Positions 1 to 64,000 of a stretch of DNA of 64,000 bases are shown one piece after another (position 1 is the stretch's first letter; each line of letters begins with the position of its first letter). The position numbers and the translations under genes are program-made. This DNA is from Rivularia sp. PCC 7116 (GTDB lineage Bacteria > Cyanobacteriota > Cyanobacteriia > Cyanobacteriales > Nostocaceae). Under the pieces are notes generated by a model. The model worked only from the letters and a program-made list of their open reading frames with translations. It was not told where the DNA came from and did not search any database. Location of the stretch: assembly GCF_000316665.1 (NCBI RefSeq), contig NC_019678.1, positions 6,448,001 to 6,512,000 of the forward strand, written 5' to 3'.

Positions 1-1
1 C

Positions 2-334
2 GGAACTGTAATTGAAGTTTATCCCTTGGGTACCCAAATGACTCCAGGAGAAGACGATAAACCAATACAATTTCAACTCGAAAATAACCCCAACCAATTT
101 ATTGCTACTCACGCTGCAATGTCCATTCCCCTAAACCAGTCGCAAATAGAAGCTATTGCCGAGCGGGAACAATGGCGATGCGTGCGCTTTAGTCGTGGCG
201 AATTTGACGTGATTGAGTTTTGGGTGGAAAATACCGTATTGCTGGAATTAGCGACACCAGAGTTAGCTGAACAATACACCACCGCTTTTAAACCAGAAAA
301 AATAGCTGAATATTTTGCCCCAAAGAATTCTTAA
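2..334 (+). CDS. C-terminal part of a VOC (glyoxalase-like) family protein, cut by the window edge
   Basis: The reading frame is open from base 2 and ends at a stop at 332-334, so only about 110 C-terminal residues are present. The visible part begins GTVIEVYPLGTQM and contains a short beta-rich pattern typical of the end of small glyoxalase/dioxygenase-fold proteins of cyanobacteria (inference from general resemblance). Metal ligands cannot be judged because the N-terminal half is missing. An internal ATG at 38-40 is not the start, because the coding pattern continues upstream of it. A double hairpin at 825-867 lies between this gene and the convergent protease gene. Alternative identity: any small conserved hypothetical protein. 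Confidence 0.5.
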   Translation, partial: GTVIEVYPLGTQMTPGEDDKPIQFQLENNPNQFIATHAAMSIPLNQSQIEAIAEREQWRCVRFSRGEFDVIEFWVENTVLLELATPELAEQYTTAFKPEKIAEYFAPKNS

Positions 335-942
335 AAAGTCTAAACATTAATTACTCCCTTCCCCCTCTCCCAAATAGTGGTAAATGTCTGCATACATTAC
401 AAAAAAGGCAGAGGGCAGATGGCAGCTATGTTAGAAGTATTAATAAAAACTTTAGTTCTGAGTTTAAAGCTCAGTAACAAATGTCACGACGATAGAACGG
501 TAAGTGTAATTCGTAATTCGTAATTCGTAAAACTTTGGGATGTAAACACGGGTGAAGAGCTTGACTTAGTGGGCAATACTACGAGATAAGGGTGGCTTAC
601 TCAAACAAGACAAATCAATTTATATTTCAATTTCGCAACGCCAAAAAAAAGCGATATGACTACATATAAGTCATATCGCAAATGATATTTTCACAAAAAT
701 AGTACAAATATATATTTTGCGTCATTCGAGTCAAAGCCCAAAGAAAGCGGTTGCTCAAGAATGTTTATTTCTTGAAAATTAAAACAAAGTCAATACTTGT
801 CGGTTAAGACGATATCCTCCCTAACCCTCCTTAAAAAGGAGGGAAATAAGCCCCCTTTTTAAGGGGGTTTGGGGGATCTAAAAAAGAAGTTGGATTCCTT
901 AAGCGAGCAGTATTGAAAACAAAGTTTGGTTTTTCAAACCTC
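335..942. other. 608-bp intergenic region, no gene seen
   Basis: No convincing coding frame on either strand. It holds a pyrimidine-rich run at 355-372, a short AATTCGT tandem at about 511-530, AT-rich unique sequence, and a pair of hairpins at 825-867 listed separately. It separates two convergent genes. Confidence 0.6.
825..867. terminator. two adjacent hairpins between convergent genes, possible bidirectional terminator
   Basis: CCCTCC-TTAAAAA-GGAGGG (825-843) is followed by CCCCCTTTTTAAGGGGG (851-867). Both stems are perfect. Their place between converging genes fits a bidirectional terminator. The same GGGGGATC-type palindromes also occur near 20330 and 30750 inside mobile-looking elements, so this may instead be a dispersed repeat. 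Confidence 0.45.
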
Positions 943-2412
943 TTATCGAGGAGATGGTAAATCGTGAATATTGCGAATTACTACCGAACGAGCCAACTTA
1001 TAGGCTGCATAAGCATCTACTAATCCAGTTCCTGTAGCTCCGTCATGCCCGTTACCTGCGGGTAAACCTTCGCGTGATGTTAGACATGTTCCGTTGCTAT
1101 TACCTTTTTTCACATCTCTAGCTGATGAGCGCAAAATCGATTTAATTAAAGAAGGTGAAAGTCCGGGTTGTACCTGCTTGAGCAAAGCACAAATACCAGC
1201 AATTTGGGGGGAAGCTGCACTAGTTCCGCTGATTACTGCCCAACCATCATCTGTACCCGTTTCATCTTTGCTAGGATATCCATTTCCGCCTAAGCCCCTG
1301 TCAATTTGGTCGCCAGGTTCTACGGGTAACATGATGTAAATAGCGTTTGGCTTCATGCCTACTAATCCGCAAAAATCCGGTACGTGTCTTCCTGGATAAA
1401 TCTGACTGTCAAAACTGCTGGAATAGTCAGATGCTTCTAACAAGAAATCATCTCCATCTAGGGTATCGTGAGCGTAAACGCCACCAACAGAAATGACTTC
1501 GGGCATCATACCAGGAAAACCAGCATGACCGTTACCGGCGGAGAAACAGACTGTAATACCCTGCTCTTGAACTGCTTCTATGATTGCTGCTTCTAAAGGC
1601 TTGAGAGAATTCGGCAAAGTTTCGCCGCAGATATTATAACCCCAACTGTTGGTTATCACTGCCGGATGTAGGTCGGAGGCAGTCTTAAAAGCCAAAGTCG
1701 CGTTGCCACCCATTTTCACGCCGATAAAATCAATATCTGGTGCATTGGCAAAGATATTGGCAGCTTCAGCAGTACCGTGTCCGCTTTCATCTCGTTCTAC
1801 ATTGGTTGCATCTGGTGCCAGAGTTGCTTGATAGTTATAACCATGCCATTTGTAAAAGGAATGCTTGTAGAATCCACTATCTACCATCGCCACTAATACA
1901 CCTTTCCCCGTAATACCAACCTTATGTACTGGTGTTGAACGGCATACTGTCGCGACATCTGCGGGAACTGTAAGGTGATGATATTTGACTCTTGGGGGTA
2001 GGGGTGATTCAAACAGAATTGGCGGACTTTGGGGATAAGCGCGCTCTATCAATTCAGAAAGTTCTGGTGGAATTGTGAAGGGTACACCAGCAACGTGAGA
2101 TAAGTAGGTAACTTCTCCGACACTAGGACTTACTGTTTGGCTCCTAGATTCAACTCTGGTACCAAAAACCCGTTCCCATAACTCTCGCGGACCATCTGCA
2201 CTAATTGAAAATGTGCCTATCTGCTGTACGCGAAAACCTAGGGACTGAAGTACCGTAGCCGCTCGCATAGCTCTTCCGGGAGGAGGAGCAAATTGTTGGA
2301 GATTATCCGGTGCGAGGTAAGTTTCTGCGGCAAACATCGATTCACCCGTTTCAGAGCGCAAGACTGCCTCAAAATAAACTCGCTCCTCTTTATTCTCCGA
2401 TAGATATGTCAT
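943..2412 (-). CDS. S8 family (subtilisin-like) serine protease with N-terminal pro-region
   Basis: 489 residues. The S8 catalytic triad is visible: Asp178 in AMVDSGF, His212 in ESGHGTAEA, and Ser398 in ISGTSAASP; the oxyanion Asn is probably N294 in SAGNG. Residues about 45-140 precede the catalytic domain and look like a propeptide. No signal peptide or membrane segment is obvious, so location is uncertain. The start ATG at 2412 leaves 15 bp to the upstream lipoprotein gene (2428-2910), so the two are very likely co-transcribed. The pro-region resembles that lipoprotein (LQxLGF...LWExxF), which suggests inhibitor or chaperone coupling. The family call is firm; the substrate is unknown. Arrangement differs from cyanobactin PatA/PatG proteases, and no precursor peptide was seen. 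Confidence 0.9.
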   Translation of the reverse strand: MTYLSENKEERVYFEAVLRSETGESMFAAETYLAPDNLQQFAPPPGRAMRAATVLQSLGFRVQQIGTFSISADGPRELWERVFGTRVESRSQTVSPSVGEVTYLSHVAGVPFTIPPELSELIERAYPQSPPILFESPLPPRVKYHHLTVPADVATVCRSTPVHKVGITGKGVLVAMVDSGFYKHSFYKWHGYNYQATLAPDATNVERDESGHGTAEAANIFANAPDIDFIGVKMGGNATLAFKTASDLHPAVITNSWGYNICGETLPNSLKPLEAAIIEAVQEQGITVCFSAGNGHAGFPGMMPEVISVGGVYAHDTLDGDDFLLEASDYSSSFDSQIYPGRHVPDFCGLVGMKPNAIYIMLPVEPGDQIDRGLGGNGYPSKDETGTDDGWAVISGTSAASPQIAGICALLKQVQPGLSPSLIKSILRSSARDVKKGNSNGTCLTSREGLPAGNGHDGATGTGLVDAYAAYKLARSVVIRNIHDLPSPR

Positions 2413-2427
2413 TTTACTTTCCTATAA

Positions 2428-2910
2428 TTATGGTTGTACCTGGAAAAATTCCGGCGGCTCTATAAACATCACCTCAGAAATCGAACTTTCCAGTTTTTCA
2501 GGAATAACAAGGTTATCAGTTACGGCTCTTGAATAGGTCTTCTGGGCTTCTATTTCTGCTATAACAGTTTTCTTTTCTTCCTTGAATGAGACATTAAAAG
2601 TTGATTCCCATAAGGAGCGCGGTGCTTGAACGCTGATAGTTTTGCCAACGCGCAATATTTTAAAACCCAGACGTTGCAGTTCTAAAGCAGCTTGCTTACC
2701 CTTGTTAGGTAATGGTTCTATTTCCGCCGAAATAAGGTTTTGAGGCATTGTTACTTCCTCTATCTGCTGATGATTTATAGATTCGGTAGATTTGCTTGAG
2801 GTAGAATCTTCTTTCCCTAATAAAACCTGGTTTTTCTTGCTATCGGGGGCACAACTACTGCTTGCAAATACAAGAATTATAATCGCCAGCCAAATTGTCG
2901 GAGATTTCAC
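2428..2910 (-). CDS. lipoprotein resembling the pro-region of the adjacent S8 protease
   Basis: 160 residues. The N-terminus has a hydrophobic stretch ending in a lipobox-like ASSSC (Cys20), which indicates export and lipidation. Residues about 65-160 align by eye with residues about 45-140 of the downstream protease: KQAALELQRLGFKIL against MRAATVLQSLGFRVQ, then RSLWESTF against RELWERVF, and IPEKLESSI against IPPELSELI. No protease catalytic motif is present. It is the first gene of a two-gene unit, 15 bp upstream of the protease. By analogy with stand-alone subtilisin propeptides it may inhibit or help fold the protease (inference). Not recognised as a named family. Confidence 0.75.
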   Translation of the reverse strand: MKSPTIWLAIIILVFASSSCAPDSKKNQVLLGKEDSTSSKSTESINHQQIEEVTMPQNLISAEIEPLPNKGKQAALELQRLGFKILRVGKTISVQAPRSLWESTFNVSFKEEKKTVIAEIEAQKTYSRAVTDNLVIPEKLESSISEVMFIEPPEFFQVQP

Positions 2911-3834
2911 TTTGCTTACCTCGTTACCTTATACTACTTCTTCTATTTTGTTGACTTATGAGGGGTGAGACATAGTTTCTTCCTCTAGAACTCTAGCAAA
3001 CCAAAATTGCCGGGTGAGGCAAGAGAGGGGAGAAAAAAATTCTGTTTTTACAATACACCCCGCAAAGTTCGCTTCGCGTGCTACTAGTGGTTCGCCAAGC
3101 GAACTTTGCTGGGTTTAGCGTGGAAATAAAAAGTTTTTTCTCCCCCTGCTCCCTCCGCTTCCCCTGCTCCCCCTGCCTGCCCTTACCCGGCAATTGTGGC
3201 TTGCCAGAGTACTAGTTCGAGAACTGTGATGCCCGAAAGGCGACGCGAAGGCGTATCGCAACTTCGGAAGTAGATATATTAATAGTTATCTGTCACGAGA
3301 ACTTATGCAGTTGTAATAATTTAGAAAAAAATATTCATAAAATAAGACTTCTAGCATCTGCACCACTTGATTAATTGACTGTTCTACCAAACTACGCGAT
3401 TTACACCCCGCCTACTTCCTCAATGCAACACCGTAATTTCTTCATTTGGCAGGATAAATTGTTTACCGTTGTTATTCTATCTGCTTTTAATAAAACCGAT
3501 TTTTTAGTATGTATAAAGTTTATATTTTTTAACTAATAGTTCGCATTGCTACATATATTTGTATGACTATCTATTCATACCTTTTTTCTAGTAGTAGTTT
3601 TTTTCATTCATTTTGACGGGTATAAATTTTTTCTCCCCCCTCTTCCCCCTCTTCCCCCTCTCCAATACCACACGGCATGACTCTACCCAGGGGTTTTCAT
3701 TATAGAACTAATGTACTATGATATTTTTTAAGATTAAATTGTGAATGGCTAGCAGGCGTAATTGCGCGGTGTGTTTAGCCTATCGCTATTTATGGGAATA
3801 ATAGCAGTGGTTTAGATATTTACGTATAAGTGTC
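2911..3834. other. 924-bp intergenic region with dispersed repeats
   Basis: No supported gene. It contains a 134-bp perfect repeat (3082-3215) preceded by another copy of its AAGTTCGCTTCGCG motif, a palindromic GCCCGAAAGGCGACGCGAAGGCG segment near 3230-3254, and a pyrimidine heptamer-like run (CTTCCCC units) at about 3632-3662. The part from 3260 to 3834 is AT-rich, separates divergently transcribed genes and must hold the promoter of the LRR gene at 3835. Confidence 0.6.
3082..3215. repeat. 134-bp dispersed repeat, copy 1
   Basis: Matches 25174-25307 base for base as far as can be read. Both ends carry TACTAG and the interior has a pyrimidine-rich CTCCCCCTGC tandem. No coding capacity is evident. 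It may be a non-autonomous mobile repeat. Confidence 0.8.
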
Positions 3835-5094
3835 ATGGCAGAGAATCAACAACCAGGAAAATATGATGCTGTCTTAGGAGGGAAAAATCCACCTCCAGTT
3901 GATAGTGCGGTATTGGGTGGAATTGAAGGAGTAAAGCGTAGATTATCGAATCCGGTAGTTGACGTAAAATTGGCAGCGCTTACCGATGCTCTTAACTATC
4001 AAGAAGCTGGTTTGGAGTTGGTGATTCAAGCTTTGCAAAATAAGCCAAAAATAATACAGCGTTATGCTTATAAGTTATTGCGACGAAGAAAAGAAACCCA
4101 GGTAAAACAAGCTTTAGAGCATTATCAGCCTTGGGATTTATTCGAGAGATTGCAGGGATATATTGGTTATAAAGGGGAGCACGCCGGAAGATTTGCGAAT
4201 CGTTTAAGTGTAGATTACAATCTGGAAGTTGGAATTGAAGACTCTACGAATACAGCTTATGCTTTACGATGGGATTGGGATGGCGATCGCCCTACCATAG
4301 CAGAACAAATTACAAGCATTTCCCAAGATTCCCAAGCCGGTAAATTAGAAGCTTTGATTATTGGCTTGTGGGCTGACGATACAGAAGTTGGTAGCGACGA
4401 AATTGTCAGTAGACTGGTTGATGCAAAAGATAAATTAACCAACTTAAAAGCCATCTTTATCGGTGATATTCACTACGAAGAAAGCGAAATATCGTGGATT
4501 GCACAAGGTGATATAAGTCCGATTTTAAGAGCATATCCTCAATTAGAAGTATTGCAAGTGCGCGGTGGAGACGGGTTACAATTTAATGCTCCGGTAAGAC
4601 ACAACAATCTACAAACGTTGATTGTAGAAACTGGGGGATTGAGTAGCGAAACAGTTGCTCAAATTTGTAACATGAATCTTCCAGCATTAGAGCATTTAGA
4701 ATTATGGCTTGGTAGCGATAGCTATGGTGGAGATTGTAGGATTGTAGACGTAAAACCGATTTTAGAAGACTTAATATTTGCCGATTTAAATTATTTAGGA
4801 TTGCGTAACAGTGAATTTGCAGATGATATTGCAGAAGCAGTAGTTAAATCTCCTTTAATTGAAACAATTAGCGTACTTGATTTATCGCTAGGAAATTTGA
4901 GCGATAAAGGTGCCGAATATTTGCTTAATTGTGCGGCGGTGAATGAGCTTGATATTCTTAATGTTTCCGAAGCTCGTTTATCAGATGAAATGGTTGGTAA
5001 ATTGTCCAAACTTGATTGTCGGTTGTTAGCAGAAAAACAGGATGCTGATTCTCATTATGATCATGAATATCGTTATTGTGCCGTGACTGAGTGA
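3835..5094 (+). CDS. STM4015-like leucine-rich-repeat protein with N-terminal VLGG module (copy 1)
   Basis: 419 residues. Residues 1-40 carry the double motif YDAVLGG...AVLGGIEGVKRR; residues about 41-105 are helical and HEAT-like (ALNYQEAGLELVIQAL). Residues about 120-400 match the pattern of the STM4015 family: short LRR-like strands such as LEVLQVRG, NNLQTLIVETGG, LEHLELWLG and LNYLGLRNS. No signal peptide or membrane segment, so it is probably cytoplasmic. Two paralogues (5244, 11110) and two WD40 proteins (16664, 18425) share its N-terminus. It heads a locus encoding STM4011-4014-like enzymes. By context it is a client or scaffold for them (inference). Biochemical function of the family is not known to me. 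Confidence 0.8.
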   Translation: MAENQQPGKYDAVLGGKNPPPVDSAVLGGIEGVKRRLSNPVVDVKLAALTDALNYQEAGLELVIQALQNKPKIIQRYAYKLLRRRKETQVKQALEHYQPWDLFERLQGYIGYKGEHAGRFANRLSVDYNLEVGIEDSTNTAYALRWDWDGDRPTIAEQITSISQDSQAGKLEALIIGLWADDTEVGSDEIVSRLVDAKDKLTNLKAIFIGDIHYEESEISWIAQGDISPILRAYPQLEVLQVRGGDGLQFNAPVRHNNLQTLIVETGGLSSETVAQICNMNLPALEHLELWLGSDSYGGDCRIVDVKPILEDLIFADLNYLGLRNSEFADDIAEAVVKSPLIETISVLDLSLGNLSDKGAEYLLNCAAVNELDILNVSEARLSDEMVGKLSKLDCRLLAEKQDADSHYDHEYRYCAVTE

Positions 5095-5109
5095 AAACCT
5101 CACCCCCAG

Positions 5110-5134
5110 CCCCTCTCCTTGTTAAGGAGAGGGG
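5110..5134 (+). terminator. strong hairpin after the first LRR gene
   Basis: Perfect stem CCCCTCTCCTT-GTT-AAGGAGAGGGG 16 bp after the stop at 5094. It is not followed by a T-run and belongs to a dispersed palindrome family seen also at 13416, 33728 and 57534 and inside genes, so a terminator role is plausible but not certain. Confidence 0.45.
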
Positions 5135-5243
5135 AGTACGGAAGAAGTTTTTAGGTATATAAAATCATCTATGATTCATCATTTTAAATTAATTATGAAT
5201 CTGAAGATAAAGTGTCAATTAAGAAATATCAATTAATAAAAAT

Positions 5244-6476
5244 ATGAATAGCAATCAAAATCAACCAAGAGAATTCGATGTTGTTTTAGGTGGAAACAAT
5301 GCACCTCCGGTAACTGGTGCTGTGTTGGGAGGAATTGAAGGTGTTAAGCGACGGTTGGAAAGTGAAATTGTAGATGTACGAATTAAAGCGCTTTCTGATG
5401 CTCTTAACTATCAAGAAGCTGGTTTAAATTTAGTTATTGAAGCTTTGGAAGATGATTCGTTACAGGTAAAAGGTTTTGCTTCGAGGTTGTTGAAGAAATT
5501 CGGAGGTGAAAAAGGTAAACAAGCGCTGTTGGAATTCGATCCTTATTTGTATTTTACGAAGTTGGAAGATTGGGAAGTTGAAGAGTTTGATTATGAAGTT
5601 GGGATTGTGAATCCAGAGGGTAAAGCTTATGTTGTGAATTTGGAGAAATTACGGCTTTTAGTACAAGATGATAGAGTCAATGAAGTTGAAGCTTTGATTT
5701 GTTATTTGCAAGACTATAATGTTTATTACGAAGTTAGCCAAGAATATGATGATTTAGCTGAGTTTTTTGATAATAATCGGAAAGAATTAGAAAATTTAAA
5801 AGCTTTATTTGTAGGTGATGCACAAATAGATACATTTAGAAAATCTTATCTCGGAATTGGTGATATAACTAATTTGTTATCAAGTTTTCCAAATTTAGAA
5901 GTTTTGCACCTTCGCGGTTGCTGTACTGATTTATGCAGCGGTATGTTAGGACATAATAATTTAAAAACGCTGGTTATTGAAACGAGAGATATTAGTGATA
6001 TGTCAATTCAGGTATTGTGCTCTCTGAATTTACCAGTTTTAGAATATTTTGAGTTATGGATAGGTAGAGATTTTGAAAATACTTGTGACAATGTTATCAA
6101 AAGTATTAAACCAATTCTTTTTGGCGAATCATTTCCGAAGTTAAGTTATTTAGGAATACGTAGCTGTGAATATGCTAATGCTGTTGCTGAAGCAATTATG
6201 GAATCTTCTTTTATGGCTGATTTTCCTATAATTGATAATCTTTTCGTGCTTGATTTAACGATGGGAAATTTGACAGATGAAGGTTTAGACAATTTGATTG
6301 GAGTTCCGGCTATTTCTAATTTACATACTCTTGATGTTTCTCATAATTGTGTAAGTGAAGAATTTCTCGAAGGAGTTGAGCATTTATTACTTCATTGTTG
6401 GATAATTTCAGATTTTCAAGAAGAAATAGCTGATAGAGGAGTAGGTGCATCCCGTTACTTTGCTTTACATGAGTAA
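5244..6476 (+). CDS. STM4015-like leucine-rich-repeat protein with N-terminal VLGG module (copy 2)
   Basis: 410 residues. The N-terminus has FDVVLGG...AVLGGIEGVKRRL and the helical DALNYQEAGLNLVIEAL segment, followed by LRR-like strands (LEVLHLRGC, NNLKTLVIETRD, LEYFELWIG, LSYLGIRS, LFVLDLTMG, LHTLDVSHN). Its stop at 6474-6476 overlaps a possible start of the following STM4014-like gene (ATGAGTAA at 6469-6476), so translational coupling is likely. It is more diverged and more AT-rich than copies 1 and 3. The function is inferred only from its place in the locus: a client or scaffold for the radical SAM and ATP-grasp-like enzymes. Confidence 0.8.
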   Translation: MNSNQNQPREFDVVLGGNNAPPVTGAVLGGIEGVKRRLESEIVDVRIKALSDALNYQEAGLNLVIEALEDDSLQVKGFASRLLKKFGGEKGKQALLEFDPYLYFTKLEDWEVEEFDYEVGIVNPEGKAYVVNLEKLRLLVQDDRVNEVEALICYLQDYNVYYEVSQEYDDLAEFFDNNRKELENLKALFVGDAQIDTFRKSYLGIGDITNLLSSFPNLEVLHLRGCCTDLCSGMLGHNNLKTLVIETRDISDMSIQVLCSLNLPVLEYFELWIGRDFENTCDNVIKSIKPILFGESFPKLSYLGIRSCEYANAVAEAIMESSFMADFPIIDNLFVLDLTMGNLTDEGLDNLIGVPAISNLHTLDVSHNCVSEEFLEGVEHLLLHCWIISDFQEEIADRGVGASRYFALHE

Positions 6477-6492
6477 TACCAAAAACAATAAA

Positions 6493-7746
6493 ATGAAAAA
6501 TCTTACAATCATAGCCAACCCGGAAAACCGTCGCGTCGGATTGCTCCAAGAAGCGATCGCCAATCTCAATCTACCACCCGCAACCGTTATCTCCTATGCA
6601 GATTTAATTACAGGAAAACAAAACCTCGAAGTCACACCCAATAACATCATCCGCTTTGATTCTCCGGAGAAGAATTTTGATGTTGATAAGGCAATTATTG
6701 CTGCGGGGGATTTGAGAGAGGGGGAAGAGGGGGGAGAAATTAATAATTATCAAAAAATTAGTTCTCAAGATGTTGAGAAGTTGGAGTTTGATAAGGGAAG
6801 AATTCTTTATCCGCGACAGTGGTATTTGGGTTGGCGAAATTTGTTACGACGGTGGGAGAAAAACCTCACCCCTAACCCTTCTCCTTGTTTAAAGAGAGGG
6901 GAGAAAAACCTCACCACTAAATCGTCTCCTTGTTTAAGTAGAGGGGAGAAAAACCTCACCCCCAGCCCCTCTCCTTGTTTAAGGAGAGGGGGATTGGAAG
7001 TTATGAATCATCCTGGGGATATTGCGGTGATGTTTGATAAACCAAGGTGTCACGAAAGATTTAGCAAAAATAACGTTCCGGTAGCGCGTTGTTTGGGGAA
7101 AATTCATAATTACGAACACTTACGCCAACAAATGCAATCTCAAGGTTTAGAACGGGTTTTCATTAAATTATCTCACGGTTCGAGTGCTTCTGGAGTGATT
7201 GCTTACCGCGCTAATTCCCGCTTTGAATCGGCTATCACCACGGTGGAAAGAGTACGAGAAGACGGGGAAACTTTACTTTATAATTCCCGCAGAATTCGTA
7301 ACTATACAAAACGCGAAGAAATCGCCGATATTATCAATATTTTAACTGCCGAAGGGGTAATTGTTGAGGAATGGCTACCGAAATCGCGGTTACAAGGATG
7401 CGGTTTTGATTTGCGAGTTGTGGTTATCGATGGTGAAGCACAACATACAGTTGTTCGTTTGGGAAAAAGTCCCATGACTAACTTACATTTGGGTAACGAA
7501 AGAGGAAATATAGATGAATTTTTAGACAAGGTTGGTGATGAGAATTGGCAGAAAATGAAACGTACTTGCGAACAAGCTGCTGCTTTATTTCCTAATAGTT
7601 TATATTGCGGAGTTGACTTGATGATTTTACCGGATTGGGAGCAACACGCTGTTTTAGAAATAAATGCTTTTGGGGATTTGTTGCCGGGGATTACTTATTG
7701 TGGTTTAGATACTTATGAAAGCGAATTGAAAGCGATTATTAAATGA
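6493..7746 (+). CDS. STM4014-like protein, ATP-grasp fold expected
   Basis: About 417 residues from the chosen ATG at 6493 (MKNLTIIANPENRR); an in-frame ATG at 6469 overlapping the previous stop is an alternative start, giving 425 residues. The C-terminal half has features of RimK-like ATP-grasp enzymes: VFIKLSHGSSASGVIAY (about 230), IVEEWLPK, FDLRVVVIDGE, and the metal-site-like VLEINAFGDLLP near the end. ATP-grasp enzymes join a carboxylate to an amine; the substrate here is unknown. Residues about 122-166 are three 15-residue repeats (EKNLTPNPSPCLKRG type) encoded by an intergenic repeat that invaded the gene in frame. It lies directly after an LRR gene. Family call by locus and sequence pattern. 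Confidence 0.75.
   Translation: MKNLTIIANPENRRVGLLQEAIANLNLPPATVISYADLITGKQNLEVTPNNIIRFDSPEKNFDVDKAIIAAGDLREGEEGGEINNYQKISSQDVEKLEFDKGRILYPRQWYLGWRNLLRRWEKNLTPNPSPCLKRGEKNLTTKSSPCLSRGEKNLTPSPSPCLRRGGLEVMNHPGDIAVMFDKPRCHERFSKNNVPVARCLGKIHNYEHLRQQMQSQGLERVFIKLSHGSSASGVIAYRANSRFESAITTVERVREDGETLLYNSRRIRNYTKREEIADIINILTAEGVIVEEWLPKSRLQGCGFDLRVVVIDGEAQHTVVRLGKSPMTNLHLGNERGNIDEFLDKVGDENWQKMKRTCEQAAALFPNSLYCGVDLMILPDWEQHAVLEINAFGDLLPGITYCGLDTYESELKAIIK
6856..6990 (+). repeat. three tandem 45-bp intergenic-type repeats inside the STM4014-like gene
   Basis: Units start at 6856, 6901 and 6946, each 45 bp (15 codons). Each unit is GAGAAAAACCTCACC plus CCTTCTCCTTG-type palindromic sequence, the same family as the hairpins at 5110, 13416 and 33728. 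Because the period is a multiple of three, the frame stays open. Confidence 0.85.
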
Positions 7747-7764
7747 AATTGTATAATGCTAATA

Positions 7765-7864
7765 CTTGTCATTGCGAACGAAGTGAAGCAATCGCAAAAT
7801 ATCGGCTTATACGCTTTCATTATGCGATTGCGTCGCTCTACTCCGTTCCGCTCGCAATGACAAG
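7765..7864. repeat. 100-bp palindromic dispersed repeat
   Basis: Starts CTTGTCATTGCGAACG and ends CGCTCGCAATGACAAG, so the ends are inverted; the interior has CAATCGCAAAA and TGCGATTGCG. A related shorter copy is at 30870-30946. It lies in the gap between two convergent genes and could also act as a terminator. Confidence 0.7.
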
Positions 7865-7887
7865 TCCTGATTCTTCCAAATATCAAA

Positions 7888-8184
7888 TTAAACATTTGAA
7901 GTCAAAGAAATTTTAACTTGTTTATTCAAAGCAGAAGCAATTTTTTGCAACATAGAAAGCGAATGTCCTTCATAATCAGCATCTTCAAGTCGAGCAATCA
8001 CGGGTTGTTTTGTACCAACTAAATCAGCAAGTTGCTTTTGTGTTAATCCTGCTTGAGTTCTTGCTTCATATATAAGTTGTGCTACTTCCGCATTAATAGA
8101 AGCTGTAATCACCATTTCTTGAAGTTCGGGGTCATTACGGTGAATGTTTTCAAGTATTTTCAAAGCGTCGTCAGTTTTCTTCAT
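7888..8184 (-). CDS. XRE-family HTH antitoxin (HigA-like)
   Basis: 98 residues from ATG at 8184 (MKKTDDALKIL). Residues about 45-85 form a helix-turn-helix of the XRE/Cro type: RTQAGLTQKQLADLVGTKQ followed by PVIARLED. The chosen start overlaps the last 14 bp of the upstream toxin frame, the usual layout of a toxin-first HigBA operon; an upstream in-frame start at 8223 would add 13 residues and is less likely. As an antitoxin it would bind its toxin and repress its own promoter. The toxin gene is frameshifted, so this is probably an orphan antitoxin. Confidence 0.8.
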   Translation of the reverse strand: MKKTDDALKILENIHRNDPELQEMVITASINAEVAQLIYEARTQAGLTQKQLADLVGTKQPVIARLEDADYEGHSLSMLQKIASALNKQVKISLTSNV

Positions 8185-8564
8185 TTTCTTCTCTATAAGT
8201 ATGAATATCTGGATTTTCTTCAAACAAGGATTTTCTTGTTATTGCTCGTTCAATATCAATATCTGCTACTGTTGCTTGTTCTTTAACAATCGCATGAGCA
8301 AGAATCGCTATATTTTGACCGTGAAAAAAATAAAGAATACGATATTGAACATGAATATGTTTTGCTCTCAACTCATAGATATTATCCCTCAAATAATCCA
8401 CAGCAGGTCTACGCAATTCGTACCCGAATGATTCAAGTAAATTAATTTTACCAACACAATTAGCTAATCGCTTTCTTATTTTCTTTTGAAAGTCGCGTTA
8501 ACCATTCTAGAACGGGAACTTCACCATCCTCTTCTTTATAGAAAACAATACGAGTCTCAGGCAT
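8171..8564 (-). pseudogene. RelE/HigB-like toxin gene broken by a +1 frameshift
   Basis: From ATG at 8564 the frame encodes MPETRIVFYKEEDGEVPVLE and continues to ...KENKKAIS then a stop at 8460-8462. Shifting frame by one base there continues as NCVGKINLLESFGYELRRP and then DNIYELRAKHIHVQYRILYFF to the stop at 8171. The two halves together make a full-length RelE/ParE-fold toxin of about 130 residues. A single extra base near 8464-8467 explains the break. The C-terminal end overlaps the antitoxin start. The toxin is expected to be inactive unless frameshifting occurs. Confidence 0.8.
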
Positions 8565-8624
8565 TAATTCAAAATTATAACAATATTGATATATTAGCTT
8601 AGTCGTGTAACTTACAAAAAACCA

Positions 8625-9458
8625 ATGCAAAACATCAACCAAATCATCGGCACCCACGACATCGTATTTATCACCCTCGACACCCTCCGTTACGACATCG
8701 CAACCGAATTAATATCACAAAACCGCACCCCAAATTTAGCTAAAGTATTACCAAATGGTTGGGAAAAACGACATTCACCGGGAAACTTTACCTATGCATC
8801 CCATCAAGCATTTTTCGCGGGTTTTCTTCCTACTCCCGTCACTCCAGGAATTCACCCGAGATTGTTCGCTTTGAAATTCGCCGGAAGTACTACAACTACC
8901 GAAAAAACCTGTGTTTTAGAAGGTGAAAATATAGTCAAGGGATTAGCGCGAAAAGGTTATCATACCGTTTGTATTGGTGGTGTGGGATTTTTCAACAAAC
9001 AGAATCCCTTGAGTAACGTGATTCCTTCAATGTTCGCAGAAAGTTACTGGAATCGAGAATTAGGAGTTACCGATCCAAAATCAACCGAGAATCAAATCCT
9101 ATTAGCTGAGAAAATCCTTAATAAAACTCCTCAAAATCAACGTTTATTCTTATTTATTAATATTTCCGCGCTGCATCAACCCAATTTTTTTTACCTTGAA
9201 GGTGCTAAAACAGACACATTGGAAACTCACGCAGCCGCATTAGAATACATTGATCGCCAACTAGGAAAACTCTGGAATGCCTTACAAAAACGTGCTTCTA
9301 CCTTCTGCATACTCACCTCCGACCACGGAACAACATACGGTGAAGATGGTTACACCGGACATCGAATTAGTCATCCCGTCGTGTGGACTGTTCCTTATGG
9401 GGAATTTGTGTTGGAGACTCGCGAGACTTGTTCCCAGGTTACACCTGGGAATGCATAA
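8625..9458 (+). CDS. STM4013/SEN3800-like hydrolase (alkaline phosphatase/sulfatase superfamily)
   Basis: 277 residues. The N-terminus has FITLDTLRYDIA, whose Asp residues match the first metal site of alkaline-phosphatase-superfamily enzymes; near residue 233 LTSDHGTTYGEDGYTGHR supplies the second Asp-His pair and a later His. These are the hallmarks of two-metal phospho- or sulfo-hydrolases. The last ~15 residues (ETRETCSQVTPGNA) are encoded by an intergenic repeat that entered the 3' end, so the ancestral protein probably ended just after PYGEFVL. It lies 113 bp before the STM4012-like gene and is likely co-transcribed with it. The substrate is unknown; the name rests on locus context and the metal motifs. 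Confidence 0.8.
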   Translation: MQNINQIIGTHDIVFITLDTLRYDIATELISQNRTPNLAKVLPNGWEKRHSPGNFTYASHQAFFAGFLPTPVTPGIHPRLFALKFAGSTTTTEKTCVLEGENIVKGLARKGYHTVCIGGVGFFNKQNPLSNVIPSMFAESYWNRELGVTDPKSTENQILLAEKILNKTPQNQRLFLFINISALHQPNFFYLEGAKTDTLETHAAALEYIDRQLGKLWNALQKRASTFCILTSDHGTTYGEDGYTGHRISHPVVWTVPYGEFVLETRETCSQVTPGNA

Positions 9459-9541
9459 CAAAAGGCTCTGCCTTTTCAATTCTACCGGAGGCAGAGCCTC
9501 CTAATAGGCATTACCATGCAGAGCATGGTAACGAGTAAACC
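9409..9541. repeat. dispersed repeat with nested hairpins at the 3' end of the STM4013-like gene
   Basis: Contains inverted pairs TTCCCAGGTTACACCTGGGAA (9430-9450), AGGCTCTGCC/GGCAGAGCC, and TTACCATGCAGAGCATGGTAA. It supplies the last codons and the stop of the upstream gene. The exact boundaries are approximate. Confidence 0.6.
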
Positions 9542-9571
9542 TGCGGAAAAACCAATACCAAAACCTCAATC

Positions 9572-10936
9572 ATGATAACCAACAACCATCCGTTACCAAC
9601 CCATCCCTTATTAAAATCCAAAATCTTCCAATCCTACGTTTATTCCTACCCCCACAAAACCGCATATCGTCCGATTTCCCCCCAAAAACCCCTCACCGAC
9701 GTATGGAGTCAAGAAGACAAAAACGCTTTATTCCTCTACATTCACATTCCCTTTTGTGAAATGCGCTGCGGTTTCTGTAATTTATTCACCACAGTCACCC
9801 ACAATCAAGATTTTGTCACTCAATACGTCAATACCCTACAAAAACAAGCCAAACATGTCAAAGCAGCTTTAGGTAAAAGTTCATTTGCAAGATTAGCGAT
9901 TGGTGGAGGTACACCGACTCAGTTACCGATTCACCATTTAGAAGCCGTGTTGAATGTTGCTGAAGATACCATGAGCGTGGATTTACAACAGATTCCCATA
10001 TCCGTGGAAATGTCACCGGAAACCGCTACCAAAGATAAATTAGAATTGTTGCGATCGCGAGGTGTAACTCGTGCCAGTATCGGAGTCCAAAGCTTCTTTG
10101 AATCGGAGGTTGCAGCAGTTAACCGCCGTCAAACCACCGCCGAAGTAGAAGCCGCACTGACAAGAATGCGAGAAGCGGGTTTTCCCACAATCAACATTGA
10201 TTTAATATACGGATTACCCGGGCAAACAGTAGAAACCTGGTTGCAATCGATACGCGCTGCATTGCAGTTTGAACCAGAAGAAATATTTTTGTATCCCCTG
10301 TACGTGCGTCCCCTCACCGGATTGGGAACCTCAGAAAAAGAATGGGATGACATCCGCTTGAATTGTTACCGTCAAGGAAGGGATTTTCTTTTATCACAAG
10401 GATACACCCAAAAATCCATGCGAATGTTCCAAAAAAATTCTACCCCCTCTCCCCACTCTTCCCCCTCTCCCCACTCTTCCCCCTCCCCAATCTACTGCTG
10501 CCAACAAGACGGAATGGTAGGTTTAGGATGCGGCGCACGCTCGTATACCGATGATTTGCATTATTCCAACGAATACGCAGTAGGAGGAAAGGGAATCCGC
10601 GAGATTTTGCAAGGGTATATTAAAACACCGGAAGATTGCTTTGATTTTGTTAATTACGGTTTTCAGCTAGATGCAGAAGAGAAGGGTAGGAGATACATTT
10701 TATTATCTTTACTTTCTCATGAAGGATTGAATTTACATCAATATCAAACGCGATTTAATACAGAATTATTTAGTGATTTCCCGGAATTGTCGGAATTAAT
10801 TGATTTGAATTTAGTTGTTGATGAAAGCAGAATATTGCGATTAACTCAAACTGGTGTGGAATATTCCGATGCCATTGGGGAATGGTTGTTTTCTGCGAAG
10901 GTGCGGGAATTGATGCAGAGATATGAATTGAAATAG
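9572..10936 (+). CDS. STM4012-like radical SAM protein (HemN/HemW-like)
   Basis: 454 residues. The radical SAM [4Fe-4S] motif CxxxCxxC is Cys62, Cys66, Cys69 (FCEMRCGFCN), preceded by LYIHIPFC, as in HemN/HemW proteins. GGGTPTQLP (about 112) is the SAM-binding glycine motif and SIGVQSF (about 172) is also HemN-like. The C-terminal ~100 residues resemble the HemN C-terminal domain. Residues about 290-308 are a low-complexity STPSPHSSPSPHSSPSP insertion encoded by an intergenic pyrimidine repeat. It probably generates a 5'-deoxyadenosyl radical for modification of an unknown substrate; it is unlikely to be a haem enzyme in this setting. It lies between the STM4013-like and third LRR genes. Confidence 0.85.
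   Translation: MITNNHPLPTHPLLKSKIFQSYVYSYPHKTAYRPISPQKPLTDVWSQEDKNALFLYIHIPFCEMRCGFCNLFTTVTHNQDFVTQYVNTLQKQAKHVKAALGKSSFARLAIGGGTPTQLPIHHLEAVLNVAEDTMSVDLQQIPISVEMSPETATKDKLELLRSRGVTRASIGVQSFFESEVAAVNRRQTTAEVEAALTRMREAGFPTINIDLIYGLPGQTVETWLQSIRAALQFEPEEIFLYPLYVRPLTGLGTSEKEWDDIRLNCYRQGRDFLLSQGYTQKSMRMFQKNSTPSPHSSPSPHSSPSPIYCCQQDGMVGLGCGARSYTDDLHYSNEYAVGGKGIREILQGYIKTPEDCFDFVNYGFQLDAEEKGRRYILLSLLSHEGLNLHQYQTRFNTELFSDFPELSELIDLNLVVDESRILRLTQTGVEYSDAIGEWLFSAKVRELMQRYELK
10439..10492 (+). repeat. in-frame CCCCACTCTTCCCCCTCT repeats within the STM4012-like gene
   Basis: Three near-identical 18-bp units of CTCTTCCCCCTCTCCCCA-type sequence. The same sequence is seen in intergenic DNA at about 57503-57530. 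The unit length is a multiple of three and keeps the frame. Confidence 0.75.
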
Positions 10937-10954
10937 ATGTTTCAATTATCCACG

Positions 10955-11080
10955 AAATCGCCCGCAGGCTCGAAGCCTGGGGCTATCGAAACAAAGCCCA
11001 CCTGCGTGGGCTTGAATGAATTAGTCCACGAAGGTGGACTTTGTAGGTGTAGCCGCACCCTTCGAGGGTGACGGCGATTT
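10955..11080. repeat. 126-bp palindromic repeat, copy 1 (upstream of LRR copy 3)
   Basis: Begins AAATCGCCCGCAGGCT and ends GGGTGACGGCGATTT, so the ends are inverted. Internal hairpins include AGCCCACCTGCGTGGGCT and AGTCCACGAAGGTGGACT. About 90% identical by eye to 12404-12527. Together the two copies bracket the LRR gene at 11110-12369. Confidence 0.85.
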
Positions 11081-11109
11081 AGAACACACAACGAATAATT
11101 AAATCAACC

Positions 11110-12369
11110 ATGACAAACAATCAAAACCAACCCAACCAATACGATGCTGTACTCGGAGGAAACGCACCACCACCAATTCACGGCGCAGTTTTAGGAGGTA
11201 TTGAAGGTGTTAAAAAGCGGTTGGCTAGTTCTGATGTTGACGTGCAAATTGCAGCTTTGAATGATGCTTTGAATTATGGGGATTTAGGTTTGGATTTAGT
11301 GATTCAAGCATTAGAAGATAATCGTCGAAAACTAAGAGAGGCTGCTGTATATTTATTGGAAGATAGAAACGAAACTCAAGCTAAGTCAGCGCTAAAAAAT
11401 TATAAATTCTGGAGTGGATTTGAAAGACTATATGAGTATCCTAACGAATACTCAACTACATTCGCTAATCGAAAAGTAATTGAATTTGACCAGAAAATAG
11501 GTATTACAGACACAATTGATACAGCTTATGCTTTGAGAGCTAACTATTATTCGTTTTGGGAAGGGAAAGAAGATATTAGTATTGAAAATAAACTGCAAAT
11601 ATTGCAAGAAGAGCCACAAAAACACTTTGCGGAAAAGGTTGAAGCTTTAGTATTTGGTAATTCAGCTAATCCTGACAAAGTGATTTTTACAGTTTTAGAA
11701 AAATTTCCTAATTTGAAAGCCATTTTTATTTACGATATTAAAGATGATGAATGTATGATTTCTGGGATTCCTTTTCTGAGTATAAGCCCTATTTTAGAAG
11801 CTTTGCCTTATTTAGAAGTATTAAAAATACGTGGTAGTTCAAGCATAACTAGGGGAGGTGAAACTTGGGTATTCAATCCTTCCATCAAACATAATAATTT
11901 AAAAGCGCTAACTATCGAATCTGGCGGAATAAGCCGCGAAGTAATAACTCAATTTTGTCAACTTCAATTGCCTGCACTAGAATATTTAGAATTGTGGTTA
12001 GGTGATTATGAATATGGTGGTACTTCTGATATTGGCGATATTATGCCAATCATTTCTGGAAAATACCCAAAGCTTAAATATTTAGGACTGCGTAACAGTC
12101 AATATTCAAATAATATCGCTTTTGCACTTGTAGATTCTCCAATTATAGAAAATTTAATAGAACTAGATTTGTCAATGGGAACTTTAACTGATGAAGGTGC
12201 AGAAGCTTTATTAAATTGTCGAGCTATTCATCAACTGGATACTCTTGATATTTCTGAAAACTGTTTAAGTGATGAAATGATTGAACGGTTAAATAATTTA
12301 GATATTGAAGTTGTTAATATCGGATATCAAAAACATCCTGATGAACGTTATTGTACGGTTGGAGAATAA
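11110..12369 (+). CDS. STM4015-like leucine-rich-repeat protein with N-terminal VLGG module (copy 3)
   Basis: 419 residues. It has the N-terminal module YDAVLGG...GAVLGGIEGVKKRL and ALNYGDLGLDLVIQAL, then LRR-like strands LEVLKIRGS, NNLKALTIESGG, LEYLELWLGD, LKYLGLRNS, LIELDLSMG and LDTLDISEN. Same length as copy 1 and closer to it than to copy 2. Both sides of the gene are flanked by the same 125-bp repeat (10955-11080 and 12404-12527), which could have moved or duplicated it by recombination (inference). It sits between the two radical SAM genes, consistent with being their client. No signal peptide or catalytic residues are seen. Confidence 0.8.
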   Translation: MTNNQNQPNQYDAVLGGNAPPPIHGAVLGGIEGVKKRLASSDVDVQIAALNDALNYGDLGLDLVIQALEDNRRKLREAAVYLLEDRNETQAKSALKNYKFWSGFERLYEYPNEYSTTFANRKVIEFDQKIGITDTIDTAYALRANYYSFWEGKEDISIENKLQILQEEPQKHFAEKVEALVFGNSANPDKVIFTVLEKFPNLKAIFIYDIKDDECMISGIPFLSISPILEALPYLEVLKIRGSSSITRGGETWVFNPSIKHNNLKALTIESGGISREVITQFCQLQLPALEYLELWLGDYEYGGTSDIGDIMPIISGKYPKLKYLGLRNSQYSNNIAFALVDSPIIENLIELDLSMGTLTDEGAEALLNCRAIHQLDTLDISENCLSDEMIERLNNLDIEVVNIGYQKHPDERYCTVGE

Positions 12370-12403
12370 TTTTGATTTTTAAAGTTTACCCGTTTTCTAC
12401 ATC

Positions 12404-12527
12404 AATCGCCCGCAGGCTGGAAGCCTGGGGCTATCGGAACAAAGCCCACCTGCGTGGGCTTAAATGAATTAGTCCACGAAGGTGGACTTTGTAACTGTAG
12501 CCGCACCCTTCGAGGGTGACGGCGATT
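12404..12527. repeat. 124-bp palindromic repeat, copy 2 (downstream of LRR copy 3)
   Basis: Same family and same orientation as 10955-11080, with a few substitutions. Ends 25 bp before the STM4011-like start. Confidence 0.85.
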
Positions 12528-12552
12528 AAGGAGACATAACAAAACATCAAAA

Positions 12553-13431
12553 ATGCACCTAAAAATCCTCTACCGAGGTTCCCTCATCAGCTGTAACTAC
12601 GGATGCGAATATTGTCCCTTCGCCAAACGTCAACAATCAGCAGCAGAATTAAATTTAGACAAACAACAGTTACAACGTTTCGTAGATTGGATTATCCAAC
12701 ATCCCCAGCATCAATTTTCGATTTTATTTACTCCTTGGGGTGAAGCTCTCATCCACAAGCACTATCAACAAGCTTTAGCTCAGTTAACCCAAATGTCTCA
12801 CGTTAATAAAGTCGCTATCCAAACCAATCTTTCCTGTAATTTGGATTGGGTGGAAGATTGCAACAAGGAAAGTTTAGCGTTATGGGCTACTTTTCATCCC
12901 GAATGGGTATCCCGTCAAAGTTATGTTTCCCAATGTCTGGAATTGGATAAACGTAAAGTTCGTTTTAGTGCCGGTGTTGTCGGTTTTCCCCAGTACAAAA
13001 ACGAAATAGCAGCTTTACGTCAGGAATTACCCTCTCACGTTTATCTATGGATTAATGCTGTGAAAAAACAACTTTCTCAATTATCACCAGAAGACAGAAA
13101 TTTCTTTGAATCCATCGATCCACTTTATCACCTCAACACCCATCATTATCCCAGCCTCGGACGCTCCTGTCGTGCTGGTAAATCCATGATTTCCGTTGAC
13201 GGTGAAGGTACCATGAGGAGATGTCATTTTATTAAACAGCCCATTGGTAATATTTATCACCAAGATTGGGAGCAAGTATTACAAGAACGTGACTGTAGTA
13301 ACCAAACCTGTCACTGTCATATCGGTTACGTGCATCTCGATTATTTGGAATTAGATAAAGTCTTTGGTGACAGGATATTGGAGAGGATACCGAACCTCAC
13401 CCCGCCCTCCGGGCACCCCTCTCCTTATTAA
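12553..13431 (+). CDS. STM4011-like radical SAM protein with C-terminal cysteine cluster
   Basis: 292 residues. The CxxxCxxC motif is Cys14, Cys18, Cys21 (SCNYGCEYCPF), very close to the N-terminus. The C-terminal ~80 residues have a second set of cysteines in SPASM/twitch-like spacing (GRSCRAGKSMISVDG, MRRCHF, RDCSNQTCHCHIG), suited to hold auxiliary iron-sulphur clusters, as in peptide- and protein-modifying radical SAM enzymes. The last residues (NLTPPSGHPSPY) and the stop codon come from a palindromic intergenic repeat. It follows LRR copy 3 and precedes DUF2997. A role in modifying the LRR/WD40 proteins of this locus is an inference from context. Confidence 0.85.
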   Translation: MHLKILYRGSLISCNYGCEYCPFAKRQQSAAELNLDKQQLQRFVDWIIQHPQHQFSILFTPWGEALIHKHYQQALAQLTQMSHVNKVAIQTNLSCNLDWVEDCNKESLALWATFHPEWVSRQSYVSQCLELDKRKVRFSAGVVGFPQYKNEIAALRQELPSHVYLWINAVKKQLSQLSPEDRNFFESIDPLYHLNTHHYPSLGRSCRAGKSMISVDGEGTMRRCHFIKQPIGNIYHQDWEQVLQERDCSNQTCHCHIGYVHLDYLELDKVFGDRILERIPNLTPPSGHPSPY

Positions 13432-13440
13432 GGAGAGGGG
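13416..13440. terminator. palindrome that supplies the STM4011-like stop codon
   Basis: CCCCTCTCCTT-ATT-AAGGAGAGGGG; the TAA stop of the upstream gene (13429-13431) spans the loop and right arm. It may act as a terminator. Related imperfect copies continue to about 13527. Confidence 0.6.
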
Positions 13441-13613
13441 AAAGAGGATAAGACTTAAAGCATTTCTCTCATAATAGGGAGAGGAGAAAAGAATAAGATT
13501 TAAGCCTTTCTCCTTAATAAGGAGAGAGGTACTCTACGAGAAAACGCTCCGCGTTCATGGAGAGAGGTCAAAACTATTGCTATAACAGTAAATATCTACC
13601 CAGAGGAAAAATC

Positions 13614-13832
13614 ATGGCTGAGTATAGAAGAGTAGAATATCGCATTGGGAAAGACGGTAAAATCACTGAAACAGTCATCGGCGCTTCCGGTGCTGGCTGT
13701 ACCGAAACCACTTCCGGAATAGAAGACGCTTTAGGTAAAGTTGAATCTCAAGAATTGCTCCCCGAATATTACGAAGGGGAAGAAAACATTACTTCAACGG
13801 AAAATCAATCTTTGAAAAATAAAAACGGATAA
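13614..13832 (+). CDS. DUF2997 family small protein
   Basis: 72 residues from ATG at 13614, chosen because a GAGGA ribosome site lies 7-11 bp upstream and because family members begin MAEYRRVEYRIGKDGKITET. The frame opens further upstream (13557), but that part is repeat-derived. Highly charged, with conserved GASGAGCTETTSGIE and LPEYYEGEEN segments. DUF2997 proteins in cyanobacteria are often found with DUF1257 (Ycf35) and a Ycf46-type AAA+ ATPase; here those genes lie 6-7 kb downstream on the other strand. Molecular function is unknown. Confidence 0.85.
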   Translation: MAEYRRVEYRIGKDGKITETVIGASGAGCTETTSGIEDALGKVESQELLPEYYEGEENITSTENQSLKNKNG

Positions 13833-13932
13833 GGTTAAAGGTTAAAGCTTAAAAGTCAAAAGTAGAAATCGATTGTTAATTGTTCAATGTTAATTGATAA
13901 TTGTCTACCCCCTCTCCCCCCTCTAATCCAAA

Positions 13933-14733
13933 ATGACAATTGTCTACACATCATTAATATTCATCTTTATCCTAGTCGCAACCGTTGCGTTTCTACGGTT
14001 TCTCCTTGCACGTATTTACGCTACAGGAAATCGCAATGACGAATTACTCTTACAATTAATGCGTGAAAATAAAATCCTTAATTGGAATCAGTTGCAACAA
14101 AAATCCGGCTTAAGTAATTCTGCCATGTGGAAATTGCGAGACTCTGACGGGACTTCGTTGACTTTGGAACAACTGAAAACAACTGCGAACGCGCTCAATA
14201 TGCCGCTAGGAAATTTTCTCTATAAATTGGGAATTCTTCCACCACATCCAGAATTAGAAAGTAAACGTCGAGAATGTTTGCAATTACAGCAGCAGATAGA
14301 AAAGTTGAATCAAGAAAAAGAAACTTTGCGAAAAGATGGTTTGCGATTGCATTCCGAATTACAACAGCAGCAACTTGAATTAACCCAGGAATTTCGGAAA
14401 TCAACATTTGAAAAACTGCAAACCCTGCTTGTCAATTATCCCAGCATTCATCAAATGGTAAACGTAAAACCAGAATTACCAGCAAAAAATTTGCTCTCAG
14501 GCTTCACTCCCCTCGACAACCTGTTAAAAGAATGGGATTACCAACCCATCGGAAAACCTTGGCAACAAGTTGAATACAATCCCCAAATCCATCAACCAGA
14601 TACCGGAGATATTCAACAAGGAGAAAAAGTTTACATCCGTTTTATAGGATATCAACATCAAGGTAACATCCTTTCCCCCGCTAAAGTTAGTCGTACACTT
14701 CCAGGTGGAAGACAAGGAGACAAGGAAAAATAA
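13933..14733 (+). CDS. membrane-anchored HTH/coiled-coil protein, possible Hsp70 co-factor (GrpE-like)
   Basis: 266 residues. Residues about 5-27 form one hydrophobic segment; 38-95 resemble an XRE-type helix-turn-helix (WNQLQQKSGLSNSAMWKLRD, LTLEQLKTTANALNMPLGNFL); 103-160 are a strong coiled coil rich in Q, E and K; the C-terminus (about 200-255) is a small beta-rich domain. It lies 117 bp upstream of an Hsp70-family gene. GrpE factors have a long coiled coil and partner with Hsp70, so a co-factor role is plausible, but no GrpE signature is clear. The HTH may be a protein-interaction fold rather than a DNA binder, given the membrane anchor. Confidence 0.55.
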   Translation: MTIVYTSLIFIFILVATVAFLRFLLARIYATGNRNDELLLQLMRENKILNWNQLQQKSGLSNSAMWKLRDSDGTSLTLEQLKTTANALNMPLGNFLYKLGILPPHPELESKRRECLQLQQQIEKLNQEKETLRKDGLRLHSELQQQQLELTQEFRKSTFEKLQTLLVNYPSIHQMVNVKPELPAKNLLSGFTPLDNLLKEWDYQPIGKPWQQVEYNPQIHQPDTGDIQQGEKVYIRFIGYQHQGNILSPAKVSRTLPGGRQGDKEK

Positions 14734-14850
14734 ATCTCAGCGTTCCTTTGCGTTTCCCTCCGTATTCCTCTGCGTTAAAAAATATAACTCCTAATTCCTA
14801 ACTCCTCACTCTTCACTGATAACTGTTCACTGCTCACTGCTCACTGATTT

Positions 14851-16410
14851 ATGATTGTCATCGATTTCGGAACCAGCAATACCATTGTTTGTACCACCGA
14901 CACTATTACTCAACAACCGCGTACACTAAAATTCGACTTTCTTTCACGTCGCTTTAACGAGGTAAGCGTGATTCCTTCGCAAGTATTCGTCAAATCGCCA
15001 AATAATTTGATTTTTGGCGAACCTGTACGCTCTCAAAGATTGAGTTTTAGTCAACCACAGCGGTATTTTCAAGCATTTAAACGGGATTTAGCGGCGGATT
15101 TTGTTCCCCCTCCCCGCGTTTTGGATGATGTTAATTACAGTGCTGAAGCGATATCGGAACTGTTTTTAAAAGAAATTTGGAGTCACGTAAAACAACAATT
15201 GGAACCCAGTCGAGTTATTTTTACCGTTCCCGTGGGTGCTTTTGAACGATATTTGCATTGGTTTAACGGTTTGGGTGAAAAGCTGGATATTCCCCAATTG
15301 CAAATCGTTGATGAATCCACAGCAGCAGCTTTGGGTTATGCTGTCAAACGCCCCGGCAGCTTGGTTTTGGTGGTGGATTTCGGTGGTGGAACTTTGGATT
15401 TAAGTTTAGTTCGTACCGTCAAAAGTAATTCTCAATCTTCATCTGTACGTGCGGAAGTAATTGCGAAATCTGATGCTTTTGTCGGTGGAATTGATATTGA
15501 TAATTGGATTGTAGAAGATTATCTGAGAAAAACAAATTCGAGTCGGGAAGAAGTGGGGGAAGTTGGCTATCAGAATTTGTTGGAAATTGCCGAAAGATTG
15601 AAAATGAAGCTTTCCACGGATAATGAAGCGAAGGAATCCTGGTTTGACGATGAGAATTTTATGTCTCACGAATTGCAGTTAAACTCGGATGAATTAGCGG
15701 ATATTTTAGAAAATCGTCAGTTATTAGAGCAACTGCGACAGACATTAGATGAAGTGTTGGCGATCGCCTTGAGTAAAGGAATCGGCAAAGCGGATATAGA
15801 AAAGGTTTTATTAGTGGGAGGTAGCTGTCAAATTCAAGCAGTACAGCAATTGATTATTTCTTATTTTGGCAGACAGAAAGTTAAATTAGACAAACCGTTT
15901 GAAGCAGTAGCTCACGGTGGTTTGGCTTTAAACGAAATGGTAGAAATCGACGATTATTTGCGTCATAGCTATGCAATTCGGTTGTGGGAACCCCATAGTA
16001 AAAAATATTCCTACATGACATTGATTGAAAAGGGAACGAATTATTTAGGGGATAACGATAAAAAAGCCAGAATTGACGAACCATTGATATTACAAGCAGC
16101 CATAGAAGGACAAAAAGAGATTCGTTTGGATATTGGTGAAATTGCGGAAATGTCCCAAGCTGAAGTTACTTATGATGCCCAAGGAAGAATGACAAGCAGT
16201 CATTTAGTGAAACAGGAAACCTATCGTTCTTTAGATACTCAACATCAACAAGTTTGTATCGCCCATTTAGAGCCACCCGGAGAATTGGGAATCGATAGAG
16301 TTTCCGTAAAATTTGGCGTTAACGAGCAGAGGATGTTGGTTGCTACCGTGAAGGATTTATTGACAGGGAAAGCGTTGGTAGTGAGAGAGGCGATCGCTAA
16401 ATTGAAATGA
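14851..16410 (+). CDS. Hsp70 family protein
   Basis: 519 residues. The actin-like ATPase signatures are visible: phosphate-1 IDFGTSNTIVCT (4-15), VDESTAAALGYA (about 157-168), phosphate-2 VVDFGGGTLDLSLV (about 175-188), and adenosine motif VLLVGGSCQIQAV (about 325). After residue ~370 there is only a shortened C-terminal part that differs from the standard DnaK substrate-binding domain and lid, so it is a divergent Hsp70 and not the housekeeping DnaK. ATP-dependent folding or remodelling of neighbours such as the LRR/WD40 proteins is an inference. Located directly after the HTH/coiled-coil gene. Confidence 0.85.
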   Translation: MIVIDFGTSNTIVCTTDTITQQPRTLKFDFLSRRFNEVSVIPSQVFVKSPNNLIFGEPVRSQRLSFSQPQRYFQAFKRDLAADFVPPPRVLDDVNYSAEAISELFLKEIWSHVKQQLEPSRVIFTVPVGAFERYLHWFNGLGEKLDIPQLQIVDESTAAALGYAVKRPGSLVLVVDFGGGTLDLSLVRTVKSNSQSSSVRAEVIAKSDAFVGGIDIDNWIVEDYLRKTNSSREEVGEVGYQNLLEIAERLKMKLSTDNEAKESWFDDENFMSHELQLNSDELADILENRQLLEQLRQTLDEVLAIALSKGIGKADIEKVLLVGGSCQIQAVQQLIISYFGRQKVKLDKPFEAVAHGGLALNEMVEIDDYLRHSYAIRLWEPHSKKYSYMTLIEKGTNYLGDNDKKARIDEPLILQAAIEGQKEIRLDIGEIAEMSQAEVTYDAQGRMTSSHLVKQETYRSLDTQHQQVCIAHLEPPGELGIDRVSVKFGVNEQRMLVATVKDLLTGKALVVREAIAKLK

Positions 16411-16517
16411 TTTGAATTTTCAATATAAATACTAGAAAATAAATCAAAGTTTGAAAATAAATCACTAAATTATAACCGTGAAAATCCTAGTCCTATTTAT
16501 AGGACTTTCGCTATTAG

Positions 16518-16538
16518 CCTGGGGTTTGCAACCCCAGG
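16518..16538. repeat. hairpin between the Hsp70 and WD40 genes
   Basis: CCTGGGG-TTTGCAA-CCCCAGG, close to TCCTATTTATAGGA at about 16491-16504. Terminator or dispersed palindrome; not decidable by eye. Confidence 0.45.
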
Positions 16539-16663
16539 TGGATGTGAACCCAGTCGAATAATTTGTAATAATTTAAACTTTGTAATTTTATTAAACTGCA
16601 GAGACGCGGAGAGCGCTGAGATAAGAGATTTAAGAGAATTTTTTTAATAAAGAGGTAAATATT

Positions 16664-17854
16664 ATGTCGGAGAATCAACCTAGACAATATGATGCAGTGC
16701 TTGGTGGTGGGAGTCAAGCGCCGGTTGATGGTGTGGTTTTGGGTGGGATTGAAGGTGTTAAAAGACGTTGGGAAACAGCGAATATTCAACAGAAGATTGT
16801 TGCACTTTCAGAAGCATTGAAATATGGGGATGCTGGTTTAGATTTTGTGATTCAAATTTGGCAAAATGAATTAGGACAAATTAGTTATGTTGCTTATTCA
16901 TTATTACGTCAGAAAGAAGAAGCAAAAGTTAAACAAGTTTTGCAAGAATATAATCCTTGGTTAAAGATAGGATGTGTTCATACTTTGCAAGATATTAACA
17001 CTAGATGTATCGCTATTCATTCAAATGGAAAAGTATTTTTTGATGGCTCAAACTCGATAAATACTTTTGATTTACATACAGGGGAAGTTGAAGCAACTTC
17101 TATGAGTTATGTAAGCTTCGGAAATATTTTGATAAGCCCAATTAAAAAAAATATTATTACTAGGGGTGGTACATCTTGCTTCGATAGTGGAATCAAAATA
17201 TGGGATTCGCAAACTAACGAGCGTCTATTATTTTTAGATGAAAATTCAGAAAATGTCTTTTCCTTAGCAATAAGTCCAGATGAAAGTAAACTTTTTTGTG
17301 GTGTTAATTATCCAGGTACTGGAATTAGTGTCTGGAATCTAGAAACAGCTAAATATATTAAAACACTTCCCGGACATTCTAATCATGCAGTTCAAGCATT
17401 AGCAATTACTCCAGATGGAGAAACTATTATTAGTGGTGCGAATGACGGCAATGTTAAGGCTTTGAATGTAGAAACGGGTAAATTAATATTTTCATTAAAA
17501 AAACAAAGACATTCTAAAGGTGTTGAGTCAGTAGCTATTAGCCCAGATGGAAGAACAATAGTTAGCGGTAGTAAAGACAAAACAATCAAAGTTTGTAATT
17601 TAGAAAATAAAAAAATTATAAATACATTAGAAGGGCATAAAGGTTGGGTTTACTGTGTTGCTATCAGCCCTGACGGAAGCACTATTGTTAGTTGTAGCAG
17701 AGACAAAACAATTAGAATATGGGATTTGTATACAGGAGAATGTATACGTATTCTTGAAGGACATACAGATTGGGTTTATTGTATAGCAATTAGTCCCGAT
17801 GGTAAAACTCTCGTTAGCTGTAGTAGAGATAAAACAGTTAAAATCTGGGGTTAA
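16664..17854 (+). CDS. WD40-repeat protein with N-terminal VLGG module (copy 1)
   Basis: 396 residues. Residues 1-100 are the same module as the three LRR proteins: YDAVLGG...GVVLGGIEGVKRRW, then ALKYGDAGLDFVIQIW. From about residue 105 onward there are WD40 blades; the last three are textbook copies (VAISPDGRTIVSGSKDKTIK, LEGHKGWVYCVAISPDG, CSRDKTIRIWD). The start has a GAGG ribosome site about 10 bp upstream. It is probably cytoplasmic. Replacement of the LRR body by a propeller while the N-terminus is kept suggests the N-terminal module is the element recognised by a shared partner (inference). Confidence 0.85.
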   Translation: MSENQPRQYDAVLGGGSQAPVDGVVLGGIEGVKRRWETANIQQKIVALSEALKYGDAGLDFVIQIWQNELGQISYVAYSLLRQKEEAKVKQVLQEYNPWLKIGCVHTLQDINTRCIAIHSNGKVFFDGSNSINTFDLHTGEVEATSMSYVSFGNILISPIKKNIITRGGTSCFDSGIKIWDSQTNERLLFLDENSENVFSLAISPDESKLFCGVNYPGTGISVWNLETAKYIKTLPGHSNHAVQALAITPDGETIISGANDGNVKALNVETGKLIFSLKKQRHSKGVESVAISPDGRTIVSGSKDKTIKVCNLENKKIINTLEGHKGWVYCVAISPDGSTIVSCSRDKTIRIWDLYTGECIRILEGHTDWVYCIAISPDGKTLVSCSRDKTVKIWG

Positions 17855-17881
17855 AAATATTAAAATAATTATCCCAAAAAA

Positions 17882-18220
17882 TCAACTCACCGCAAAACCC
17901 GTATACTGTCGCAACTTAGGATGGCGAAACCCTAAAATAATATCTTCTTTCGGAATACCTGCTTCCATTAAATCGGTTGCGACTCCTTCTTCAGTATCAT
18001 CGAACTGAATCCAAATTTTATTATCAATTAAATCCAAATGAATGGGTGTTGTATGTAAATACTTGTCCCCATTCCAACCAATATCTAATATTTAATAGCG
18101 CCCGTTTTCGTCGTCAAATACCACTTGAGAATCATAATTTTCGGGAATCGAAGCACGATATTCACCTTGTGCTGTTAATACCTTTTTGATAATCTCTTGG
18201 TATTTTAATTTGGTATCCAT
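17882..18220 (-). pseudogene. xisI: xisI-like gene interrupted by an in-frame stop
   Basis: From ATG at 18220 the frame reads MDTKLKYQEIIKKVLTAQGE...FDDENGRY, meets TAA at 18092-18094 (codon 43), and continues in the same frame as ILDIGWNGDKYLHTTPIHLD...AGIPKEDIILGFRHPKLRQY to the natural stop at 17882. The whole is 112 codons, the usual XisI length. A CAA-to-TAA change (Gln to stop) is the simplest explanation. XisI was named for fdxN element excision control and usually pairs with XisH; no xisH is next to it. It lies in opposite orientation between the two WD40 genes. Confidence 0.85.
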
Positions 18221-18424
18221 TGAGTAATTTCCTCTTTTTCTTCATTAAATATAATGAGTTTAATAATTACTAAATCAAGAATAATCATCTTATCTTTTCT
18301 CTTACTTCCCTCTGCTTAACAAGGAGAGGGATTGAGGGTGAGGTTATACATTGAATTATCTATAAAATGTAATACTTCCTTCCACAACTGGGAACACTAA
18401 CAATAGTGAACTGGTAAAAATACA

Positions 18425-19624
18425 ATGTCAGACAATCAACCTAGAGAATACGATGCGGTGCTTGGTGGTGATAGTCAAGCTCCCGTTGATGGTGTGGTTT
18501 TGGGAGGGATTGAAGGTGTTAAACGAAGGTTAAAGAATCCTGATGTTAAAGCAAGAATTGCAGGATTATATCAAGCGTTAAATTATGGTGATGCTGGATT
18601 AGATTTAGTAATTAAAGCTTTGCGAAATGAAAAAAATCTAATTAGAGCAACAGCTTATATAATACTGAAACAAAGAAAAGAAGAAATTGCAATCAAAACG
18701 TTACAAGGATGTAGTGATTATCATTTTTTTTATTGTATTTCAACTCTTGAAGAGCATGAATCTAGAGTTCATTCAGTTTGCATAACTCCTGATGGACAAA
18801 CTCTTATTAGCGGTAATCCACACAGGATTATCAGTTGGGAATGGAAAACGAATAAATCTGTGAAGACTATAGTAACTAAGAAAGATATCGCCTTTTATGA
18901 AAATGATTTCATCAGATTTATATGTATTAATCCTGCCAGAAAAACTCTTTTTATACGTAGTATATTTGGTATCATTAAAGAATTAAACTGGCAAAACCCA
19001 AATTATGACAATATTTCAAATATTAAAAATATGACGCGATATCATGCTCTAATTTTTGATGAAACTGGTAATATTGCATTTATTAATATAAAGAGTAGCA
19101 TTCAAGTATGGGATTGCTTTAATCAGAAATGTCAAGGTGAGTTAAGAGCAAATTTACAGCCTATTTTTTCTCTAGCTATGAATGGAAAAACTTTATTTGG
19201 CGGTAGCGGAGATAATACGATAAAAATCTGGAATTGGCAAAAAGAACAACTAATTAGTACTTTAGAAGGACATTCATATTGGGTTACATCTTTATGCATC
19301 TCCCCAGATGGAAAAACATTATTCAGCGGTAGCGGAGATAATACAATTAAAATCTGGAATTGGCAGAAAGCAGAACTAATACGAACTTTAGAAGGACATT
19401 CTTTAGGAGTTAACTCCCTTGCAATTAGCCCAGATGGAAAAACTTTAATCAGCGCTAGTAACGACACAACAATCAAAGTTTGGAATTGGAGAACTGGAAA
19501 ACTTCAAACTACATTAACAGGACATTCAGCAGAAGTAAATTCAATCGTCTTAAGTCCAGATGGTAAATATTTGTTCAGCGGAAGTAGTGATAAAACCGTC
19601 AAAGTTTGGGGATTAAAAGAGTAA
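18425..19624 (+). CDS. WD40-repeat protein with N-terminal VLGG module (copy 2)
   Basis: 399 residues. The N-terminus YDAVLGG...GVVLGGIEGVKRRL is nearly identical to the WD40 copy at 16664, followed by ALNYGDAGLDLVIKAL. The propeller starts near residue 110; the last four blades are regular (SGSGDNTIKIWNWQK, LEGHSYWVTSLCISPDGKTL, SASNDTTIKVWNWRTG, SGSSDKTVKVWG) while the middle part is degenerate. Two adjacent blades are near-identical at DNA level (19198-19248 and 19324-19374), a recent internal duplication. Function is inferred as a client or scaffold of the locus. Confidence 0.85.
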   Translation: MSDNQPREYDAVLGGDSQAPVDGVVLGGIEGVKRRLKNPDVKARIAGLYQALNYGDAGLDLVIKALRNEKNLIRATAYIILKQRKEEIAIKTLQGCSDYHFFYCISTLEEHESRVHSVCITPDGQTLISGNPHRIISWEWKTNKSVKTIVTKKDIAFYENDFIRFICINPARKTLFIRSIFGIIKELNWQNPNYDNISNIKNMTRYHALIFDETGNIAFINIKSSIQVWDCFNQKCQGELRANLQPIFSLAMNGKTLFGGSGDNTIKIWNWQKEQLISTLEGHSYWVTSLCISPDGKTLFSGSGDNTIKIWNWQKAELIRTLEGHSLGVNSLAISPDGKTLISASNDTTIKVWNWRTGKLQTTLTGHSAEVNSIVLSPDGKYLFSGSSDKTVKVWGLKE

Positions 19625-19626
19625 AA

Positions 19627-19770
19627 AAATCCATCCGTTATCCAAAACCAACACATTCGTTATTCACCAAAAATCCATCCGTTGCCAAAATCCATCCGTT
19701 ACCAAAATCCATCCGTTACCAAAATCCATCCGTTATCCAAAACCAACCCATTCGTTACTCACCGAAAAAG
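19627..19770. repeat. tandem array of a CATCCGTTACC-type unit
   Basis: At least seven imperfect units of about 17 bp (CAAAATCCATCCGTTACC) plus longer variants with CCCATTCGTTACTCACC. It fills the gap between convergent genes. Similar words occur at about 9583-9605. Confidence 0.8.
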
Positions 19771-19780
19771 CATCCGTTGC

Positions 19781-20188
19781 CTAACTCCACCTAGCCACAA
19801 CAACCCTAACCGTACCATCTTCCATAACCTCATCTTCCTCCACCGTAAACCCCTGCTCCTGTGCCGAAGCCATCAAACTATAATAACCGTAACGCTGCAT
19901 CACTTTACCCAACCATTGTTGATTGTATCTACCGCGATCAAATTCAGATATAATCGCTTGATATTGTCCATCTTCCTGTAATTTAAAACCAATATCATTA
20001 CTATAAGAGCCAACATATTTACGTCGAATAATCACCTCAGCAGTTTCCGCTCGCACATCACCTTGATAACCATATAAACTTTCTGCCGTTTCGTGAACTT
20101 CAATATTTTTAAACCCCACATCAGCCAAAGCTTTAACTAATGCATCTCTATCTTTTATTTGAGTTTTTATAGCTGTGAAATGTGACAT
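19781..20188 (-). CDS. DUF1257 (Ycf35) family protein, copy 1
   Basis: 135 residues, starting MSHFTAIKTQIKDRDALVKAL, the characteristic Ycf35/DUF1257 opening. Conserved parts include EVHETAESLYGYQGD, AEVIIRRKYV, DIGFKL and the C-terminal VEEDEVMEDGTVRVVVARW. Soluble, without catalytic motifs. Ycf35 is conserved in cyanobacteria and plastids of red algae; its role is unknown to me. It is followed on the same strand upstream by a paralogue (20436-20837) and a Ycf46-type ATPase (20968-22593), so the three genes probably form one unit transcribed leftward. Confidence 0.9.
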   Translation of the reverse strand: MSHFTAIKTQIKDRDALVKALADVGFKNIEVHETAESLYGYQGDVRAETAEVIIRRKYVGSYSNDIGFKLQEDGQYQAIISEFDRGRYNQQWLGKVMQRYGYYSLMASAQEQGFTVEEDEVMEDGTVRVVVARWS

Positions 20189-20262
20189 ATTTTTTATTGA
20201 TTATTGAATGATTTATTGATTAGTTTGTAGTTGCGCTTTAGCGCTTTACATTTGCAGCGCTA

Positions 20263-20414
20263 AGAGGATGTTTGAAAAGTATAGTTTTTATCCTAAGTCT
20301 CGGATGATCCCCCCTTCCCCCCTTGAAAAGGGGGGTTAAAGTCCCCCTTTTTAAGGGAGATTTAGGGGGATGTAAAGATTTGTGATTTTATTTATAACTT
20401 TCCAAGCATCCTCT
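20263..20414. mobile_element. 152-bp MITE-like element between the two Ycf35 genes
   Basis: Imperfect terminal inverted repeats: AGAGGATGTTTGAAAAGT on the left and, reverse-complemented, AGAGGATGCTTGGAAAGT on the right (16 of 18 match). Contains GGGGGATC-type palindromes and no coding frame. It interrupts a palindrome: GTAGTTGCGCTTTAGCG lies on the left (from 20227) and AAAGCGCAACTAC on the right (to about 20427). Confidence 0.75.
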
Positions 20415-20435
20415 AAAGCGCAACTACGAACGAAC

Positions 20436-20837
20436 TTAAACCCAACTCCCTACAACAACCCTCACGGTACCATCTGACAAAACTTCCTCTTCCTCTACAT
20501 TAAAACCCTGCTCCGCAACAGTAGCCATCAGAGTTTTATGAGCATACTTTTGAGTAATTGAATTCACAAATTGCTTTTGATTAATCTTCGCACCCCAAAA
20601 GTCAGCTACGATTTCATAATTTTCACCTTGACGACGAAAACCCAAATCGTAACCATTATTTTGCCGAATTACATATTCAGCTTGAGTGCGATTAGCGGAG
20701 CTAAACGCCTTCGGCGTAACGCCATGATATCCTCGCACCTGAGTATTGCATTCAACTTGATAGCCTAACTCCTGCAATACCTGATGTAAAATTTCACCGT
20801 GCTTAATTTGAACCTTGATACTTGTAAAGTGAGACAT
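20436..20837 (-). CDS. DUF1257 (Ycf35) family protein, copy 2, with a repeat-encoded insertion
   Basis: 133 residues from ATG at 20837 (MSHFTSIKVQIKHGEIL). An upstream in-frame start at 20873 would add repeat-derived residues (MPNAQLPITKLI) and is rejected. It aligns with copy 1 along its length, ending VEEEEVLSDGTVRVVVGSW. Residues about 45-56 (GVTPKAFSSANR) have no counterpart in copy 1 and are encoded by a GCGTTACGCCGAAGGCGTT-like palindrome common in cyanobacterial intergenic DNA. It lies 130 bp downstream of the Ycf46-like ATPase and is probably co-transcribed with it. Function unknown. Confidence 0.9.
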   Translation of the reverse strand: MSHFTSIKVQIKHGEILHQVLQELGYQVECNTQVRGYHGVTPKAFSSANRTQAEYVIRQNNGYDLGFRRQGENYEIVADFWGAKINQKQFVNSITQKYAHKTLMATVAEQGFNVEEEEVLSDGTVRVVVGSWV

Positions 20838-20967
20838 GATTAATTTGGTAATTGGTAATTGGGCATTGGGCATGGGGCATTGGAAATAGATATTCCTAAC
20901 TCCTAACTCCTAACTTTTTCTCCCCCCTCTACCCCCTCTACCCCTTCTCCCCCCTCCCTTGTTAATC

Positions 20968-22593
20968 TCAATCGACTTCCAAAGGAGAAATCCCTCCGGA
21001 GCTATACTGTTTCAATTCTTCTACTAACTGCACATCATTTGATGCACTCCTCGCTCCTGCTTGAGCAGCCCATTGTTTTAATGCATCAATTTGCTCTTTT
21101 GCAATAGAAGCCAAAGGTACGGTAACTTCTATAGCTCTAAGAATATCTTCTGTAATAAAGTCCCGGCGATGTCCGTTAAGTTTACTAGAAAATGCATTGT
21201 GCATTGCTTCAATTATTACTTGTTCTATCTCCGCACCACTAAAATTTTCTGTTCTACTTGCTAATAAAGTTAAATCAAAATCTCGCACTCGGTTGGGACG
21301 TAATTTCTGAATATGAACTTTTAAAATGTCTTGTCTTTCGGCTTCGGTGGGTAAATTCAAGAAGAATATTTCGTCAAATCTTCCTTTCCTTAACAATTCT
21401 GCTGGCAATATTTGCACGTTATTCGCGGTTGCAACAATAAATACTGGACTAGTTTTCTCCTGCATCCAAGTTATCAAGCTACCAAATACCCGTCGCGATG
21501 TACCGGAATCTCCATCAACACCGCTACTAATATTTCCGAATGCTTTATCTATCTCATCCATCCATAAGACGCATGGTGCCATTGCTTCGGTAAGCTGAAT
21601 CATTTGACGCACCCGGCTTTCACTTTCCCCGACAATTCCGCCAAATAAACGCCCGGTATCGAGTCTTAATAACGGTAATCGCCATTCGTGAGCAATGGTT
21701 TTTGCACTCAAAGATTTACCAGTACCTTGAATTCCTACAAGTAATGCTCCTTTAGGATTGGGAATTCCATACCGTCTCGCTTCTTCGGTGAAAGCATCTT
21801 GACGCAACTGCACCCATTGTTTAAGTTGATCTAATCCTCCCACTCTTTTCAAAGATTCGGAAGGTGTGAAAAATTCTAAGATTCCGGTTTGGCGAATAGT
21901 TTGTTTTTTCTCTGCTAAAACACCACTAATATCAGATTCATTAACCTGCTGTTTTGCTGCCAAAGCTTTCGCCAAAACTCGCTGAATCCGGCTCCGACTC
22001 AATCCTTGACAGGCTTTTACTAATTGCTCTCGCGCCAAACCTGCTAATTTCAGCTTTTCGGGTACCACCAACTGCTCGACTAAATAATTAATTTGCTCTA
22101 CATCGGGTAAAGGAAAATCAACAACCGTAACTTCCTCTTTTAATTCTTCAGGTATTTCTAAAGTATGGCTGGTAAGAATAATCGACTTGCGACTGCGCTT
22201 CAATTCTCTGGCTAAATTTCGCAACTCCCGCACAATCGGCGCACTTTTTTCCGTAGTCAGATTTTTCATATAGGGGTGCAAATCCCGCAACACGAATATT
22301 ATCGATTTTTGGGTGTCGGTTTTACCAATGCGAGCCAGCGCTGGCATCACAGAGCCTTTATCCGCACCGTTATCGCTCCAACCCCGCACGACATCCCAAT
22401 ACAATACCTGACGCGCTGGTTGCGACAGCGCAGCAACCTTAAATAAAACCTCTTCTAAAGGCTCTTCTTCCACGGCAACCATATATAGTAGAGGATACCG
22501 CGCTCGAATCATCAAATCTATTTGCTCGACAAGCTCAAAGTTAGGAATTTCCTTACTTTCTGCTGATTGTTTTTCAGGAAAATTAGTCATCAC
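20968..22593 (-). CDS. ycf46: Ycf46-type AAA+ ATPase
   Basis: 541 residues. The N-terminal ~240 residues are the Ycf46-specific domain (YPLLYMVAVEEEPLEEVL, a degenerate P-loop-like region). The AAA+ module has Walker A GIQGTGKS (287-294), Walker B LWMDEID (343-349), sensor-1 VATANN and second-region LRKGRFDEIFFLNLPT. It is homologous to plastid-encoded Ycf46, soluble, and is expected to remodel protein partners using ATP. It lies at the head of a leftward unit with two Ycf35 proteins; the recurrent Ycf46/Ycf35/DUF2997 neighbourhood suggests one complex (inference). Alternative start at 22590 (second Met). Confidence 0.9.
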   Translation of the reverse strand: MMTNFPEKQSAESKEIPNFELVEQIDLMIRARYPLLYMVAVEEEPLEEVLFKVAALSQPARQVLYWDVVRGWSDNGADKGSVMPALARIGKTDTQKSIIFVLRDLHPYMKNLTTEKSAPIVRELRNLARELKRSRKSIILTSHTLEIPEELKEEVTVVDFPLPDVEQINYLVEQLVVPEKLKLAGLAREQLVKACQGLSRSRIQRVLAKALAAKQQVNESDISGVLAEKKQTIRQTGILEFFTPSESLKRVGGLDQLKQWVQLRQDAFTEEARRYGIPNPKGALLVGIQGTGKSLSAKTIAHEWRLPLLRLDTGRLFGGIVGESESRVRQMIQLTEAMAPCVLWMDEIDKAFGNISSGVDGDSGTSRRVFGSLITWMQEKTSPVFIVATANNVQILPAELLRKGRFDEIFFLNLPTEAERQDILKVHIQKLRPNRVRDFDLTLLASRTENFSGAEIEQVIIEAMHNAFSSKLNGHRRDFITEDILRAIEVTVPLASIAKEQIDALKQWAAQAGARSASNDVQLVEELKQYSSGGISPLEVD

Positions 22594-23266
22594 ACCCTTA
22601 CCCAGACTTGGTGAAAACGCTATCGCAGAACATATGTACTTATTAGTTCAGTTTATTCGGTTTCTAGGAAATTGCCAATAGCTTTCCCAAGCAAATTTTA
22701 TATTTTCTCGAAAGTTTCACAAAAACACCATAAGCTTTCACTTGCTCTACACCAATGTTTACACTTTTACGTCATTATTCACGTTCATTAAATTATTCTA
22801 CCCCCTCTCCCCCCTCTCTCCCTCTCCCCCCTCTCTCCCTACTTTCACCCATCATATTTATTGAAAACGAGTGGGTTTGAGTAATTTACCCCCAGCAATT
22901 GCCCGTGTTTATATGGATTTCGATTCAATACACAACGATGAAAGTGCTTCTGGTTAAGTAAAGCCACAGCTAGATTCAATGTTCTTTATTATTTCTTCAC
23001 TAAATAAAAATAAGAATGACACATACTAATCTAGTTGAAATCCACTATGTGCGCTTATATTGTGTATAGACACAAGAACTTCCTCTTATTTGCAACAAAT
23101 ACAATAGCATTTTGGACATTTAGCTATCATTTCAAAGCTTTCAGTTTCATATTGGAGTTATATCAAATATATTTTTTGCTCGCACCAATATGATGATTGA
23201 TGCAAAGTTTAATCTGTTTTTACCTGAATAATAAAACCAATTTATCAAATCTAAAATAATCAAAAC
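22594..23266. other. 673-bp divergent intergenic region
   Basis: Separates the leftward ycf46 gene from the rightward RTX gene, so it should hold both promoters. A pyrimidine-rich CCCCTCTCC tandem lies at 22801-22840. No coding frame or clear RNA gene was recognised in the AT-rich remainder. Confidence 0.6.
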
Positions 23267-24934
23267 ATGAAAACAATCATTGACGAATCACAATTAAAAT
23301 CCTCTGTTGACGAATCACTATTAAAATCCTCTGTTCCTTCAAGTTTATATACACCAAATTTATCGCTTTTCTACAACATAATTATTGGCACTCCCTTTAA
23401 TGACTACATCCCTACCACTTTCTTAAACGATTTTGTAGTTGCTTTATCAGGAGACGATAGAATCCTCGGGAGTTTTGGCAACGATATTATTGTGGGAGGC
23501 ACTGGTAAAGATACTGCTGACTATAGTAATCTAGGTCAGGCTGTTACCCTAGAAGCCGCAGGTGTTGTAAATAAAGGATTTTTTGGCAGAGATCAACTCT
23601 ACGAAATCGAAACTATTATTGGCGCAAAGGGACAAGCTAACGCTATTGATGGTTCTACTGGGCAGAGTAGGACAACATCATTTAATGTTAACCTCGCAAA
23701 GCAAAGTCTGATTGTCAATGGTATCCCAGGGCTGGGTACAGCGAAATTCCAAGTTCAGAATTTTGTGAATGTCATTGGTACCTCACAAGGCGACACAATT
23801 TTCGGCGATAACTACAATAATGTTCTTGATGGTAGAGGAGGCAATGATACAGTTTTCGGACTCGGTGGAAACGATACCGTGCGCGGTGGTGCTGGTAATG
23901 ATGTAATTGGTGGAGGAAATAAAGGCAATATCTTTATTTCTCGATTTAGCGACGGTAACGATATTGTAGAAGGGGGTAGTGGCAACGACTCTTTAATTGG
24001 TGGCACTGGCAAGGATGTTTTAGATGGTGGTAGTGGATTTGATACGGCTGACTATACTCATCTAGGTAGAGCAATTACCTTGGAAGCTGCCGGGATTGTC
24101 AATAAGGGCTTTGCGGGTACAGACCAAATTCTCAACATAGAAAAGATTGTTGGAGCTAAAGGAAGAGCTAACGCTATTGATGGTTCTACTGGTAAGAGTA
24201 CGACAACATCATTTAATGTTAACCTTGCCAAGGAAAGTCTAGTTGTTAACGGTATTCCAGGCATTGGTTCGGCAAAATTCCAAGTTCAGAACTTTGTTGA
24301 TGTTACTGGTACCTCACAAGCTGACAGCATTGTTGGTAACAGCAAAAATAATATCCTTGAAGGTGGAAGAGGAAACGATAACATTTCCGGCTTAGCTGGT
24401 AAAGACACTCTAATTGGTGTTGATTCCAAGAGTTTCAATCCAGGCAGATACGAGGTAGATATTCTCACCGGGGGTACTGATGCAGATAAATTTGTCCTAG
24501 GAAATGAGAAAAGTGCTTTCTATACCGGAGGCGGTGGATTTTTCGGCTTGAATGACTTCGCTTTCATTACTGATTTTGAAGCGGGTGAAGATAAACTGCA
24601 ACTGAAAAAATCCGAGAGCTATATCTTTGGAAGAAACTTCATAGCTGTCAGCAACTACTTCAAACCTTATCCTCTTCCATACGAAGCAGCCAGCGATGAA
24701 TTATTGACTGGTGGAAAGACATCGCTCAATAATGATTTAGATTCTTCTGTAGCAGACAGCGCTGTTAATGACATAATTAAAAACAATGGTATTTCCAGTA
24801 CATTAAGTCTTGGTGCTGAAACACAAGTTGCACAAAACAGCCTTGAATCATCTCTGTTTATTCCTTTCCCCAGTTTTGATATAGTTGCAGTCGTAGCCGA
24901 CAACTATAGCTATAGCGATATCCACTTTGTCTAA
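23267..24934 (+). CDS. RTX-type calcium-binding repeat protein with duplicated module
   Basis: 555 residues. RTX nonapeptides (GGxGxDxx) occur in clusters, for example GRGGNDTVFGLGGNDTVRGG (about 188-210), and again near 245-260 and 365-385; they bind Ca2+ and fold outside the cell. Two ~105-residue modules are near copies: DTADYSNLGQAVTLEAAG to FQVQNFVNVIGTSQ (about 83-178) and DTADYTHLGRAITLEAAG to FQVQNFVDVTGTSQ (about 260-355). There is no N-terminal signal, as expected for type I secretion with a C-terminal signal (family knowledge). The N-terminus has a tandem DESxLKSSV duplication. No enzymatic domain is seen. Stands alone, divergent from ycf46. Confidence 0.85.
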   Translation: MKTIIDESQLKSSVDESLLKSSVPSSLYTPNLSLFYNIIIGTPFNDYIPTTFLNDFVVALSGDDRILGSFGNDIIVGGTGKDTADYSNLGQAVTLEAAGVVNKGFFGRDQLYEIETIIGAKGQANAIDGSTGQSRTTSFNVNLAKQSLIVNGIPGLGTAKFQVQNFVNVIGTSQGDTIFGDNYNNVLDGRGGNDTVFGLGGNDTVRGGAGNDVIGGGNKGNIFISRFSDGNDIVEGGSGNDSLIGGTGKDVLDGGSGFDTADYTHLGRAITLEAAGIVNKGFAGTDQILNIEKIVGAKGRANAIDGSTGKSTTTSFNVNLAKESLVVNGIPGIGSAKFQVQNFVDVTGTSQADSIVGNSKNNILEGGRGNDNISGLAGKDTLIGVDSKSFNPGRYEVDILTGGTDADKFVLGNEKSAFYTGGGGFFGLNDFAFITDFEAGEDKLQLKKSESYIFGRNFIAVSNYFKPYPLPYEAASDELLTGGKTSLNNDLDSSVADSAVNDIIKNNGISSTLSLGAETQVAQNSLESSLFIPFPSFDIVAVVADNYSYSDIHFV

Positions 24935-25042
24935 AATAGATAAGCTCCTTTCAATAAATACATTCAAATCCACAGTTTTCGGGCTGTGGATTTGATGCTT
25001 TCTACAAAGAAATCGGCAATGCCCAATTGAAATATGAATTTT

Positions 25043-25165
25043 AGGACTTACGCAATTGTCACAAGACTTGGATGGTGCGTGACATCACAAGTCTTATTAT
25101 TACGTTGAAAATTGATCTAAATGTCACAGCACCCTACAGTAAAATGTGCCAGATGCGTAAGTCCT
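25043..25165 (+). mobile_element. 123-bp MITE, family A copy 1
   Basis: Perfect 12-bp terminal inverted repeats AGGACTTACGCA (25043-25054) and TGCGTAAGTCCT (25154-25165). The interior, with TTGTCACAAG and GTGCGTGACA, is homologous to 28035-28160 in inverted orientation and to the deleted copy at 47033-47091. No coding capacity. Confidence 0.85.
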
Positions 25166-25173
25166 ATTATATT

Positions 25174-25307
25174 TACTAGTGGTTCGCCAAGCGAACTTTG
25201 CTGGGTTTAGCGTGGAAATAAAAAGTTTTTTCTCCCCCTGCTCCCTCCGCTTCCCCTGCTCCCCCTGCCTGCCCTTACCCGGCAATTGTGGCTTGCCAGA
25301 GTACTAG
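25174..25307. repeat. 134-bp dispersed repeat, copy 2
   Basis: Reads the same as 3082-3215 with TACTAG at both ends. It begins 9 bp after the MITE at 25043-25165. Confidence 0.8.
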
Positions 25308-25453
25308 CCCCCTAAATCTCCCTTCATTGGTTCTATTTAAAATACATTTCTCCCCCAAAATTGGGGGTTGGGGGGCAAATCATACTTGCGATCGGCAACG
25401 CCAAGAAATTAATATCAAAGGTAATCTTTTACCAGGAAGGGAGTAGTTTTAAT

Positions 25454-25960
25454 CTAACGAATACGTATCCAAACACTACCACCAAACCCACCGGTTTTTC
25501 TCACGGCTCTGAGTCGATTGGGGGAAAGAACTTTCAAGGTAATCTCACCAGCCAAATTATTTCTACCTTTGGGAACATCTACCCATTTACCAGCAATTTG
25601 TTTGCCTTGAATTTGACCGTGAAAAATATTACTCCAAGTAGCTCCTTGATTCGGACTTTCGCCGAACCACCAAAGTTCATTACCAATCTGTTTGAGATAG
25701 TAAGTTCCTCCATCCGAAGCACGCCAGCGTCCGCTTAAGTTTACAGTTCGACGAGCAATTAGTTTTGGCGATTTGATTTGACGCGACTTAATTTCAGATG
25801 CTTCTAAATTTGAAGGCGAACCAATTGTTATTGTGTTATTTGTTTGAATCGCATTATTCGATGCTTGAGCTTTTCCTACAGGAATAAATAGAGTTGCAGC
25901 GATAATCGTACCAAAAGCTATCTCTGCGATAAAACGGGATGGTTGTTGATGATTTTTCAT
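25454..25960 (-). CDS. small secreted protein with GRWxxxDGGTYY domain
   Basis: 168 residues from ATG at 25960 (MKNHQQPSRFIAEIAFG); an upstream in-frame start at 26023 is less likely because the sequence from 25960 begins with a normal signal peptide (hydrophobic 10-30, cleavage near KAQASNN). After a linker, residues about 75-168 form a compact beta-rich domain: VNLSGRWRASDGGTYYLKQ, ELWWFGES, SNIFHGQIQGKQIAGKWVDV and a C-terminal FGGSVWIRIR. The pattern suggests a small lipocalin-like or beta-sandwich fold, but this is inference. Function unknown. No close operon partner. Confidence 0.7.
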   Translation of the reverse strand: MKNHQQPSRFIAEIAFGTIIAATLFIPVGKAQASNNAIQTNNTITIGSPSNLEASEIKSRQIKSPKLIARRTVNLSGRWRASDGGTYYLKQIGNELWWFGESPNQGATWSNIFHGQIQGKQIAGKWVDVPKGRNNLAGEITLKVLSPNRLRAVRKTGGFGGSVWIRIR

Positions 25961-26085
25961 GATTATTCTCTCTGATGTAAATAATGTAAGAAATTGTTCT
26001 TTTTGTTTTGTGACTTGTGCCATCGATATGACAAGGCTTTAACCGGACATCATATCCCTCCTTTTACTAAATTTCATTTATCTCA

Positions 26086-26268
26086 AATCTTGCGCCATTG
26101 TTGTTAAGCCCAAACACCGCCTTGTAAGCCGGAGGCTTTCTCGCAGAGAAATCAATTTCAAGGCTGATATACAAAGTACGTTAAAACGCACTAAACTCCT
26201 TACCCAGTCTGATTTATCAGACTTTGTTTTTAAGCCTGGGAATTTATTCTAAGGTGGTTTTAAAGACT
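26086..26268 (-). mobile_element. MITE family B, decayed copy
   Basis: Homologous, in inverse orientation, to the better-preserved element at 50502-50698. The core from CCGCCTTGTAAGCCGGAGG to TTTCAAGGCTGATATACAAA (about 26117-26181) is almost identical to that copy. Its left end AATCTTGCGCCA still resembles the ACATCTTGCACCA terminal repeat; the right end has decayed. Confidence 0.75.
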
Positions 26269-26296
26269 AGTTGAGAATGCTGGTGTTCGGTTCGAT

Positions 26297-27916
26297 TTAT
26301 GCAAAGTTATCAAACACAAAGTTACCTACATCTTGCCCTACGGTTACTCCGTCTATATTGGCTGCGTTAATATGAACGCCACCAAAAAGACGACTATCGG
26401 CATTTTCATAAGCAGCTTGGGAAAAGCTACCGTATGAACGAGAAACCCCCGGTAATTCTTGAGAAGGAATCTCAAAACTAGTTTCGTCGCCAAAAAAGCG
26501 AGCCAAAATTGTACTTGCTGCGCCACCAAAAACAGAATGTCCGGATATGTAATCGGGGAATGGGGGAGTATCTAGTAAGGGTTCCCAAGTTGGATCGGCG
26601 ATAGTATTAGGATGGTTATCTTTATCTGCTTCTCGAATCGCAGTTATGGGACGAATTTCATCGTATACATATTTCGCATCCCATGCTGTAATACCTGCAT
26701 CCGCTAATCCAGTATTAAGCACTGCAAATAACTCGGCATTCTGCTCTAAACTATTACCTTTGTCCAATGCAACTTCTTGAGCAATTTGATTCCATTGCCC
26801 TGGGGGCTTAAATGAATCACTGCGATCGTATGCCCAAAATTGTGCTATTTCTGTTTGCTCTGCATTACGAACGGTACTATTTTCTGCCCCTAATTCTTGG
26901 ACTTGATTAAGCTGTTGGGCATAAAAGGGACTATTATATTGTGGGAATGTAAACGGACGAAATTGATTGCCGCTTTCTAAAACAAATGGAGTCACCAATC
27001 CCCAATTCGGTAATAGTGCTTCGTCTATATCACCTTCTTTGCTATTTGTCGTTTCACCATCCCTGTAGGTGAATTGCCAATCCCCTATACCATTTCCTGG
27101 TGTAAAGGGTACTTGTGCCGTATTATAGCCATCGGTAGCTCTTTGGTTGACTATTAAATCGGCAGCTTGCTGTCCTATATTTATACCATTTGTCTTGGCT
27201 TCACTATCGGGAATTGCTTGGAGAAATTGATTTAGGAAACCTTCAATTGTAGATTTTTGTGTGGGAAACAATTTGATTAATGCTTGAGAAGCGGCTCCCA
27301 CTACCGCAGCTTCGTCAGATGTAGTTGGAGCTGCTAAGACTGCATCATAAATAGCTTTGTGAACAATTGCTTGATTCCGTGCAGCAATAGGAGGTGGAGT
27401 TCCATCAGCGGGATTTTTTCCAGTGGCTTGGATGGTATTTAAAAGAATTGAATTCCATTGGATAACTGCGTCACCTTGAGTAATTAATGTACTGCTTCGG
27501 TTGTCACTTACATCAATATCAGTAATGTTATTAGCTGGTTCCACTTCTGCAAACAGATAGTATAAACCTGGTGAAACAACGCTTGCTGTACGAAAATCCG
27601 AACCAGCAAAATCTACGATCAAAGTCCGAGATTCTCCAGGAGCTAAGAAAATATTGTTTTGTTTGAGAGTACCTAAAAGTTCATCGGTTCCTTTGAGTAA
27701 ATCATTTTGATCTGTACTTACATCGTCTAATTTGTTGAGATTTTTTAAATCTAATTCGTTGTCGGTAGAAGCATAAAGTTTGAGGTTTAAAGGACCATTA
27801 AAATTGGTATTCCCTTGATTTGTAATCGTAACTTCTACCTTACCTTGTTCGTCCGGAAAAATTGTCGGTGTTTGAATTACTTCACCAAAATCAACGGCTA
27901 AATTTGCAAATTTCAT
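26297..27916 (-). CDS. vanadium-dependent haloperoxidase-like (PAP2 superfamily) protein with N-terminal CARDB domain
   Basis: 539 residues. Residues about 1-145 match a CARDB-type adhesion/Ig-like domain (VEVTITNQGNTNFNGPLNLKLY, LAPGESRTLIVDF). From about 150 (VIQWNSILLNTIQA) the sequence follows bacterial vanadium-haloperoxidase/PAP2 proteins, with the conserved FPDYISGHSVFGGAAS motif (His near 455, acid-base role) and SRLFGGVHINAANIDG near 505 (His ligand to vanadate or phosphate). No N-terminal signal peptide is seen, so secretion, if any, would be non-classical or type I. The enzyme may oxidise halides with peroxide or act as an acid phosphatase; sequence alone cannot decide. It lies between two RTX genes. 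Confidence 0.85.
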   Translation of the reverse strand: MKFANLAVDFGEVIQTPTIFPDEQGKVEVTITNQGNTNFNGPLNLKLYASTDNELDLKNLNKLDDVSTDQNDLLKGTDELLGTLKQNNIFLAPGESRTLIVDFAGSDFRTASVVSPGLYYLFAEVEPANNITDIDVSDNRSSTLITQGDAVIQWNSILLNTIQATGKNPADGTPPPIAARNQAIVHKAIYDAVLAAPTTSDEAAVVGAASQALIKLFPTQKSTIEGFLNQFLQAIPDSEAKTNGINIGQQAADLIVNQRATDGYNTAQVPFTPGNGIGDWQFTYRDGETTNSKEGDIDEALLPNWGLVTPFVLESGNQFRPFTFPQYNSPFYAQQLNQVQELGAENSTVRNAEQTEIAQFWAYDRSDSFKPPGQWNQIAQEVALDKGNSLEQNAELFAVLNTGLADAGITAWDAKYVYDEIRPITAIREADKDNHPNTIADPTWEPLLDTPPFPDYISGHSVFGGAASTILARFFGDETSFEIPSQELPGVSRSYGSFSQAAYENADSRLFGGVHINAANIDGVTVGQDVGNFVFDNFA

Positions 27917-28034
27917 CAGTATTTCCTCTTTTTTATCATGTTTTGGTTTATTTGATTAGCTATTAATCTCCAGGTTTATATGCATTAATTAATCTTGTTT
28001 TCAAGTAATAATTAATACTGGTTCTGATTATCTT

Positions 28035-28160
28035 AGGAATGACCGCAACTGGCATATTTTTCTTGTAGGGTGCTGTGACATTTTGACTGATTATCAACGT
28101 AGTAATAAGGTTTGTAGTGTCACGCACCACCCAAGCTTTGTGACAATTGCGGCCATTCCT
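28035..28160 (-). mobile_element. 126-bp MITE, family A copy 2
   Basis: Ends AGGAATGACCGCAA and TTGCGGCCATTCCT are near-perfect inverted repeats. The interior, read on the minus strand, matches the MITE at 25043-25165 (TTGTCACAA, GGTGGTGCGTGACA, TGTCACAGCACCCTACA). It lies between the RTX gene at 28236 and the haloperoxidase-like gene, in the 319-bp gap upstream of the latter. Confidence 0.85.
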
Positions 28161-28235
28161 GTATCTATCATTTATTACTTGAAAACTATATTCAAATGCT
28201 TGCAATGTCCTATCGTCTAATAGCTAATTACAAGA

Positions 28236-29753
28236 TTAAACAAAAACAAATTGAGTACTATCATGAAAACTCAGAGTATCAGCAGATATTCCTTCAACAA
28301 CACCAATTAATTCGGGTGTATTCTGCCCTTCGTCAAGAAATATTCCCGTACCGTAAGTACCATCTATAGGAGATGTACCTAAAGAATACATACTTTCCGA
28401 ACCTGCTAATTGAATCTTATCTACGCCACGAATCACCGTGTCACCTACAAAGCCAAAATCTTTGATTAAAGCGTAACCTTGAGTACCATTATTATTAATA
28501 TTGCCATCATCGTAGAGAACCACATCCTCAACTGTGCCGTCGGTACCGTCAGATTGCCTAGTCTTGGCTTCCGCAAGTCCCAATACGAAGGTATCGTTAC
28601 CTCTACCACCAGTTAAGGTATCTCTTTCACCAGTACCAAATCCAAATTGCTGAGGAGCAAAGAAAACAGTATCAGTACCAATTAACTTATCTTGCCCTCT
28701 TCCACCAGAGAGTAAATCGTTGCCTTGCCCGCCAGTCAGTTCATCTTTTCCTCTGTTTCCTTTCAGATTGTCGTTCCCTTTACCGCCAAAAACTAAGTCG
28801 TCACCACCTCCAGCAATCAAGGTATCATTACCACTGGCAGTTGAAAATGGTTCTCCCGCAAAACTATCACCATAAAGAGTGTCTTTTCCTTGATTCCCAA
28901 AAATTAAGTCGTTACCATCTCCACCTTCTAAAACGTCATCTCCTCTTTCTCCGCGAAGCTCATCTTCACCGTTTTGACCAAAAATTCGGTCATTTCCCTT
29001 GCCACCTTTGAGGGTATCATTATCATTTCCACCAGAAAGTAAGTCATTTCCAGTTCCACCGAAAAGCTTATCCTCTCCGTTTTGACCAAAAATATTGTCG
29101 TTTCCCTCACCGCCTTTGAGGGTATCATTGCCAATTCCGGTTAAGTCTAAATTTTCACTAAAACTAGCATCGCCGAAAATAAGGTCATTTCCTGCATTTC
29201 CATCGATAAAATCGTTTTCGCTGCCTCCACTAATAGCGTCATTTCCATCGTTACCAAAGATTGTGTCATTACCAGCAAGACCAAGAATTTGGTCATCTGC
29301 GGGTGTACCATTTAGTATGTCTGGGCTAGGACTTCCTATTTTAATTCCTGAATTAAAACGCGAAACGTTACTTTGAGATGATGTAGATGCTTCTGGAAAA
29401 TCCCTTGCTTCAGATGTTGCGATCTGATTTGTACTTGCTTCTGGAGAATTCCCTGGTTGAGCTTGTGATATTTGATTTGTAGTTGTTTCTAAAGCCTGAG
29501 ATTTTGGTTGCTGAGATTCTAATTCTAATTTCTGTAAGTTTCTTATTTGAGCTTGTTCTTGTGAAGTTAATTCGGTTTCAAGAAGTCTTAGTTCTTCTGA
29601 TTGAATTTGCCGTAGTTTATCTAATTGCAAATCTACTGTTTCTATTAGTTTTGGTTCAAAAATCGCTTCCTGTCGCACATTTGCTTGATTTGCCGCTCTT
29701 TCGGCGATTACTTCAAGCTTTAATTCTTGTTCTACTGTTAAATTCTCTTCCAT
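28236..29753 (-). CDS. RTX-type calcium-binding repeat protein with N-terminal coiled coil
   Basis: 505 residues. Residues 1-75 are a charged, Glu/Gln-rich helix, probably coiled coil; 75-140 is a low-complexity S/T/Q linker with a repeated EAST motif; residues about 145-370 contain some 18 RTX nonapeptides (GNDTIFGNDG, GENDFIDGNAG, GGKGNDRIFG); the C-terminal ~130 residues (DTFVLGLAEAKTRQ, VLYDDG, DKIQLAGSE) are typical of the end of cyanobacterial RTX proteins and should hold the type I secretion signal. No enzymatic domain. It follows the haloperoxidase-like gene in direction opposite to transcription order, with a MITE between, so co-transcription is uncertain. Confidence 0.85.
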   Translation of the reverse strand: MEENLTVEQELKLEVIAERAANQANVRQEAIFEPKLIETVDLQLDKLRQIQSEELRLLETELTSQEQAQIRNLQKLELESQQPKSQALETTTNQISQAQPGNSPEASTNQIATSEARDFPEASTSSQSNVSRFNSGIKIGSPSPDILNGTPADDQILGLAGNDTIFGNDGNDAISGGSENDFIDGNAGNDLIFGDASFSENLDLTGIGNDTLKGGEGNDNIFGQNGEDKLFGGTGNDLLSGGNDNDTLKGGKGNDRIFGQNGEDELRGERGDDVLEGGDGNDLIFGNQGKDTLYGDSFAGEPFSTASGNDTLIAGGGDDLVFGGKGNDNLKGNRGKDELTGGQGNDLLSGGRGQDKLIGTDTVFFAPQQFGFGTGERDTLTGGRGNDTFVLGLAEAKTRQSDGTDGTVEDVVLYDDGNINNNGTQGYALIKDFGFVGDTVIRGVDKIQLAGSESMYSLGTSPIDGTYGTGIFLDEGQNTPELIGVVEGISADTLSFHDSTQFVFV

Positions 29754-29888
29754 TGTTTTTTCCTCATTTAATAACTATGTAATTGTCGATTTACAATCAT
29801 GAAATTGCAACGATGGGAATTAAAAGGTTGGGGAATTTTTTGGATTTATTCTAACTAGGTATAAGCCTAGTTTATAGCACTTACAAGT

Positions 29889-29986
29889 AATAAATTGTCC
29901 CACCATCAGTGTTGCCAAACCTCAGCAACAATGCTATACGTCTAGGTTTTTTCTGGAATATTTGTAAAACGGTGGAACAATTTATT
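29889..29986. mobile_element. 98-bp inverted-repeat element
   Basis: AATAAATTGTCCCACC (29889-29904) is inverted at 29971-29986 as GGTGGAACAATTTATT, with one mismatch. A further inner palindrome (TTGCCAAACCTCAGCAA) is present. No coding frame; MITE-like, no second copy in this window. Confidence 0.55.
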
Positions 29987-30019
29987 TATTGGATCTCTTT
30001 AAGATGATGATGACAATTT

Positions 30020-30499
30020 TTAAGGAATTCTAACTCTACTTGATATATCAAGAGTATATTGATTTGTGTCAAAACCAGATTTTCTAGCTAAATTACAGAC
30101 AGGTTTAATTTCTCCACCGTTACCGACAAATCGACAAAAATCATCCCTACCATCTCTATTGACATCCTGCATCCATTGAGGAAGATTATCATAACCTCGA
30201 TCTATTCCTTTAATTGAATTGAATCCGTATTTGTTGCTTGAAAATCCATTTCCTTGTGCTAGATGACAAGATAAAAATTCTTCTTTTCTACTACCAACAA
30301 ATCTACAAAAATCTTGTTTACCATCTTGATTTACATCTCCCCACAATCTTGGTCTATTTTGATATCCTAAATCTGTATTTAGATTTTGGGATTGGGCAAA
30401 AGCACTTACAGGGAAGATAACACTCGAAATTGAAACTAAAGCTGTCGTTGTAAGTAAAGCAGCTTTCAAACTAATTTTGTGGCTACGTAAGTTCATCAT
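30020..30499 (-). CDS. secreted VCBS/FG-GAP-like protein
   Basis: 159 residues with a clear signal peptide (hydrophobic segment about 13-30, cleavage after SAFAQ near 36). The mature part has two copies of a calcium-binding loop in the pattern DVNQDGKQDFCRFVG and DVNRDGRDDFCRFVG, each followed by a partner cysteine (LSCHLAQGNGF, KPVCNLARKSGF), so two disulphide-stabilised repeats are likely. Such repeats occur in VCBS/integrin-like proteins of cyanobacteria; function here is unknown. Two direct copies of a 27-bp motif lie 36 and 122 bp upstream and may be its promoter region. Confidence 0.75.
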   Translation of the reverse strand: MMNLRSHKISLKAALLTTTALVSISSVIFPVSAFAQSQNLNTDLGYQNRPRLWGDVNQDGKQDFCRFVGSRKEEFLSCHLAQGNGFSSNKYGFNSIKGIDRGYDNLPQWMQDVNRDGRDDFCRFVGNGGEIKPVCNLARKSGFDTNQYTLDISSRVRIP

Positions 30500-30534
30500 G
30501 ATTTATACCATTATATCGTTGAACTAATTCTCTA

Positions 30535-30561
30535 TATTTCTGTTTGGGAGATACTCATGCA
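30535..30561 (-). promoter_or_regulatory. TGCATGAGT-N10-CAGAAATA motif, copy 1
   Basis: On the minus strand this reads TGCATGAGT, ten bases, CAGAAATA, ending 36 bp upstream of the VCBS-like gene. It is part of a ~50-bp direct repeat with 30621-30647. A third copy with the same spacing lies upstream of the sigma-like gene (45715-45741). Promoter role is inferred only from position and conservation. Confidence 0.4.
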
Positions 30562-30620
30562 AAAAAAATCAATGAAAATTTTTTTGAATTAGGATATCTC
30601 ATTGTTGAACTAAATCTGTA

Positions 30621-30647
30621 TATTTCTGATTGAGAGATACTCATGCA
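30621..30647 (-). promoter_or_regulatory. TGCATGAGT-N10-CAGAAATA motif, copy 2
   Basis: Same motif and spacing as copy 1, 86 bp farther upstream of the VCBS-like gene; the flanking GTTGAACTAA is also repeated. Confidence 0.4.
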
Positions 30648-30702
30648 ATAAAAAATAAATTAGGCAATGCCCAACTTACAAATCTGAAAATTACTAAGTC
30701 TG

Positions 30703-30839
30703 CCGTGTACACACATCTCGTAAGATCCCCCTAAATCCCCCTTAACAAGGGGGACTTTAATGTAAATCCCGCCTTTTCAAGGGGGAAGTGGGGGGATCTA
30801 AAGGCTGTGAAACAAACTTGAAAACTTCTGTGTACACCA
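30703..30839. mobile_element. MITE-like element with GTGTACAC ends
   Basis: GTGTACACA near 30705 is inverted as TGTGTACAC at 30829-30837. The interior carries GGGGGATC palindromes (AGATCCCCCTAAATCCCCC ... GGGGGGATCT), as does the element at 20263-20414. No coding frame. Confidence 0.6.
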
Positions 30840-30869
30840 TAAGTACTTAGACAGAATCAATTGTATATT

Positions 30870-30946
30870 TGTCATTGCGAGTGGAACGGAGTACAACGAC
30901 GAAATCCTAGAGTTTTGCGATTGCTTCGCTGTCGCTCGCAATGACA
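30870..30946. repeat. 77-bp palindromic dispersed repeat
   Basis: TGTCATTGCGAGTGGAACGG on the left and CGCTCGCAATGACA on the right are inverted. Same family as 7765-7864. It lies just downstream of the CHAT-TPR gene. Confidence 0.7.
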
Positions 30947-30947
30947 C

Positions 30948-31003
30948 AGATATTTTTGTCCAGCTACTTAGCCTTACTAAGGAGAGGGATTGAGGATGAG
31001 GTG
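30948..31003. other. short gap after the TPR-CHAT gene
   Basis: Contains a CCTTACTAAGGAGAGG half-palindrome and GAGGATGAGGTG; same palindromic family as other gaps. No gene. Confidence 0.4.
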
Positions 31004-33703
31004 TCACATCCAATTTCCCAGCAATACATAAGCTGCCCAATAATATGGCGCTCGATATTCTGGGTTTTTCAAAATATTCAGTTGGGCTTGTCGTAGGGCT
31101 TCTGCCTTAGAAATTCCTGGATTATTAGCTGAGGTTAATTGTTCGTAAAATTTACCAATCAGCTTTGCGGAAGCTTCGTCGTTGATGCGCCATAGAGTTG
31201 CTATGGTACTCCGCGCACCGGAGCGCACTGCGACACCAGCTAATCCCAATGCCGAATCAGCATCTCCTGCTGCGGTTTCACAGGCGCTAAGTACGAGTAG
31301 TTCTAAGGGGTTGTCGCGAGATATTTCCCCTACTTTTAAGATGCTGCTGAGTTGATTAACTTTGATTTTGCCATCCCATGTAAGAATAAAGGTTTCTGAG
31401 GCTGTGGAACCAAATTGACCGTGTGTTGCTAAGTGTACTATTGGAGATGAAACGGCAGGTACTCTGGTTTCAAAGGCTTTATTGGTGAATTTTTGGTTAA
31501 ATAAAACTTTACTGGGCAGCTTTGATTTAATGGTTTCTACTTCTTGTTTCACGTAAGGTAGAGATGCAAAAGGAGGACGTTCTGCATTTAACCCTCCTAC
31601 CAAAACTTCTAAATTTGCTTTTGTAAGGGCGCGGGGTGCTAATAATTGCAGTCCCGGTGTGAGGGCAATGCTATACTTTTCAACAAGAAAATTATTACCA
31701 TCGTACAAAGCAGCCATCGGTATATTCCGTAAAACGCCATCTAAAACAAATACTAATGTTCTCACTTGTGCAGCAGCAACATCCGCAATTTCGGGACGAA
31801 TCAGTAAGTCGTAAATTTTTTGCAGTTGAGGAAGCGCTAAATCGAAAGCTGTGGGTTGTTGCAAATCATCTCGTAAGTTAGATGCAAGCTGTTCAACTTG
31901 TTTGCGAGTTATAGGGGTTTTATAGTAGCGAAAATCTCGGTTATCTTTGTTTGGCGATTTTTGCTGAGATTGACTGGTAGATTTTGGTAAACTGGCAACA
32001 ATCGCTAATTCATCTTCTAAGATAATTGGGTAAATTACTGCTGCGGTTCGATCTACATTGTCTATTTGTGTAGGTTCAGCTTTTAAACAAGGTTCGCGAA
32101 AAAAGTTATCTAGTTCAACTAATTGTAGGGCTTCAATTACATCCCGCGCTTTCTTGAAATTATCTTTTTGGTTGGATTTTACCAGCAGGCTTACCAATTG
32201 ACGATGTATTGGTTCAACTTCATCGCGAAAAGAAAACTGCACATCTGGACTGGCTGAAGCTAAATCTGCTCGTAAAGATTTTATACTGCTGACGGCTTGT
32301 TGATAAATATCAATCGCTCTTTGTGTTTTACCTTGGGCTTTGAATATGCGTCCTAATTGCCACTGCGAACGATAGGCTATATCGGTGGCGTGTTCTTGTT
32401 GGGATAAATGTAGTGCTTGTTGAGTCAGTTTTTCAGCTTCTACCCATTGTTTATTTTGCTCGTAAATATTACCAAGAAGACGAGAAGCATTTGCCTGTAA
32501 GCGAGGATGGGATAAATTTTGTGCTTGTTGTAGAGCGATCGCTAGAATATCTGCTATTTCACGCAAGGATATTATATTTTTCTGTTTGGACATCTTGATC
32601 ATTGCATGAGCTAGATGCAAGCGCGTTTCGATAGCATGGCGGTTGGGAGGTAATGAATTTATCTGCTGTTTTATCTGCGGTATCAGTTTTTGGGCTGCAT
32701 CTATCTGTTTTGTATCAACTAACAAGCTAAGTTGATTGACTTGAGAATAAACTTTTAAATGTAACGAATCCGACGTGGCAGCTTGTTGATAATAATTTAG
32801 TACGGTTTGGGCTGCTTGAGAATCAATTGGATTATCTGTTGCTTTCTCCTGCATCAGTTGAGCGCGGAATATATTACCTAGAGCAAGCTGCGACAATGTA
32901 ATTATCTCGGTTAAGTTCAACTGTTTGGCAATATCAAGACTGCGCTGTAAGACTAGCTGCGCTGGTTTTGGATTACCAACAACCCGCAAGGAGTTTCCTA
33001 AAGTATGTAAAGCAGTTGCGGTTTCCTCAGAGACAGAAATATCAGATAGAAGAGTTGTTAATTTTTCTGGATTATTCGTGGAACCGGATGGTAATTTTAA
33101 AGCTGTTTCAAGTAAAGTAATGGCGCGACGATAAAGACCTAAATTTTGTAATGCTTGGGCTTGATTAGTTTGACTGAGAAGCGTTTTTAATGGTTTATTT
33201 TGCTGGCTGTAAATAGCTGTAGCACTTTTCCAAGATTCGATAGCTGCATTTGCTTGTCCCCGTGCTAGTTGTAAACCACCTTGAATATCAAGGGCTTGTG
33301 CTAAAGCTAAATCTATTTGATTGTTAGAGTTATCAATATTTGTTAATAAATTAATTGCTGACACTATTGCATTCGTGGCATTATTCCATTCTCCTAATTG
33401 CTGATAGCAAAGCGATAAGTTGCTATAAGATAAAGCCTTACGAATCGAATTTGAAGAAGCATCATATTTTTGTATAGCTTGTTGTAACAGCTTCGCAGCT
33501 CGATCAAATTCACCTTTACTGTAGTGCGATCGCGCTTGCTGTTCGAGAAATAATCCCGATTGATTTTGAGTTTGGATAGGTGGAGATTTGCTTAAATATG
33601 GAATTTGAGCGAAACCAGGTAATGTAATGCATAAAAGTGCGCTTAATACCATCGGTGCAATAAATCGAAATAAACCTTTGTGGTGTCTTTTGGTAGATTT
33701 CAT
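31004..33703 (-). CDS. TPR-CHAT domain protein (caspase-like peptidase), exported
   Basis: 899 residues. Residues 1-33 form a signal peptide (basic start, hydrophobic core, cleavage after GFAQ). Residues about 45-480 are TPR-like helical repeats (YSNLSLCYQQLGEWNNATNA, RSQWQLGRIFKAQGKTQRAI). Residues about 590-899 are a CHAT domain, with His in VHLATHGQFGS (near 756) and Cys in LVLSACETAAGD (near 805) as the predicted catalytic dyad. CHAT domains are caspase-clan cysteine peptidases. It is the last gene of a minus-strand block with TpsA/TpsB, DUF928 and a CHASE2-CHAT protein; processing of the exported TpsA-type protein is a reasonable but untested role. Confidence 0.9.
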   Translation of the reverse strand: MKSTKRHHKGLFRFIAPMVLSALLCITLPGFAQIPYLSKSPPIQTQNQSGLFLEQQARSHYSKGEFDRAAKLLQQAIQKYDASSNSIRKALSYSNLSLCYQQLGEWNNATNAIVSAINLLTNIDNSNNQIDLALAQALDIQGGLQLARGQANAAIESWKSATAIYSQQNKPLKTLLSQTNQAQALQNLGLYRRAITLLETALKLPSGSTNNPEKLTTLLSDISVSEETATALHTLGNSLRVVGNPKPAQLVLQRSLDIAKQLNLTEIITLSQLALGNIFRAQLMQEKATDNPIDSQAAQTVLNYYQQAATSDSLHLKVYSQVNQLSLLVDTKQIDAAQKLIPQIKQQINSLPPNRHAIETRLHLAHAMIKMSKQKNIISLREIADILAIALQQAQNLSHPRLQANASRLLGNIYEQNKQWVEAEKLTQQALHLSQQEHATDIAYRSQWQLGRIFKAQGKTQRAIDIYQQAVSSIKSLRADLASASPDVQFSFRDEVEPIHRQLVSLLVKSNQKDNFKKARDVIEALQLVELDNFFREPCLKAEPTQIDNVDRTAAVIYPIILEDELAIVASLPKSTSQSQQKSPNKDNRDFRYYKTPITRKQVEQLASNLRDDLQQPTAFDLALPQLQKIYDLLIRPEIADVAAAQVRTLVFVLDGVLRNIPMAALYDGNNFLVEKYSIALTPGLQLLAPRALTKANLEVLVGGLNAERPPFASLPYVKQEVETIKSKLPSKVLFNQKFTNKAFETRVPAVSSPIVHLATHGQFGSTASETFILTWDGKIKVNQLSSILKVGEISRDNPLELLVLSACETAAGDADSALGLAGVAVRSGARSTIATLWRINDEASAKLIGKFYEQLTSANNPGISKAEALRQAQLNILKNPEYRAPYYWAAYVLLGNWM

Positions 33704-33727
33704 GATTAGTTAATAGTTAGTTTTCTT

Positions 33728-33788
33728 AACCTCACCCCCTTCCCCTCTCCTTGTTAAGGGAGAGGGGTGAAAGGAGAGGGGTGAGGTT
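33728..33788. terminator. inverted-repeat cluster between TpsA and CHAT genes
   Basis: AACCTCACCCC...GGGGTGAGGTT flank the inner hairpin CCCCTCTCCTT-GTT-AAGGGAGAGGGG. Same palindrome family as 5110-5134. It may terminate TpsA transcription or be a dispersed repeat. Confidence 0.5.
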
Positions 33789-33875
33789 GCGTATTTTTAT
33801 CAGACTGAATGGAAAATCGCTATAGTTAGTTTTTTCTTCATTTTCCTGATTGTTAGCTGATTTATTGCTAATTGT

Positions 33876-36800
33876 TCAGTTGCAATGGGCAGAATTTTTC
33901 ATCGCGAGAAAATTGCTATTTTGGGTTGCATTTTTAACGAGGATGATTTTACCGTCTTTAGTTCTTACCCAACCTTGTGCATCTACAATTTGCTTGATTT
34001 CCTGTTTCTGCTTCGGAGCTTGTCTGCTTCTTCTAACTGGGGGTTTTATTTCCCCTGCCAAAGTTACCAAAGATGTCCGATTTAGATTACCAGTTAAGGG
34101 TTTAAAGGGACTTGGTGGTAAACTGCCAGCCCCGGTAATTGTAAAACTGCTTTGAGCGTAACTTGGCGTTGAGCAAGTATCGGCGATTTCAGGATAAATT
34201 GGTATTGTTGGTAATTCTACTAAACCATTGTTGGGGTCACTCTGGGGTGTGATGATTTCTACAATACCGGCTAAATCAGGACTAGCTCCGGTGGCGGTAA
34301 TATCACTAGTGCTATCGGATGGTCGATCTCGAAACTCTGTACCAAAGATACCTTGAGCGTCGATTCGTACATTACCACCACGGAAGTTTTCGGAGTTGGC
34401 GCTGATGTCGCTGTTTTCTCCAGCAATTAGGAAATCCGTCTTAATATTGATATTGCCACCGATAACTTGTTCGCCTTTTGCGTTGGTGAAGATGTTGCTG
34501 CGGCGATGTAGAATTAAATCTCGTGAGTTAATGTTAATTGTCGCCTGTTCTTTGCTGGAATCTGAACTTTGCGTACTGGCATTAAGTAAAGCGTTGTTAT
34601 CTAAGTTGATAGAGCGAGCATTTAATGTTAAAACTCCTGCATTTCCTCTGCCTTGACTTTCTACAGTAATTTGAGCTTCATCATTTTTAACTTTTATAGC
34701 ATCTGAATCAATAGTTAAATTTCCTGCATTGCCTGCACCAGAAGTACCAGAACTAACTTTTCCTCCATTTTCAACGAGCAAGTTATTAGTGGTAATTTTC
34801 AAGTTTCCACCTGTGCCCTTACTATTGGTTTCCGAAACTACCTTTGAATCATTTCTTACTTGTAAATTATTAGCATTAATATTTAAATCTCCTCCATCAC
34901 CATTGTTGCTATTAGTGCTGGTACTAACAAATGCTCTATCTTCTACAAGCATTCTTTTAGTATTGATATTTAATTTCCCTGCATTCCCGATTGAGTTCTT
35001 TTCTGCTGTAGCAAATAAACCACTGAAATATGGCTGATTGTTATTATCGGGATTATTACCACCAAAACCAATTACTTGGATATCTTCGGCATTGATAGTT
35101 AAGTTTCCTCCATTGCCTTTACCAGATGTACCTGTAAATAAAAACGCCCCATCTTTAATTAACAAGGTATTAGTAACGATATTTAGTTCTCCGGCATTAC
35201 TAATTAAGTTATCCTGGATTAAAATACTCAACTGACTGGGAGTTTTACCGTTATTACCCGTACCAATTACCTGTATTTCTTGGGCATCAATATCTAAATT
35301 TACCTTGTCACTAGATGTTGCTCCGGCATTTACTCGCGAGCCACCTTCAATTAGTAATTTGCCAGTCTTAATCGTCAATTGCCCTGCCAGTTTATTCTCA
35401 CTCTCGACACCGGATATTAAACTCGCATCATCTTTGATTAATAATTCATTAGTTGTAATCTGCAAATCTCCTGCATTACCTTTACCATTATTACTAGCAC
35501 TAACAAAAGCAAAATTTTCAACCTGCATCTTATTAGTATTAATAGTTAAAGAGCCTGAATTTCCTGTTGCTTCTTCATTCGCTACAACAAATAAACCACT
35601 GGTAAATTGATTTTCATTACCACCTCTACCTATAATTTTTATCGATTCGGTGGCATTAATTGTCATATCCCCTCCATTACCTTCACCAGATGTACCGGCA
35701 AAGATAAGTGCCCCACCTGCAACTTCTAAATTACTAGTATTAATATTCATGTTTCCAGTGTTTCCTGTAGAATTTTTTTTTGCAGAAACACTCAATTCAC
35801 TAAAACTTTTACCATCATTACTAGTACCAAGAATTTGCACGTTGGAGGCATCAATATTTACATTTCCCCCGTTACCATTACCAAATACAGCAGCACTCAC
35901 TATTCCTCCACCTTCAACTCTTAAGTCATTAGTTTTGATGTCAATATCTCCGCCGTTACCCGCACTCCAAGCATTAGCACCAATAGTAGCTCGATTATTT
36001 ACTATGAACTGCGGAGCATTAATCCTTATATTCCCCGTATTTTCAGTACGATTTTTGCTAACGTTATTTGCATACAAACCGCTGGGAATAAAAGTATCAT
36101 TTATGCCGTCAAAGTTAACAGATTCTTTGGCATTAATGACTATACTACCGCTTTTCTCTGTACCTGTTTGAGTTGACACAACTACGGAATTATCTGTAAT
36201 AGTAAAATTTTTACTCGTTACCCGTATATCACCCGCACCATTTCCACTAGCATCAACTGCTGTATTTTGAGATAGTCGAATATCACCAAATTTTTCACCA
36301 ATATTTGCTAATTTTTCAAAACCAAAACCAAAACCTTTTTCTATAGCTGCAATACTAACTAAACTTTCTCCTGTAACGCTACCTAATTCAATTCTTCCAC
36401 TACTAGCTTTTAATGTTGCACCTTCAAGTAAAACATCACCACCTAACAAAGCTAATGTTTTATTTGCTGGTACTTCTAAGCCCGTTTTTGCTTCAATTAC
36501 TCGTGGTATTTTTCTTTCAGGCTCACCTTTGCCTTTAAACTCAATTTTTCCGGGATTTTGAGCATATTGTAACCCTAAAGGAACGTTTACTGTTAATAAA
36601 GGTTTATTTTCGGGGTTTATAGCATTAAATTCGATATCACCATCAAACTTGATACTATCAGCAGTACTTCCCACAAAAGAACCACCAATATCCAATTTTG
36701 CATTCTCACCAAATACTATTCCATTGGGATTGATTAAAAACAAATTCGCCGTACCATTTGCTTTAATTAATCCATCAATGTCAGAAATCGACTTACCCGT

Positions 36801-37076
36801 AACCCGAGTAATAATGTTTTGAATGTCTGCCGCATTGTTAAAATGCGCTTCATTACCAGTAGGCACGGAAAACTCTTTAAAACTATGGAACAAATTGCCG
36901 TTACTCTTAGTTCCACCTTCAATAGTGCTGATATTTCCTTCTACTTTGACTTCGGAATTTTTGGGTAAAGTTTCATCACGAATAACTTGAGCAGATACTT
37001 TGTTTATGGAAGAAACTATGGCGCATAAACTCGCTATTGAGAAAATACACCAATTTAAGTTACTTAACTTTCTCAT
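33876..37076 (-). CDS. TpsA-type filamentous haemagglutinin N-terminal domain exoprotein
   Basis: 1066 residues from ATG at 37076 (MRKLSNLNWCIF). An upstream in-frame start at 37172 is rejected because the extra residues (SPCPPASPAPPAL) are encoded by an intergenic repeat. Residues 1-30 are a signal peptide ending KVSAQ. Residues about 31-150 are the TPS/haemagglutination-activity domain (GNLFHSFKEFSVPTGNEAHF, ANLFLINPNGIVFGENA). The remainder is a long series of short beta-helix strands (GNGGDMTINATE, NAGNLTIDSDAIKV), forming an extended surface-exposed helix. It should be secreted by the TpsB encoded just upstream at 37266. The C-terminus has an RRSRQAPKQKQEIKQI linker and a short conserved tail. 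Confidence 0.9.
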   Translation of the reverse strand: MRKLSNLNWCIFSIASLCAIVSSINKVSAQVIRDETLPKNSEVKVEGNISTIEGGTKSNGNLFHSFKEFSVPTGNEAHFNNAADIQNIITRVTGKSISDIDGLIKANGTANLFLINPNGIVFGENAKLDIGGSFVGSTADSIKFDGDIEFNAINPENKPLLTVNVPLGLQYAQNPGKIEFKGKGEPERKIPRVIEAKTGLEVPANKTLALLGGDVLLEGATLKASSGRIELGSVTGESLVSIAAIEKGFGFGFEKLANIGEKFGDIRLSQNTAVDASGNGAGDIRVTSKNFTITDNSVVVSTQTGTEKSGSIVINAKESVNFDGINDTFIPSGLYANNVSKNRTENTGNIRINAPQFIVNNRATIGANAWSAGNGGDIDIKTNDLRVEGGGIVSAAVFGNGNGGNVNIDASNVQILGTSNDGKSFSELSVSAKKNSTGNTGNMNINTSNLEVAGGALIFAGTSGEGNGGDMTINATESIKIIGRGGNENQFTSGLFVVANEEATGNSGSLTINTNKMQVENFAFVSASNNGKGNAGDLQITTNELLIKDDASLISGVESENKLAGQLTIKTGKLLIEGGSRVNAGATSSDKVNLDIDAQEIQVIGTGNNGKTPSQLSILIQDNLISNAGELNIVTNTLLIKDGAFLFTGTSGKGNGGNLTINAEDIQVIGFGGNNPDNNNQPYFSGLFATAEKNSIGNAGKLNINTKRMLVEDRAFVSTSTNSNNGDGGDLNINANNLQVRNDSKVVSETNSKGTGGNLKITTNNLLVENGGKVSSGTSGAGNAGNLTIDSDAIKVKNDEAQITVESQGRGNAGVLTLNARSINLDNNALLNASTQSSDSSKEQATININSRDLILHRRSNIFTNAKGEQVIGGNINIKTDFLIAGENSDISANSENFRGGNVRIDAQGIFGTEFRDRPSDSTSDITATGASPDLAGIVEIITPQSDPNNGLVELPTIPIYPEIADTCSTPSYAQSSFTITGAGSLPPSPFKPLTGNLNRTSLVTLAGEIKPPVRRSRQAPKQKQEIKQIVDAQGWVRTKDGKIILVKNATQNSNFLAMKNSAHCN

Positions 37077-37265
37077 TCCATCCTGATTTGAAAGAGCAGG
37101 GGGAGCAGGGGAAGCGGGGGGGCAGGGGGAGAAAAAACTTTCATAGATGATGATAAAAAAAATGTTTTTCATTGGGACTGCTTCTGTATTTTTTCTTAAT
37201 AAAAATTAACTTCACGGGTAAGATATGGTGTATTGTTTATTGTAGTAAAAAATTTAACATTTAAT

Positions 37266-39029
37266 TCAAAAAGGACTATATTGCACGGAAAAATAAAAGC
37301 CATTTTCCTGCAATGAATCTCCTTGCTTATCAACAGAAATTAAAGGAATACCCCAATCAAAACGAGCGGAAAGATTATCGCCTTGCCGCCAACGCAAGCC
37401 AAGACCAACTGATGCTAGGGTATTAGTATCATTGATGTTTTCTGCACCCGAATTATTCCAAGTTGTACCAATGTCAATAAAAGGAGCTATTTGTAATAAC
37501 CCATCGATTTGAGATGCTTTGATGATTGGTAATAGTACCTCCGCAGAAGCAAAAACACCGTTATCTCGGAGAAGAAAATTTTGCCGATATCCGCGAACGT
37601 TTTCTAAGCCACCCAAACTAAACTGCTCTGATGCTACAAGTCTTTCGGATGCCAGTTGCACGTTACCTTTAATTAACAACAAAGTATCGGGAGCTAACAA
37701 TCGCGTCCACTGAGCTTCTCCCCGCCAAGCGAAGAAACGACTATCGGGAGCATCAGAATTAACGGTTGCATTCAAAGCATCAATTCCCAGACTAAACTCA
37801 GAGCGAGCAGTCACAATCTGGCGCTGGTTGCGCGACACCCATTCCTGGAAAAAGCGCAGTACAGAAATACGGGTATCTCCATCTTCATCAGCCCCTGGGG
37901 AAAGTTCGTTAAGTGAAATTCCTTGTTGAGATAACACCTCGGAAGATACTTCACTATTTCGTCGGGAAGCGGTAAAACCCAAAGCTAATTCTTCTGTGGG
38001 AGTTTGCACTAATGGCTGACGAAAGGTTAAATCGTAATTGCTCGAACCAGATTCGATATCTAGCCTGTTGAATGGACGCTCAATAATATCGCTCGATGTC
38101 TGGCTGTAATTAAAGCTCAGAGTTCCGTTACGAGAATTAACAGGCAAAGTATAGCCCGAATTAAAAGTGTTGCTACCATCAGTATTGCTATAAGCTAAAT
38201 TTAAACCATCTCCCCATCCGAATAAATTAGCTTGATTGAGTTGAAGGCGACGACGAAAACTACCAACACTTGGCGAGCGATTGTTATCAACTCCTGTTGT
38301 AATCCCAAAGGAGGGAGCTTCTTTGACTTCAACAGATAATACATTTAAACCAGGGCGGGTTCCAGCAGATAATTCCGCCGATAAGCTGTCAATTAAGGGA
38401 TTAATCTGCAATAATCGCAAGGATTCTAAGAGTTTTTCTTTATTTAAAGGCGCTTTGGTACCTCTAGCTATACGACTGCGAATATAACTAGATTTCAAGC
38501 GTTGATTACCAGCGATGCGAATCTCTTCTAATTTTCCTTCTACAACTACTATTTGAACTACACCATCCTCAATATCTTGCCCTACCGGAAGATAAGCTCC
38601 AGATGTAATATATTCGTTATCAATATAAAGTTGAATAATTGCCGACTTAGCTTGCGACAACTGTTCAAAAGTAATAGGTTTGTTGGTGAAAGGTTTAAGT
38701 ATTGCAGCTAATTTTTCTTCGCTAAACACCGTGCTACCAACAACTTCAAATTTCTGAATAATTACAGTATCGGGAATGTCAGGTAGGGTTTGCGGAGGGG
38801 CAATATTGGGTGTAGAAGGTTCGAGCAATTCTGAAGGTGGTGGTAGTGGCACCGGAAGCCTGGGCGTTGGCGCTGTTTGCGGTGTTGGTGGCTGAACATC
38901 TTGCGGTGATGGCAAATCCGGATTAACAGTTTGTGCCTTACATAGTGGAAGTATCAGCAAATTTGGTAAAACAAATGAGCTTAGATAGCAACACCATATT
39001 GTTAAATTTCGTGATGATTTCGCAACCAT
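37266..39029 (-). CDS. TpsB/ShlB-type outer membrane transporter (POTRA + 16-strand barrel)
   Basis: 587 residues from ATG at 39029 (MVAKSSRNLTIW); the longer frame from 39140 is made of repeat-derived residues (PNAQCPISNAQ) and rejected. A signal peptide is followed by a proline-rich stretch (PPTPQTAPTPRLPVPLPPP). POTRA domains span about 85-250 (VIIQKFEVVGSTVFSEEKL, VEGKLEEIRIAGNQRL). The rest is a beta barrel of the ShlB/FhaC type, with GFTASRRNSEVSS, SLGGLENVRGYRQNF (a VRGY-like motif VRGYR) and the C-terminal FYFSVQYSPF with terminal Phe. It transports the TpsA protein encoded 190 bp downstream across the outer membrane. Confidence 0.92.
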   Translation of the reverse strand: MVAKSSRNLTIWCCYLSSFVLPNLLILPLCKAQTVNPDLPSPQDVQPPTPQTAPTPRLPVPLPPPSELLEPSTPNIAPPQTLPDIPDTVIIQKFEVVGSTVFSEEKLAAILKPFTNKPITFEQLSQAKSAIIQLYIDNEYITSGAYLPVGQDIEDGVVQIVVVEGKLEEIRIAGNQRLKSSYIRSRIARGTKAPLNKEKLLESLRLLQINPLIDSLSAELSAGTRPGLNVLSVEVKEAPSFGITTGVDNNRSPSVGSFRRRLQLNQANLFGWGDGLNLAYSNTDGSNTFNSGYTLPVNSRNGTLSFNYSQTSSDIIERPFNRLDIESGSSNYDLTFRQPLVQTPTEELALGFTASRRNSEVSSEVLSQQGISLNELSPGADEDGDTRISVLRFFQEWVSRNQRQIVTARSEFSLGIDALNATVNSDAPDSRFFAWRGEAQWTRLLAPDTLLLIKGNVQLASERLVASEQFSLGGLENVRGYRQNFLLRDNGVFASAEVLLPIIKASQIDGLLQIAPFIDIGTTWNNSGAENINDTNTLASVGLGLRWRQGDNLSARFDWGIPLISVDKQGDSLQENGFYFSVQYSPF

Positions 39030-39039
39030 GATATTTGAT

Positions 39040-39202
39040 TGGGCATTGGAAATGGGGCATTGGGCATTGGGCATTGGGCATTGGTAATTGGTAATGGGTA
39101 ATAGGGTAATGTGATGATGATTTTTTATTTTCTTCCTCACTCCCTCCCTCCCTCCCTCACTCTCTCACTCCCTCACTCTCTCACTCCCTCCCTCCCTCCC
39201 TC
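39040..39202. repeat. short tandem repeats (GGGCATT/GGTAATT heptamers and CTCCCTC tract)
   Basis: From 39040 to about 39109 there are heptamers TTGGGCA and TTGGTAA; 39134-39202 is a CTCCCTCCCTC/CTCTCACTCCCTC tract. Heptameric short tandem repeats of this kind (STRRs) are known from filamentous cyanobacteria. Confidence 0.8.
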
Positions 39203-39204
39203 CC

Positions 39205-39981
39205 TCACTCCTCATCTGGCGTACATATATTGCGAACAAATGCTTCTCTTTTCTGAACAAAAGATGGAGATGGTTTTTCAACTTGATAAAGAGCCTGCAA
39301 TCCATCAGCCCAAAGATGGTTTTTGCTTAGAGGTGTAACTGAGTAATTAAGAAAGTATTCGGCTTTTCTCAGAGCTATTTCCTGTGAAGTTATGTCTCGC
39401 GTTTTTTGCTTTAATGCTTGCAAATCTGCTTGAATTTGAGCGCGTTGGCTGGCTGTGACGATTTGAAATGTTGTCCAGGGAGTAGAAGAAGTAGTTCCTT
39501 CTAATTTCCATTGATAAAGCTTGTCTGGTTTTAAAGGTTGTCCCTTGTAGAAAGCTTTTTTATCGTTGAGATTAACTTTTTGCATCCACAACGATTTTTG
39601 ACTATGACGCTCGCGAACAATTAACCGAGCTTCTTGATTTTGCAGAATACTATGCCATAAAAACAATGGTTTATCGTGCCAAATTATACGTGCTTCCACT
39701 AAACCAGGAGCAATGGAACAGATACCAGAGCGCGCACCTAATGTCTTTTTGGGTTTACGTTGCCAAATCGATCTTATCCAGCGTTTGATTTTTTTGACTG
39801 GTTGAGATTGGCGATTGCTAGATTTGGGTTTACGATTGTTTGGTTTTTGTTGGCGATTAGTTTGAGCTATGGCGATGTTTGTGTTGTTAACATTTGTTAA
39901 AGCTGGGACAAAGGCGATCGCCATCGAAATAAGTCCTAAACTAAGCAATGATTTGTAATATTTGCCTTTTAAATTAGACAT
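39205..39981 (-). CDS. DUF928 domain protein, exported
   Basis: 258 residues. Signal peptide at 8-40 (LLSLGLISMAIAFVPAL, cleavage near AIAQ). A basic, Lys/Arg-rich linker follows (about 45-85, RKPKSSNRQSQPVKKIKRWI). The DUF928 domain runs about 90-250, with SIAPGLVEARIIWHDKPLFLW, LNDKKAFYKGQPLKPDKLYQW and the helical QADLQALKQKTRDIT. DUF928 proteins recur in cyanobacterial clusters with ShlB-type transporters, FHA-domain exoproteins and CHAT proteins; their role is unknown. The start overlaps the end of the CHASE2-CHAT gene by 8 bp, indicating translational coupling. Confidence 0.88.
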   Translation of the reverse strand: MSNLKGKYYKSLLSLGLISMAIAFVPALTNVNNTNIAIAQTNRQQKPNNRKPKSSNRQSQPVKKIKRWIRSIWQRKPKKTLGARSGICSIAPGLVEARIIWHDKPLFLWHSILQNQEARLIVRERHSQKSLWMQKVNLNDKKAFYKGQPLKPDKLYQWKLEGTTSSTPWTTFQIVTASQRAQIQADLQALKQKTRDITSQEIALRKAEYFLNYSVTPLSKNHLWADGLQALYQVEKPSPSFVQKREAFVRNICTPDEE

Positions 39982-42409
39982 GATTATTCTTTGTCAACGG
40001 TATGATGTAACCTAAGAATACTACTGAAGGTAAAAGCCAGGGTATTAAAACTACTGTAGTAATATAAAGCTGTAATGATACAACACCGTAAAACATCACT
40101 ATTCCTAAAGAAGTAAGAATAATTTTTAAACGTAATTTCGGAGTAAAAGGTGACTTTTTTTTCAGGAATAAAGCTGTAATTTTGCCAAAAATTACCATAA
40201 TTCCCATCATCCAAATATCGGGGATAGGAGTTAATAAATGGTTTCTTAAAAAGTGATGCGTCATGTAAGCTAATGATTCACCACCAGTCAACCAGTCTTT
40301 TCGATGATTCCAATAAATAATTGCAAGAGGGCTGATGGATCTATCAGGCTTACCCAGTGCAAATCCGAGTCTTTCATCACTACCTACTGCAATCAAAACT
40401 ACTTGTTTGGGAATCAATTGAAACTCGTTAATATTTTTGCTTTCAAGTAATTTCCAAGCGGGAATTTTTGTGTAAACCTGCTTGGGAGGAAGGGAATAAT
40501 CAATATAAGCTTCTAAAGCTTCTAATCTAAACTCAGAAGGTAATTTTAACAGTTTAGACAAATTAGATAAATTACCTTTGTTGGAATTTTGTTCGATAAC
40601 ATCAAGCAGTTCATCGCGTAAATTAGTTGTTCGATTAGTATTAGGTTGGGGTAAATTGCTTGCTTCTTGTTTTGCGGTTTGCACTAACGAGAGTAAATAG
40701 GAGAATGGGCAAGTATTACTACAATCTGCTTCGGATTTGGGTAACTCAAGGATATAAGGATTTGCATTCAGATATGCTTGTAACGTCCAATCCCATTTAG
40801 TAATACCAATCGCTTCATTTATACCGATTTCTCGATCAAATTCAAGCACTGCACCGAAAATCAACCACATATTTTGATCTACCGCTCGACGTACTGCTAA
40901 ACCTAAATCTTTATCCCCAGATGGTGGATTTTTTTGGGGTGAATCGAAGATGAAATCGATTCCGACTACAGTTGCATTTAAAGTTGTTAATTTATCGAGT
41001 AACTTAGCAATGTAGCTGCGGTTAAATGGTAAAAGTTGAGAATGAGGTAGTTGAGCGCGGTAAATAGATTCACTATCAATTTCTATCAGCGTTACTGGTG
41101 GTGCTTCGTTTGATATTTGAGCGGTGATATCGCGGTAAACTGCTTGGTTGAGCATTCTTGTATTCAGCAGCATATCTTGCACCGGAGGGAATATTGCCAA
41201 GAAAAAAGTTGCTGTGAGCAATATTCCTTCCGTAGGATTTGGCAGACTTTGACGCAGCCTATCTTTCCAGCGAAAGGGGGGAATGCGATACAGTTTTGCT
41301 CCTGGATGACAAAATATGGAAGGCACTAAGTACGACGAAGGATAAGTATGGCTCTTTTCCATGCGTAAAAATTGCCGCGCTTGTGCTACTGACTCGTAGA
41401 TATCAAGGTGCTTAGCTAAACCTTGCAAAAATCTAACTAAAAACTCCTGAGCAACTCGATTATGAATTGGTTCGCGCATGACTACAACTTGCCCAAAGCC
41501 CAATTCAATTAGCGATTGAGCAATATTTAATCCACTACAGGAATTAAATATTGCTACATTTAATCCGCGTTGTTTGGCAACACTTAATTGAGGGGCGATT
41601 TCGTTGATAGAAATTGATACATTAGGGGCAATACCTAATTCCCCTCCCGTTATTTCTGTTTCATTGCTGTGTCCGGCAAAAAATAACACATCCCATCCTT
41701 TATCATCAGTAATAGCATCACTAATTTGTTGGATAAATTGCGAAGGTTTTTGTTGCGGTTGCCAACTTAGAAATTCTACCTCTGCTATCTTTAAAATTGG
41801 TTTAATTGCATCTTTATCTACTTGAAAATTTAAGCCAGTATCATCACCCAAAATTGCTAAAATTCTCGGACGTTTGCGGTAATTTTGCTCAAAAGTTGTT
41901 TCTATCGGCTTGCTAATATTTAAAGAAGAGCGAATAATTTGAATCGGGCTATTTGTGGCAAATTCGCTACCCATTTCCCATACTTCCCACGGATAGCGTT
42001 CCAATTCTATCGAGTTGCAAGTAACAAAAACTTGTACAACTTGCGTTTTATCGGATGTGTCGATCAATTCTTGAGAAGCACCAGCAATTCGAGAGCGGAT
42101 ATCGTATAATTCCACACTGCGTAACCAGCGATGAAACTCATACATTAACTTGGCTTCCGCTTTCACAAGTTCTGCGTGCCAGTCGATAGTAAGTACAGCA
42201 ACTCCACCATTAATAGCCCTTCCCCGCATTGCATCTGACTGATAAAAGCTCAAGTATGCTTGTTGCCATTGTTGGTGTAATTGATTTAAATTGTTTGGAT
42301 AGTTAATTTCAGCAGTTAATCTTTGTCCTTTTCCCCAGCACAATTCAAATAAACAAACTTGTTTAAATTTATGAATTTTGAGATTAAAAATGTTATATTC
42401 GTTTCTCAT
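39974..42409 (-). CDS. CHAT-CHASE2 membrane protein
   Basis: 811 residues from ATG at 42409 (MRNEYNIFNLKIH); the longer frame to 42523 is encoded by a GGTAATT tandem repeat and rejected. Residues about 130-385 are a CHAT domain with the predicted dyad His in LFFAGHSNE (near 245) and Cys in AIFNSCSGLN (near 288). After a hydrophobic segment (about 400-430, ILLTATFFLAIFPPV) comes a CHASE2 extracytoplasmic sensor (about 440-720, VTLIEIDSESIYRAQ, VVGIDFIFDSP), then three C-terminal hydrophobic segments (MMGIMVIFGKITALFL, IILTSLGIVMFYGVV, VVLIPWLLPSVVFLGY). This is a membrane sensor coupled to a caspase-like peptidase. The order CHAT before CHASE2 places the peptidase in the cytoplasm. Confidence 0.9.
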   Translation of the reverse strand: MRNEYNIFNLKIHKFKQVCLFELCWGKGQRLTAEINYPNNLNQLHQQWQQAYLSFYQSDAMRGRAINGGVAVLTIDWHAELVKAEAKLMYEFHRWLRSVELYDIRSRIAGASQELIDTSDKTQVVQVFVTCNSIELERYPWEVWEMGSEFATNSPIQIIRSSLNISKPIETTFEQNYRKRPRILAILGDDTGLNFQVDKDAIKPILKIAEVEFLSWQPQQKPSQFIQQISDAITDDKGWDVLFFAGHSNETEITGGELGIAPNVSISINEIAPQLSVAKQRGLNVAIFNSCSGLNIAQSLIELGFGQVVVMREPIHNRVAQEFLVRFLQGLAKHLDIYESVAQARQFLRMEKSHTYPSSYLVPSIFCHPGAKLYRIPPFRWKDRLRQSLPNPTEGILLTATFFLAIFPPVQDMLLNTRMLNQAVYRDITAQISNEAPPVTLIEIDSESIYRAQLPHSQLLPFNRSYIAKLLDKLTTLNATVVGIDFIFDSPQKNPPSGDKDLGLAVRRAVDQNMWLIFGAVLEFDREIGINEAIGITKWDWTLQAYLNANPYILELPKSEADCSNTCPFSYLLSLVQTAKQEASNLPQPNTNRTTNLRDELLDVIEQNSNKGNLSNLSKLLKLPSEFRLEALEAYIDYSLPPKQVYTKIPAWKLLESKNINEFQLIPKQVVLIAVGSDERLGFALGKPDRSISPLAIIYWNHRKDWLTGGESLAYMTHHFLRNHLLTPIPDIWMMGIMVIFGKITALFLKKKSPFTPKLRLKIILTSLGIVMFYGVVSLQLYITTVVLIPWLLPSVVFLGYIIPLTKNNHV

Positions 42410-42448
42410 ATCATGTCCGGTTAAACAGTTATCATATTTATGAGGGGT

Positions 42449-42517
42449 GGTAATTGGTAATTGGTAATTGGTAATGGGTAATTGGTAATTGGTAATTGGT
42501 AATTGGTAATTGGTAAT
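42449..42517. repeat. GGTAATT heptamer tandem array (STRR)
   Basis: About ten head-to-tail copies of GGTAATT, one variant GGTAATG. It lies immediately upstream of the CHASE2-CHAT start and creates a false N-terminal extension (TNYQLPI repeats). Confidence 0.9.
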
Positions 42518-42633
42518 AAACAAGAGTGCTTCTCAAATATATAGAAAGTAATTAACCGAACCTTATATTAGTTATCTCCAGCACACAAGTTTTTTATGAT
42601 ACTCCCATTCCGCTCTAAGATTACCGAAAAATT

Positions 42634-42699
42634 GTAGGTTGGGTTGAGGAACGAAACCCAACTTGGGTGTTGGGTTTCACTCCGTTCAACCCAACCTAC
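42634..42699. repeat. GTAGGTTGGGTTGAGG palindromic repeat
   Basis: GTAGGTTGGGTTGAGGAACG and its inverse CGTTCAACCCAACCTAC flank GTTGGGTTTC; same family as the cluster at 53672-54503. Confidence 0.85.
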
Positions 42700-42716
42700 T
42701 AATTAACAACTAACAA

Positions 42717-44012
42717 CTAATTCGTTTCTTCTAATTCAAAAGCAAAAGGTGGAATTTCAACTACAATTTCTTCATTAATAGTGATATTAATCCAGAAACG
42801 CTCTCCATAATTACCAACTACTTGAGCATAAAGGATACCTTGACTTGTATCTTTTAAATTTTGTTCAAATAATAACTGTGTTTCATCGCGCAATTCTAGC
42901 TTAAGAGTTTTTGGCATTGAAGATTGAGGTTGCGAACCTAAAACAACTAGCAATATCCATTCCGGCTTGTCGCGAGTTGTTGAGTCTAATAACCAGGTAA
43001 TAGCATATAACCGTAAACTACTGTCTTCGTTGCACTCTAAATCTTGGTAAGCACCTCTTGCTGTGACGGGAATCTGAACTCCTTGCTGTTCCAATCCCGT
43101 TCTTACTTGGTCAAAATTTTCTAAGGAGCGCATTTCTGATAACCTTAGTGAAGGCATTAGTATCCACCCTAATTCAGTTGTCATGGCATCAACTTGATTG
43201 CCTAACCAATTAGCAACATTAATCAAAGGTTGTATCGGTGAAGGTGCAGAATTTTCATATACCCAATCAATTAATTCCGGACTACTTAGTAAGGTAATAC
43301 CTTCTTCAACTGTAAGTAATTGCCAGGGATATTTATGTTTAAGCTGAGATTTAAGTTTTAATAGTTTTTGTTTTAATATTCTGACAGTTTCAGGTGCAAT
43401 ATTTGTAGACAAAGGCAATTGAATTGCATCTGCTGCTAAACAACGAAGATTGAGTAATAAGTCGTTAGCATCTTGATTAAAACAAGTTTGAGGTATTGTA
43501 TAAGTCCAATCTTGCTCGATTTGCAGTTTTGCTGCTTGTCGATATTGGCAATATTGTTCGTAACTCAGAAATCCCGATATAGCTACTTGTTGTTTGGACT
43601 CCACTACTTGCATTAATACATATAAATGAGCCGCAAAATCGGGAATATCGAAAATAGCAAAGGGAATGCTATGCTCATCAATTAAATTACTGCCAGTTAT
43701 AATGCAGAGTTTGAATTTATCAATCCAAATATTACAGCCTGCTGGTAGCAAATTCGCATATTTTGGTTGCCAAATAGAAGATTGCTCGCTTTCTATTTGT
43801 AAATCGGGAGCGCGTTCAAAAAGCCATTGCTCAAATCCTAAAACTGCCAAAGCATTAATATAAACTTGCCAGCGTTGTTGTACGTTGCTTATTGACTGAC
43901 TTAAACGCGCAGCTTTACGCAAATGTTCTGTTAATAACTCAATTCGCGTCTCGTTTAAAGACTGCAAATCAAATAAATCAATAAAATCTGAATTCAATAG
44001 AGGTGTATTCAT
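42717..44012 (-). CDS. DUF1822 family protein
   Basis: 431 residues, soluble, without signal peptide. The N-terminus (LRKAARLSQSISNVQQRWQV, YINALAVLGFEQWL) and C-terminus (YAQVVGNYGERFWINITINE, VVEIPPFAFELEE) match the pattern of cyanobacterial DUF1822 proteins. It lies between the sigma-like gene and the CHASE2-CHAT gene on the same strand, an order that recurs in cyanobacteria with TPS/CHAT clusters (from memory). No catalytic motif is visible. Possibly an adaptor or regulator between the sigma-like protein and the CHAT sensor (inference). Confidence 0.85.
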   Translation of the reverse strand: MNTPLLNSDFIDLFDLQSLNETRIELLTEHLRKAARLSQSISNVQQRWQVYINALAVLGFEQWLFERAPDLQIESEQSSIWQPKYANLLPAGCNIWIDKFKLCIITGSNLIDEHSIPFAIFDIPDFAAHLYVLMQVVESKQQVAISGFLSYEQYCQYRQAAKLQIEQDWTYTIPQTCFNQDANDLLLNLRCLAADAIQLPLSTNIAPETVRILKQKLLKLKSQLKHKYPWQLLTVEEGITLLSSPELIDWVYENSAPSPIQPLINVANWLGNQVDAMTTELGWILMPSLRLSEMRSLENFDQVRTGLEQQGVQIPVTARGAYQDLECNEDSSLRLYAITWLLDSTTRDKPEWILLVVLGSQPQSSMPKTLKLELRDETQLLFEQNLKDTSQGILYAQVVGNYGERFWINITINEEIVVEIPPFAFELEETN

Positions 44013-44121
44013 TGTAAAAAGAGGAGATAGAGGTAGGGAGGGAGTGATATTAATTCCGGTTGCATTGGAATGATAAAAAAGCTCTGCGTTCCTTTGCGTT
44101 TTCCTTGGCGCTACTCTGCGT

Positions 44122-45567
44122 TTAAAAAATATTTACTGCCGTTGTATTTCTTTTATCTAAATAACTACAAATCCGACGAGCTATCAAATTACGCAAAGGA
44201 TGATTGCGTACCGGACTTTTGACTTCTGATTCTGCTTCTTGAATAATATCTGAAATTTGTTCATCTAAAATTAATTCGACCTGTTTTTCTAAACTTTTTA
44301 AGCTAGAAGTATTTGTAAAATGTTCGGCAGTATCAATCACCCGCTCGCCTAAAATACTCAATAACCTTTGACGAATATCAGTACTTAACTCCTTAAACTT
44401 CAACAAACGAGTAACTTCGTATTGTTTCTTCAATCCAATTTCTGGCGCAATTTGGCTCATGGATTTACCTTGACAATGAAAAAGATATAAGCCTTTAATA
44501 AATGCTGCACTCTTTAAAGAACTTTTACGTTTAAACCGAGATATAAAATCTTCAATAGTTTGAGAAATCGCTAAATCCAAACTATCCCTAAATTCTTTTT
44601 GATACAGCTTGATAAATTCAAGTTGTTCGGTATCTCTATCTGTTTGATTCGCTAAGGAAGACTCTACTACCGATTTAACTTCTGGCTGATTTATTGAAAC
44701 CGTTGAAATCAAACCTCCTTTAGCTGCAATCCGATATTGTCTTAATTTTGCTGCAATTGCTTGAAGTTGACTTAATACCGCTTCCGAACTTAATTTGTAA
44801 TTCGTTCGAGCTTGCAAATCTTGGACAATACGCATTAATTGCTCGGATGTTGGTGGCTGACAAGGTAAAGTTTTTCCTCTTAATCTTTGCTGTAAACGGT
44901 CTTCACGATAAACTGCATGATAACTTATTAGTAACTGACTCGATTGCTGAATTTCCAAGGATGCCGATTGATACATTCTTGTTTCAATTCGCTGCAATTC
45001 TTTGGGATTGGTGTCGTTTAAAAGTGCCCAGTCACTAATTAAAAATATCCCATGCTCTAGTAAAAATCTGTGAATTTCTGGATGCTGTTTTACGTAACGA
45101 TTTACCCATGTTTTAAGCGAACCTTTAGTAGGGTCAAAAGTTTGTATAATAAGAGTTGCTAAGGATTGATAAGAAGTCTGGCGGGATGATTGCAACAAAA
45201 CTTCATCGTCCAATACGAAGGGTAATAAATCTTTACAGCTAAAACCATTCTCAGTACCAAATCTGACTCCTAAGTCGGAACATACCCAAGTAATTAACCC
45301 AGAAATATAGCAGCGCAAACATAATTCTGCGGCTCCACATTTGTAGGAATTAACTTTCCCAGAATTGCCCAATGAGTCACTGCTTTGATAAAGCATGTGC
45401 TGTTGCCAAAGCTGACGTACAATCGCAGAATCCGTTATCCCCACTGTTTCATCAAAATTGCCAAATTCTGATTGAAAATAAGCTTGAGCATCCGCAATAG
45501 TCTCAAACTGAATGTTGCCAGCAGAGTTTATCTTGAAAAATTTCCAGTACTTTGATAAGTCTTCCAT
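44122..45567 (-). CDS. sigma-70-like regulatory protein
   Basis: 481 residues. The C-terminal ~150 residues contain a region-4-like helix-turn-helix (FHCQGKSMSQIAPEIGLKKQ, followed by YEVTRLLKFKELSTDIRQRL). The middle part (about 110-200, FDPTKGSLKTWVNRYVKQHP) resembles sigma region 2 in its FDPxxGSLxTW pattern. The rest is poorly conserved helical sequence. It has no Walker or sensor motif. It heads the minus-strand block of DUF1822, CHASE2-CHAT, DUF928, TpsB, TpsA and TPR-CHAT genes and is a candidate for a dedicated regulator of it. A 27-bp motif 148 bp upstream (45715-45741) is shared with the VCBS-like gene promoter region. Confidence 0.75.
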   Translation of the reverse strand: MEDLSKYWKFFKINSAGNIQFETIADAQAYFQSEFGNFDETVGITDSAIVRQLWQQHMLYQSSDSLGNSGKVNSYKCGAAELCLRCYISGLITWVCSDLGVRFGTENGFSCKDLLPFVLDDEVLLQSSRQTSYQSLATLIIQTFDPTKGSLKTWVNRYVKQHPEIHRFLLEHGIFLISDWALLNDTNPKELQRIETRMYQSASLEIQQSSQLLISYHAVYREDRLQQRLRGKTLPCQPPTSEQLMRIVQDLQARTNYKLSSEAVLSQLQAIAAKLRQYRIAAKGGLISTVSINQPEVKSVVESSLANQTDRDTEQLEFIKLYQKEFRDSLDLAISQTIEDFISRFKRKSSLKSAAFIKGLYLFHCQGKSMSQIAPEIGLKKQYEVTRLLKFKELSTDIRQRLLSILGERVIDTAEHFTNTSSLKSLEKQVELILDEQISDIIQEAESEVKSPVRNHPLRNLIARRICSYLDKRNTTAVNIF

Positions 45568-45714
45568 AGCTATGAATTCTTACTCAAAGTTGATTATTAT
45601 CTAATTGTTATACCTCCTTTAATGTAAAGCAATTATCCGCGCAATTTACAGCAATTTGCGACATAAATTAATAGAGCGGTTGATTTCCAAATTAAGAAAA
45701 TCTCCAAATAACTC

Positions 45715-45741
45715 TATTTCTGAGATTAGAAGACTCATGCA
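45715..45741 (-). promoter_or_regulatory. TGCATGAGT-N10-CAGAAATA motif, copy 3
   Basis: Same two boxes with the same 10-bp spacing as 30535-30561 and 30621-30647. Located upstream of the sigma-like gene, in the 247-bp gap before it. Confidence 0.4.
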
Positions 45742-45814
45742 AAAATATTCTTTTTTCAAGAAATATTAGCTGTAAAGCTTATTTAGCGAGTGTTGAAGCG
45801 TTTTGCGATTCACA

Positions 45815-46081
45815 TTATGGCGCTGCTTCCGAAGTCATTCCTTGATAAACTGATTGGGCTATTTGCGTACCCATTTGTTCGGGTGTTATCTCCTTAGTTA
45901 CATTTACAGTCGCAGGTAAGCTCGAAATAGTGCCGCCATTTTGTAACTGGGAAGGAAGATTGTTTTCATTTAACAACCGAGATAATTCCGTTTCTAAAGC
46001 TGCTTGTAACCGGTAACGTTGACTGCGAGGTATGTCAATATCATCTAAGATTATCCGTTCAATTTGTAAATTAATATTCAT
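45815..46081 (-). CDS. small conserved eCIS-region protein
   Basis: 88 residues from ATG at 46081 (MNINLQIERIILDDIDIPRS); the frame extends to 46171 but the upstream residues look non-coding. Sequence pattern: an amphipathic beta start, then QRYRLQAALETELSRLLNE (helix), a Gly/Ser linker and EQMGTQIAQSVYQGM. Proteins of this size with a LQIERLILDGxxL start are frequent in cyanobacterial contractile-injection-system neighbourhoods (from memory). No membrane segment. It lies 108 bp from the methyltransferase-like gene on the same strand. The function is unknown. Confidence 0.65.
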   Translation of the reverse strand: MNINLQIERIILDDIDIPRSQRYRLQAALETELSRLLNENNLPSQLQNGGTISSLPATVNVTKEITPEQMGTQIAQSVYQGMTSEAAP

Positions 46082-46189
46082 GGTGATTGTGATATTTGGG
46101 ACATAAATTTTAAAAGTACTCAAAAAGTAAAATTGTACAAATCTATTAGAGCAGATAACAAGCGATCGCAAATACTTTTGATTAAACTG

Positions 46190-46993
46190 CTACTTTTGTA
46201 AAACATAGTAAAAATATTCAGCCTGTTGATTTTTGAAGCCTTCATAAATCGGAGTTCCTTGACATCCAGCAAACCAGGTTGCTAATGTTTGTAAATAATT
46301 AGGAAGATTTTCCTTAATAATTGCTATTTTTCTTTCGTTTTCTATATCCATCGCTTTAATAACATTTTCAGTAATTATTTCTGATTTCAATATTTTAAAG
46401 CCCGATGATTCTAATTTATTTTTGATATCATCAATGTCTGCTGTTTGTCGAAAATCAGTAAAGAAAAAGTGACCATTAGGGCGGAGAACTCTAAAAACTT
46501 CGGCAAAAAACTTTTCGATTGAAGTATAACAATGAGATGATTCAACATTAACTACAGCATCAAATGAATGTTCGGGAAACTGTAGAGATTCTGCATCTCC
46601 CACACAAAAATTTAAGTTGGGAACAATATGTTGTTTTTGACAAAAGTTGATATTACTTTCTGATAAATCAACACCTGTCATTGTTTGTGGATTTAAATAA
46701 CGCTGAATATATGAACTACCCCCACCACGCCCACACCCTACTTCCAGAACATCTAAGCCATTGAGAGGAATAAAAGAAGCTACGTAATGATAAAGTTGAG
46801 CGCAATAAACTTCATTCTGTTCCAAATCTTTGAGTTCTAACTGTTTTGCATGAGAATTTAAATCGGCATAACCATAATTTAAAAAAGTAATTTTCATATT
46901 GACAAGATTTGATGTCAAAGAGTTGTACCATATTTTCCAAACACTTTTTTTAAAAGGGGACTCAACTAAATAACCTAAGAATTGTTTTAACAT
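46190..46993 (-). CDS. class I SAM-dependent methyltransferase
   Basis: 267 residues. The SAM-binding motif I is VLEVGCGRGGGSSYI (about 83-97), motif II TGVDLSESNI, and LNFCVGDAESLQF and FDAVVNVESSHCY follow the class I order (Methyltransf_11 type). The pattern resembles small-molecule methyltransferases of the phthiotriol/phenolphthiotriol-dimycocerosate type, but the substrate cannot be assigned. The start at 46993 is kept; an in-frame ATG at 46897 (MKITFLNYGYADL) is an alternative, 235 residues. It lies inside the injection-system neighbourhood between the AAA+ ATPase and the small 88-residue protein; a link to that system is unproven. Confidence 0.85.
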   Translation of the reverse strand: MLKQFLGYLVESPFKKSVWKIWYNSLTSNLVNMKITFLNYGYADLNSHAKQLELKDLEQNEVYCAQLYHYVASFIPLNGLDVLEVGCGRGGGSSYIQRYLNPQTMTGVDLSESNINFCQKQHIVPNLNFCVGDAESLQFPEHSFDAVVNVESSHCYTSIEKFFAEVFRVLRPNGHFFFTDFRQTADIDDIKNKLESSGFKILKSEIITENVIKAMDIENERKIAIIKENLPNYLQTLATWFAGCQGTPIYEGFKNQQAEYFYYVLQK

Positions 46994-47032
46994 GTAATTT
47001 ATGTGTTTTTGAATTTCAAATTGATTAACATC

Positions 47033-47091
47033 AGGACTTACGCAATTGTCACAGCACCCTACAATAAAATATGTCAGTTGCTACCATTCCT
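47033..47091 (+). mobile_element. 59-bp internally deleted MITE, family A copy 3
   Basis: Begins AGGACTTACGCAATTGTCACA like copy 1, then jumps to GCACCCTACAATAAAATATG and ends CCATTCCT like copy 2. The middle ~65 bp are missing at a TGTCACA direct repeat. Confidence 0.8.
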
Positions 47092-47137
47092 AAACATTTT
47101 ATAGTAGAATTGCAAGTTATATGTTGACCATTATTTC

Positions 47138-49099
47138 TCATGCAAAATCCGCTTCATTAATTGGTCGTTCTAATTTACGAAATTCGGTTCGTGCTGCTGC
47201 TAATACAAATTGCATCGTCACAGCCGTACCTTCCCTAGCTGCCAAAAAAGCTGCATTAATCGCAATATTATGAATGCTGCCACCAGTCAAATTTAATCTT
47301 GCTAAACGTTCAAAGTCTAATGATTCTATCGGTGTTTCCTCGGGAAAAACTTTCTGCCACATCCGTTTTCGTTCTAATTTACCGGGGAAGGGAAAGTTAA
47401 TAATAAATCGCAGTCTTCGTAGAAAAGCTGTATCCAAGGAACTTTTCATATTCGTTGCTAAAATCGCTAATCCCCGATAAGATTCTATCCGTTGTAATAG
47501 ATAATTTATCTCAATATTGGCGTAACGGTCATGACTATCTTTGACTTCGCTGCGTTTGCCAAATAAAGCGTCGGCTTCATCGAAAAACAAGATAGCACCA
47601 CCATCTTCAGCAGCATCAAATAGCTTTCTGAGGTTTTTCTCGGTTTCTCCAATATATTTACTTACCACCGCCGATAAATCAATGCGGTACAGATTTAATT
47701 GCAAACTATTAGCAACTACTTCCGCTGCCATTGTCTTTCCCGTACCGCTTTCCCCAGCAAACAAAGCGCTGATTCCCATGCCCCGATTCATCCGTCGTTG
47801 AAATCCCCAATTTTCATAAACTTGACGGCGTTGTTTAACTTGATCTGCAATTTGATGCAACAAGTTTGTTTCTTCCGATGGCAGTACAATATCATTCCAG
47901 GTAGCTTTGGTATCGATACGTTGAGCTAGATTGTCTAATTGCGGACGAGTGCTGACTAAACAAGCATTCCACAAACGAGTATATAGTTCATTTTTATCTG
48001 TAATATTTTGATTAAATACTATGCTTGCATTCTTCTCGATGGTGGAAAGGTTGAGATTAAATTGCGAAGCTAAAAGTGAAGGGCTTTCTGGATTAACCGA
48101 ATTATCAAGAATATTTGTCCAAGCTGCCTGTTGTTCTGGGGCTGTGGGTTTAGTAATATCGAAACTGACGCTGGCTCTACTTAACTGCGGCGATTCGTAA
48201 GTATCGAGAAATAATAAATTATGGTAGCGCGATAAAAAACGCTTGAGTGGAGAAGCAGAAGTTTTAGCTGTAGAGTTTTCTTGTTCTTTGGCATCAAGGT
48301 AAATTGCAACTGGCATTAATATGCTTTCTCTTTGCCACAATCGCAGAAAAGTTTCTAATTCTGCTGCTGGGGTTGGTAATAATCCAGATGGCAAGCGATA
48401 AAGTTGCAAACCAAAAGCCGCAGCAGTATGACTGGCAATTAATTCTTTACTAGAGCTATCGCTACCTAATAACTCAATTATCGGTAAATGTGTTGCAGAA
48501 TTTGCTTGTTTGAGGCGATAGATTATTTTGTCAACAATGGTTTTCTGGGAAGGTGGTAGTATGCCGACATTAGTTTCTACAGGCATAACTAAACTTGCCA
48601 GTCTATCATCCAAATAATTTAAACCCTTAAGATAATTAACTATCCGCTCATCTGCTTTTAAAGCACTAGTAATTAAAGGTTGACTACCTACGCGATTTAT
48701 TTCAATTAACTGCCAATAACGCAAAGGGCGCTCTGGTGAAACCACATCCCAAGCAGCTTCGTTAAATAAAGAAAGTGCTAAAGCAAAGGTTGGATAGGGA
48801 CTTTGACTGTTTTTTTGAGCCTTGGCACATAAACCAGCAATCCCCGTATCCAGTTCCATTCCCGCACATAAAAGCAAAACTTTTTGCTCGAAAGCAGAAA
48901 GCCCAAACCGGCGACTTAAAGATATTAGCGTGGGATATGGTTCAACGGCTGCAACTTCCGCCATTGCTGCATATGCCTGCTCAATATCTGTATCTGCTAC
49001 TTCTTCGCCAGCCATTTTTTGTAAGCGCAATCGCAGCCACTCTAGCGCTATAGCTAAATACTTTTCATTATTTTCAAACCAGAAATTTGCATCATTCAT
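47138..49099 (-). CDS. eCIS-associated AAA+ ATPase (Afp15/Pvc15-like)
   Basis: 653 residues. The N-terminal ~390 residues are helical and specific to ATPases of contractile injection systems (LISLSRRFGLSAFEQKVLLL, DDRLASLVMPVETNVGILPP). The AAA+ module follows: Walker A GESGTGKT (about 446-453), Walker B ILFFDEADALFGKRS (about 499-513), sensor-1 LATNMKSSLDTAFLRRLR. In eCIS loci this ATPase is thought to act in assembly or effector loading, by homology to ClpV-like and Afp15 proteins. Its start overlaps the stop of the Pvc16-like gene (ATGA at 49096-49099), so they are translated together. Confidence 0.9.
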   Translation of the reverse strand: MNDANFWFENNEKYLAIALEWLRLRLQKMAGEEVADTDIEQAYAAMAEVAAVEPYPTLISLSRRFGLSAFEQKVLLLCAGMELDTGIAGLCAKAQKNSQSPYPTFALALSLFNEAAWDVVSPERPLRYWQLIEINRVGSQPLITSALKADERIVNYLKGLNYLDDRLASLVMPVETNVGILPPSQKTIVDKIIYRLKQANSATHLPIIELLGSDSSSKELIASHTAAAFGLQLYRLPSGLLPTPAAELETFLRLWQRESILMPVAIYLDAKEQENSTAKTSASPLKRFLSRYHNLLFLDTYESPQLSRASVSFDITKPTAPEQQAAWTNILDNSVNPESPSLLASQFNLNLSTIEKNASIVFNQNITDKNELYTRLWNACLVSTRPQLDNLAQRIDTKATWNDIVLPSEETNLLHQIADQVKQRRQVYENWGFQRRMNRGMGISALFAGESGTGKTMAAEVVANSLQLNLYRIDLSAVVSKYIGETEKNLRKLFDAAEDGGAILFFDEADALFGKRSEVKDSHDRYANIEINYLLQRIESYRGLAILATNMKSSLDTAFLRRLRFIINFPFPGKLERKRMWQKVFPEETPIESLDFERLARLNLTGGSIHNIAINAAFLAAREGTAVTMQFVLAAARTEFRKLERPINEADFA

Positions 49100-50307
49100 G
49101 AGAGCCTCACCTTTTGACTGGAATCAAATACAGGAGGTTTGACGGAATTATTTATTAATAAACTATCCACTCCATCGACGCGCAAACGAACAAAGTATTC
49201 TCCAGCCGGAATAGTTTCCACATTGAAGCTTATTGTATTTGTCTTACCAGGATTTTGTGTTTGTTGTTCAGTTGGTAAAAGTTGGCGCGAGCCTAATAAT
49301 AAAGTCACTTCTTGATCTTGCCAGACTTGAGGAGTGCAAATTATGGTTACGGTTTGATTATTGGGAGTATTTGGCTCAATTTTAGGAGCGAGAGAAAAAG
49401 GTAAAGCATTAGTTGTTTGTTCTTTTCCTTCCCGTCGGAGTTTGACTGCAACCGTGTAAAATCCCGCCGGGAAATCAGCAGGTTGGTTGGGTATCTGAAT
49501 ATTTATTTCTGTTGCCGAACTTTGTTGCTGTAATTCCAACTCAACAGAGATATCTAAATTTTTGTTTTTTAATAAAACCAATACCCTACCATCATCGCTA
49601 TTCAAATTATGTCCCTTTACAGAAATCTCTTCCCCCAAACGAACGCTTAACTGCCGATTTGGTAACTGTAATGTTTCCAAAGTAGGGAAAGGTGGAATTA
49701 AATCAGCTTGTGCAGTTACACCCTTATCTTCCGAGCCGCGAGTTAAAACTGGTAGTGGTGTTTTAACTGGAAGACTACTATCAATTAAAATTACAGATAC
49801 TTCATAAGCAGCCGAGATGCGATATTGAGTTTGAAACGTCGTCCATAACTTAGATACATCATCCAGAGATAAAGACACAGGAGTAATGCGGATGCGTTCA
49901 ATTTGTTGATGTAAATTACTTTCTGGTAATGCAGCTTTAATATCCTCCGGCTTTAAAATAGCAGCATCGTGAAGTACCCGCATAGCCGCTCCCAACAGAC
50001 GATGACCTAAAATATCATCATTATCTTGTCCGTAAGCAGTAATTAAATAGTAGAGATTTAACGCTAACGGTAACTTTCCCGTTTCCCCAGGTTTAACACG
50101 ACTGGGGATATCTTGATTGCGTAAAGCCGCATTAGGCAAAGTATGGTAGAGAAAAATATTAATTTGATTGCTGCTCTCACCATTTTCTCTAGCTTTATCC
50201 GGAGGGCGCGTAGTTACACTACCACTACCAAGTTCATCGCCAATACCCCTGGCAATTAGATTACGTAACGTAGTAGTGACAGCGGCGATCGCTAGTGAAT
50301 TACTCAT
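49096..50307 (-). CDS. Pvc16/DUF4255-like tail cap protein of the contractile injection system
   Basis: 403 residues from ATG at 50307 (MSNSLAIAAVTTTLRNLI); the longer frame to 50376 is rejected because family members start with this segment. The N-terminal ~200 residues are the DUF4255 (Pvc16_N) domain: INIFLYHTLPNAALRNQDIP, LPLALNLYYLITAYG, LGAAMRVLHDAAIL, VSKLWTTFQTQYRISAAYEV. The C-terminal ~180 residues look like two Ig-like or IPT-type beta domains. Homologues cap the sheath-tube end of Photorhabdus-type particles (family knowledge). Overlaps the AAA+ gene by 4 bp. Confidence 0.9.
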   Translation of the reverse strand: MSNSLAIAAVTTTLRNLIARGIGDELGSGSVTTRPPDKARENGESSNQINIFLYHTLPNAALRNQDIPSRVKPGETGKLPLALNLYYLITAYGQDNDDILGHRLLGAAMRVLHDAAILKPEDIKAALPESNLHQQIERIRITPVSLSLDDVSKLWTTFQTQYRISAAYEVSVILIDSSLPVKTPLPVLTRGSEDKGVTAQADLIPPFPTLETLQLPNRQLSVRLGEEISVKGHNLNSDDGRVLVLLKNKNLDISVELELQQQSSATEINIQIPNQPADFPAGFYTVAVKLRREGKEQTTNALPFSLAPKIEPNTPNNQTVTIICTPQVWQDQEVTLLLGSRQLLPTEQQTQNPGKTNTISFNVETIPAGEYFVRLRVDGVDSLLINNSVKPPVFDSSQKVRLS

Positions 50308-50501
50308 AACATATGATGTATCAATAAATATTTCGATTCCCCATATTCCGTCTGAGATTGCAAATCCCAGCCTCATAGCATAAGTCCATTAAAACTCCTA
50401 ACTTGCACATTTCAAAACCTTTATCCACTAAGGATTTGAGCTTTAACTAAATGTGTTAGTTTCATTTGTTGCTAGTGGCGATAGCCGCTAGTTGGGCGCT
50501 T

Positions 50502-50698
50502 ACATCTTGCACCAGTCGCGATAACCGCCTTGGAATAAATTCCCAGGCTCAAAAACAAAGTCTGATAAATCAGACTGGGAGAGGCTTTTAGTACGTTTTC
50601 AACGTACTTTGTATATCAGCCTTGAAATTGATTTCTCTGCGAGAAAGCCTCCGGCTTACAAGGCGGGTTTAGGGCAAGTAGAGAATGGTGCAAGATGT
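50502..50698 (+). mobile_element. 197-bp MITE, family B, intact ends
   Basis: Perfect 13-bp terminal inverted repeats ACATCTTGCACCA (50502-50514) and TGGTGCAAGATGT (50686-50698). Interior palindromes include AAAGTCTGATAAATCAGACT. Homologous in inverse orientation to 26086-26268. No coding frame. It sits in the 858-bp divergent gap between the Pvc16-like and effector genes, upstream of the effector. Confidence 0.85.
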
Positions 50699-51165
50699 CA
50701 GTTAAAACGGACTGAGTTTAAAAATCCAAGTCCTCTAAAGAGGATTTGAACTATTAGCCAACGGTTTATAAGCATTGACTCACATTTCCTCAACTAAATC
50801 ACGCATCTATTAACCCAGGGGGGATGGTTTATTACTTATTTTAAGATACAAGAGTTTTTTTAGTGTCTTGTAACCAGAACGCGAAAATTTACAAATAGAG
50901 ACAAAATTGTCACAAATATTATGAGTCTAAAATTGAACATGGAGCGCATAATTATAAAAGGGGTTGACTTATCCCGCAGTTAGCGTTCTCGTTTACAAGC
51001 TATCGTGAAAGAAGAGTTTCGCGGTTGCTGAAAGAAAATAGTATTCCTCTCCACTTAGAAGATAGTGGTGCGATTTATAGCCAGACTGTTACGGTGAGTG
51101 CAACTAAGTGTATAAAGCCGACATGGGTAGGTCAATTGCCCAATCTATTATCGGAGGATTGGTTA
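50699..51165. other. leader region of the DUF4157 effector gene
   Basis: No independent gene. Frame-compatible codons continue upstream of the chosen effector start to 51025, but a strong GGAGG ribosome site occurs only at 51153-51157. A TTGACT box is present near 50963; no good -10 was seen. The AT-rich part should carry the effector promoter. Confidence 0.4.
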
Positions 51166-53595
51166 ATGAAGCGTCAAGGATTAAGTCAACAGCAAAATAA
51201 ATCCCAGAATAATATTCATTCGAGTAGTGGTTGGTTACAGCGGGCAGCGGTGCGTGAGTTGCCGGGGAAAGAAGTAGAATCTGCGGTTGTTGGGGAATCG
51301 GGTTTGAATCTGAGTTTTGTGAAGGTGCCTGTGCATGGAGGTGGATTACCTGTTGTGCAGAGGAAGTTCACTATTGGAGCGGCTGGGGATAGGTATGAAC
51401 AAGAGGCAGATAGGGTAGCATCTCAGGTGGTTCAACGGAAAAATGCCCCAGATACATCCCTGATGACACAAGAGCCGTTATCACATCGTCTGGAAGCATC
51501 GGAAGAGGAAGCAAAACTTGCAAAACCAGAGATAAGCTTACTTCAACGTGAAATAGCGTTAGCCCAAATCCAGGGTGAAGAGATGCGAGAAGAATTACAG
51601 ATGAAACCGATGGTGCAGCGACGTGCTGACGGTGGGGAAGCTTCTGGGGATTTGACATCGGGAATCAACCGGACGCGGGTGTCGGCAACGCCAGCAGTTC
51701 AGTTGCAGAGAATGGCGGATAATCATTCTGCTCAACAACAGCAGCCCATCCAAAAGAAAGAAAACAATACGGGTTTACCTGATAATTTAAAAACGGGCAT
51801 TGAAAACCTCTCGGGGTATTCAATGGAGGATGTAAAAGTGCATTACAATTCTGAAAAGCCTGCGCAATTACAAGCACACGCTTATGCTCAGGGTACCGTT
51901 ATATACTTAGGACCTGGACGTGAAAAACACCTACCTCATGAGACCTGGCACGTGGTACAGCAAAAGCAGGGAAGAGTAAAACCCACAATACAGATGCTTG
52001 GTGAGGTGAAAGTGAATGATGATGTGGGTTTGGAAAAAGAGGCGGATGTGATGGGTGCTACGGCCATAAATATGAAACCAAAAGATAATCAAAGTAAATC
52101 GGTTGCAAATTCTGTTGCTCAAAAGAAGGGTACTGGGTTGCATGGATTTGGAATTGCTAATAATCGACCGGAGGCAATATGGCCAAGAAAATTGAAAGAG
52201 ATGATGTTTAAAACTGACCAGGAAAAGAAAACGACTCAAAAAATTATTCAGAGAAAGATTGAGGAGGTGAGATATAACCCTGATGAGAATGTGAATACCA
52301 TAAACGGAATAATATCAAAGACGAAAATACAGGCAATAAAAGGCAACCAATCATATAATTTATGGGATGTCGTATCCTTGAAGGAAGGTCCGGATATTAA
52401 AAACAAGGATGGTTATAATACCCAAGACCGCGCCAAACAGGCAACTGGGAAAATAGTGAGTGCGCCAGGTGTTCGGGGCAGATCGGTCGAACCATATGGA
52501 AAAATAAGAGAGTTAGGGAAATTTGAAAGGAAGGCACTCTCCGGATACCTACCGGAAGGCGCAATTGATACAGGTCATTTACTAGCTGATAAATTTTTTG
52601 ACACTGAAAAAAAGAATATTGCGTACAATGGTGGTAACCTTGCCCCGCAAGACAAAAAGTTCAACCGACAAGCATATCAAGCTCTAGTGGAAAATGTGGA
52701 TCTCAGCTCAAAACCTCGATTGACAGTAACACTAAACTATCCAGCAGACTACAAGGTGAGTTTACAAACTTTAGTGGACTACAACGTACTAGAAAAAAAA
52801 GATTCGAGTAAAATCGACTTGATTGACGTAGGATTAGATCAGGAGTTAACCATACCAGCAAGGCTCCCCAGTGAATGGAAGGCGGCATTAGAACCTACCG
52901 AAAAACATAAGATCACCCCCCCGACGGACAAGATAGCAGGCAACAGTGCTGCAAACGGAACGAATCCAGAATATTGGCACACAGAAAATCCGTTTGGGTG
53001 GCAAATAAAAGAAACAACCTATGGTTACACGGCAAGTTTTGTGCAGGGACACCCATTGTTATCCCTCAAGGGGGAAATAGCACCCGTGGAAAGAATAATC
53101 GAGTTTATAGGCCTCGACATGACCCCGACCCAAGTCGAAGAACACAAGCAGATCTTGAAATATGTGGAGGAAGGAAGAAAGAGAGCTCAGACGGAATATA
53201 AGGCCATTGCAAGTCAAATAGAGGTCGAAAGGTCCAATATCGCAGTGCAGCATGCACCCGAGACACAAGGAATAGGGGTCCAGTCGGCCCCGACTACTTA
53301 CGAAAAAGGCGTGCAGAATACAACAGAGAGAAAAGACGCCTCAACGAATGCCCAAGGACCCACAATGATTGATAAGAGCACGGAGACGGACATGAACCTC
53401 GCCGCCACATTGCTCCCCGAGTTGTTGGAACGAGGAATAGAAGACCTAGAAGACCAGAAGGAGAAGGAAACACTGAAAAGGTTGATAGGAAAGGTAATTA
53501 ACAACACAGAAAATGTAAATGTCGAACCCAAGGAACCTACACCAAAAAGACCGCGACAAGAAGATCCAACACCGAGTGTTCCATCCCACATATAA
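51166..53595 (+). CDS. DUF4157 effector with DNA/RNA non-specific nuclease-like domain
   Basis: 809 residues from ATG at 51166, chosen for the GGAGG at 51153-51157 and a family-like start (MKRQGLSQQQNKSQ). Residues about 65-92 carry the KFTIGAAGDRYEQEADRVA leader motif; 203-272 are the DUF4157 core with HExxH at 258-262 (HETWH), a metallopeptidase-like site. Residues about 420-590 resemble DNA/RNA non-specific endonucleases: GHLLADKFF (His471) and NLAPQDKKFNRQAYQALVE (Asn491, Asn500). After 600 comes a charged tail with degenerate GVQxxPTT repeats and a basic PKRPRQED near 793. DUF4157 marks cargo of contractile injection systems; the nuclease is the likely toxic payload (inference). ATA, AGA and AGG codons are frequent in the C-terminal half, unlike neighbours, suggesting transfer. 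Confidence 0.8.
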   Translation: MKRQGLSQQQNKSQNNIHSSSGWLQRAAVRELPGKEVESAVVGESGLNLSFVKVPVHGGGLPVVQRKFTIGAAGDRYEQEADRVASQVVQRKNAPDTSLMTQEPLSHRLEASEEEAKLAKPEISLLQREIALAQIQGEEMREELQMKPMVQRRADGGEASGDLTSGINRTRVSATPAVQLQRMADNHSAQQQQPIQKKENNTGLPDNLKTGIENLSGYSMEDVKVHYNSEKPAQLQAHAYAQGTVIYLGPGREKHLPHETWHVVQQKQGRVKPTIQMLGEVKVNDDVGLEKEADVMGATAINMKPKDNQSKSVANSVAQKKGTGLHGFGIANNRPEAIWPRKLKEMMFKTDQEKKTTQKIIQRKIEEVRYNPDENVNTINGIISKTKIQAIKGNQSYNLWDVVSLKEGPDIKNKDGYNTQDRAKQATGKIVSAPGVRGRSVEPYGKIRELGKFERKALSGYLPEGAIDTGHLLADKFFDTEKKNIAYNGGNLAPQDKKFNRQAYQALVENVDLSSKPRLTVTLNYPADYKVSLQTLVDYNVLEKKDSSKIDLIDVGLDQELTIPARLPSEWKAALEPTEKHKITPPTDKIAGNSAANGTNPEYWHTENPFGWQIKETTYGYTASFVQGHPLLSLKGEIAPVERIIEFIGLDMTPTQVEEHKQILKYVEEGRKRAQTEYKAIASQIEVERSNIAVQHAPETQGIGVQSAPTTYEKGVQNTTERKDASTNAQGPTMIDKSTETDMNLAATLLPELLERGIEDLEDQKEKETLKRLIGKVINNTENVNVEPKEPTPKRPRQEDPTPSVPSHI

Positions 53596-53702
53596 AAACC
53601 CCACTGGGACAACGAATAAATAGACAACACTTCAGTGCGATCGCCGTACTCGTTGTGCTAACGCTGATCTAGTAGGTTGGGTTGAGGAACGAAACCCAAC
53701 AA

Positions 53703-53860
53703 ATCAACCAACCCATCAACCCCACCCTTAACCCATTGACACCACCGCCCCACATATTCCTAAATGCGGTTATCATCCGCACCTTGCTCATAAAGCCGAG
53801 AAACCTTGTCCAACATCCGTTCAATGCTTTTCTTCGCTATCCTTAACCCCTGCCGACAGC
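53703..53860 (-). pseudogene. 3' relic of a reverse transcriptase gene
   Basis: On the minus strand one frame reads GLRIAKKSIERMLDKVSRLY, EQGADDNRI, stop (TAG), then EYVGRWCQWVKGGVDGLV. This is the C-terminal tail pattern (KxxRLYEQGA...IGEYVRRWxxW) of cyanobacterial group-II/retron-type reverse transcriptases. The stop replaces the expected Gly codon. The upstream polymerase domain is absent; the relic abuts a dispersed repeat on its 5' side. Confidence 0.6.
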
Positions 53861-54139
53861 ACGTAGGTTGGGTTGAAGAATGAAACCCAACATTATATCC
53901 ACCTTTTTTCACTTTCATTTGTTGGGTTGCACTATGTCCTTACGGACACGCTACGCTAACGTTTAACCCAACCTACATTTATTATTTACTAGGAAGAATT
54001 GAGTACGTAAGTTGGGTTGAGGAACGAAACCCAACATCATATCTATCTTTTTTCACTTACATTTGTTGGGTTGCACTACGTTTAACCCAACCTACATTTA
54101 TTCTTTACTGGGAAGAATTGAATATCCCAACTCTCGTTC

Positions 54140-54184
54140 TCAATTCCCATTGCGCTGCTTCAAGTAATCACTCATCGTTTTGGT
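54140..54184 (-). pseudogene. duplicated 3' end of the repeat-rich eCIS protein gene
   Basis: Minus strand reads TKTMSDYLKQRNGN-stop, matching LSLSDYLKQRDGK-stop at the end of the gene at 54652-56724. At DNA level TTCAAGTAATCACT is shared. It is probably the remnant of a paralogue or of an earlier 3' end. Confidence 0.55.
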
Positions 54185-54509
54185 GAGCAGGGGGAGCAGG
54201 GGGAGCGGGGGGAGAAAAAATCTGACAGTACGTAGGTTGGGTTGAAGCCTGTAGGTTGGGTTGAGCAACGAAACCCAACATCCCCACTGATTTCACAACA
54301 TTACGATATCTAATTTGATGTTCCTTTCCCCAAATGTTGGGTTATTTCCTCCGGACACACTTCGTTAACGCTACAGATCTACCCAATCTACCAACTAAAG
54401 TTGAGCTTAAATGTAAATTTGGTCGGATAAATTGCTGTTGGGGGGAGATTATAGTTTGCTATTTAGCCTCGTAGGTTGGGTTGAAGCATGAAACCCAACA
54501 AACCAAACC

Positions 54510-54634
54510 CAAATTGTACCAATGAGATTTGTGCAAATTCCGCGCTTTTCAAAAGTTTCATAAGCACTCACAGGCAGCGCTAAATATAAAATACGTGTTG
54601 AATCACTAATTTCTAAAACCACTCGTTTTGCCAT
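54510..54634 (-). pseudogene. xisH: xisH-like fragment
   Basis: From ATG at 54634 the frame MAKRVVLEISDSTRILYLAL continues PVSAYETFEKRGICTNLIG. This matches the C-terminal region of XisH proteins (VVLEISDPTRxLYLALPVSAYETFF). The N-terminal two-thirds and the final segment are missing; after about residue 38 the frame runs into the GTAGGTTGGG repeat. A small open frame remains (stop at 54449) but is unlikely to be functional. Confidence 0.65.
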
Positions 54635-54651
54635 ACTCTTGACTGCAATAG

Positions 54652-56724
54652 CTACTTCCCATCACGCTGTTTCAAGTAATCACTTAGAGAAAGAGCGGGA
54701 CTTTTTTTTGTAGACTTTCTGGTTTGAGCTTTTGCAGATGCTTCTGGTTGACTTTTCCGTACTTCTATACGACCAATGGTAACTTTAATTGTAGGTGATG
54801 GCTGAGGTTCTGCTTGATGCCGTCTAGTTTCTATTTGGGTATGAATTGAGGACGCATTTTTAACTAAATCTTCCCTTGGAGAGATGACAGAATTATGTTT
54901 ATTAATATCTGGTTCAACTCTTGAAATACTGTTTTGAATTTCAGGTTTTTCTACAAAGTCAGTATTGGTATGCTCGTCATTTACTAGATTTAATCGGATA
55001 GATTGCTGTGGTGTAGAAACTGGAGTTTGCGATTTAGAATTACTTGCAAGTATTGATTCCCCAGTTTGTGCTTTGATAGTTTCCCCGGTGTTAGTTTTTT
55101 CTATCCTTTGTTGTTGTAATGGATTTTGTAAGTTTAACTGCGCCGTATTTAACTGTATATCTGGCTTTACAGAAAATTTTGTTGTCTCAACCCGATTTAC
55201 TTGAGGAGCTAAGGCTTGCTGTTTCAAATTGGGCTTAACAGTTTTTGGTGCAATATTTTTGTTTACACCATCATATTTTTTAGTTTGCTGCTTGGATGTA
55301 ATTTTATTAGGGCTAGGATTTTCAACACTGCTAATGTCTAATTTATCTACTCCTGCCACTTTTTCTGAGGGTTGATTTTGTGTATTTGTAAATTGCTCTG
55401 GTAATTGTTTACGAGTATTATCGGAATTTTGATACGATTCCGACTTCGGAATAGATATATTGAAATCCAACTCAACATCAGCTTCCACAGATTGCGATAT
55501 TGGTTGTAAATGATTTACCTGCGGTACTATATTCGGTAATATATCCCTTTCACTGTTAATATTATTGGAACTAGTAGCAGTTGTACTACTATCTTCCTTT
55601 GGTGTTTCTACAGATATTATTGTTTCCCCATCGTCTGCATTCGGAAACTCAATCTCTTCTGAAACTTGCCTTAGTTCCGACTTCGGAATAGATGTATTGA
55701 AACTCAACTCAACATCAGCTTCCACAAATTGCGATGCTGCATTCAAATGATTTACCTGCGGTACTATATTCGGTGATACCTCCGTTTCCCTGCTGACATC
55801 AGAATTATTTAATCCACTCAAAAACCTCCGCGTTACTTTGCGCTCACCCTTGCGCCCCTCTGCGTTTGAATCATAAAATCCCAATTCCAACGAATTATCT
55901 TGCTTTATCGTTTCTCCAGCTTCTGAAACCTGCTTTAATTCCGACTCAGAAGTAGATGTATTTAAATCCAACTCAACATCAGCTTCCACAGATTGCGATG
56001 CCGCATTCAAATGATTTACCTGGGGTACTATATTCGGTGATACCTCCGTTTCCCTGCTGACATCAGAATTATTTGATGTAGTTAAAAACCTCCGCGTTCC
56101 TTCGCGCTTACCCTTGCGCCCCTCTGCGTTTGAATCATAAAATCCCGATTCCAACGAATTATCTTGCTTTATCGTTTCCCCAGCTTCTGAAACCTGCTTT
56201 AATTCCGACTCAGAAGTAGATGTATTTAAATCCAACTCAACATCAGCTTCCACAGATTGCGATATTGGTTGTAAATGATTTACCTGCGGTATTATCTCCG
56301 TTTCCCCGCTGAAATCAGAATTATTTAATCCACTCAAAAAACTCTGCGTCCCTTTGCGCTCAACCTTGCGCCCCTCTGCGTTTGAATCATAAAATCCCGA
56401 TTCCAACGAATTATCTTCCTTTATCGTTTCCCCATCATCCCCAACCTGCCGTAATTCCGACTCAACATATTGAGATTCTACTCCCAGAGAACCTTCGTTT
56501 AATCTTGGCATAGCTGATGATAATCCCTTGGAAGGTACCAGAGACATAAAATTTAAATCTGGTTCATCATCAATAAATGTTGAAGGCTCGGGTTCCGGTG
56601 ATGCATCTTCTGTATAATCACCAGGCATTACAGGCAAATTTAAATACATCGAATGCATCAAAGGCTCTACAACGGGTATTCCCCCTATAGCGCGTGCAGT
56701 CATCGTAGCGATAAAGTCATTCAT
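54652..56724 (-). CDS. large disordered eCIS-associated protein with four ~85-residue repeats
   Basis: 690 residues, low-complexity and acidic. The N-terminus MNDFIATMTARAIGGIPVVE and the C-terminal VTIGRIEVR plus LSLSDYLKQR tail are conserved features of proteins next to injection-system tail genes in cyanobacteria (from memory). Between them are four repeats (about residues 85-375): SELKQVSEAGETIKQDNSLE, FYDSNAEGRKG, NNSDVSRETEVSP, VPQVNHL, SVEADVELDLNTS. In three copies the part NAEGRKGKREGTRRFL is encoded by a TCTGCGTT...CCTTTGCGTT repeat that elsewhere is intergenic. The start overlaps the previous stop (ATGA, 56721-56724). The role is unknown; it may be a flexible linker or chaperone for tail assembly. 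Confidence 0.75.
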   Translation of the reverse strand: MNDFIATMTARAIGGIPVVEPLMHSMYLNLPVMPGDYTEDASPEPEPSTFIDDEPDLNFMSLVPSKGLSSAMPRLNEGSLGVESQYVESELRQVGDDGETIKEDNSLESGFYDSNAEGRKVERKGTQSFLSGLNNSDFSGETEIIPQVNHLQPISQSVEADVELDLNTSTSESELKQVSEAGETIKQDNSLESGFYDSNAEGRKGKREGTRRFLTTSNNSDVSRETEVSPNIVPQVNHLNAASQSVEADVELDLNTSTSESELKQVSEAGETIKQDNSLELGFYDSNAEGRKGERKVTRRFLSGLNNSDVSRETEVSPNIVPQVNHLNAASQFVEADVELSFNTSIPKSELRQVSEEIEFPNADDGETIISVETPKEDSSTTATSSNNINSERDILPNIVPQVNHLQPISQSVEADVELDFNISIPKSESYQNSDNTRKQLPEQFTNTQNQPSEKVAGVDKLDISSVENPSPNKITSKQQTKKYDGVNKNIAPKTVKPNLKQQALAPQVNRVETTKFSVKPDIQLNTAQLNLQNPLQQQRIEKTNTGETIKAQTGESILASNSKSQTPVSTPQQSIRLNLVNDEHTNTDFVEKPEIQNSISRVEPDINKHNSVISPREDLVKNASSIHTQIETRRHQAEPQPSPTIKVTIGRIEVRKSQPEASAKAQTRKSTKKSPALSLSDYLKQRDGK

Positions 56725-57458
56725 GAGCCTATCAAGTCCAAATACATTTGTCTTCTGATGCTGCTCATGGACAATATATCAGCTTCTCGCCATCCGTAAA
56801 ACCGCGCCAGAGTATGTACTTCTTGCAACAATCGTTTTGCCCGAGCCGTGAGTTCCGTCCAGAAAAATGACACAATATCAAACAGCAACTGCCAAGAATG
56901 TTGGCAAGCCGGACAACTTAGGTTTAGGAGTATTTCCGCTTGAGGATCGCATTCAGCCATTTGTTGCACAAGTTGATTGATAACCGTTGCAGACAAGTCA
57001 TCATAATCAAGGGAATTACCGCTTTGACTAGCTTGGAGAATGCAGCATTGCATTAGCACAGAATTAGCTTTATTAACATCCTTATAGCCCACAATGGCAG
57101 CTAAATCTTTGCTATTTGGTAAGCGAAATTGTAATTCCACCCCTTCCACCTGCAAGTTATATTTTTCAACTTTGGGTGACAAGATTTCAGCAACGCGGAT
57201 ATCCGGGATGTTGATATCAAATTCTAGGCGATCGCCACAATTTGGACATTCAGCCAAGCCATTCATTTTCTGCCCAAAGGTAATTTCTCTAAGGGTTAGT
57301 AAATAAGCATCCCGCTGTCCAATACTCAAACATGCGAGCTGCGGTGGAGAAATTTCCGGACAAGCAAAAGCAAGTAAAGTCAACGCTCTATCCAAAGGAT
57401 GCTGACTTTGTCCGATTTCCCAAATTCTTAAAATCTGCTGGGCTGATAAAGGACGCAT
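56721..57458 (-). CDS. zinc-ribbon-like T4 baseplate-hub-chaperone-type protein of the injection system
   Basis: 245 residues. Two CxxC pairs, ECPNCGDRLEF (about 90-100) and LSCPACQHSWQ (about 183-193), indicate a zinc-binding core. The C-terminal helical part (LLQEVHTLARFYGWREADIL, SSIRRQMYLDLI) resembles the T4 gp51/baseplate hub assembly family, typically ending in 'L...YGWSEADIL.L....R..YL.LI'. It lies 112 bp downstream of the tail tube gene and is coupled to the disordered protein by a 4-bp overlap. It probably assists baseplate assembly (inference). Confidence 0.75.
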   Translation of the reverse strand: MRPLSAQQILRIWEIGQSQHPLDRALTLLAFACPEISPPQLACLSIGQRDAYLLTLREITFGQKMNGLAECPNCGDRLEFDINIPDIRVAEILSPKVEKYNLQVEGVELQFRLPNSKDLAAIVGYKDVNKANSVLMQCCILQASQSGNSLDYDDLSATVINQLVQQMAECDPQAEILLNLSCPACQHSWQLLFDIVSFFWTELTARAKRLLQEVHTLARFYGWREADILSMSSIRRQMYLDLIGS

Positions 57459-57533
57459 AGTGTTAGTAGTTAGTGGTTAGTGGTTAGGAGTTAGAAATTA
57501 TCTTCCCCCTCTCCCCACTCTTCCCCCTCTACC

Positions 57534-57556
57534 CCCTCTCCTTGTTAAGGAGAGGG
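57534..57556. terminator. hairpin after the tail tube gene
   Basis: CCCTCTCCTT-GTT-AAGGAGAGGG, 15 bp beyond the tail tube stop (57571 on the minus strand). Same palindrome family as 5110-5134. It could attenuate read-through into the downstream gene. Confidence 0.5.
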
Positions 57557-57570
57557 TTGGGGTGAGGTTC

Positions 57571-58116
57571 CTAAGCCGCTGGATCTTCGTAACTTGGCTC
57601 ACTTGGTTCAACTACAGATTCATCCCTAACCCAACCGTCGTTTTGCAAAGTAATTGACTGAATCGCCACCGCATTAGCACTAGCATCAAGTTCGGGTAGA
57701 GCCTGATATTCCGATACCCAACAACCGAAAACATTATATGAAATAACTTTTTGACCGGCTTCATTATAAACATCAATAATGATGTCTTTGCGAAAGTCAG
57801 CTAATGATACTTCCTGAGTGCGTGAATCTGCTGGAGCTTGAGCGTTATTAAAACTCCATACTTTATTTGCCCATTTCTCGAAATCCAAGTCGTGAGTAAC
57901 TCCCCTTTCTAAGGTAATGGGTTCGTACTTGGATTGTCCGGGGGATGTACGTACCGTACTGGGGTCTCCTCCTACCCGATGTTCCACAACTTCAGTGGTT
58001 CGTTTGAGCATTCCCACTTTACTAATACCAGCTACATATTTACCATCCCACTTCACCCGGAATTTGAAGTTTTTATAGGGGTCAAAGCGGTTGGCATTAA
58101 CGCTAAACTGTGCCAT
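57571..58116 (-). CDS. contractile injection system tail tube protein (gp19/Pvc1-like)
   Basis: 181 residues. The pattern follows the T4 gp19-like tail tube family: RFDPYKNFKFRVKWDGKYVA (N-terminal beta strands), GISKVGMLKRTTEVVEHRVGG, YEPITLERGVTHDLDFEKWA, KDIIIDVYNEAG and VFGCWVSEYQALPELDASAN with the conserved NAVAIQSITLQNDGW near the end. It forms the inner tube that carries cargo. It starts 10 bp after the sheath gene stop and is clearly co-transcribed with it. Length is slightly above the ~150-170 usual for the family because of an acidic C-terminal tail. Confidence 0.93.
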   Translation of the reverse strand: MAQFSVNANRFDPYKNFKFRVKWDGKYVAGISKVGMLKRTTEVVEHRVGGDPSTVRTSPGQSKYEPITLERGVTHDLDFEKWANKVWSFNNAQAPADSRTQEVSLADFRKDIIIDVYNEAGQKVISYNVFGCWVSEYQALPELDASANAVAIQSITLQNDGWVRDESVVEPSEPSYEDPAA

Positions 58117-58126
58117 TATTTACTCC

Positions 58127-59692
58127 TTAAGTTGCAATATTACCAGCGATTTGTTGGAATTTTATGATCACAAACTCCGCAGGTTTGAGGGGTGCATAAC
58201 CGACAATAATATTAACGATGCCTCGATCTATATCATTTTGAGTGGTAGTGTCTTTGTCGCATTTCACAAAATAAGCTTCCTTGGGGCTGCTGCCTTGGAA
58301 TGCCCCTTGACGGAAGAGATTGTTCATAAAAGCGCCAATATTTAACCTAATTTGCGCCCATAAAGGTTCATCATTGGGTTCAAATACCACCCACTGAGTG
58401 CCGCGATAAAGACTTTCTTCCATAAATAATGCCAAACGTCGCACCGGTACGTATTTCCATTCCGAAGCAAGTTGATCTGCACCTGCGAGAGTTCTGGCTC
58501 CCCAAACTACATTGCCATATACGGGGAAACTACGAATACAATTTAAACCCAATGGATTTAGAATACCGTTTTCGAGATCGGTCATTTTATAAGCAAGTTG
58601 ACGAACGCCAGAAACTGATGCTTCTATTCCTGCTGGAGCTTTCCATATTCCTCTTTGAGCGTCTGTACGGGCGAATATACCGGCGATAATTCCGCAAGGC
58701 ACAAATTCCTGAATGCGATTTTCTTTTAACGGATCGGGCATCTTTAACCTGGGAAAATACGCAGCCGCATTGGTAGCAAAAGCATTACCTAAAGCCGAAC
58801 GTAAGTCATTTACACCATCTTTTGCAGCACCAATTGTTTTCCAATTTGCTGGAGGATCTACAATCAGCATTGCTCGACGCTTTTTGCAGTATTGAGCTGC
58901 GGGAAACAAAGTAGTTACTGCATCAACTGAGTCTCCGGGGTCTCTAGTTATTGGTGGTATGCATAAAATATTAAATATATCCGCCGCATCTAAAGCATAA
59001 ATACCTGTAGAAGGGCCGCTATTTGGGTCGTCTGGATCGCTTTCTTCTCCCGTATAGTCACCATAGGTAGGCAAACTACCATTAGCACCTCCAGAAAAAC
59101 TAGCATCTCCTACTGATGGACGTTCGCTAGGGTTATTCGCAACGCTGACTAGTGCAGACTCTTGTTCTAAAACTGTAGTCACAAACCTAGGGGAATCTTC
59201 ATCTGCGGAAATGTTACGAAACTCTTCCAATACTGCGGGTTGATTTAAAGGCTGACCATCAGCATCTTGGACTTGTTGAATTTTGAGATTGAACAGAGGG
59301 GCTTCATTCGGTCTTTGGGGTCTGGTTTCGTAATTTACTACGGCTTTCAAACCGTTCATCCAATCCCCTTGGCTATTAGCTTCTAATTCCAGCCCCCCTA
59401 CAGTTGCAGTTGCTTTGGTTGCATCACTAGCAACTACTCGGATAATAATTGCATCCGTACCACCATTGAGAAAATACTGCTGTACGGCGTAGCTCATGGT
59501 ACTCTTAACCCATAAGCCACCAAACTGACGATCAAAGTCGGCGAAGCTTTGAATTCTTACTGGTTTATTTGTCTGTCCTCTGCTTGCAATTCCGATAAAA
59601 GCAGTTATGGAGGTTGCAACCCCAACAATAGTACGTACACCACTAGGGATTTCTTCTATATAAACACCTGGATAGGTGGGAGCGGTAGGCAT
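58127..59692 (-). CDS. contractile injection system tail sheath protein
   Basis: 521 residues. The N-terminus PTYPGVYIEEIPSGVRTIVG, followed by VATSITAFIGIASRG, is the signature of phage-tail and eCIS sheath proteins; the C-terminal half has the conserved sheath core (GVRQLAYKMTDLENGILNPL, NVVWGARTLAGADQLASEWK, RRLALFMEESLYRGTQWVVF, EPNDEPLWAQIRLNIGAFM). A central insertion (about 80-250) is the variable outer domain. It is the first of the tail genes in this unit and forms the contractile sleeve around the tube. Only one sheath gene is seen; many eCIS have two or three. Confidence 0.95.
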   Translation of the reverse strand: MPTAPTYPGVYIEEIPSGVRTIVGVATSITAFIGIASRGQTNKPVRIQSFADFDRQFGGLWVKSTMSYAVQQYFLNGGTDAIIIRVVASDATKATATVGGLELEANSQGDWMNGLKAVVNYETRPQRPNEAPLFNLKIQQVQDADGQPLNQPAVLEEFRNISADEDSPRFVTTVLEQESALVSVANNPSERPSVGDASFSGGANGSLPTYGDYTGEESDPDDPNSGPSTGIYALDAADIFNILCIPPITRDPGDSVDAVTTLFPAAQYCKKRRAMLIVDPPANWKTIGAAKDGVNDLRSALGNAFATNAAAYFPRLKMPDPLKENRIQEFVPCGIIAGIFARTDAQRGIWKAPAGIEASVSGVRQLAYKMTDLENGILNPLGLNCIRSFPVYGNVVWGARTLAGADQLASEWKYVPVRRLALFMEESLYRGTQWVVFEPNDEPLWAQIRLNIGAFMNNLFRQGAFQGSSPKEAYFVKCDKDTTTQNDIDRGIVNIIVGYAPLKPAEFVIIKFQQIAGNIAT

Positions 59693-59758
59693 AATTTATT
59701 CCTCTCTAATAACTTTATTACTTACAACTTATTTTCATGACTATTAATTTTGAGTGAG

Positions 59759-60169
59759 TTAGGGAGTCGCATCACGTCCGACTAAAATTTCAATATCAGC
59801 TTTATTTGGATCGGGTTTACCTTCTTCTGTGGCTTTTTCATGTTTATTAGAAAATTGAATTTGGTTGAGATTTTCCCCTAGTAATGACACAGCCCCCGTA
59901 CCCAAGAAAATTTGGGGTTGATCGAGTTGAATTTCTTTATCGCCAACTTTGTAAGTTAGTTTTTCTTCAGAACTATACAAATTTGATGTAATCAGCAAAA
60001 AGCTAATCTCTCCTTTATCTCCTTGTGCAACGTTAACAACTTTGTCTGTGTCACCTGGTTGAATAGCGACTTCGATTTTGTTATAAGCCTCAACCTTTAT
60101 ATCTTCATTAAGGGAGGCTTGGGGTCCTCCCGAAACTTTTGCGCTAAGTTGAACTTTGATATCTACCAT
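59759..60169 (-). CDS. small beta-rich protein upstream of the sheath gene
   Basis: 136 residues from ATG at 60169 (MVDIKVQLSAKVSGGPQASL); the GTG at 60184 would add five residues and is not preferred. It is soluble, beta-rich by pattern (IEVAIQPGDTDKVVNVAQGD, ISFLLITSNLYSSEEKLTYK, PQIFLGTGAVSLLGENLNQI) and lacks cysteines. Not recognised as a named family. It is 66 bp upstream of the sheath gene on the same strand and so is probably the first gene of the tail unit. A structural accessory role in the particle is an inference from position. Confidence 0.75.
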   Translation of the reverse strand: MVDIKVQLSAKVSGGPQASLNEDIKVEAYNKIEVAIQPGDTDKVVNVAQGDKGEISFLLITSNLYSSEEKLTYKVGDKEIQLDQPQIFLGTGAVSLLGENLNQIQFSNKHEKATEEGKPDPNKADIEILVGRDATP

Positions 60170-60468
60170 TGAAAGTTTCCTCACAAAGTATCAAATACTA
60201 AGAAAAAAATGTCTGTCACACAAAAAATAATATTTTTGTCAATAGCTGTTAAAGAACCACTATATTTATGCATGTAAATATAAAAGCAAATGTATTCCGA
60301 AATTACACGTTTTTTTCAGAAAAATCACTATTTTTTAATATTTATAATTCTCAGGTTTGTGACTTAAGCTGAATGCATAAATATTGTCAACATAGAGTTT
60401 GACATAGTTGTAATTCAAGTTTTTATTGTTAATAATTGAAAATGTAAGTTTTAAGGAAAACTCGCTGT

Positions 60469-60594
60469 ATGTTAGGAAATCTTTTTGCTTGGTTAATACT
60501 AATTCCCTTTATTCTTGCGTTTGTTGTTGGGTTTCTAGCTTACGATTTTCAAAAGCCGACTGTACCACCAGATGGAGAATTAAACAAACCGTAA
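60469..60594 (+). CDS. 41-residue single-span membrane protein
   Basis: Reads MLGNLFAWLILIPFILAFVV, then GFLAYDFQKPTVPPDGELNKP and a stop. One membrane helix (residues about 5-26) and a short charged tail. An AAGGA ribosome site lies about 11 bp upstream. It is on the strand opposite to the flanking genes, in a 461-bp gap between the tail unit and a membrane protein gene. Small size makes the call tentative; the composition is clearly that of a membrane peptide. Confidence 0.5.
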   Translation: MLGNLFAWLILIPFILAFVVGFLAYDFQKPTVPPDGELNKP

Positions 60595-60630
60595 CAAGTT
60601 AGGAATTATGAGTTAGGAGTTAGTAATAAT

Positions 60631-61062
60631 TTACTTACTCTTAACTTTTGACTCAGAATTTTCTTGTTTGTTTGTATTGGTTTCTGTTTGAGAGTCTCCC
60701 TGCAAAAATTTAAACTCGGATTCAGGTAATTCCAATCCCAATCTCTTTTTAGCAAAATTCTTCACCCAGTTAAAAACTTGTGCAAAAGAATTTACAAGCG
60801 ATTTGATAGTATTCTCTACTAATTTTTCTGGTTCTTTATTTGGCGATTCCATCCATTGGCGAAACTTCCAGCCAATGGTAAACCCGATGTGCCATACCCA
60901 AAGAACGAACACCACCACTAATAACAACAGCATCAAAAGCAATATTGCTGTTTCTTTTAATAAGTTCCAGGTTTTAACTAGAGCCTGTTGATAAATTTTA
61001 GCGGTGTTTGGGCTAGAGAGGTTATCCCAAAGAACATTAGCTTGATATTGGATGAGCTTCAT
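60631..61062 (-). CDS. single-span membrane protein next to the injection-system genes
   Basis: 143 residues. A strongly hydrophobic segment at about 39-63 (ILLLMLLLLVVVFVLWVW) is followed by a charged, helical domain (WKFRQWMESPN, NTIKSLVNSFAQVFNWVKNF) and a polar, Lys/Glu/Asn-rich tail. There is no cleavable signal. Not recognised. Contractile injection systems attached to thylakoid membranes have been described in filamentous cyanobacteria, so a membrane anchor or docking protein beside the tail genes is of interest, but the role is not shown here. Confidence 0.7.
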   Translation of the reverse strand: MKLIQYQANVLWDNLSSPNTAKIYQQALVKTWNLLKETAILLLMLLLLVVVFVLWVWHIGFTIGWKFRQWMESPNKEPEKLVENTIKSLVNSFAQVFNWVKNFAKKRLGLELPESEFKFLQGDSQTETNTNKQENSESKVKSK

Positions 61063-61602
61063 GGTTTTTATTCTTAATCACCCATACTCATGAATTTACT
61101 TGCAAATGATAACTTCGGTATACCGAAATCTGTTTTTAGCAACAATTTGTATCATTTTTTGTATTGCAGATTGCAAATTATTCACCATAGTCGTGACTAT
61201 TCAGGTAAATACGGTGAATAAAAATTTGTGTTATTACTGCTAGAAATATATCAGATAAACAAAGGCAGCTACTTCTCGCTACTAGTCTATATTTCATTTA
61301 TTCGATATTTAATTTATTTTTAACCTATCCACCCAACTAAGTATGATACAAGGCTTTCAGTATAAATATTACGCTACGTTATATTTCAATTAGGTTGGTT
61401 ACAAATTGCAAAGTGTAATAAATAATTATTAAAACCTCTCTGAAATTTACGGCAGTAGAAAGTTGATTATGGTATCAGAAAGAAAGAAAATATCAATTTA
61501 TACAATTAATTCGTAGTTGTTAATATCTATTTTTGAGTTTTGACTTTAAACTACAAACTATATCGAGGTTAACCGCTGTCGGTAATTTGAGGGGTTTAGA
61601 CA
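61063..61602. other. 540-bp divergent intergenic region
   Basis: AT-rich, without coding frame or clear repeats. It must hold promoters for the leftward membrane protein and the rightward DUF4157 gene. No ribosome site better than a weak GAGGGG at 61589-61594 was seen before the start at 61603. Confidence 0.55.
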
Positions 61603-64000
61603 ATGACTACTCGTTCGCATTCTCAAGTCCAAAGAAACTCAGAAACCTCTCAAAAGTTGGTTTCTGATGGACTGCTGCAACGTTCTGGGCAGCAGACGGA
61701 GAGAGTCAACGAGCAAGAAGATTTACAAAGCTTTAGAGAATCTCAAACTTCCCAGGAGTCTGGTGTTAGCTGGGATTTTAGCTCTGTACCAGTACGTCAT
61801 ACTTCTTTACCAAAAATTCAGCCTAAGTTGAATATCGGGCAACCGGGAGATAAATACGAGCGAGAAGCTGATAGGGTAGCAGAGCAGGTAATGCAGATGC
61901 CGCATCCGCTTCCCGAAAGAAGGATAAACCCCTCTCCCCTTGTGCCTGCTCGTTTTCTATCATTAAATTCCGATTCTGAAGAACAGTTGCAACGGCAGGA
62001 AATAGAAAAAGACAAGGAAGACGACGAAGAAAAAATTTTACAAGCAAAACCAAATAAATCAAAGACACCCAGAGTTGCACCAAATTTAGAAAATCATCTT
62101 AATGCCAGTAGGGGAAGCGGACAACCTTTGCCTGAGTCTACCCGTGTTTTCATGGAAGATAGATTTGGGACTGATTTTAGTGGCGTGCGGGTGCATACTG
62201 ATTCAAATGCCGTACAGATGAATCGGGAGTTAACAGCGCAAGCTTTTACTCGTGGCAATCATATTTATTTTGGTGCGGGTAAGTCTCCTGGTAATAATGA
62301 GTTGATGGCGCATGAGTTGACGCATACTATTCAGCAGACTGGTGGACAGATACAGCCTAAATTAATTGATAAAGCTACAAAAACAATAAATAAAATCAAT
62401 CATAAGCCCGATTTAAACCTTCAGATGAAGGAAGTACCGGGATATGAGATAAATACACAGATAAAGCAAGAATTAGCAGCAAACAATACTGTTAATCGAG
62501 TCGCACCCCTAGAAACTGCCCCGAAGCAAGAAATAAATACAACATCTGTTACTTCCGAAGAGAAACAAGAAGAAAATCAAGAAGCAGCACCTCTAGAAGC
62601 TGAGAATCAAGAAATTACTGCAACAGCTACTGAAACAGCAGAGGAAGAAACTGCTCCTACTTCCCCAGAATCAGATCCAGATTTTCAAGCGGTAGTTGCT
62701 AAGGCTAAAAGTGTTGCAAGTAAAGAGAAAAAACACGCCCCAGCGAGTACGAAAGCCAAACAAGCCCAAGATGCAGCCGAAAGCCCTGCAAGTGAAATAG
62801 AAAGCAAAGCCCAAGCGAATCAAGTGGGTGAAATGGAACAAGCTCCCACCCCTGGTTTTAATGCTGCTGCTTTCAAAACTAAATTAATGGAGCGCATCAA
62901 GGAAGCGGCTCCTAAAAATCTTGAAGAAGCGGATAATTTTAAAAATAATCATAAATTGGCTGGTGTTAAAAGCCAGATGCAAAATACAGTCGAGCAAGAG
63001 CAAACTGCATCTCAAACACCATTAACAGAGAAAGCGCAACAAACGCCAGATACCAGCATTATCAAACCAAAATCAGTAACTCCCCTAGCTTCTAACGAAG
63101 CGGGAGCAGCAACAAAAAATATTGGCGCTCAAAAAGCTGTTCCCAAAGCCAAAAAACAAAGTCAAGTTGAAGCACCGCTACAAGAAAATAGCCAAAAACT
63201 TGAGCAACAAATGGCTGAAGCTAATGTTACTGAAGAACAATTAGCTAAATCTAATCAACCACAATTTAAAACCGCTTTAGAAGCCAAAACACAAGCTCAA
63301 ACCAATGCCCAACTTGCACCCCAAGAATATCGCCAATTTGAGCAAAACCAGCTAACCCAAGCCCAAGGAGAAGCCACAGCCACAGCAGGAGAAAAACTGC
63401 AAGGAATGCATAGCGATCGCACTCAATTATTATCTGGGGTACTACAGCAGCAAGTTGAAGCTAAAGGTAAAGATGAGCAAGCACGAGCTAAGGTTGCTGG
63501 AGATATTCAAGGAATTTATCAGCAAACTAAAACCAAAGTTGAGCAAATTCTCAACGGTTTAGATAATAAAGTAGATACAGAATTTGAAACTGGTGCCAAT
63601 CAAGCCAAAAAAGCCTTCGAGGATTACGTAGATGAAAAAATGAAGGCTTACAAAGATGAGCGCTATAGTGGTGAATTAGGTTGGATTCGCTGGGGTAAGG
63701 ATAAACTACTGGGTATGCCTTCAGAAGTTAATGTTTTTTACCAAGAAGGACGACAATTTTACCTACAAAAAATGGATGTTGCCATTGATAAAATTGTCAA
63801 CATTATTGGTAGCGGCTTAATCGATGCTAAGTCAGAAATCACCAAAGGTAGGCAGCAAATTAAAGAATATGTAGCTCAATTACCCGAAAATCTGAAAAAA
63901 GTAGGGCAACAAGCTGCTACAGATATTCAAAGTCAATTCAACGAGTTAGAACAAAGCGTTGAGGGCAAACAAGATGAGTTAATTAATAACCTCGCGCAAA
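61603..64000 (+). CDS. DUF4157 protein, cut by the window edge
   Basis: The frame from ATG at 61603 (MTTRSHSQVQRNSETSQKL) is open to the window end, so at least 799 residues. The leader motif LNIGQPGDKYEREADRVAEQ is at about 75-94; the DUF4157 core spans about 176-248 (ESTRVFMEDRFGTDFSGVRV, HELTHTIQQTG) with HExxH at 237-241. From about 300 the sequence is low-complexity Glu/Ala/Gln/Lys and long helical coiled coil (LEQQMAEANVTEEQLAKSNQ, KVEQILNGLDNKVDTEFETG). The C-terminal effector part, if any, lies beyond the window. Codon use is host-like, unlike the nuclease effector at 51166. It may be a scaffold or large cargo of the injection system. Confidence 0.85.
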   Translation, partial: MTTRSHSQVQRNSETSQKLVSDGLLQRSGQQTERVNEQEDLQSFRESQTSQESGVSWDFSSVPVRHTSLPKIQPKLNIGQPGDKYEREADRVAEQVMQMPHPLPERRINPSPLVPARFLSLNSDSEEQLQRQEIEKDKEDDEEKILQAKPNKSKTPRVAPNLENHLNASRGSGQPLPESTRVFMEDRFGTDFSGVRVHTDSNAVQMNRELTAQAFTRGNHIYFGAGKSPGNNELMAHELTHTIQQTGGQIQPKLIDKATKTINKINHKPDLNLQMKEVPGYEINTQIKQELAANNTVNRVAPLETAPKQEINTTSVTSEEKQEENQEAAPLEAENQEITATATETAEEETAPTSPESDPDFQAVVAKAKSVASKEKKHAPASTKAKQAQDAAESPASEIESKAQANQVGEMEQAPTPGFNAAAFKTKLMERIKEAAPKNLEEADNFKNNHKLAGVKSQMQNTVEQEQTASQTPLTEKAQQTPDTSIIKPKSVTPLASNEAGAATKNIGAQKAVPKAKKQSQVEAPLQENSQKLEQQMAEANVTEEQLAKSNQPQFKTALEAKTQAQTNAQLAPQEYRQFEQNQLTQAQGEATATAGEKLQGMHSDRTQLLSGVLQQQVEAKGKDEQARAKVAGDIQGIYQQTKTKVEQILNGLDNKVDTEFETGANQAKKAFEDYVDEKMKAYKDERYSGELGWIRWGKDKLLGMPSEVNVFYQEGRQFYLQKMDVAIDKIVNIIGSGLIDAKSEITKGRQQIKEYVAQLPENLKKVGQQAATDIQSQFNELEQSVEGKQDELINNLAQ

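What the first reader, a model, noticed from the sequence alone, without database searches (positions are those of the whole stretch)
3835..22593. Expanded STM4011-4015 type locus combined with Hsp70, DUF2997, Ycf35 and Ycf46
Seen: two radical SAM enzymes, an ATP-grasp-like protein, an alkaline-phosphatase-superfamily hydrolase and three LRR proteins interleaved with two WD40 proteins, an Hsp70 with an HTH/coiled-coil partner, DUF2997, two DUF1257 and a Ycf46 ATPase. Known: the STM4011-4015 families co-occur in bacteria but their chemistry is not known to me. Inference: a radical-chemistry plus ligase system modifies or matures a set of scaffold proteins, with chaperone and AAA+ helpers. This is the best candidate in the window for an undescribed system.
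Basis: partly seen in the sequence, partly recalled or inferred. Interest (0 to 1): 0.85.

Follow-up and report, generated by a model that had tools for sequence, protein, structure and literature searches.

The report
LRR proteins joined to chaperone module
In this cyanobacterium a widespread but unexplained set of enzymes, which probably decorates the tail of a leucine-rich-repeat protein, has been merged with a cyanobacterial Hsp70-type chaperone module through a shared plug-like domain found on many swappable proteins.

Summary
The locus holds a complete STM4011-4015 cassette (three LRR proteins) beside DUF2997, a GrpE-like protein (the 'HTH/coiled-coil partner'), an Hsp70, two WD40 proteins, two DUF1257/Ycf35 and Ycf46. 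Two features were missed. (1) The three LRR and two WD40 proteins share a ~100-residue N-terminal domain (YDAVLGG...VLGGIEGVKRRL plus HEAT-like helices). It occurs exactly five times in this genome, all here. In other cyanobacteria it is fused to WD40, FGE, GUN4, pentapeptide and other modules and recurs beside the same five chaperone/Ycf families, mostly without STM4011. (2) STM4015 proteins of several phyla end in R[YF]xxxxE-COOH (at least one such copy in 67 of 70 loci); tagged proteins without an STM4015 domain do not (0 of 83). Best reading: two separable systems. STM4011/4012/4014/4013 mature the C-terminal tail of STM4015. The tag docks assorted sensors on an Hsp70-GrpE-Ycf46 module, and cyanobacterial STM4015 acquired the tag, probably more than once. 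Anatomy and co-occurrence are shown; chemistry and docking are inferred. The WD40 proteins are probably not substrates of the radical enzymes.

The parts
3835..5094 (+). LRR1: N-terminal tag domain + STM4015 LRR domain + tail RYCAVTE
   Evidence: NF038076 297 bits (cut-off 275); homologous to PDB 2ra8, E 5.9e-37
5244..6476 (+). LRR2: tag + STM4015-like LRR + tail RYFALHE
   Evidence: (159 bits, below cut-off)
6493..7746 (+). STM4014 family RimK-like ATP-grasp protein (likely start ATG 6493, my choice); carries a 45-nt x3 in-frame repeat at 6854-6991
7888..8564 (-). HigBA-type toxin-antitoxin pair between STM4014 and STM4013; toxin frame interrupted; not part of the system
   Evidence: (antitoxin HTH_3, toxin Gp49); the N-terminal toxin piece was recognised by eye
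8625..9458 (+). STM4013/SEN3800 family alkaline-phosphatase-superfamily hydrolase
9572..10936 (+). STM4012 family HemN-like radical SAM protein
11110..12369 (+). LRR3: tag + STM4015-like LRR + tail RYCTVGE
   Evidence: (217 bits, below cut-off)
12553..13431 (+). STM4011 family radical SAM protein with five conserved C-terminal cysteines (SPASM-like)
13614..13832 (+). DUF2997 protein (likely start ATG 13614, my choice)
13933..14733 (+). GrpE-like protein with hydrophobic N-terminal stretch, HTH insert and coiled coil (module GrpE)
14851..16410 (+). Hsp70: ATPase domain plus apparent beta substrate-binding part; appears to end before a helical lid (read by eye)
16664..17854 (+). WD1: tag + WD40 repeats, no tail
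18425..19624 (+). WD2: tag + WD40 repeats, no tail
19781..20188 (-). DUF1257/Ycf35 a
20436..20837 (-). DUF1257/Ycf35 b (likely start ATG 20837, my choice)
20968..22593 (-). Ycf46 AAA+ ATPase; two close paralogues (53% and 44% identity) elsewhere in this genome

Best explanation
Two separable systems are joined here. (A) Maturation cassette: STM4015 is a carrier protein whose LRR body presents an acidic linker and a C-terminal heptapeptide, R[YF]xxxxE, ending in a free glutamate. STM4011 (SPASM-like radical SAM) and STM4012 (HemN-like radical SAM) act on this tail; STM4014 (RimK-like ATP-grasp) joins something to the terminal glutamate; STM4013 removes or transfers a phosphate-type group in the pathway. 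(B) Chaperone/sensor module of cyanobacteria: an Hsp70 that seems to lack the helical lid, a membrane-anchored GrpE-like exchange factor, DUF2997, Ycf35 and the AAA+ Ycf46 form a machine. Many different sensor proteins dock on it through one shared N-terminal tag domain, much as J-proteins share a J domain. In the window the matured LRR carriers also bear the tag, so the modified tail is put under control of, or delivered to, the chaperone module. Shown: gene content, the tag, the tail, co-occurrence and co-localisation. Inferred: tail modification, docking, membrane anchoring, order of steps, and the biological role (probably sensing or conflict signalling).
For: Tail: 45 of 48 non-cyanobacterial and 58 of 69 cyanobacterial STM4015 ORFs (E<1e-10) end R[YF]xxxxE; in the 48 the last seven positions carry 2.85-4.18 bits against 0.78-2.79 at the 38 positions before. 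At least one such ORF in 25 of 25 and 42 of 45 loci with an STM4015; 1 of 3,844 other six-frame ORFs of 100 aa or more has the pattern; 0 of 83 tagged ORFs without an STM4015 match. STM4015 and STM4011 (over cut-off) occur in the same 5 of 386 cyanobacterial genomes. STM4011 keeps CX3CX2C and C206, C224, C248, C253, C255 in at least 95% of 65 rows; STM4014 keeps E390 and N392 (numbering) in at least 95% of 68 rows and matches RimK over the Pfam cut-off. Tag: exactly five hits in the own genome, all here. In loci around tag genes the widely recurrent families are Ycf35 (19 of 32 genomes), Ycf46 17, Hsp70 16, GrpE-like 15, DUF2997 15; the next has 5. Tag and module GrpE coincide in 24 genomes of 386, 2.7 expected. 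Among 26 STM401x-bearing cyanobacteria, genomes with a tagged locus have the module GrpE in 18 of 21, those without in 0 of 5. The LRR label on the tag tree needs at least 5 gains or losses on starred branches.
Against: No biochemistry exists. The tail could be a docking motif rather than a substrate. Three tagged genomes (L166, L168, L172) lack the module GrpE, and 8 of 32 tag genomes in the phylum sample lack it while 9 of 33 with it lack the tag. Tag-tree resolution is weak (110 columns, 34 open inner branches, bootstrap not settled). 29 of 32 tag genomes have no STM4011 over cut-off, so neither system needs the other. The window's GrpE-like protein is below the GrpE cut-off and the PDB match of its family is weak (E 0.031). 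No fold or complex could be predicted. 11 of 69 cyanobacterial STM4015 ORFs lack the exact tail.
Confidence: 0.5

Rival explanations
1. The STM4015 tail is not modified. It is a C-terminal docking peptide, in the manner of the EEVD tail of eukaryotic Hsp70 (recalled), that holds the enzymes or a receptor, and the radical chemistry acts on something else such as a small molecule.
For: A short, exactly terminal, strictly conserved motif after an acidic linker also fits a docking peptide. STM4013 has weak matches to small-molecule phosphoesterases and sulfatases.
Against: STM4015 accompanies two radical enzymes and a RimK-like ligase, and a RimK-like enzyme beside a protein that ends in glutamate (107 of 117 ORFs) fits a modification better; this is inference.
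Confidence: 0.3
2. The two gene sets share an island of repeat-protein genes by chance or hitch-hiking; the tag spread by duplication and recombination without function for STM4015.
For: Both sets occur apart in many genomes. Some tag loci hold short or broken copies (L077, L079, L163). Repeats and a toxin-antitoxin pair show an unstable region.
Against: A tag at the STM401x locus tracks presence of the module GrpE (18 of 21 against 0 of 5). Repeated re-pairing is implied by the tag tree, and the tag is kept in sequence across 126 rows (invariant residues).
Confidence: 0.15
3. The tag is a homotypic assembly domain, like the effector-associated domains of bacterial conflict systems, and Hsp70/Ycf46 only control its multimerisation.
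For: Several different tagged proteins stand side by side in one locus (G125: 9 tag matches, 8 of them within about 16 kb). Swappable modules, some apparently DGR-diversified, resemble conflict systems (papers, passages only).
Against: No recognised effector family recurs among neighbours or tagged proteins; single members of 44 match OTU-like protease (3.4e-9) and Peptidase_S49 (2.8e-7), whose place was not examined.
Confidence: 0.3

Closest known systems
STM4011-STM4015 cassette (NCBIfam NF038073, NF006067, NF038075, NF038074, NF038076)
   Same: All five families present in one cluster
   Different: STM4015 is triplicated and N-terminally fused to a cyanobacterial domain; a chaperone/Ycf module adjoins. 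No paper on the cassette's function was found (listings only)
HSP70/GrpE-bearing GTPase-centred conflict systems (Kaur et al. 2020, PMC7159879, passages seen)
   Same: Dedicated Hsp70 plus GrpE next to multidomain proteins
   Different: Here an AAA+ Ycf46 with Ycf35 and DUF2997; a term search of the paper found no Ycf46, DUF1257 or STM4015. A GTPase was not looked for here
DGR-diversified C-type-lectin sensors of multicellular bacteria (PMC10907252, PMC7517822, passages seen)
   Same: 5 of 11 tagged FGE-type genes of relatives compared have 3' ends that differ from a template repeat mainly at adenines
   Different: Their carrier is the tag, with Hsp70/Ycf46 genes nearby in some, rather than MoxR-vWA; a term search found no Hsp70 in either paper
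DUF2997-Ycf35-ferredoxin and Ycf46-Ycf35 gene pairs of cyanobacteria (PMC4284462, one passage, for the first)
   Same: Same protein families; both pairs also occur elsewhere in this genome (the ferredoxin was recognised by eye)
   Different: The window set is a further set joined to Hsp70 and GrpE-like genes
RimK/MptN/CofF glutamate ligases and SPASM radical SAM peptide maturases
   Same: Enzyme types nearest to STM4014 and STM4011 after their own families
   Different: Putative substrate is the C-terminus of a large LRR protein, not a short precursor peptide

Membership tests
STM4011-4015 cassette | All five NCBIfam families over cut-off, adjacent | tested here: met
   LRR2 and LRR3 themselves are below the STM4015 cut-off
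SPASM radical SAM peptide maturase (STM4011) | CX3CX2C plus C-terminal cysteine cluster; Pfam SPASM over cut-off | tested here: inconclusive
   Cysteines conserved, but PF13186 15.2 bits against cut-off 21.5 and Radical_SAM 22.7 against 29.5
RimK-like ATP-grasp (STM4014) | PF08443 over gathering score | tested here: met
   25.1 against 21; not over the RimK subfamily cut-off TIGR00768, 27.1 against 143.4
Sulfatase (STM4013) | C/S-x-P-x-R active-site motif (recalled) | tested here: not met
   PF00884 is over cut-off, but the positions conserved in 81 rows include PGNFTYA and no such motif was seen
GrpE | PF01025 over gathering score | tested here: not met
   Window protein 13.1 against 25.8 bits; yet 16 of 17 family members match at E<=1, best 4.6e-9, and the best PDB profile match is GrpE 1dkg_A at E 0.031: may work like GrpE, membership not proven
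DnaK | NCBIfam DnaK equivalog cut-off | tested here: not met
   88.8 against 648; general PF00012 met
J-domain co-chaperones | DnaJ domain in the tagged proteins | tested here: not met
   No DnaJ among matches of the three LRR proteins, among the best 25 of 53 and of 51 shown for the WD40 pair, or among families at E<=1e-5 in 44 other tagged proteins
DGR variable proteins | 3' variable repeat differing from a template repeat at adenines | tested here: inconclusive
   5 of 11 tagged genes of relatives show it clearly against the G048 template, 6 do not; the template lies in another genome than the clear cases; the window proteins have no FGE domain
RiPP | Leader-directed modification and release of a core peptide | not testable with these tools
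   Only tail conservation is at hand
GTPase-centred HSP70/GrpE conflict system | GAP1-N2 type GTPase beside Hsp70/GrpE | not tested
   No GTPase profile was run; beyond the five module families and the tagged proteins no family recurs in more than 5 of 32 genomes

The most novel reading that the evidence does not exclude
A J-domain-free Hsp70 receptor system: a membrane-anchored Hsp70-GrpE-Ycf46 machine with plug-in sensors that share one docking domain. Some sensors are diversified by DGRs, and others (STM4015) are armed by a radical SAM/ATP-grasp modification of a C-terminal heptapeptide, which would be a new class of protein maturation found from actinobacteria to cyanobacteria.
Probability: 0.3. 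Interest if true: 0.93.

Novelty: new variant of a known kind. Interest (0 to 1): 0.8.

Why it matters
STM4011-4015 is found in actinobacteria, proteobacteria, planctomycetes, chloroflexi and cyanobacteria, and the searches found no known substrate. A near-universal, exactly terminal heptapeptide on STM4015 makes the substrate question directly testable by mass spectrometry. The shared docking domain would turn Ycf35, Ycf46 and DUF2997 (families that I recall as widespread in cyanobacteria and, for Ycf35 and Ycf46, in algal plastids, without a settled role) into parts of a chaperone/sensor module whose partners can be tested.

Tried and rejected
Rejected: (i) One single modification system acting on LRR and WD40 proteins alike: tagged ORFs without an STM4015 match lack the tail (0 of 83, fragments included), and 29 of 32 tag genomes of the phylum sample have no STM4011 over cut-off. 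(ii) The tag as a leader for the radical enzymes: none of the 54 loci outside oxygenic cyanobacteria has it, no tag was found in the 50 of those 54 genomes given to (a call without a positive control of its own), and it is common where STM4011 is missing. (iii) STM4013 as a sulfatase. (iv) A phage or plasmid origin of the tag: no phage match; 6 plasmid records, all of cyanobacteria. (v) A known defence system: only partial PADLOC matches, such as IetA to the AAA protein, pVip to STM4011, two PDC models and a HEAT-ARM model to WD1; WD2, LRR2 and LRR3 were not scanned.

PDB sequence search found nothing for Ycf35 at E<=1, or for STM4014 and STM4011 at E<=0.01. No template repeat was found for the G103 variable genes in the G103 stretches looked at. 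Rfam gave nothing over gathering scores. Paper searches for the cassette, for Ycf35/Ycf46/DUF2997 and for the tag were seen as listings and gave no function.

Choices that affect counts: of 41 genomes with a tag match I kept 32, dropping nine whose match was weak or missed the N-terminal motif (G078, G167, G008, G111, G123, G157, G213, G255, G262). The module-GrpE set (33 of the 130 matching genomes) uses a cut of about 140 bits chosen by eye; the lowest kept scores 145 and the next below 138. The phylum searches scored only the first 12, 6, 7 and 6 candidates per genome, so absences and copy numbers there are lower bounds. The neighbourhood clustering used 40 loci from 32 genomes (30 of the other 31 tag genomes, plus G024 and G042; G199 was not fetched), one to three loci per genome, several at contig ends. 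The tool kept 80 of 99 STM4013 relatives. L157 of that set is the same contig as L096 (G024). Of 45 tagged proteins of other kinds, 44 were scanned in Pfam (one partial ORF left out).
Full report
OBSERVATION. The window is part of an 8.73-Mb genome, a cyanobacterium to judge by its relatives. The cassette order is LRR1, LRR2, STM4014, (toxin-antitoxin pair), STM4013, STM4012, LRR3, STM4011. Then follow DUF2997, a GrpE-like protein, Hsp70, two WD40 proteins, and on the other strand two Ycf35 and Ycf46.

THE SHARED N-TERMINAL DOMAIN. The three LRR and two WD40 proteins align over their first ~100 residues at 50-58% identity to LRR1, with the motif YDAVLGG...PP...AVLGGIEGVKRRL followed by HEAT-like helices. 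In this part no NCBIfam match was listed for the three LRR proteins (the WD40 pair was not scanned there), and Pfam gave only a HEAT_2 match below cut-off in LRR3 and none among the matches shown for the WD40 pair (capped lists). Relatives give HEAT_2 matches just below cut-off, and one of 44 matches the GUN4_N repeat domain at 4.6e-7 (place not examined). The own genome holds exactly five copies, all in this locus, with all 41 candidates scored. Of 386 cyanobacterial genomes, 41 have a match and 32 a convincing one (dropped rows are listed in Tried and rejected). No match was found in phage records, and 6 plasmid records matched, all cyanobacterial. None was found in 50 other genomes that carry STM4013 relatives (50 of 54 given, without a positive control). 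I call this domain the tag.

WHAT THE TAG IS FUSED TO. In 40 fetched loci from 32 genomes and the 80 loci, tagged ORFs carry STM4015-type LRRs (53), WD40 (28) and other parts (45 of at least 150 aa). Of the 45, 44 were scanned in Pfam at E<=1e-5: FGE/SUMF1 16, pentapeptide 6, LRV 5, GUN4 4, PspA 1, SUKH 1; the rest fall outside these families. On a tree of 126 tags the partner labels are clustered but need 16 changes in all; the LRR label alone needs at least 5 gains or losses on starred branches, so the tag has changed partners repeatedly (only 110 columns, 34 open inner branches, bootstrap not settled).

WHAT THE TAG LIES NEXT TO. Clustering all kept ORFs of the 40 loci gives, besides the tagged proteins themselves, five widely recurrent families: Ycf35 in 19 of 32 genomes, Ycf46 17, Hsp70 16, GrpE-like 15, DUF2997 15; the next family reaches 5. 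In whole genomes, the tag (32) and the module GrpE (33) coincide in 24 of 386, 2.7 expected; by genus 14 are shared, of 17 and 18 genera among 142. The p-values (3.6e-24, 2.4e-13) ignore shared ancestry. Eight tag genomes lack the module GrpE; in three of them (G072, G284, G305) core or tag genes near the tag are short or broken. Nine genomes have the module GrpE without a tag.

NATURE OF THE MODULE. By eye, nearly every row has a hydrophobic N-terminal stretch (no membrane predictor was run). HTH_26 is matched in 4 of 17. The window protein alone is below the GrpE cut-off. The Hsp70 is 41-74% identical to 13 relatives; after the ATPase domain it keeps a stretch that looks like the beta substrate-binding part and ends where the helical lid would begin (my reading of the alignment). 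This genome also has DUF2997-Ycf35-ferredoxin and Ycf46-Ycf35 pairs elsewhere and a further Ycf46, so the window set is an additional, specialised copy.

THE STM4011-4015 CASSETTE ELSEWHERE. A named-genome scan with STM4013 gave 80 loci of 99 relatives: 26 from oxygenic cyanobacteria and 54 others (actinobacteria, planctomycetes, chloroflexi, proteobacteria, myxobacteria, KSB3, a bacteroidete, one Obscuribacterales). All five families were seen in 18 of 26 and 41 of 54 (contig ends cut some, and several Chloroflexi-type loci show STM4013 alone). A tag on an STM4015 protein: 21 of 26 against 0 of 54; at least two module genes in the stretch: 12 of 26 against 0 of 54. In the whole genomes of those 26, the module GrpE (E of 1e-60 or better) is present in 18 of the 21 with a tagged locus and 0 of the 5 without (Fisher p 0.0009, ignoring ancestry). 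One of the five, L162, shows no STM4015 in its stretch, so there 'untagged' means no tag seen. The three exceptions are L166, L168 and L172; L166 and L172 still have Hsp70 and Ycf35 nearby. In the phylum sample 36 of 386 genomes match the STM4011 model but only 5 are over its cut-off, and the same 5 have STM4015. In three of these (window, G125, G340) the merged locus is present; in G024 and G042 STM4015 is untagged, and only the common GrpE paralogue is seen.

THE C-TERMINAL TAIL. STM4015 proteins of several phyla end in an acidic linker and R[YF]xxxxE at the exact C-terminus: window RYCAVTE, RYFALHE, RYCTVGE; in actinobacteria commonly RFVAVGE. Counts over 117 ORFs at E<1e-10: 45 of 48 outside oxygenic cyanobacteria and 58 of 69 within; ending in Glu 47 of 48 and 60 of 69; in the 48, information 2.85-4.18 bits at the last seven positions against 0.78-2.79 in the 38 before (taxa are related, so this overstates independence). 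At least one such ORF per locus: 25 of 25 and 42 of 45; two of the three misses differ from the pattern by one residue, the third ORF is short and at a contig end; background 1 of 3,844. Tagged ORFs without an STM4015 match: 0 of 83. The solved Bacteroides protein 2ra8 aligns up to residue 354 of its 362-residue chain, to a stretch ...YSYPMITE that resembles the tail without its Arg. Of the 11 cyanobacterial misses several are fragments and several extra paralogues, judged by eye.

ENZYMES. STM4011: CX3CX2C and five C-terminal cysteines conserved in at least 95% of 65 rows. STM4012: HemN-like, with CX3CX2C kept in at least 95% of 72 rows. STM4014: after its own family the best NCBIfam matches are glutamate ligases of the MptN, RimK and CofF type, all far below their cut-offs, and RimK and YheCD are over the Pfam cut-off. 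STM4013: Pfam places it in the alkaline phosphatase superfamily; Asp12, Asp19, Thr56, Asp233, His234 and His246 are among the positions kept in at least 95% of 81 rows, and no sulfatase motif was seen. A RimK-like ligase beside a protein that nearly always ends in Glu is, with E. coli RimK acting on the C-terminus of ribosomal protein S6 (recalled), the main reason to propose action at the terminal glutamate.

HYPERVARIABLE RELATIVES. In some relatives tagged FGE proteins look like DGR variable proteins. A DGR with a reverse transcriptase (Pfam RVT_1), a small accessory-type ORF and an adenine-rich template (both recognised by eye) lies in G048. Against this template, tagged genes of G022 differ at 19 of 34 adenines and 4 of 94 other bases, G153 18/34 and 7/94, G103 17/32 and 9/93, G231 22/34 and 8/91, G074 (second) 14/30 and 7/92. 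Six others do not show it clearly: G074 first 12/34 and 21/94, G074 third 19/32 and 32/78, G155 20/33 and 24/90, G048's own 20/31 and 22/75, G099 23/31 and 29/87, G368 22/31 and 19/77. The template is from a different genome than the clear cases, so this is suggestive only. It points to ligand-binding sensors.

LITERATURE. A search of the held library for the five STM names found two papers (listing only, each with one occurrence of one name); other searches gave nothing on function. Ycf35/Ycf46/DUF2997 searches were seen as listings, except one passage on DUF2997-Ycf35-fed7 in PMC4284462. The conflict-system and DGR papers were seen as passages.

VERDICT. A real, recurrent merger of two systems. 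The gene content, tag, tail and co-occurrence are shown here; tail maturation, docking and biological role are inferred.

Noticed in passing
window 7888-8564 (-): HigBA-type toxin-antitoxin pair between STM4014 and STM4013; the toxin frame is interrupted by a stop.
   Followed up: partly
window 6854-6991: Three 45-nt direct repeats lie in frame inside STM4014, adding about 40 residues that the four aligned relatives lack; related copies stand between genes.
   Followed up: partly
window 10956-11103 and 12404-12551: Two 148-nt copies, 91% identical, upstream of LRR3 and of STM4011; no Rfam match over gathering score.
   Followed up: partly
window 19626-19789: Repeats of about 17 nt (AAAATCCATCCGTTACC) just after the WD2 gene.
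   Followed up: no
window 943-2910 (-): Subtilase-family (S8) peptidase followed by a small ORF with a lipoprotein-like start (by eye).
   Followed up: no
L258 (G048) 3321-10200: Diversity-generating retroelement with two FGE-type target genes, one in a large protein after an ATPase gene that looks MoxR-like (by eye; FGE of the large one and RT by Pfam).
   Followed up: partly
L173 13902-19252 and L174 14204-17803: Runs of six and four tagged genes whose C-terminal parts I could not identify.
   Followed up: no
L083 9452-10567, L085 10052-11200: Tagged pentapeptide-repeat proteins directly after Ycf35, with a widely spaced double VLGG motif, in genomes of about 3 Mb.
   Followed up: no
window 55656-56464: Tandem array of a 264-nt unit, 3.1 copies.
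   Followed up: no
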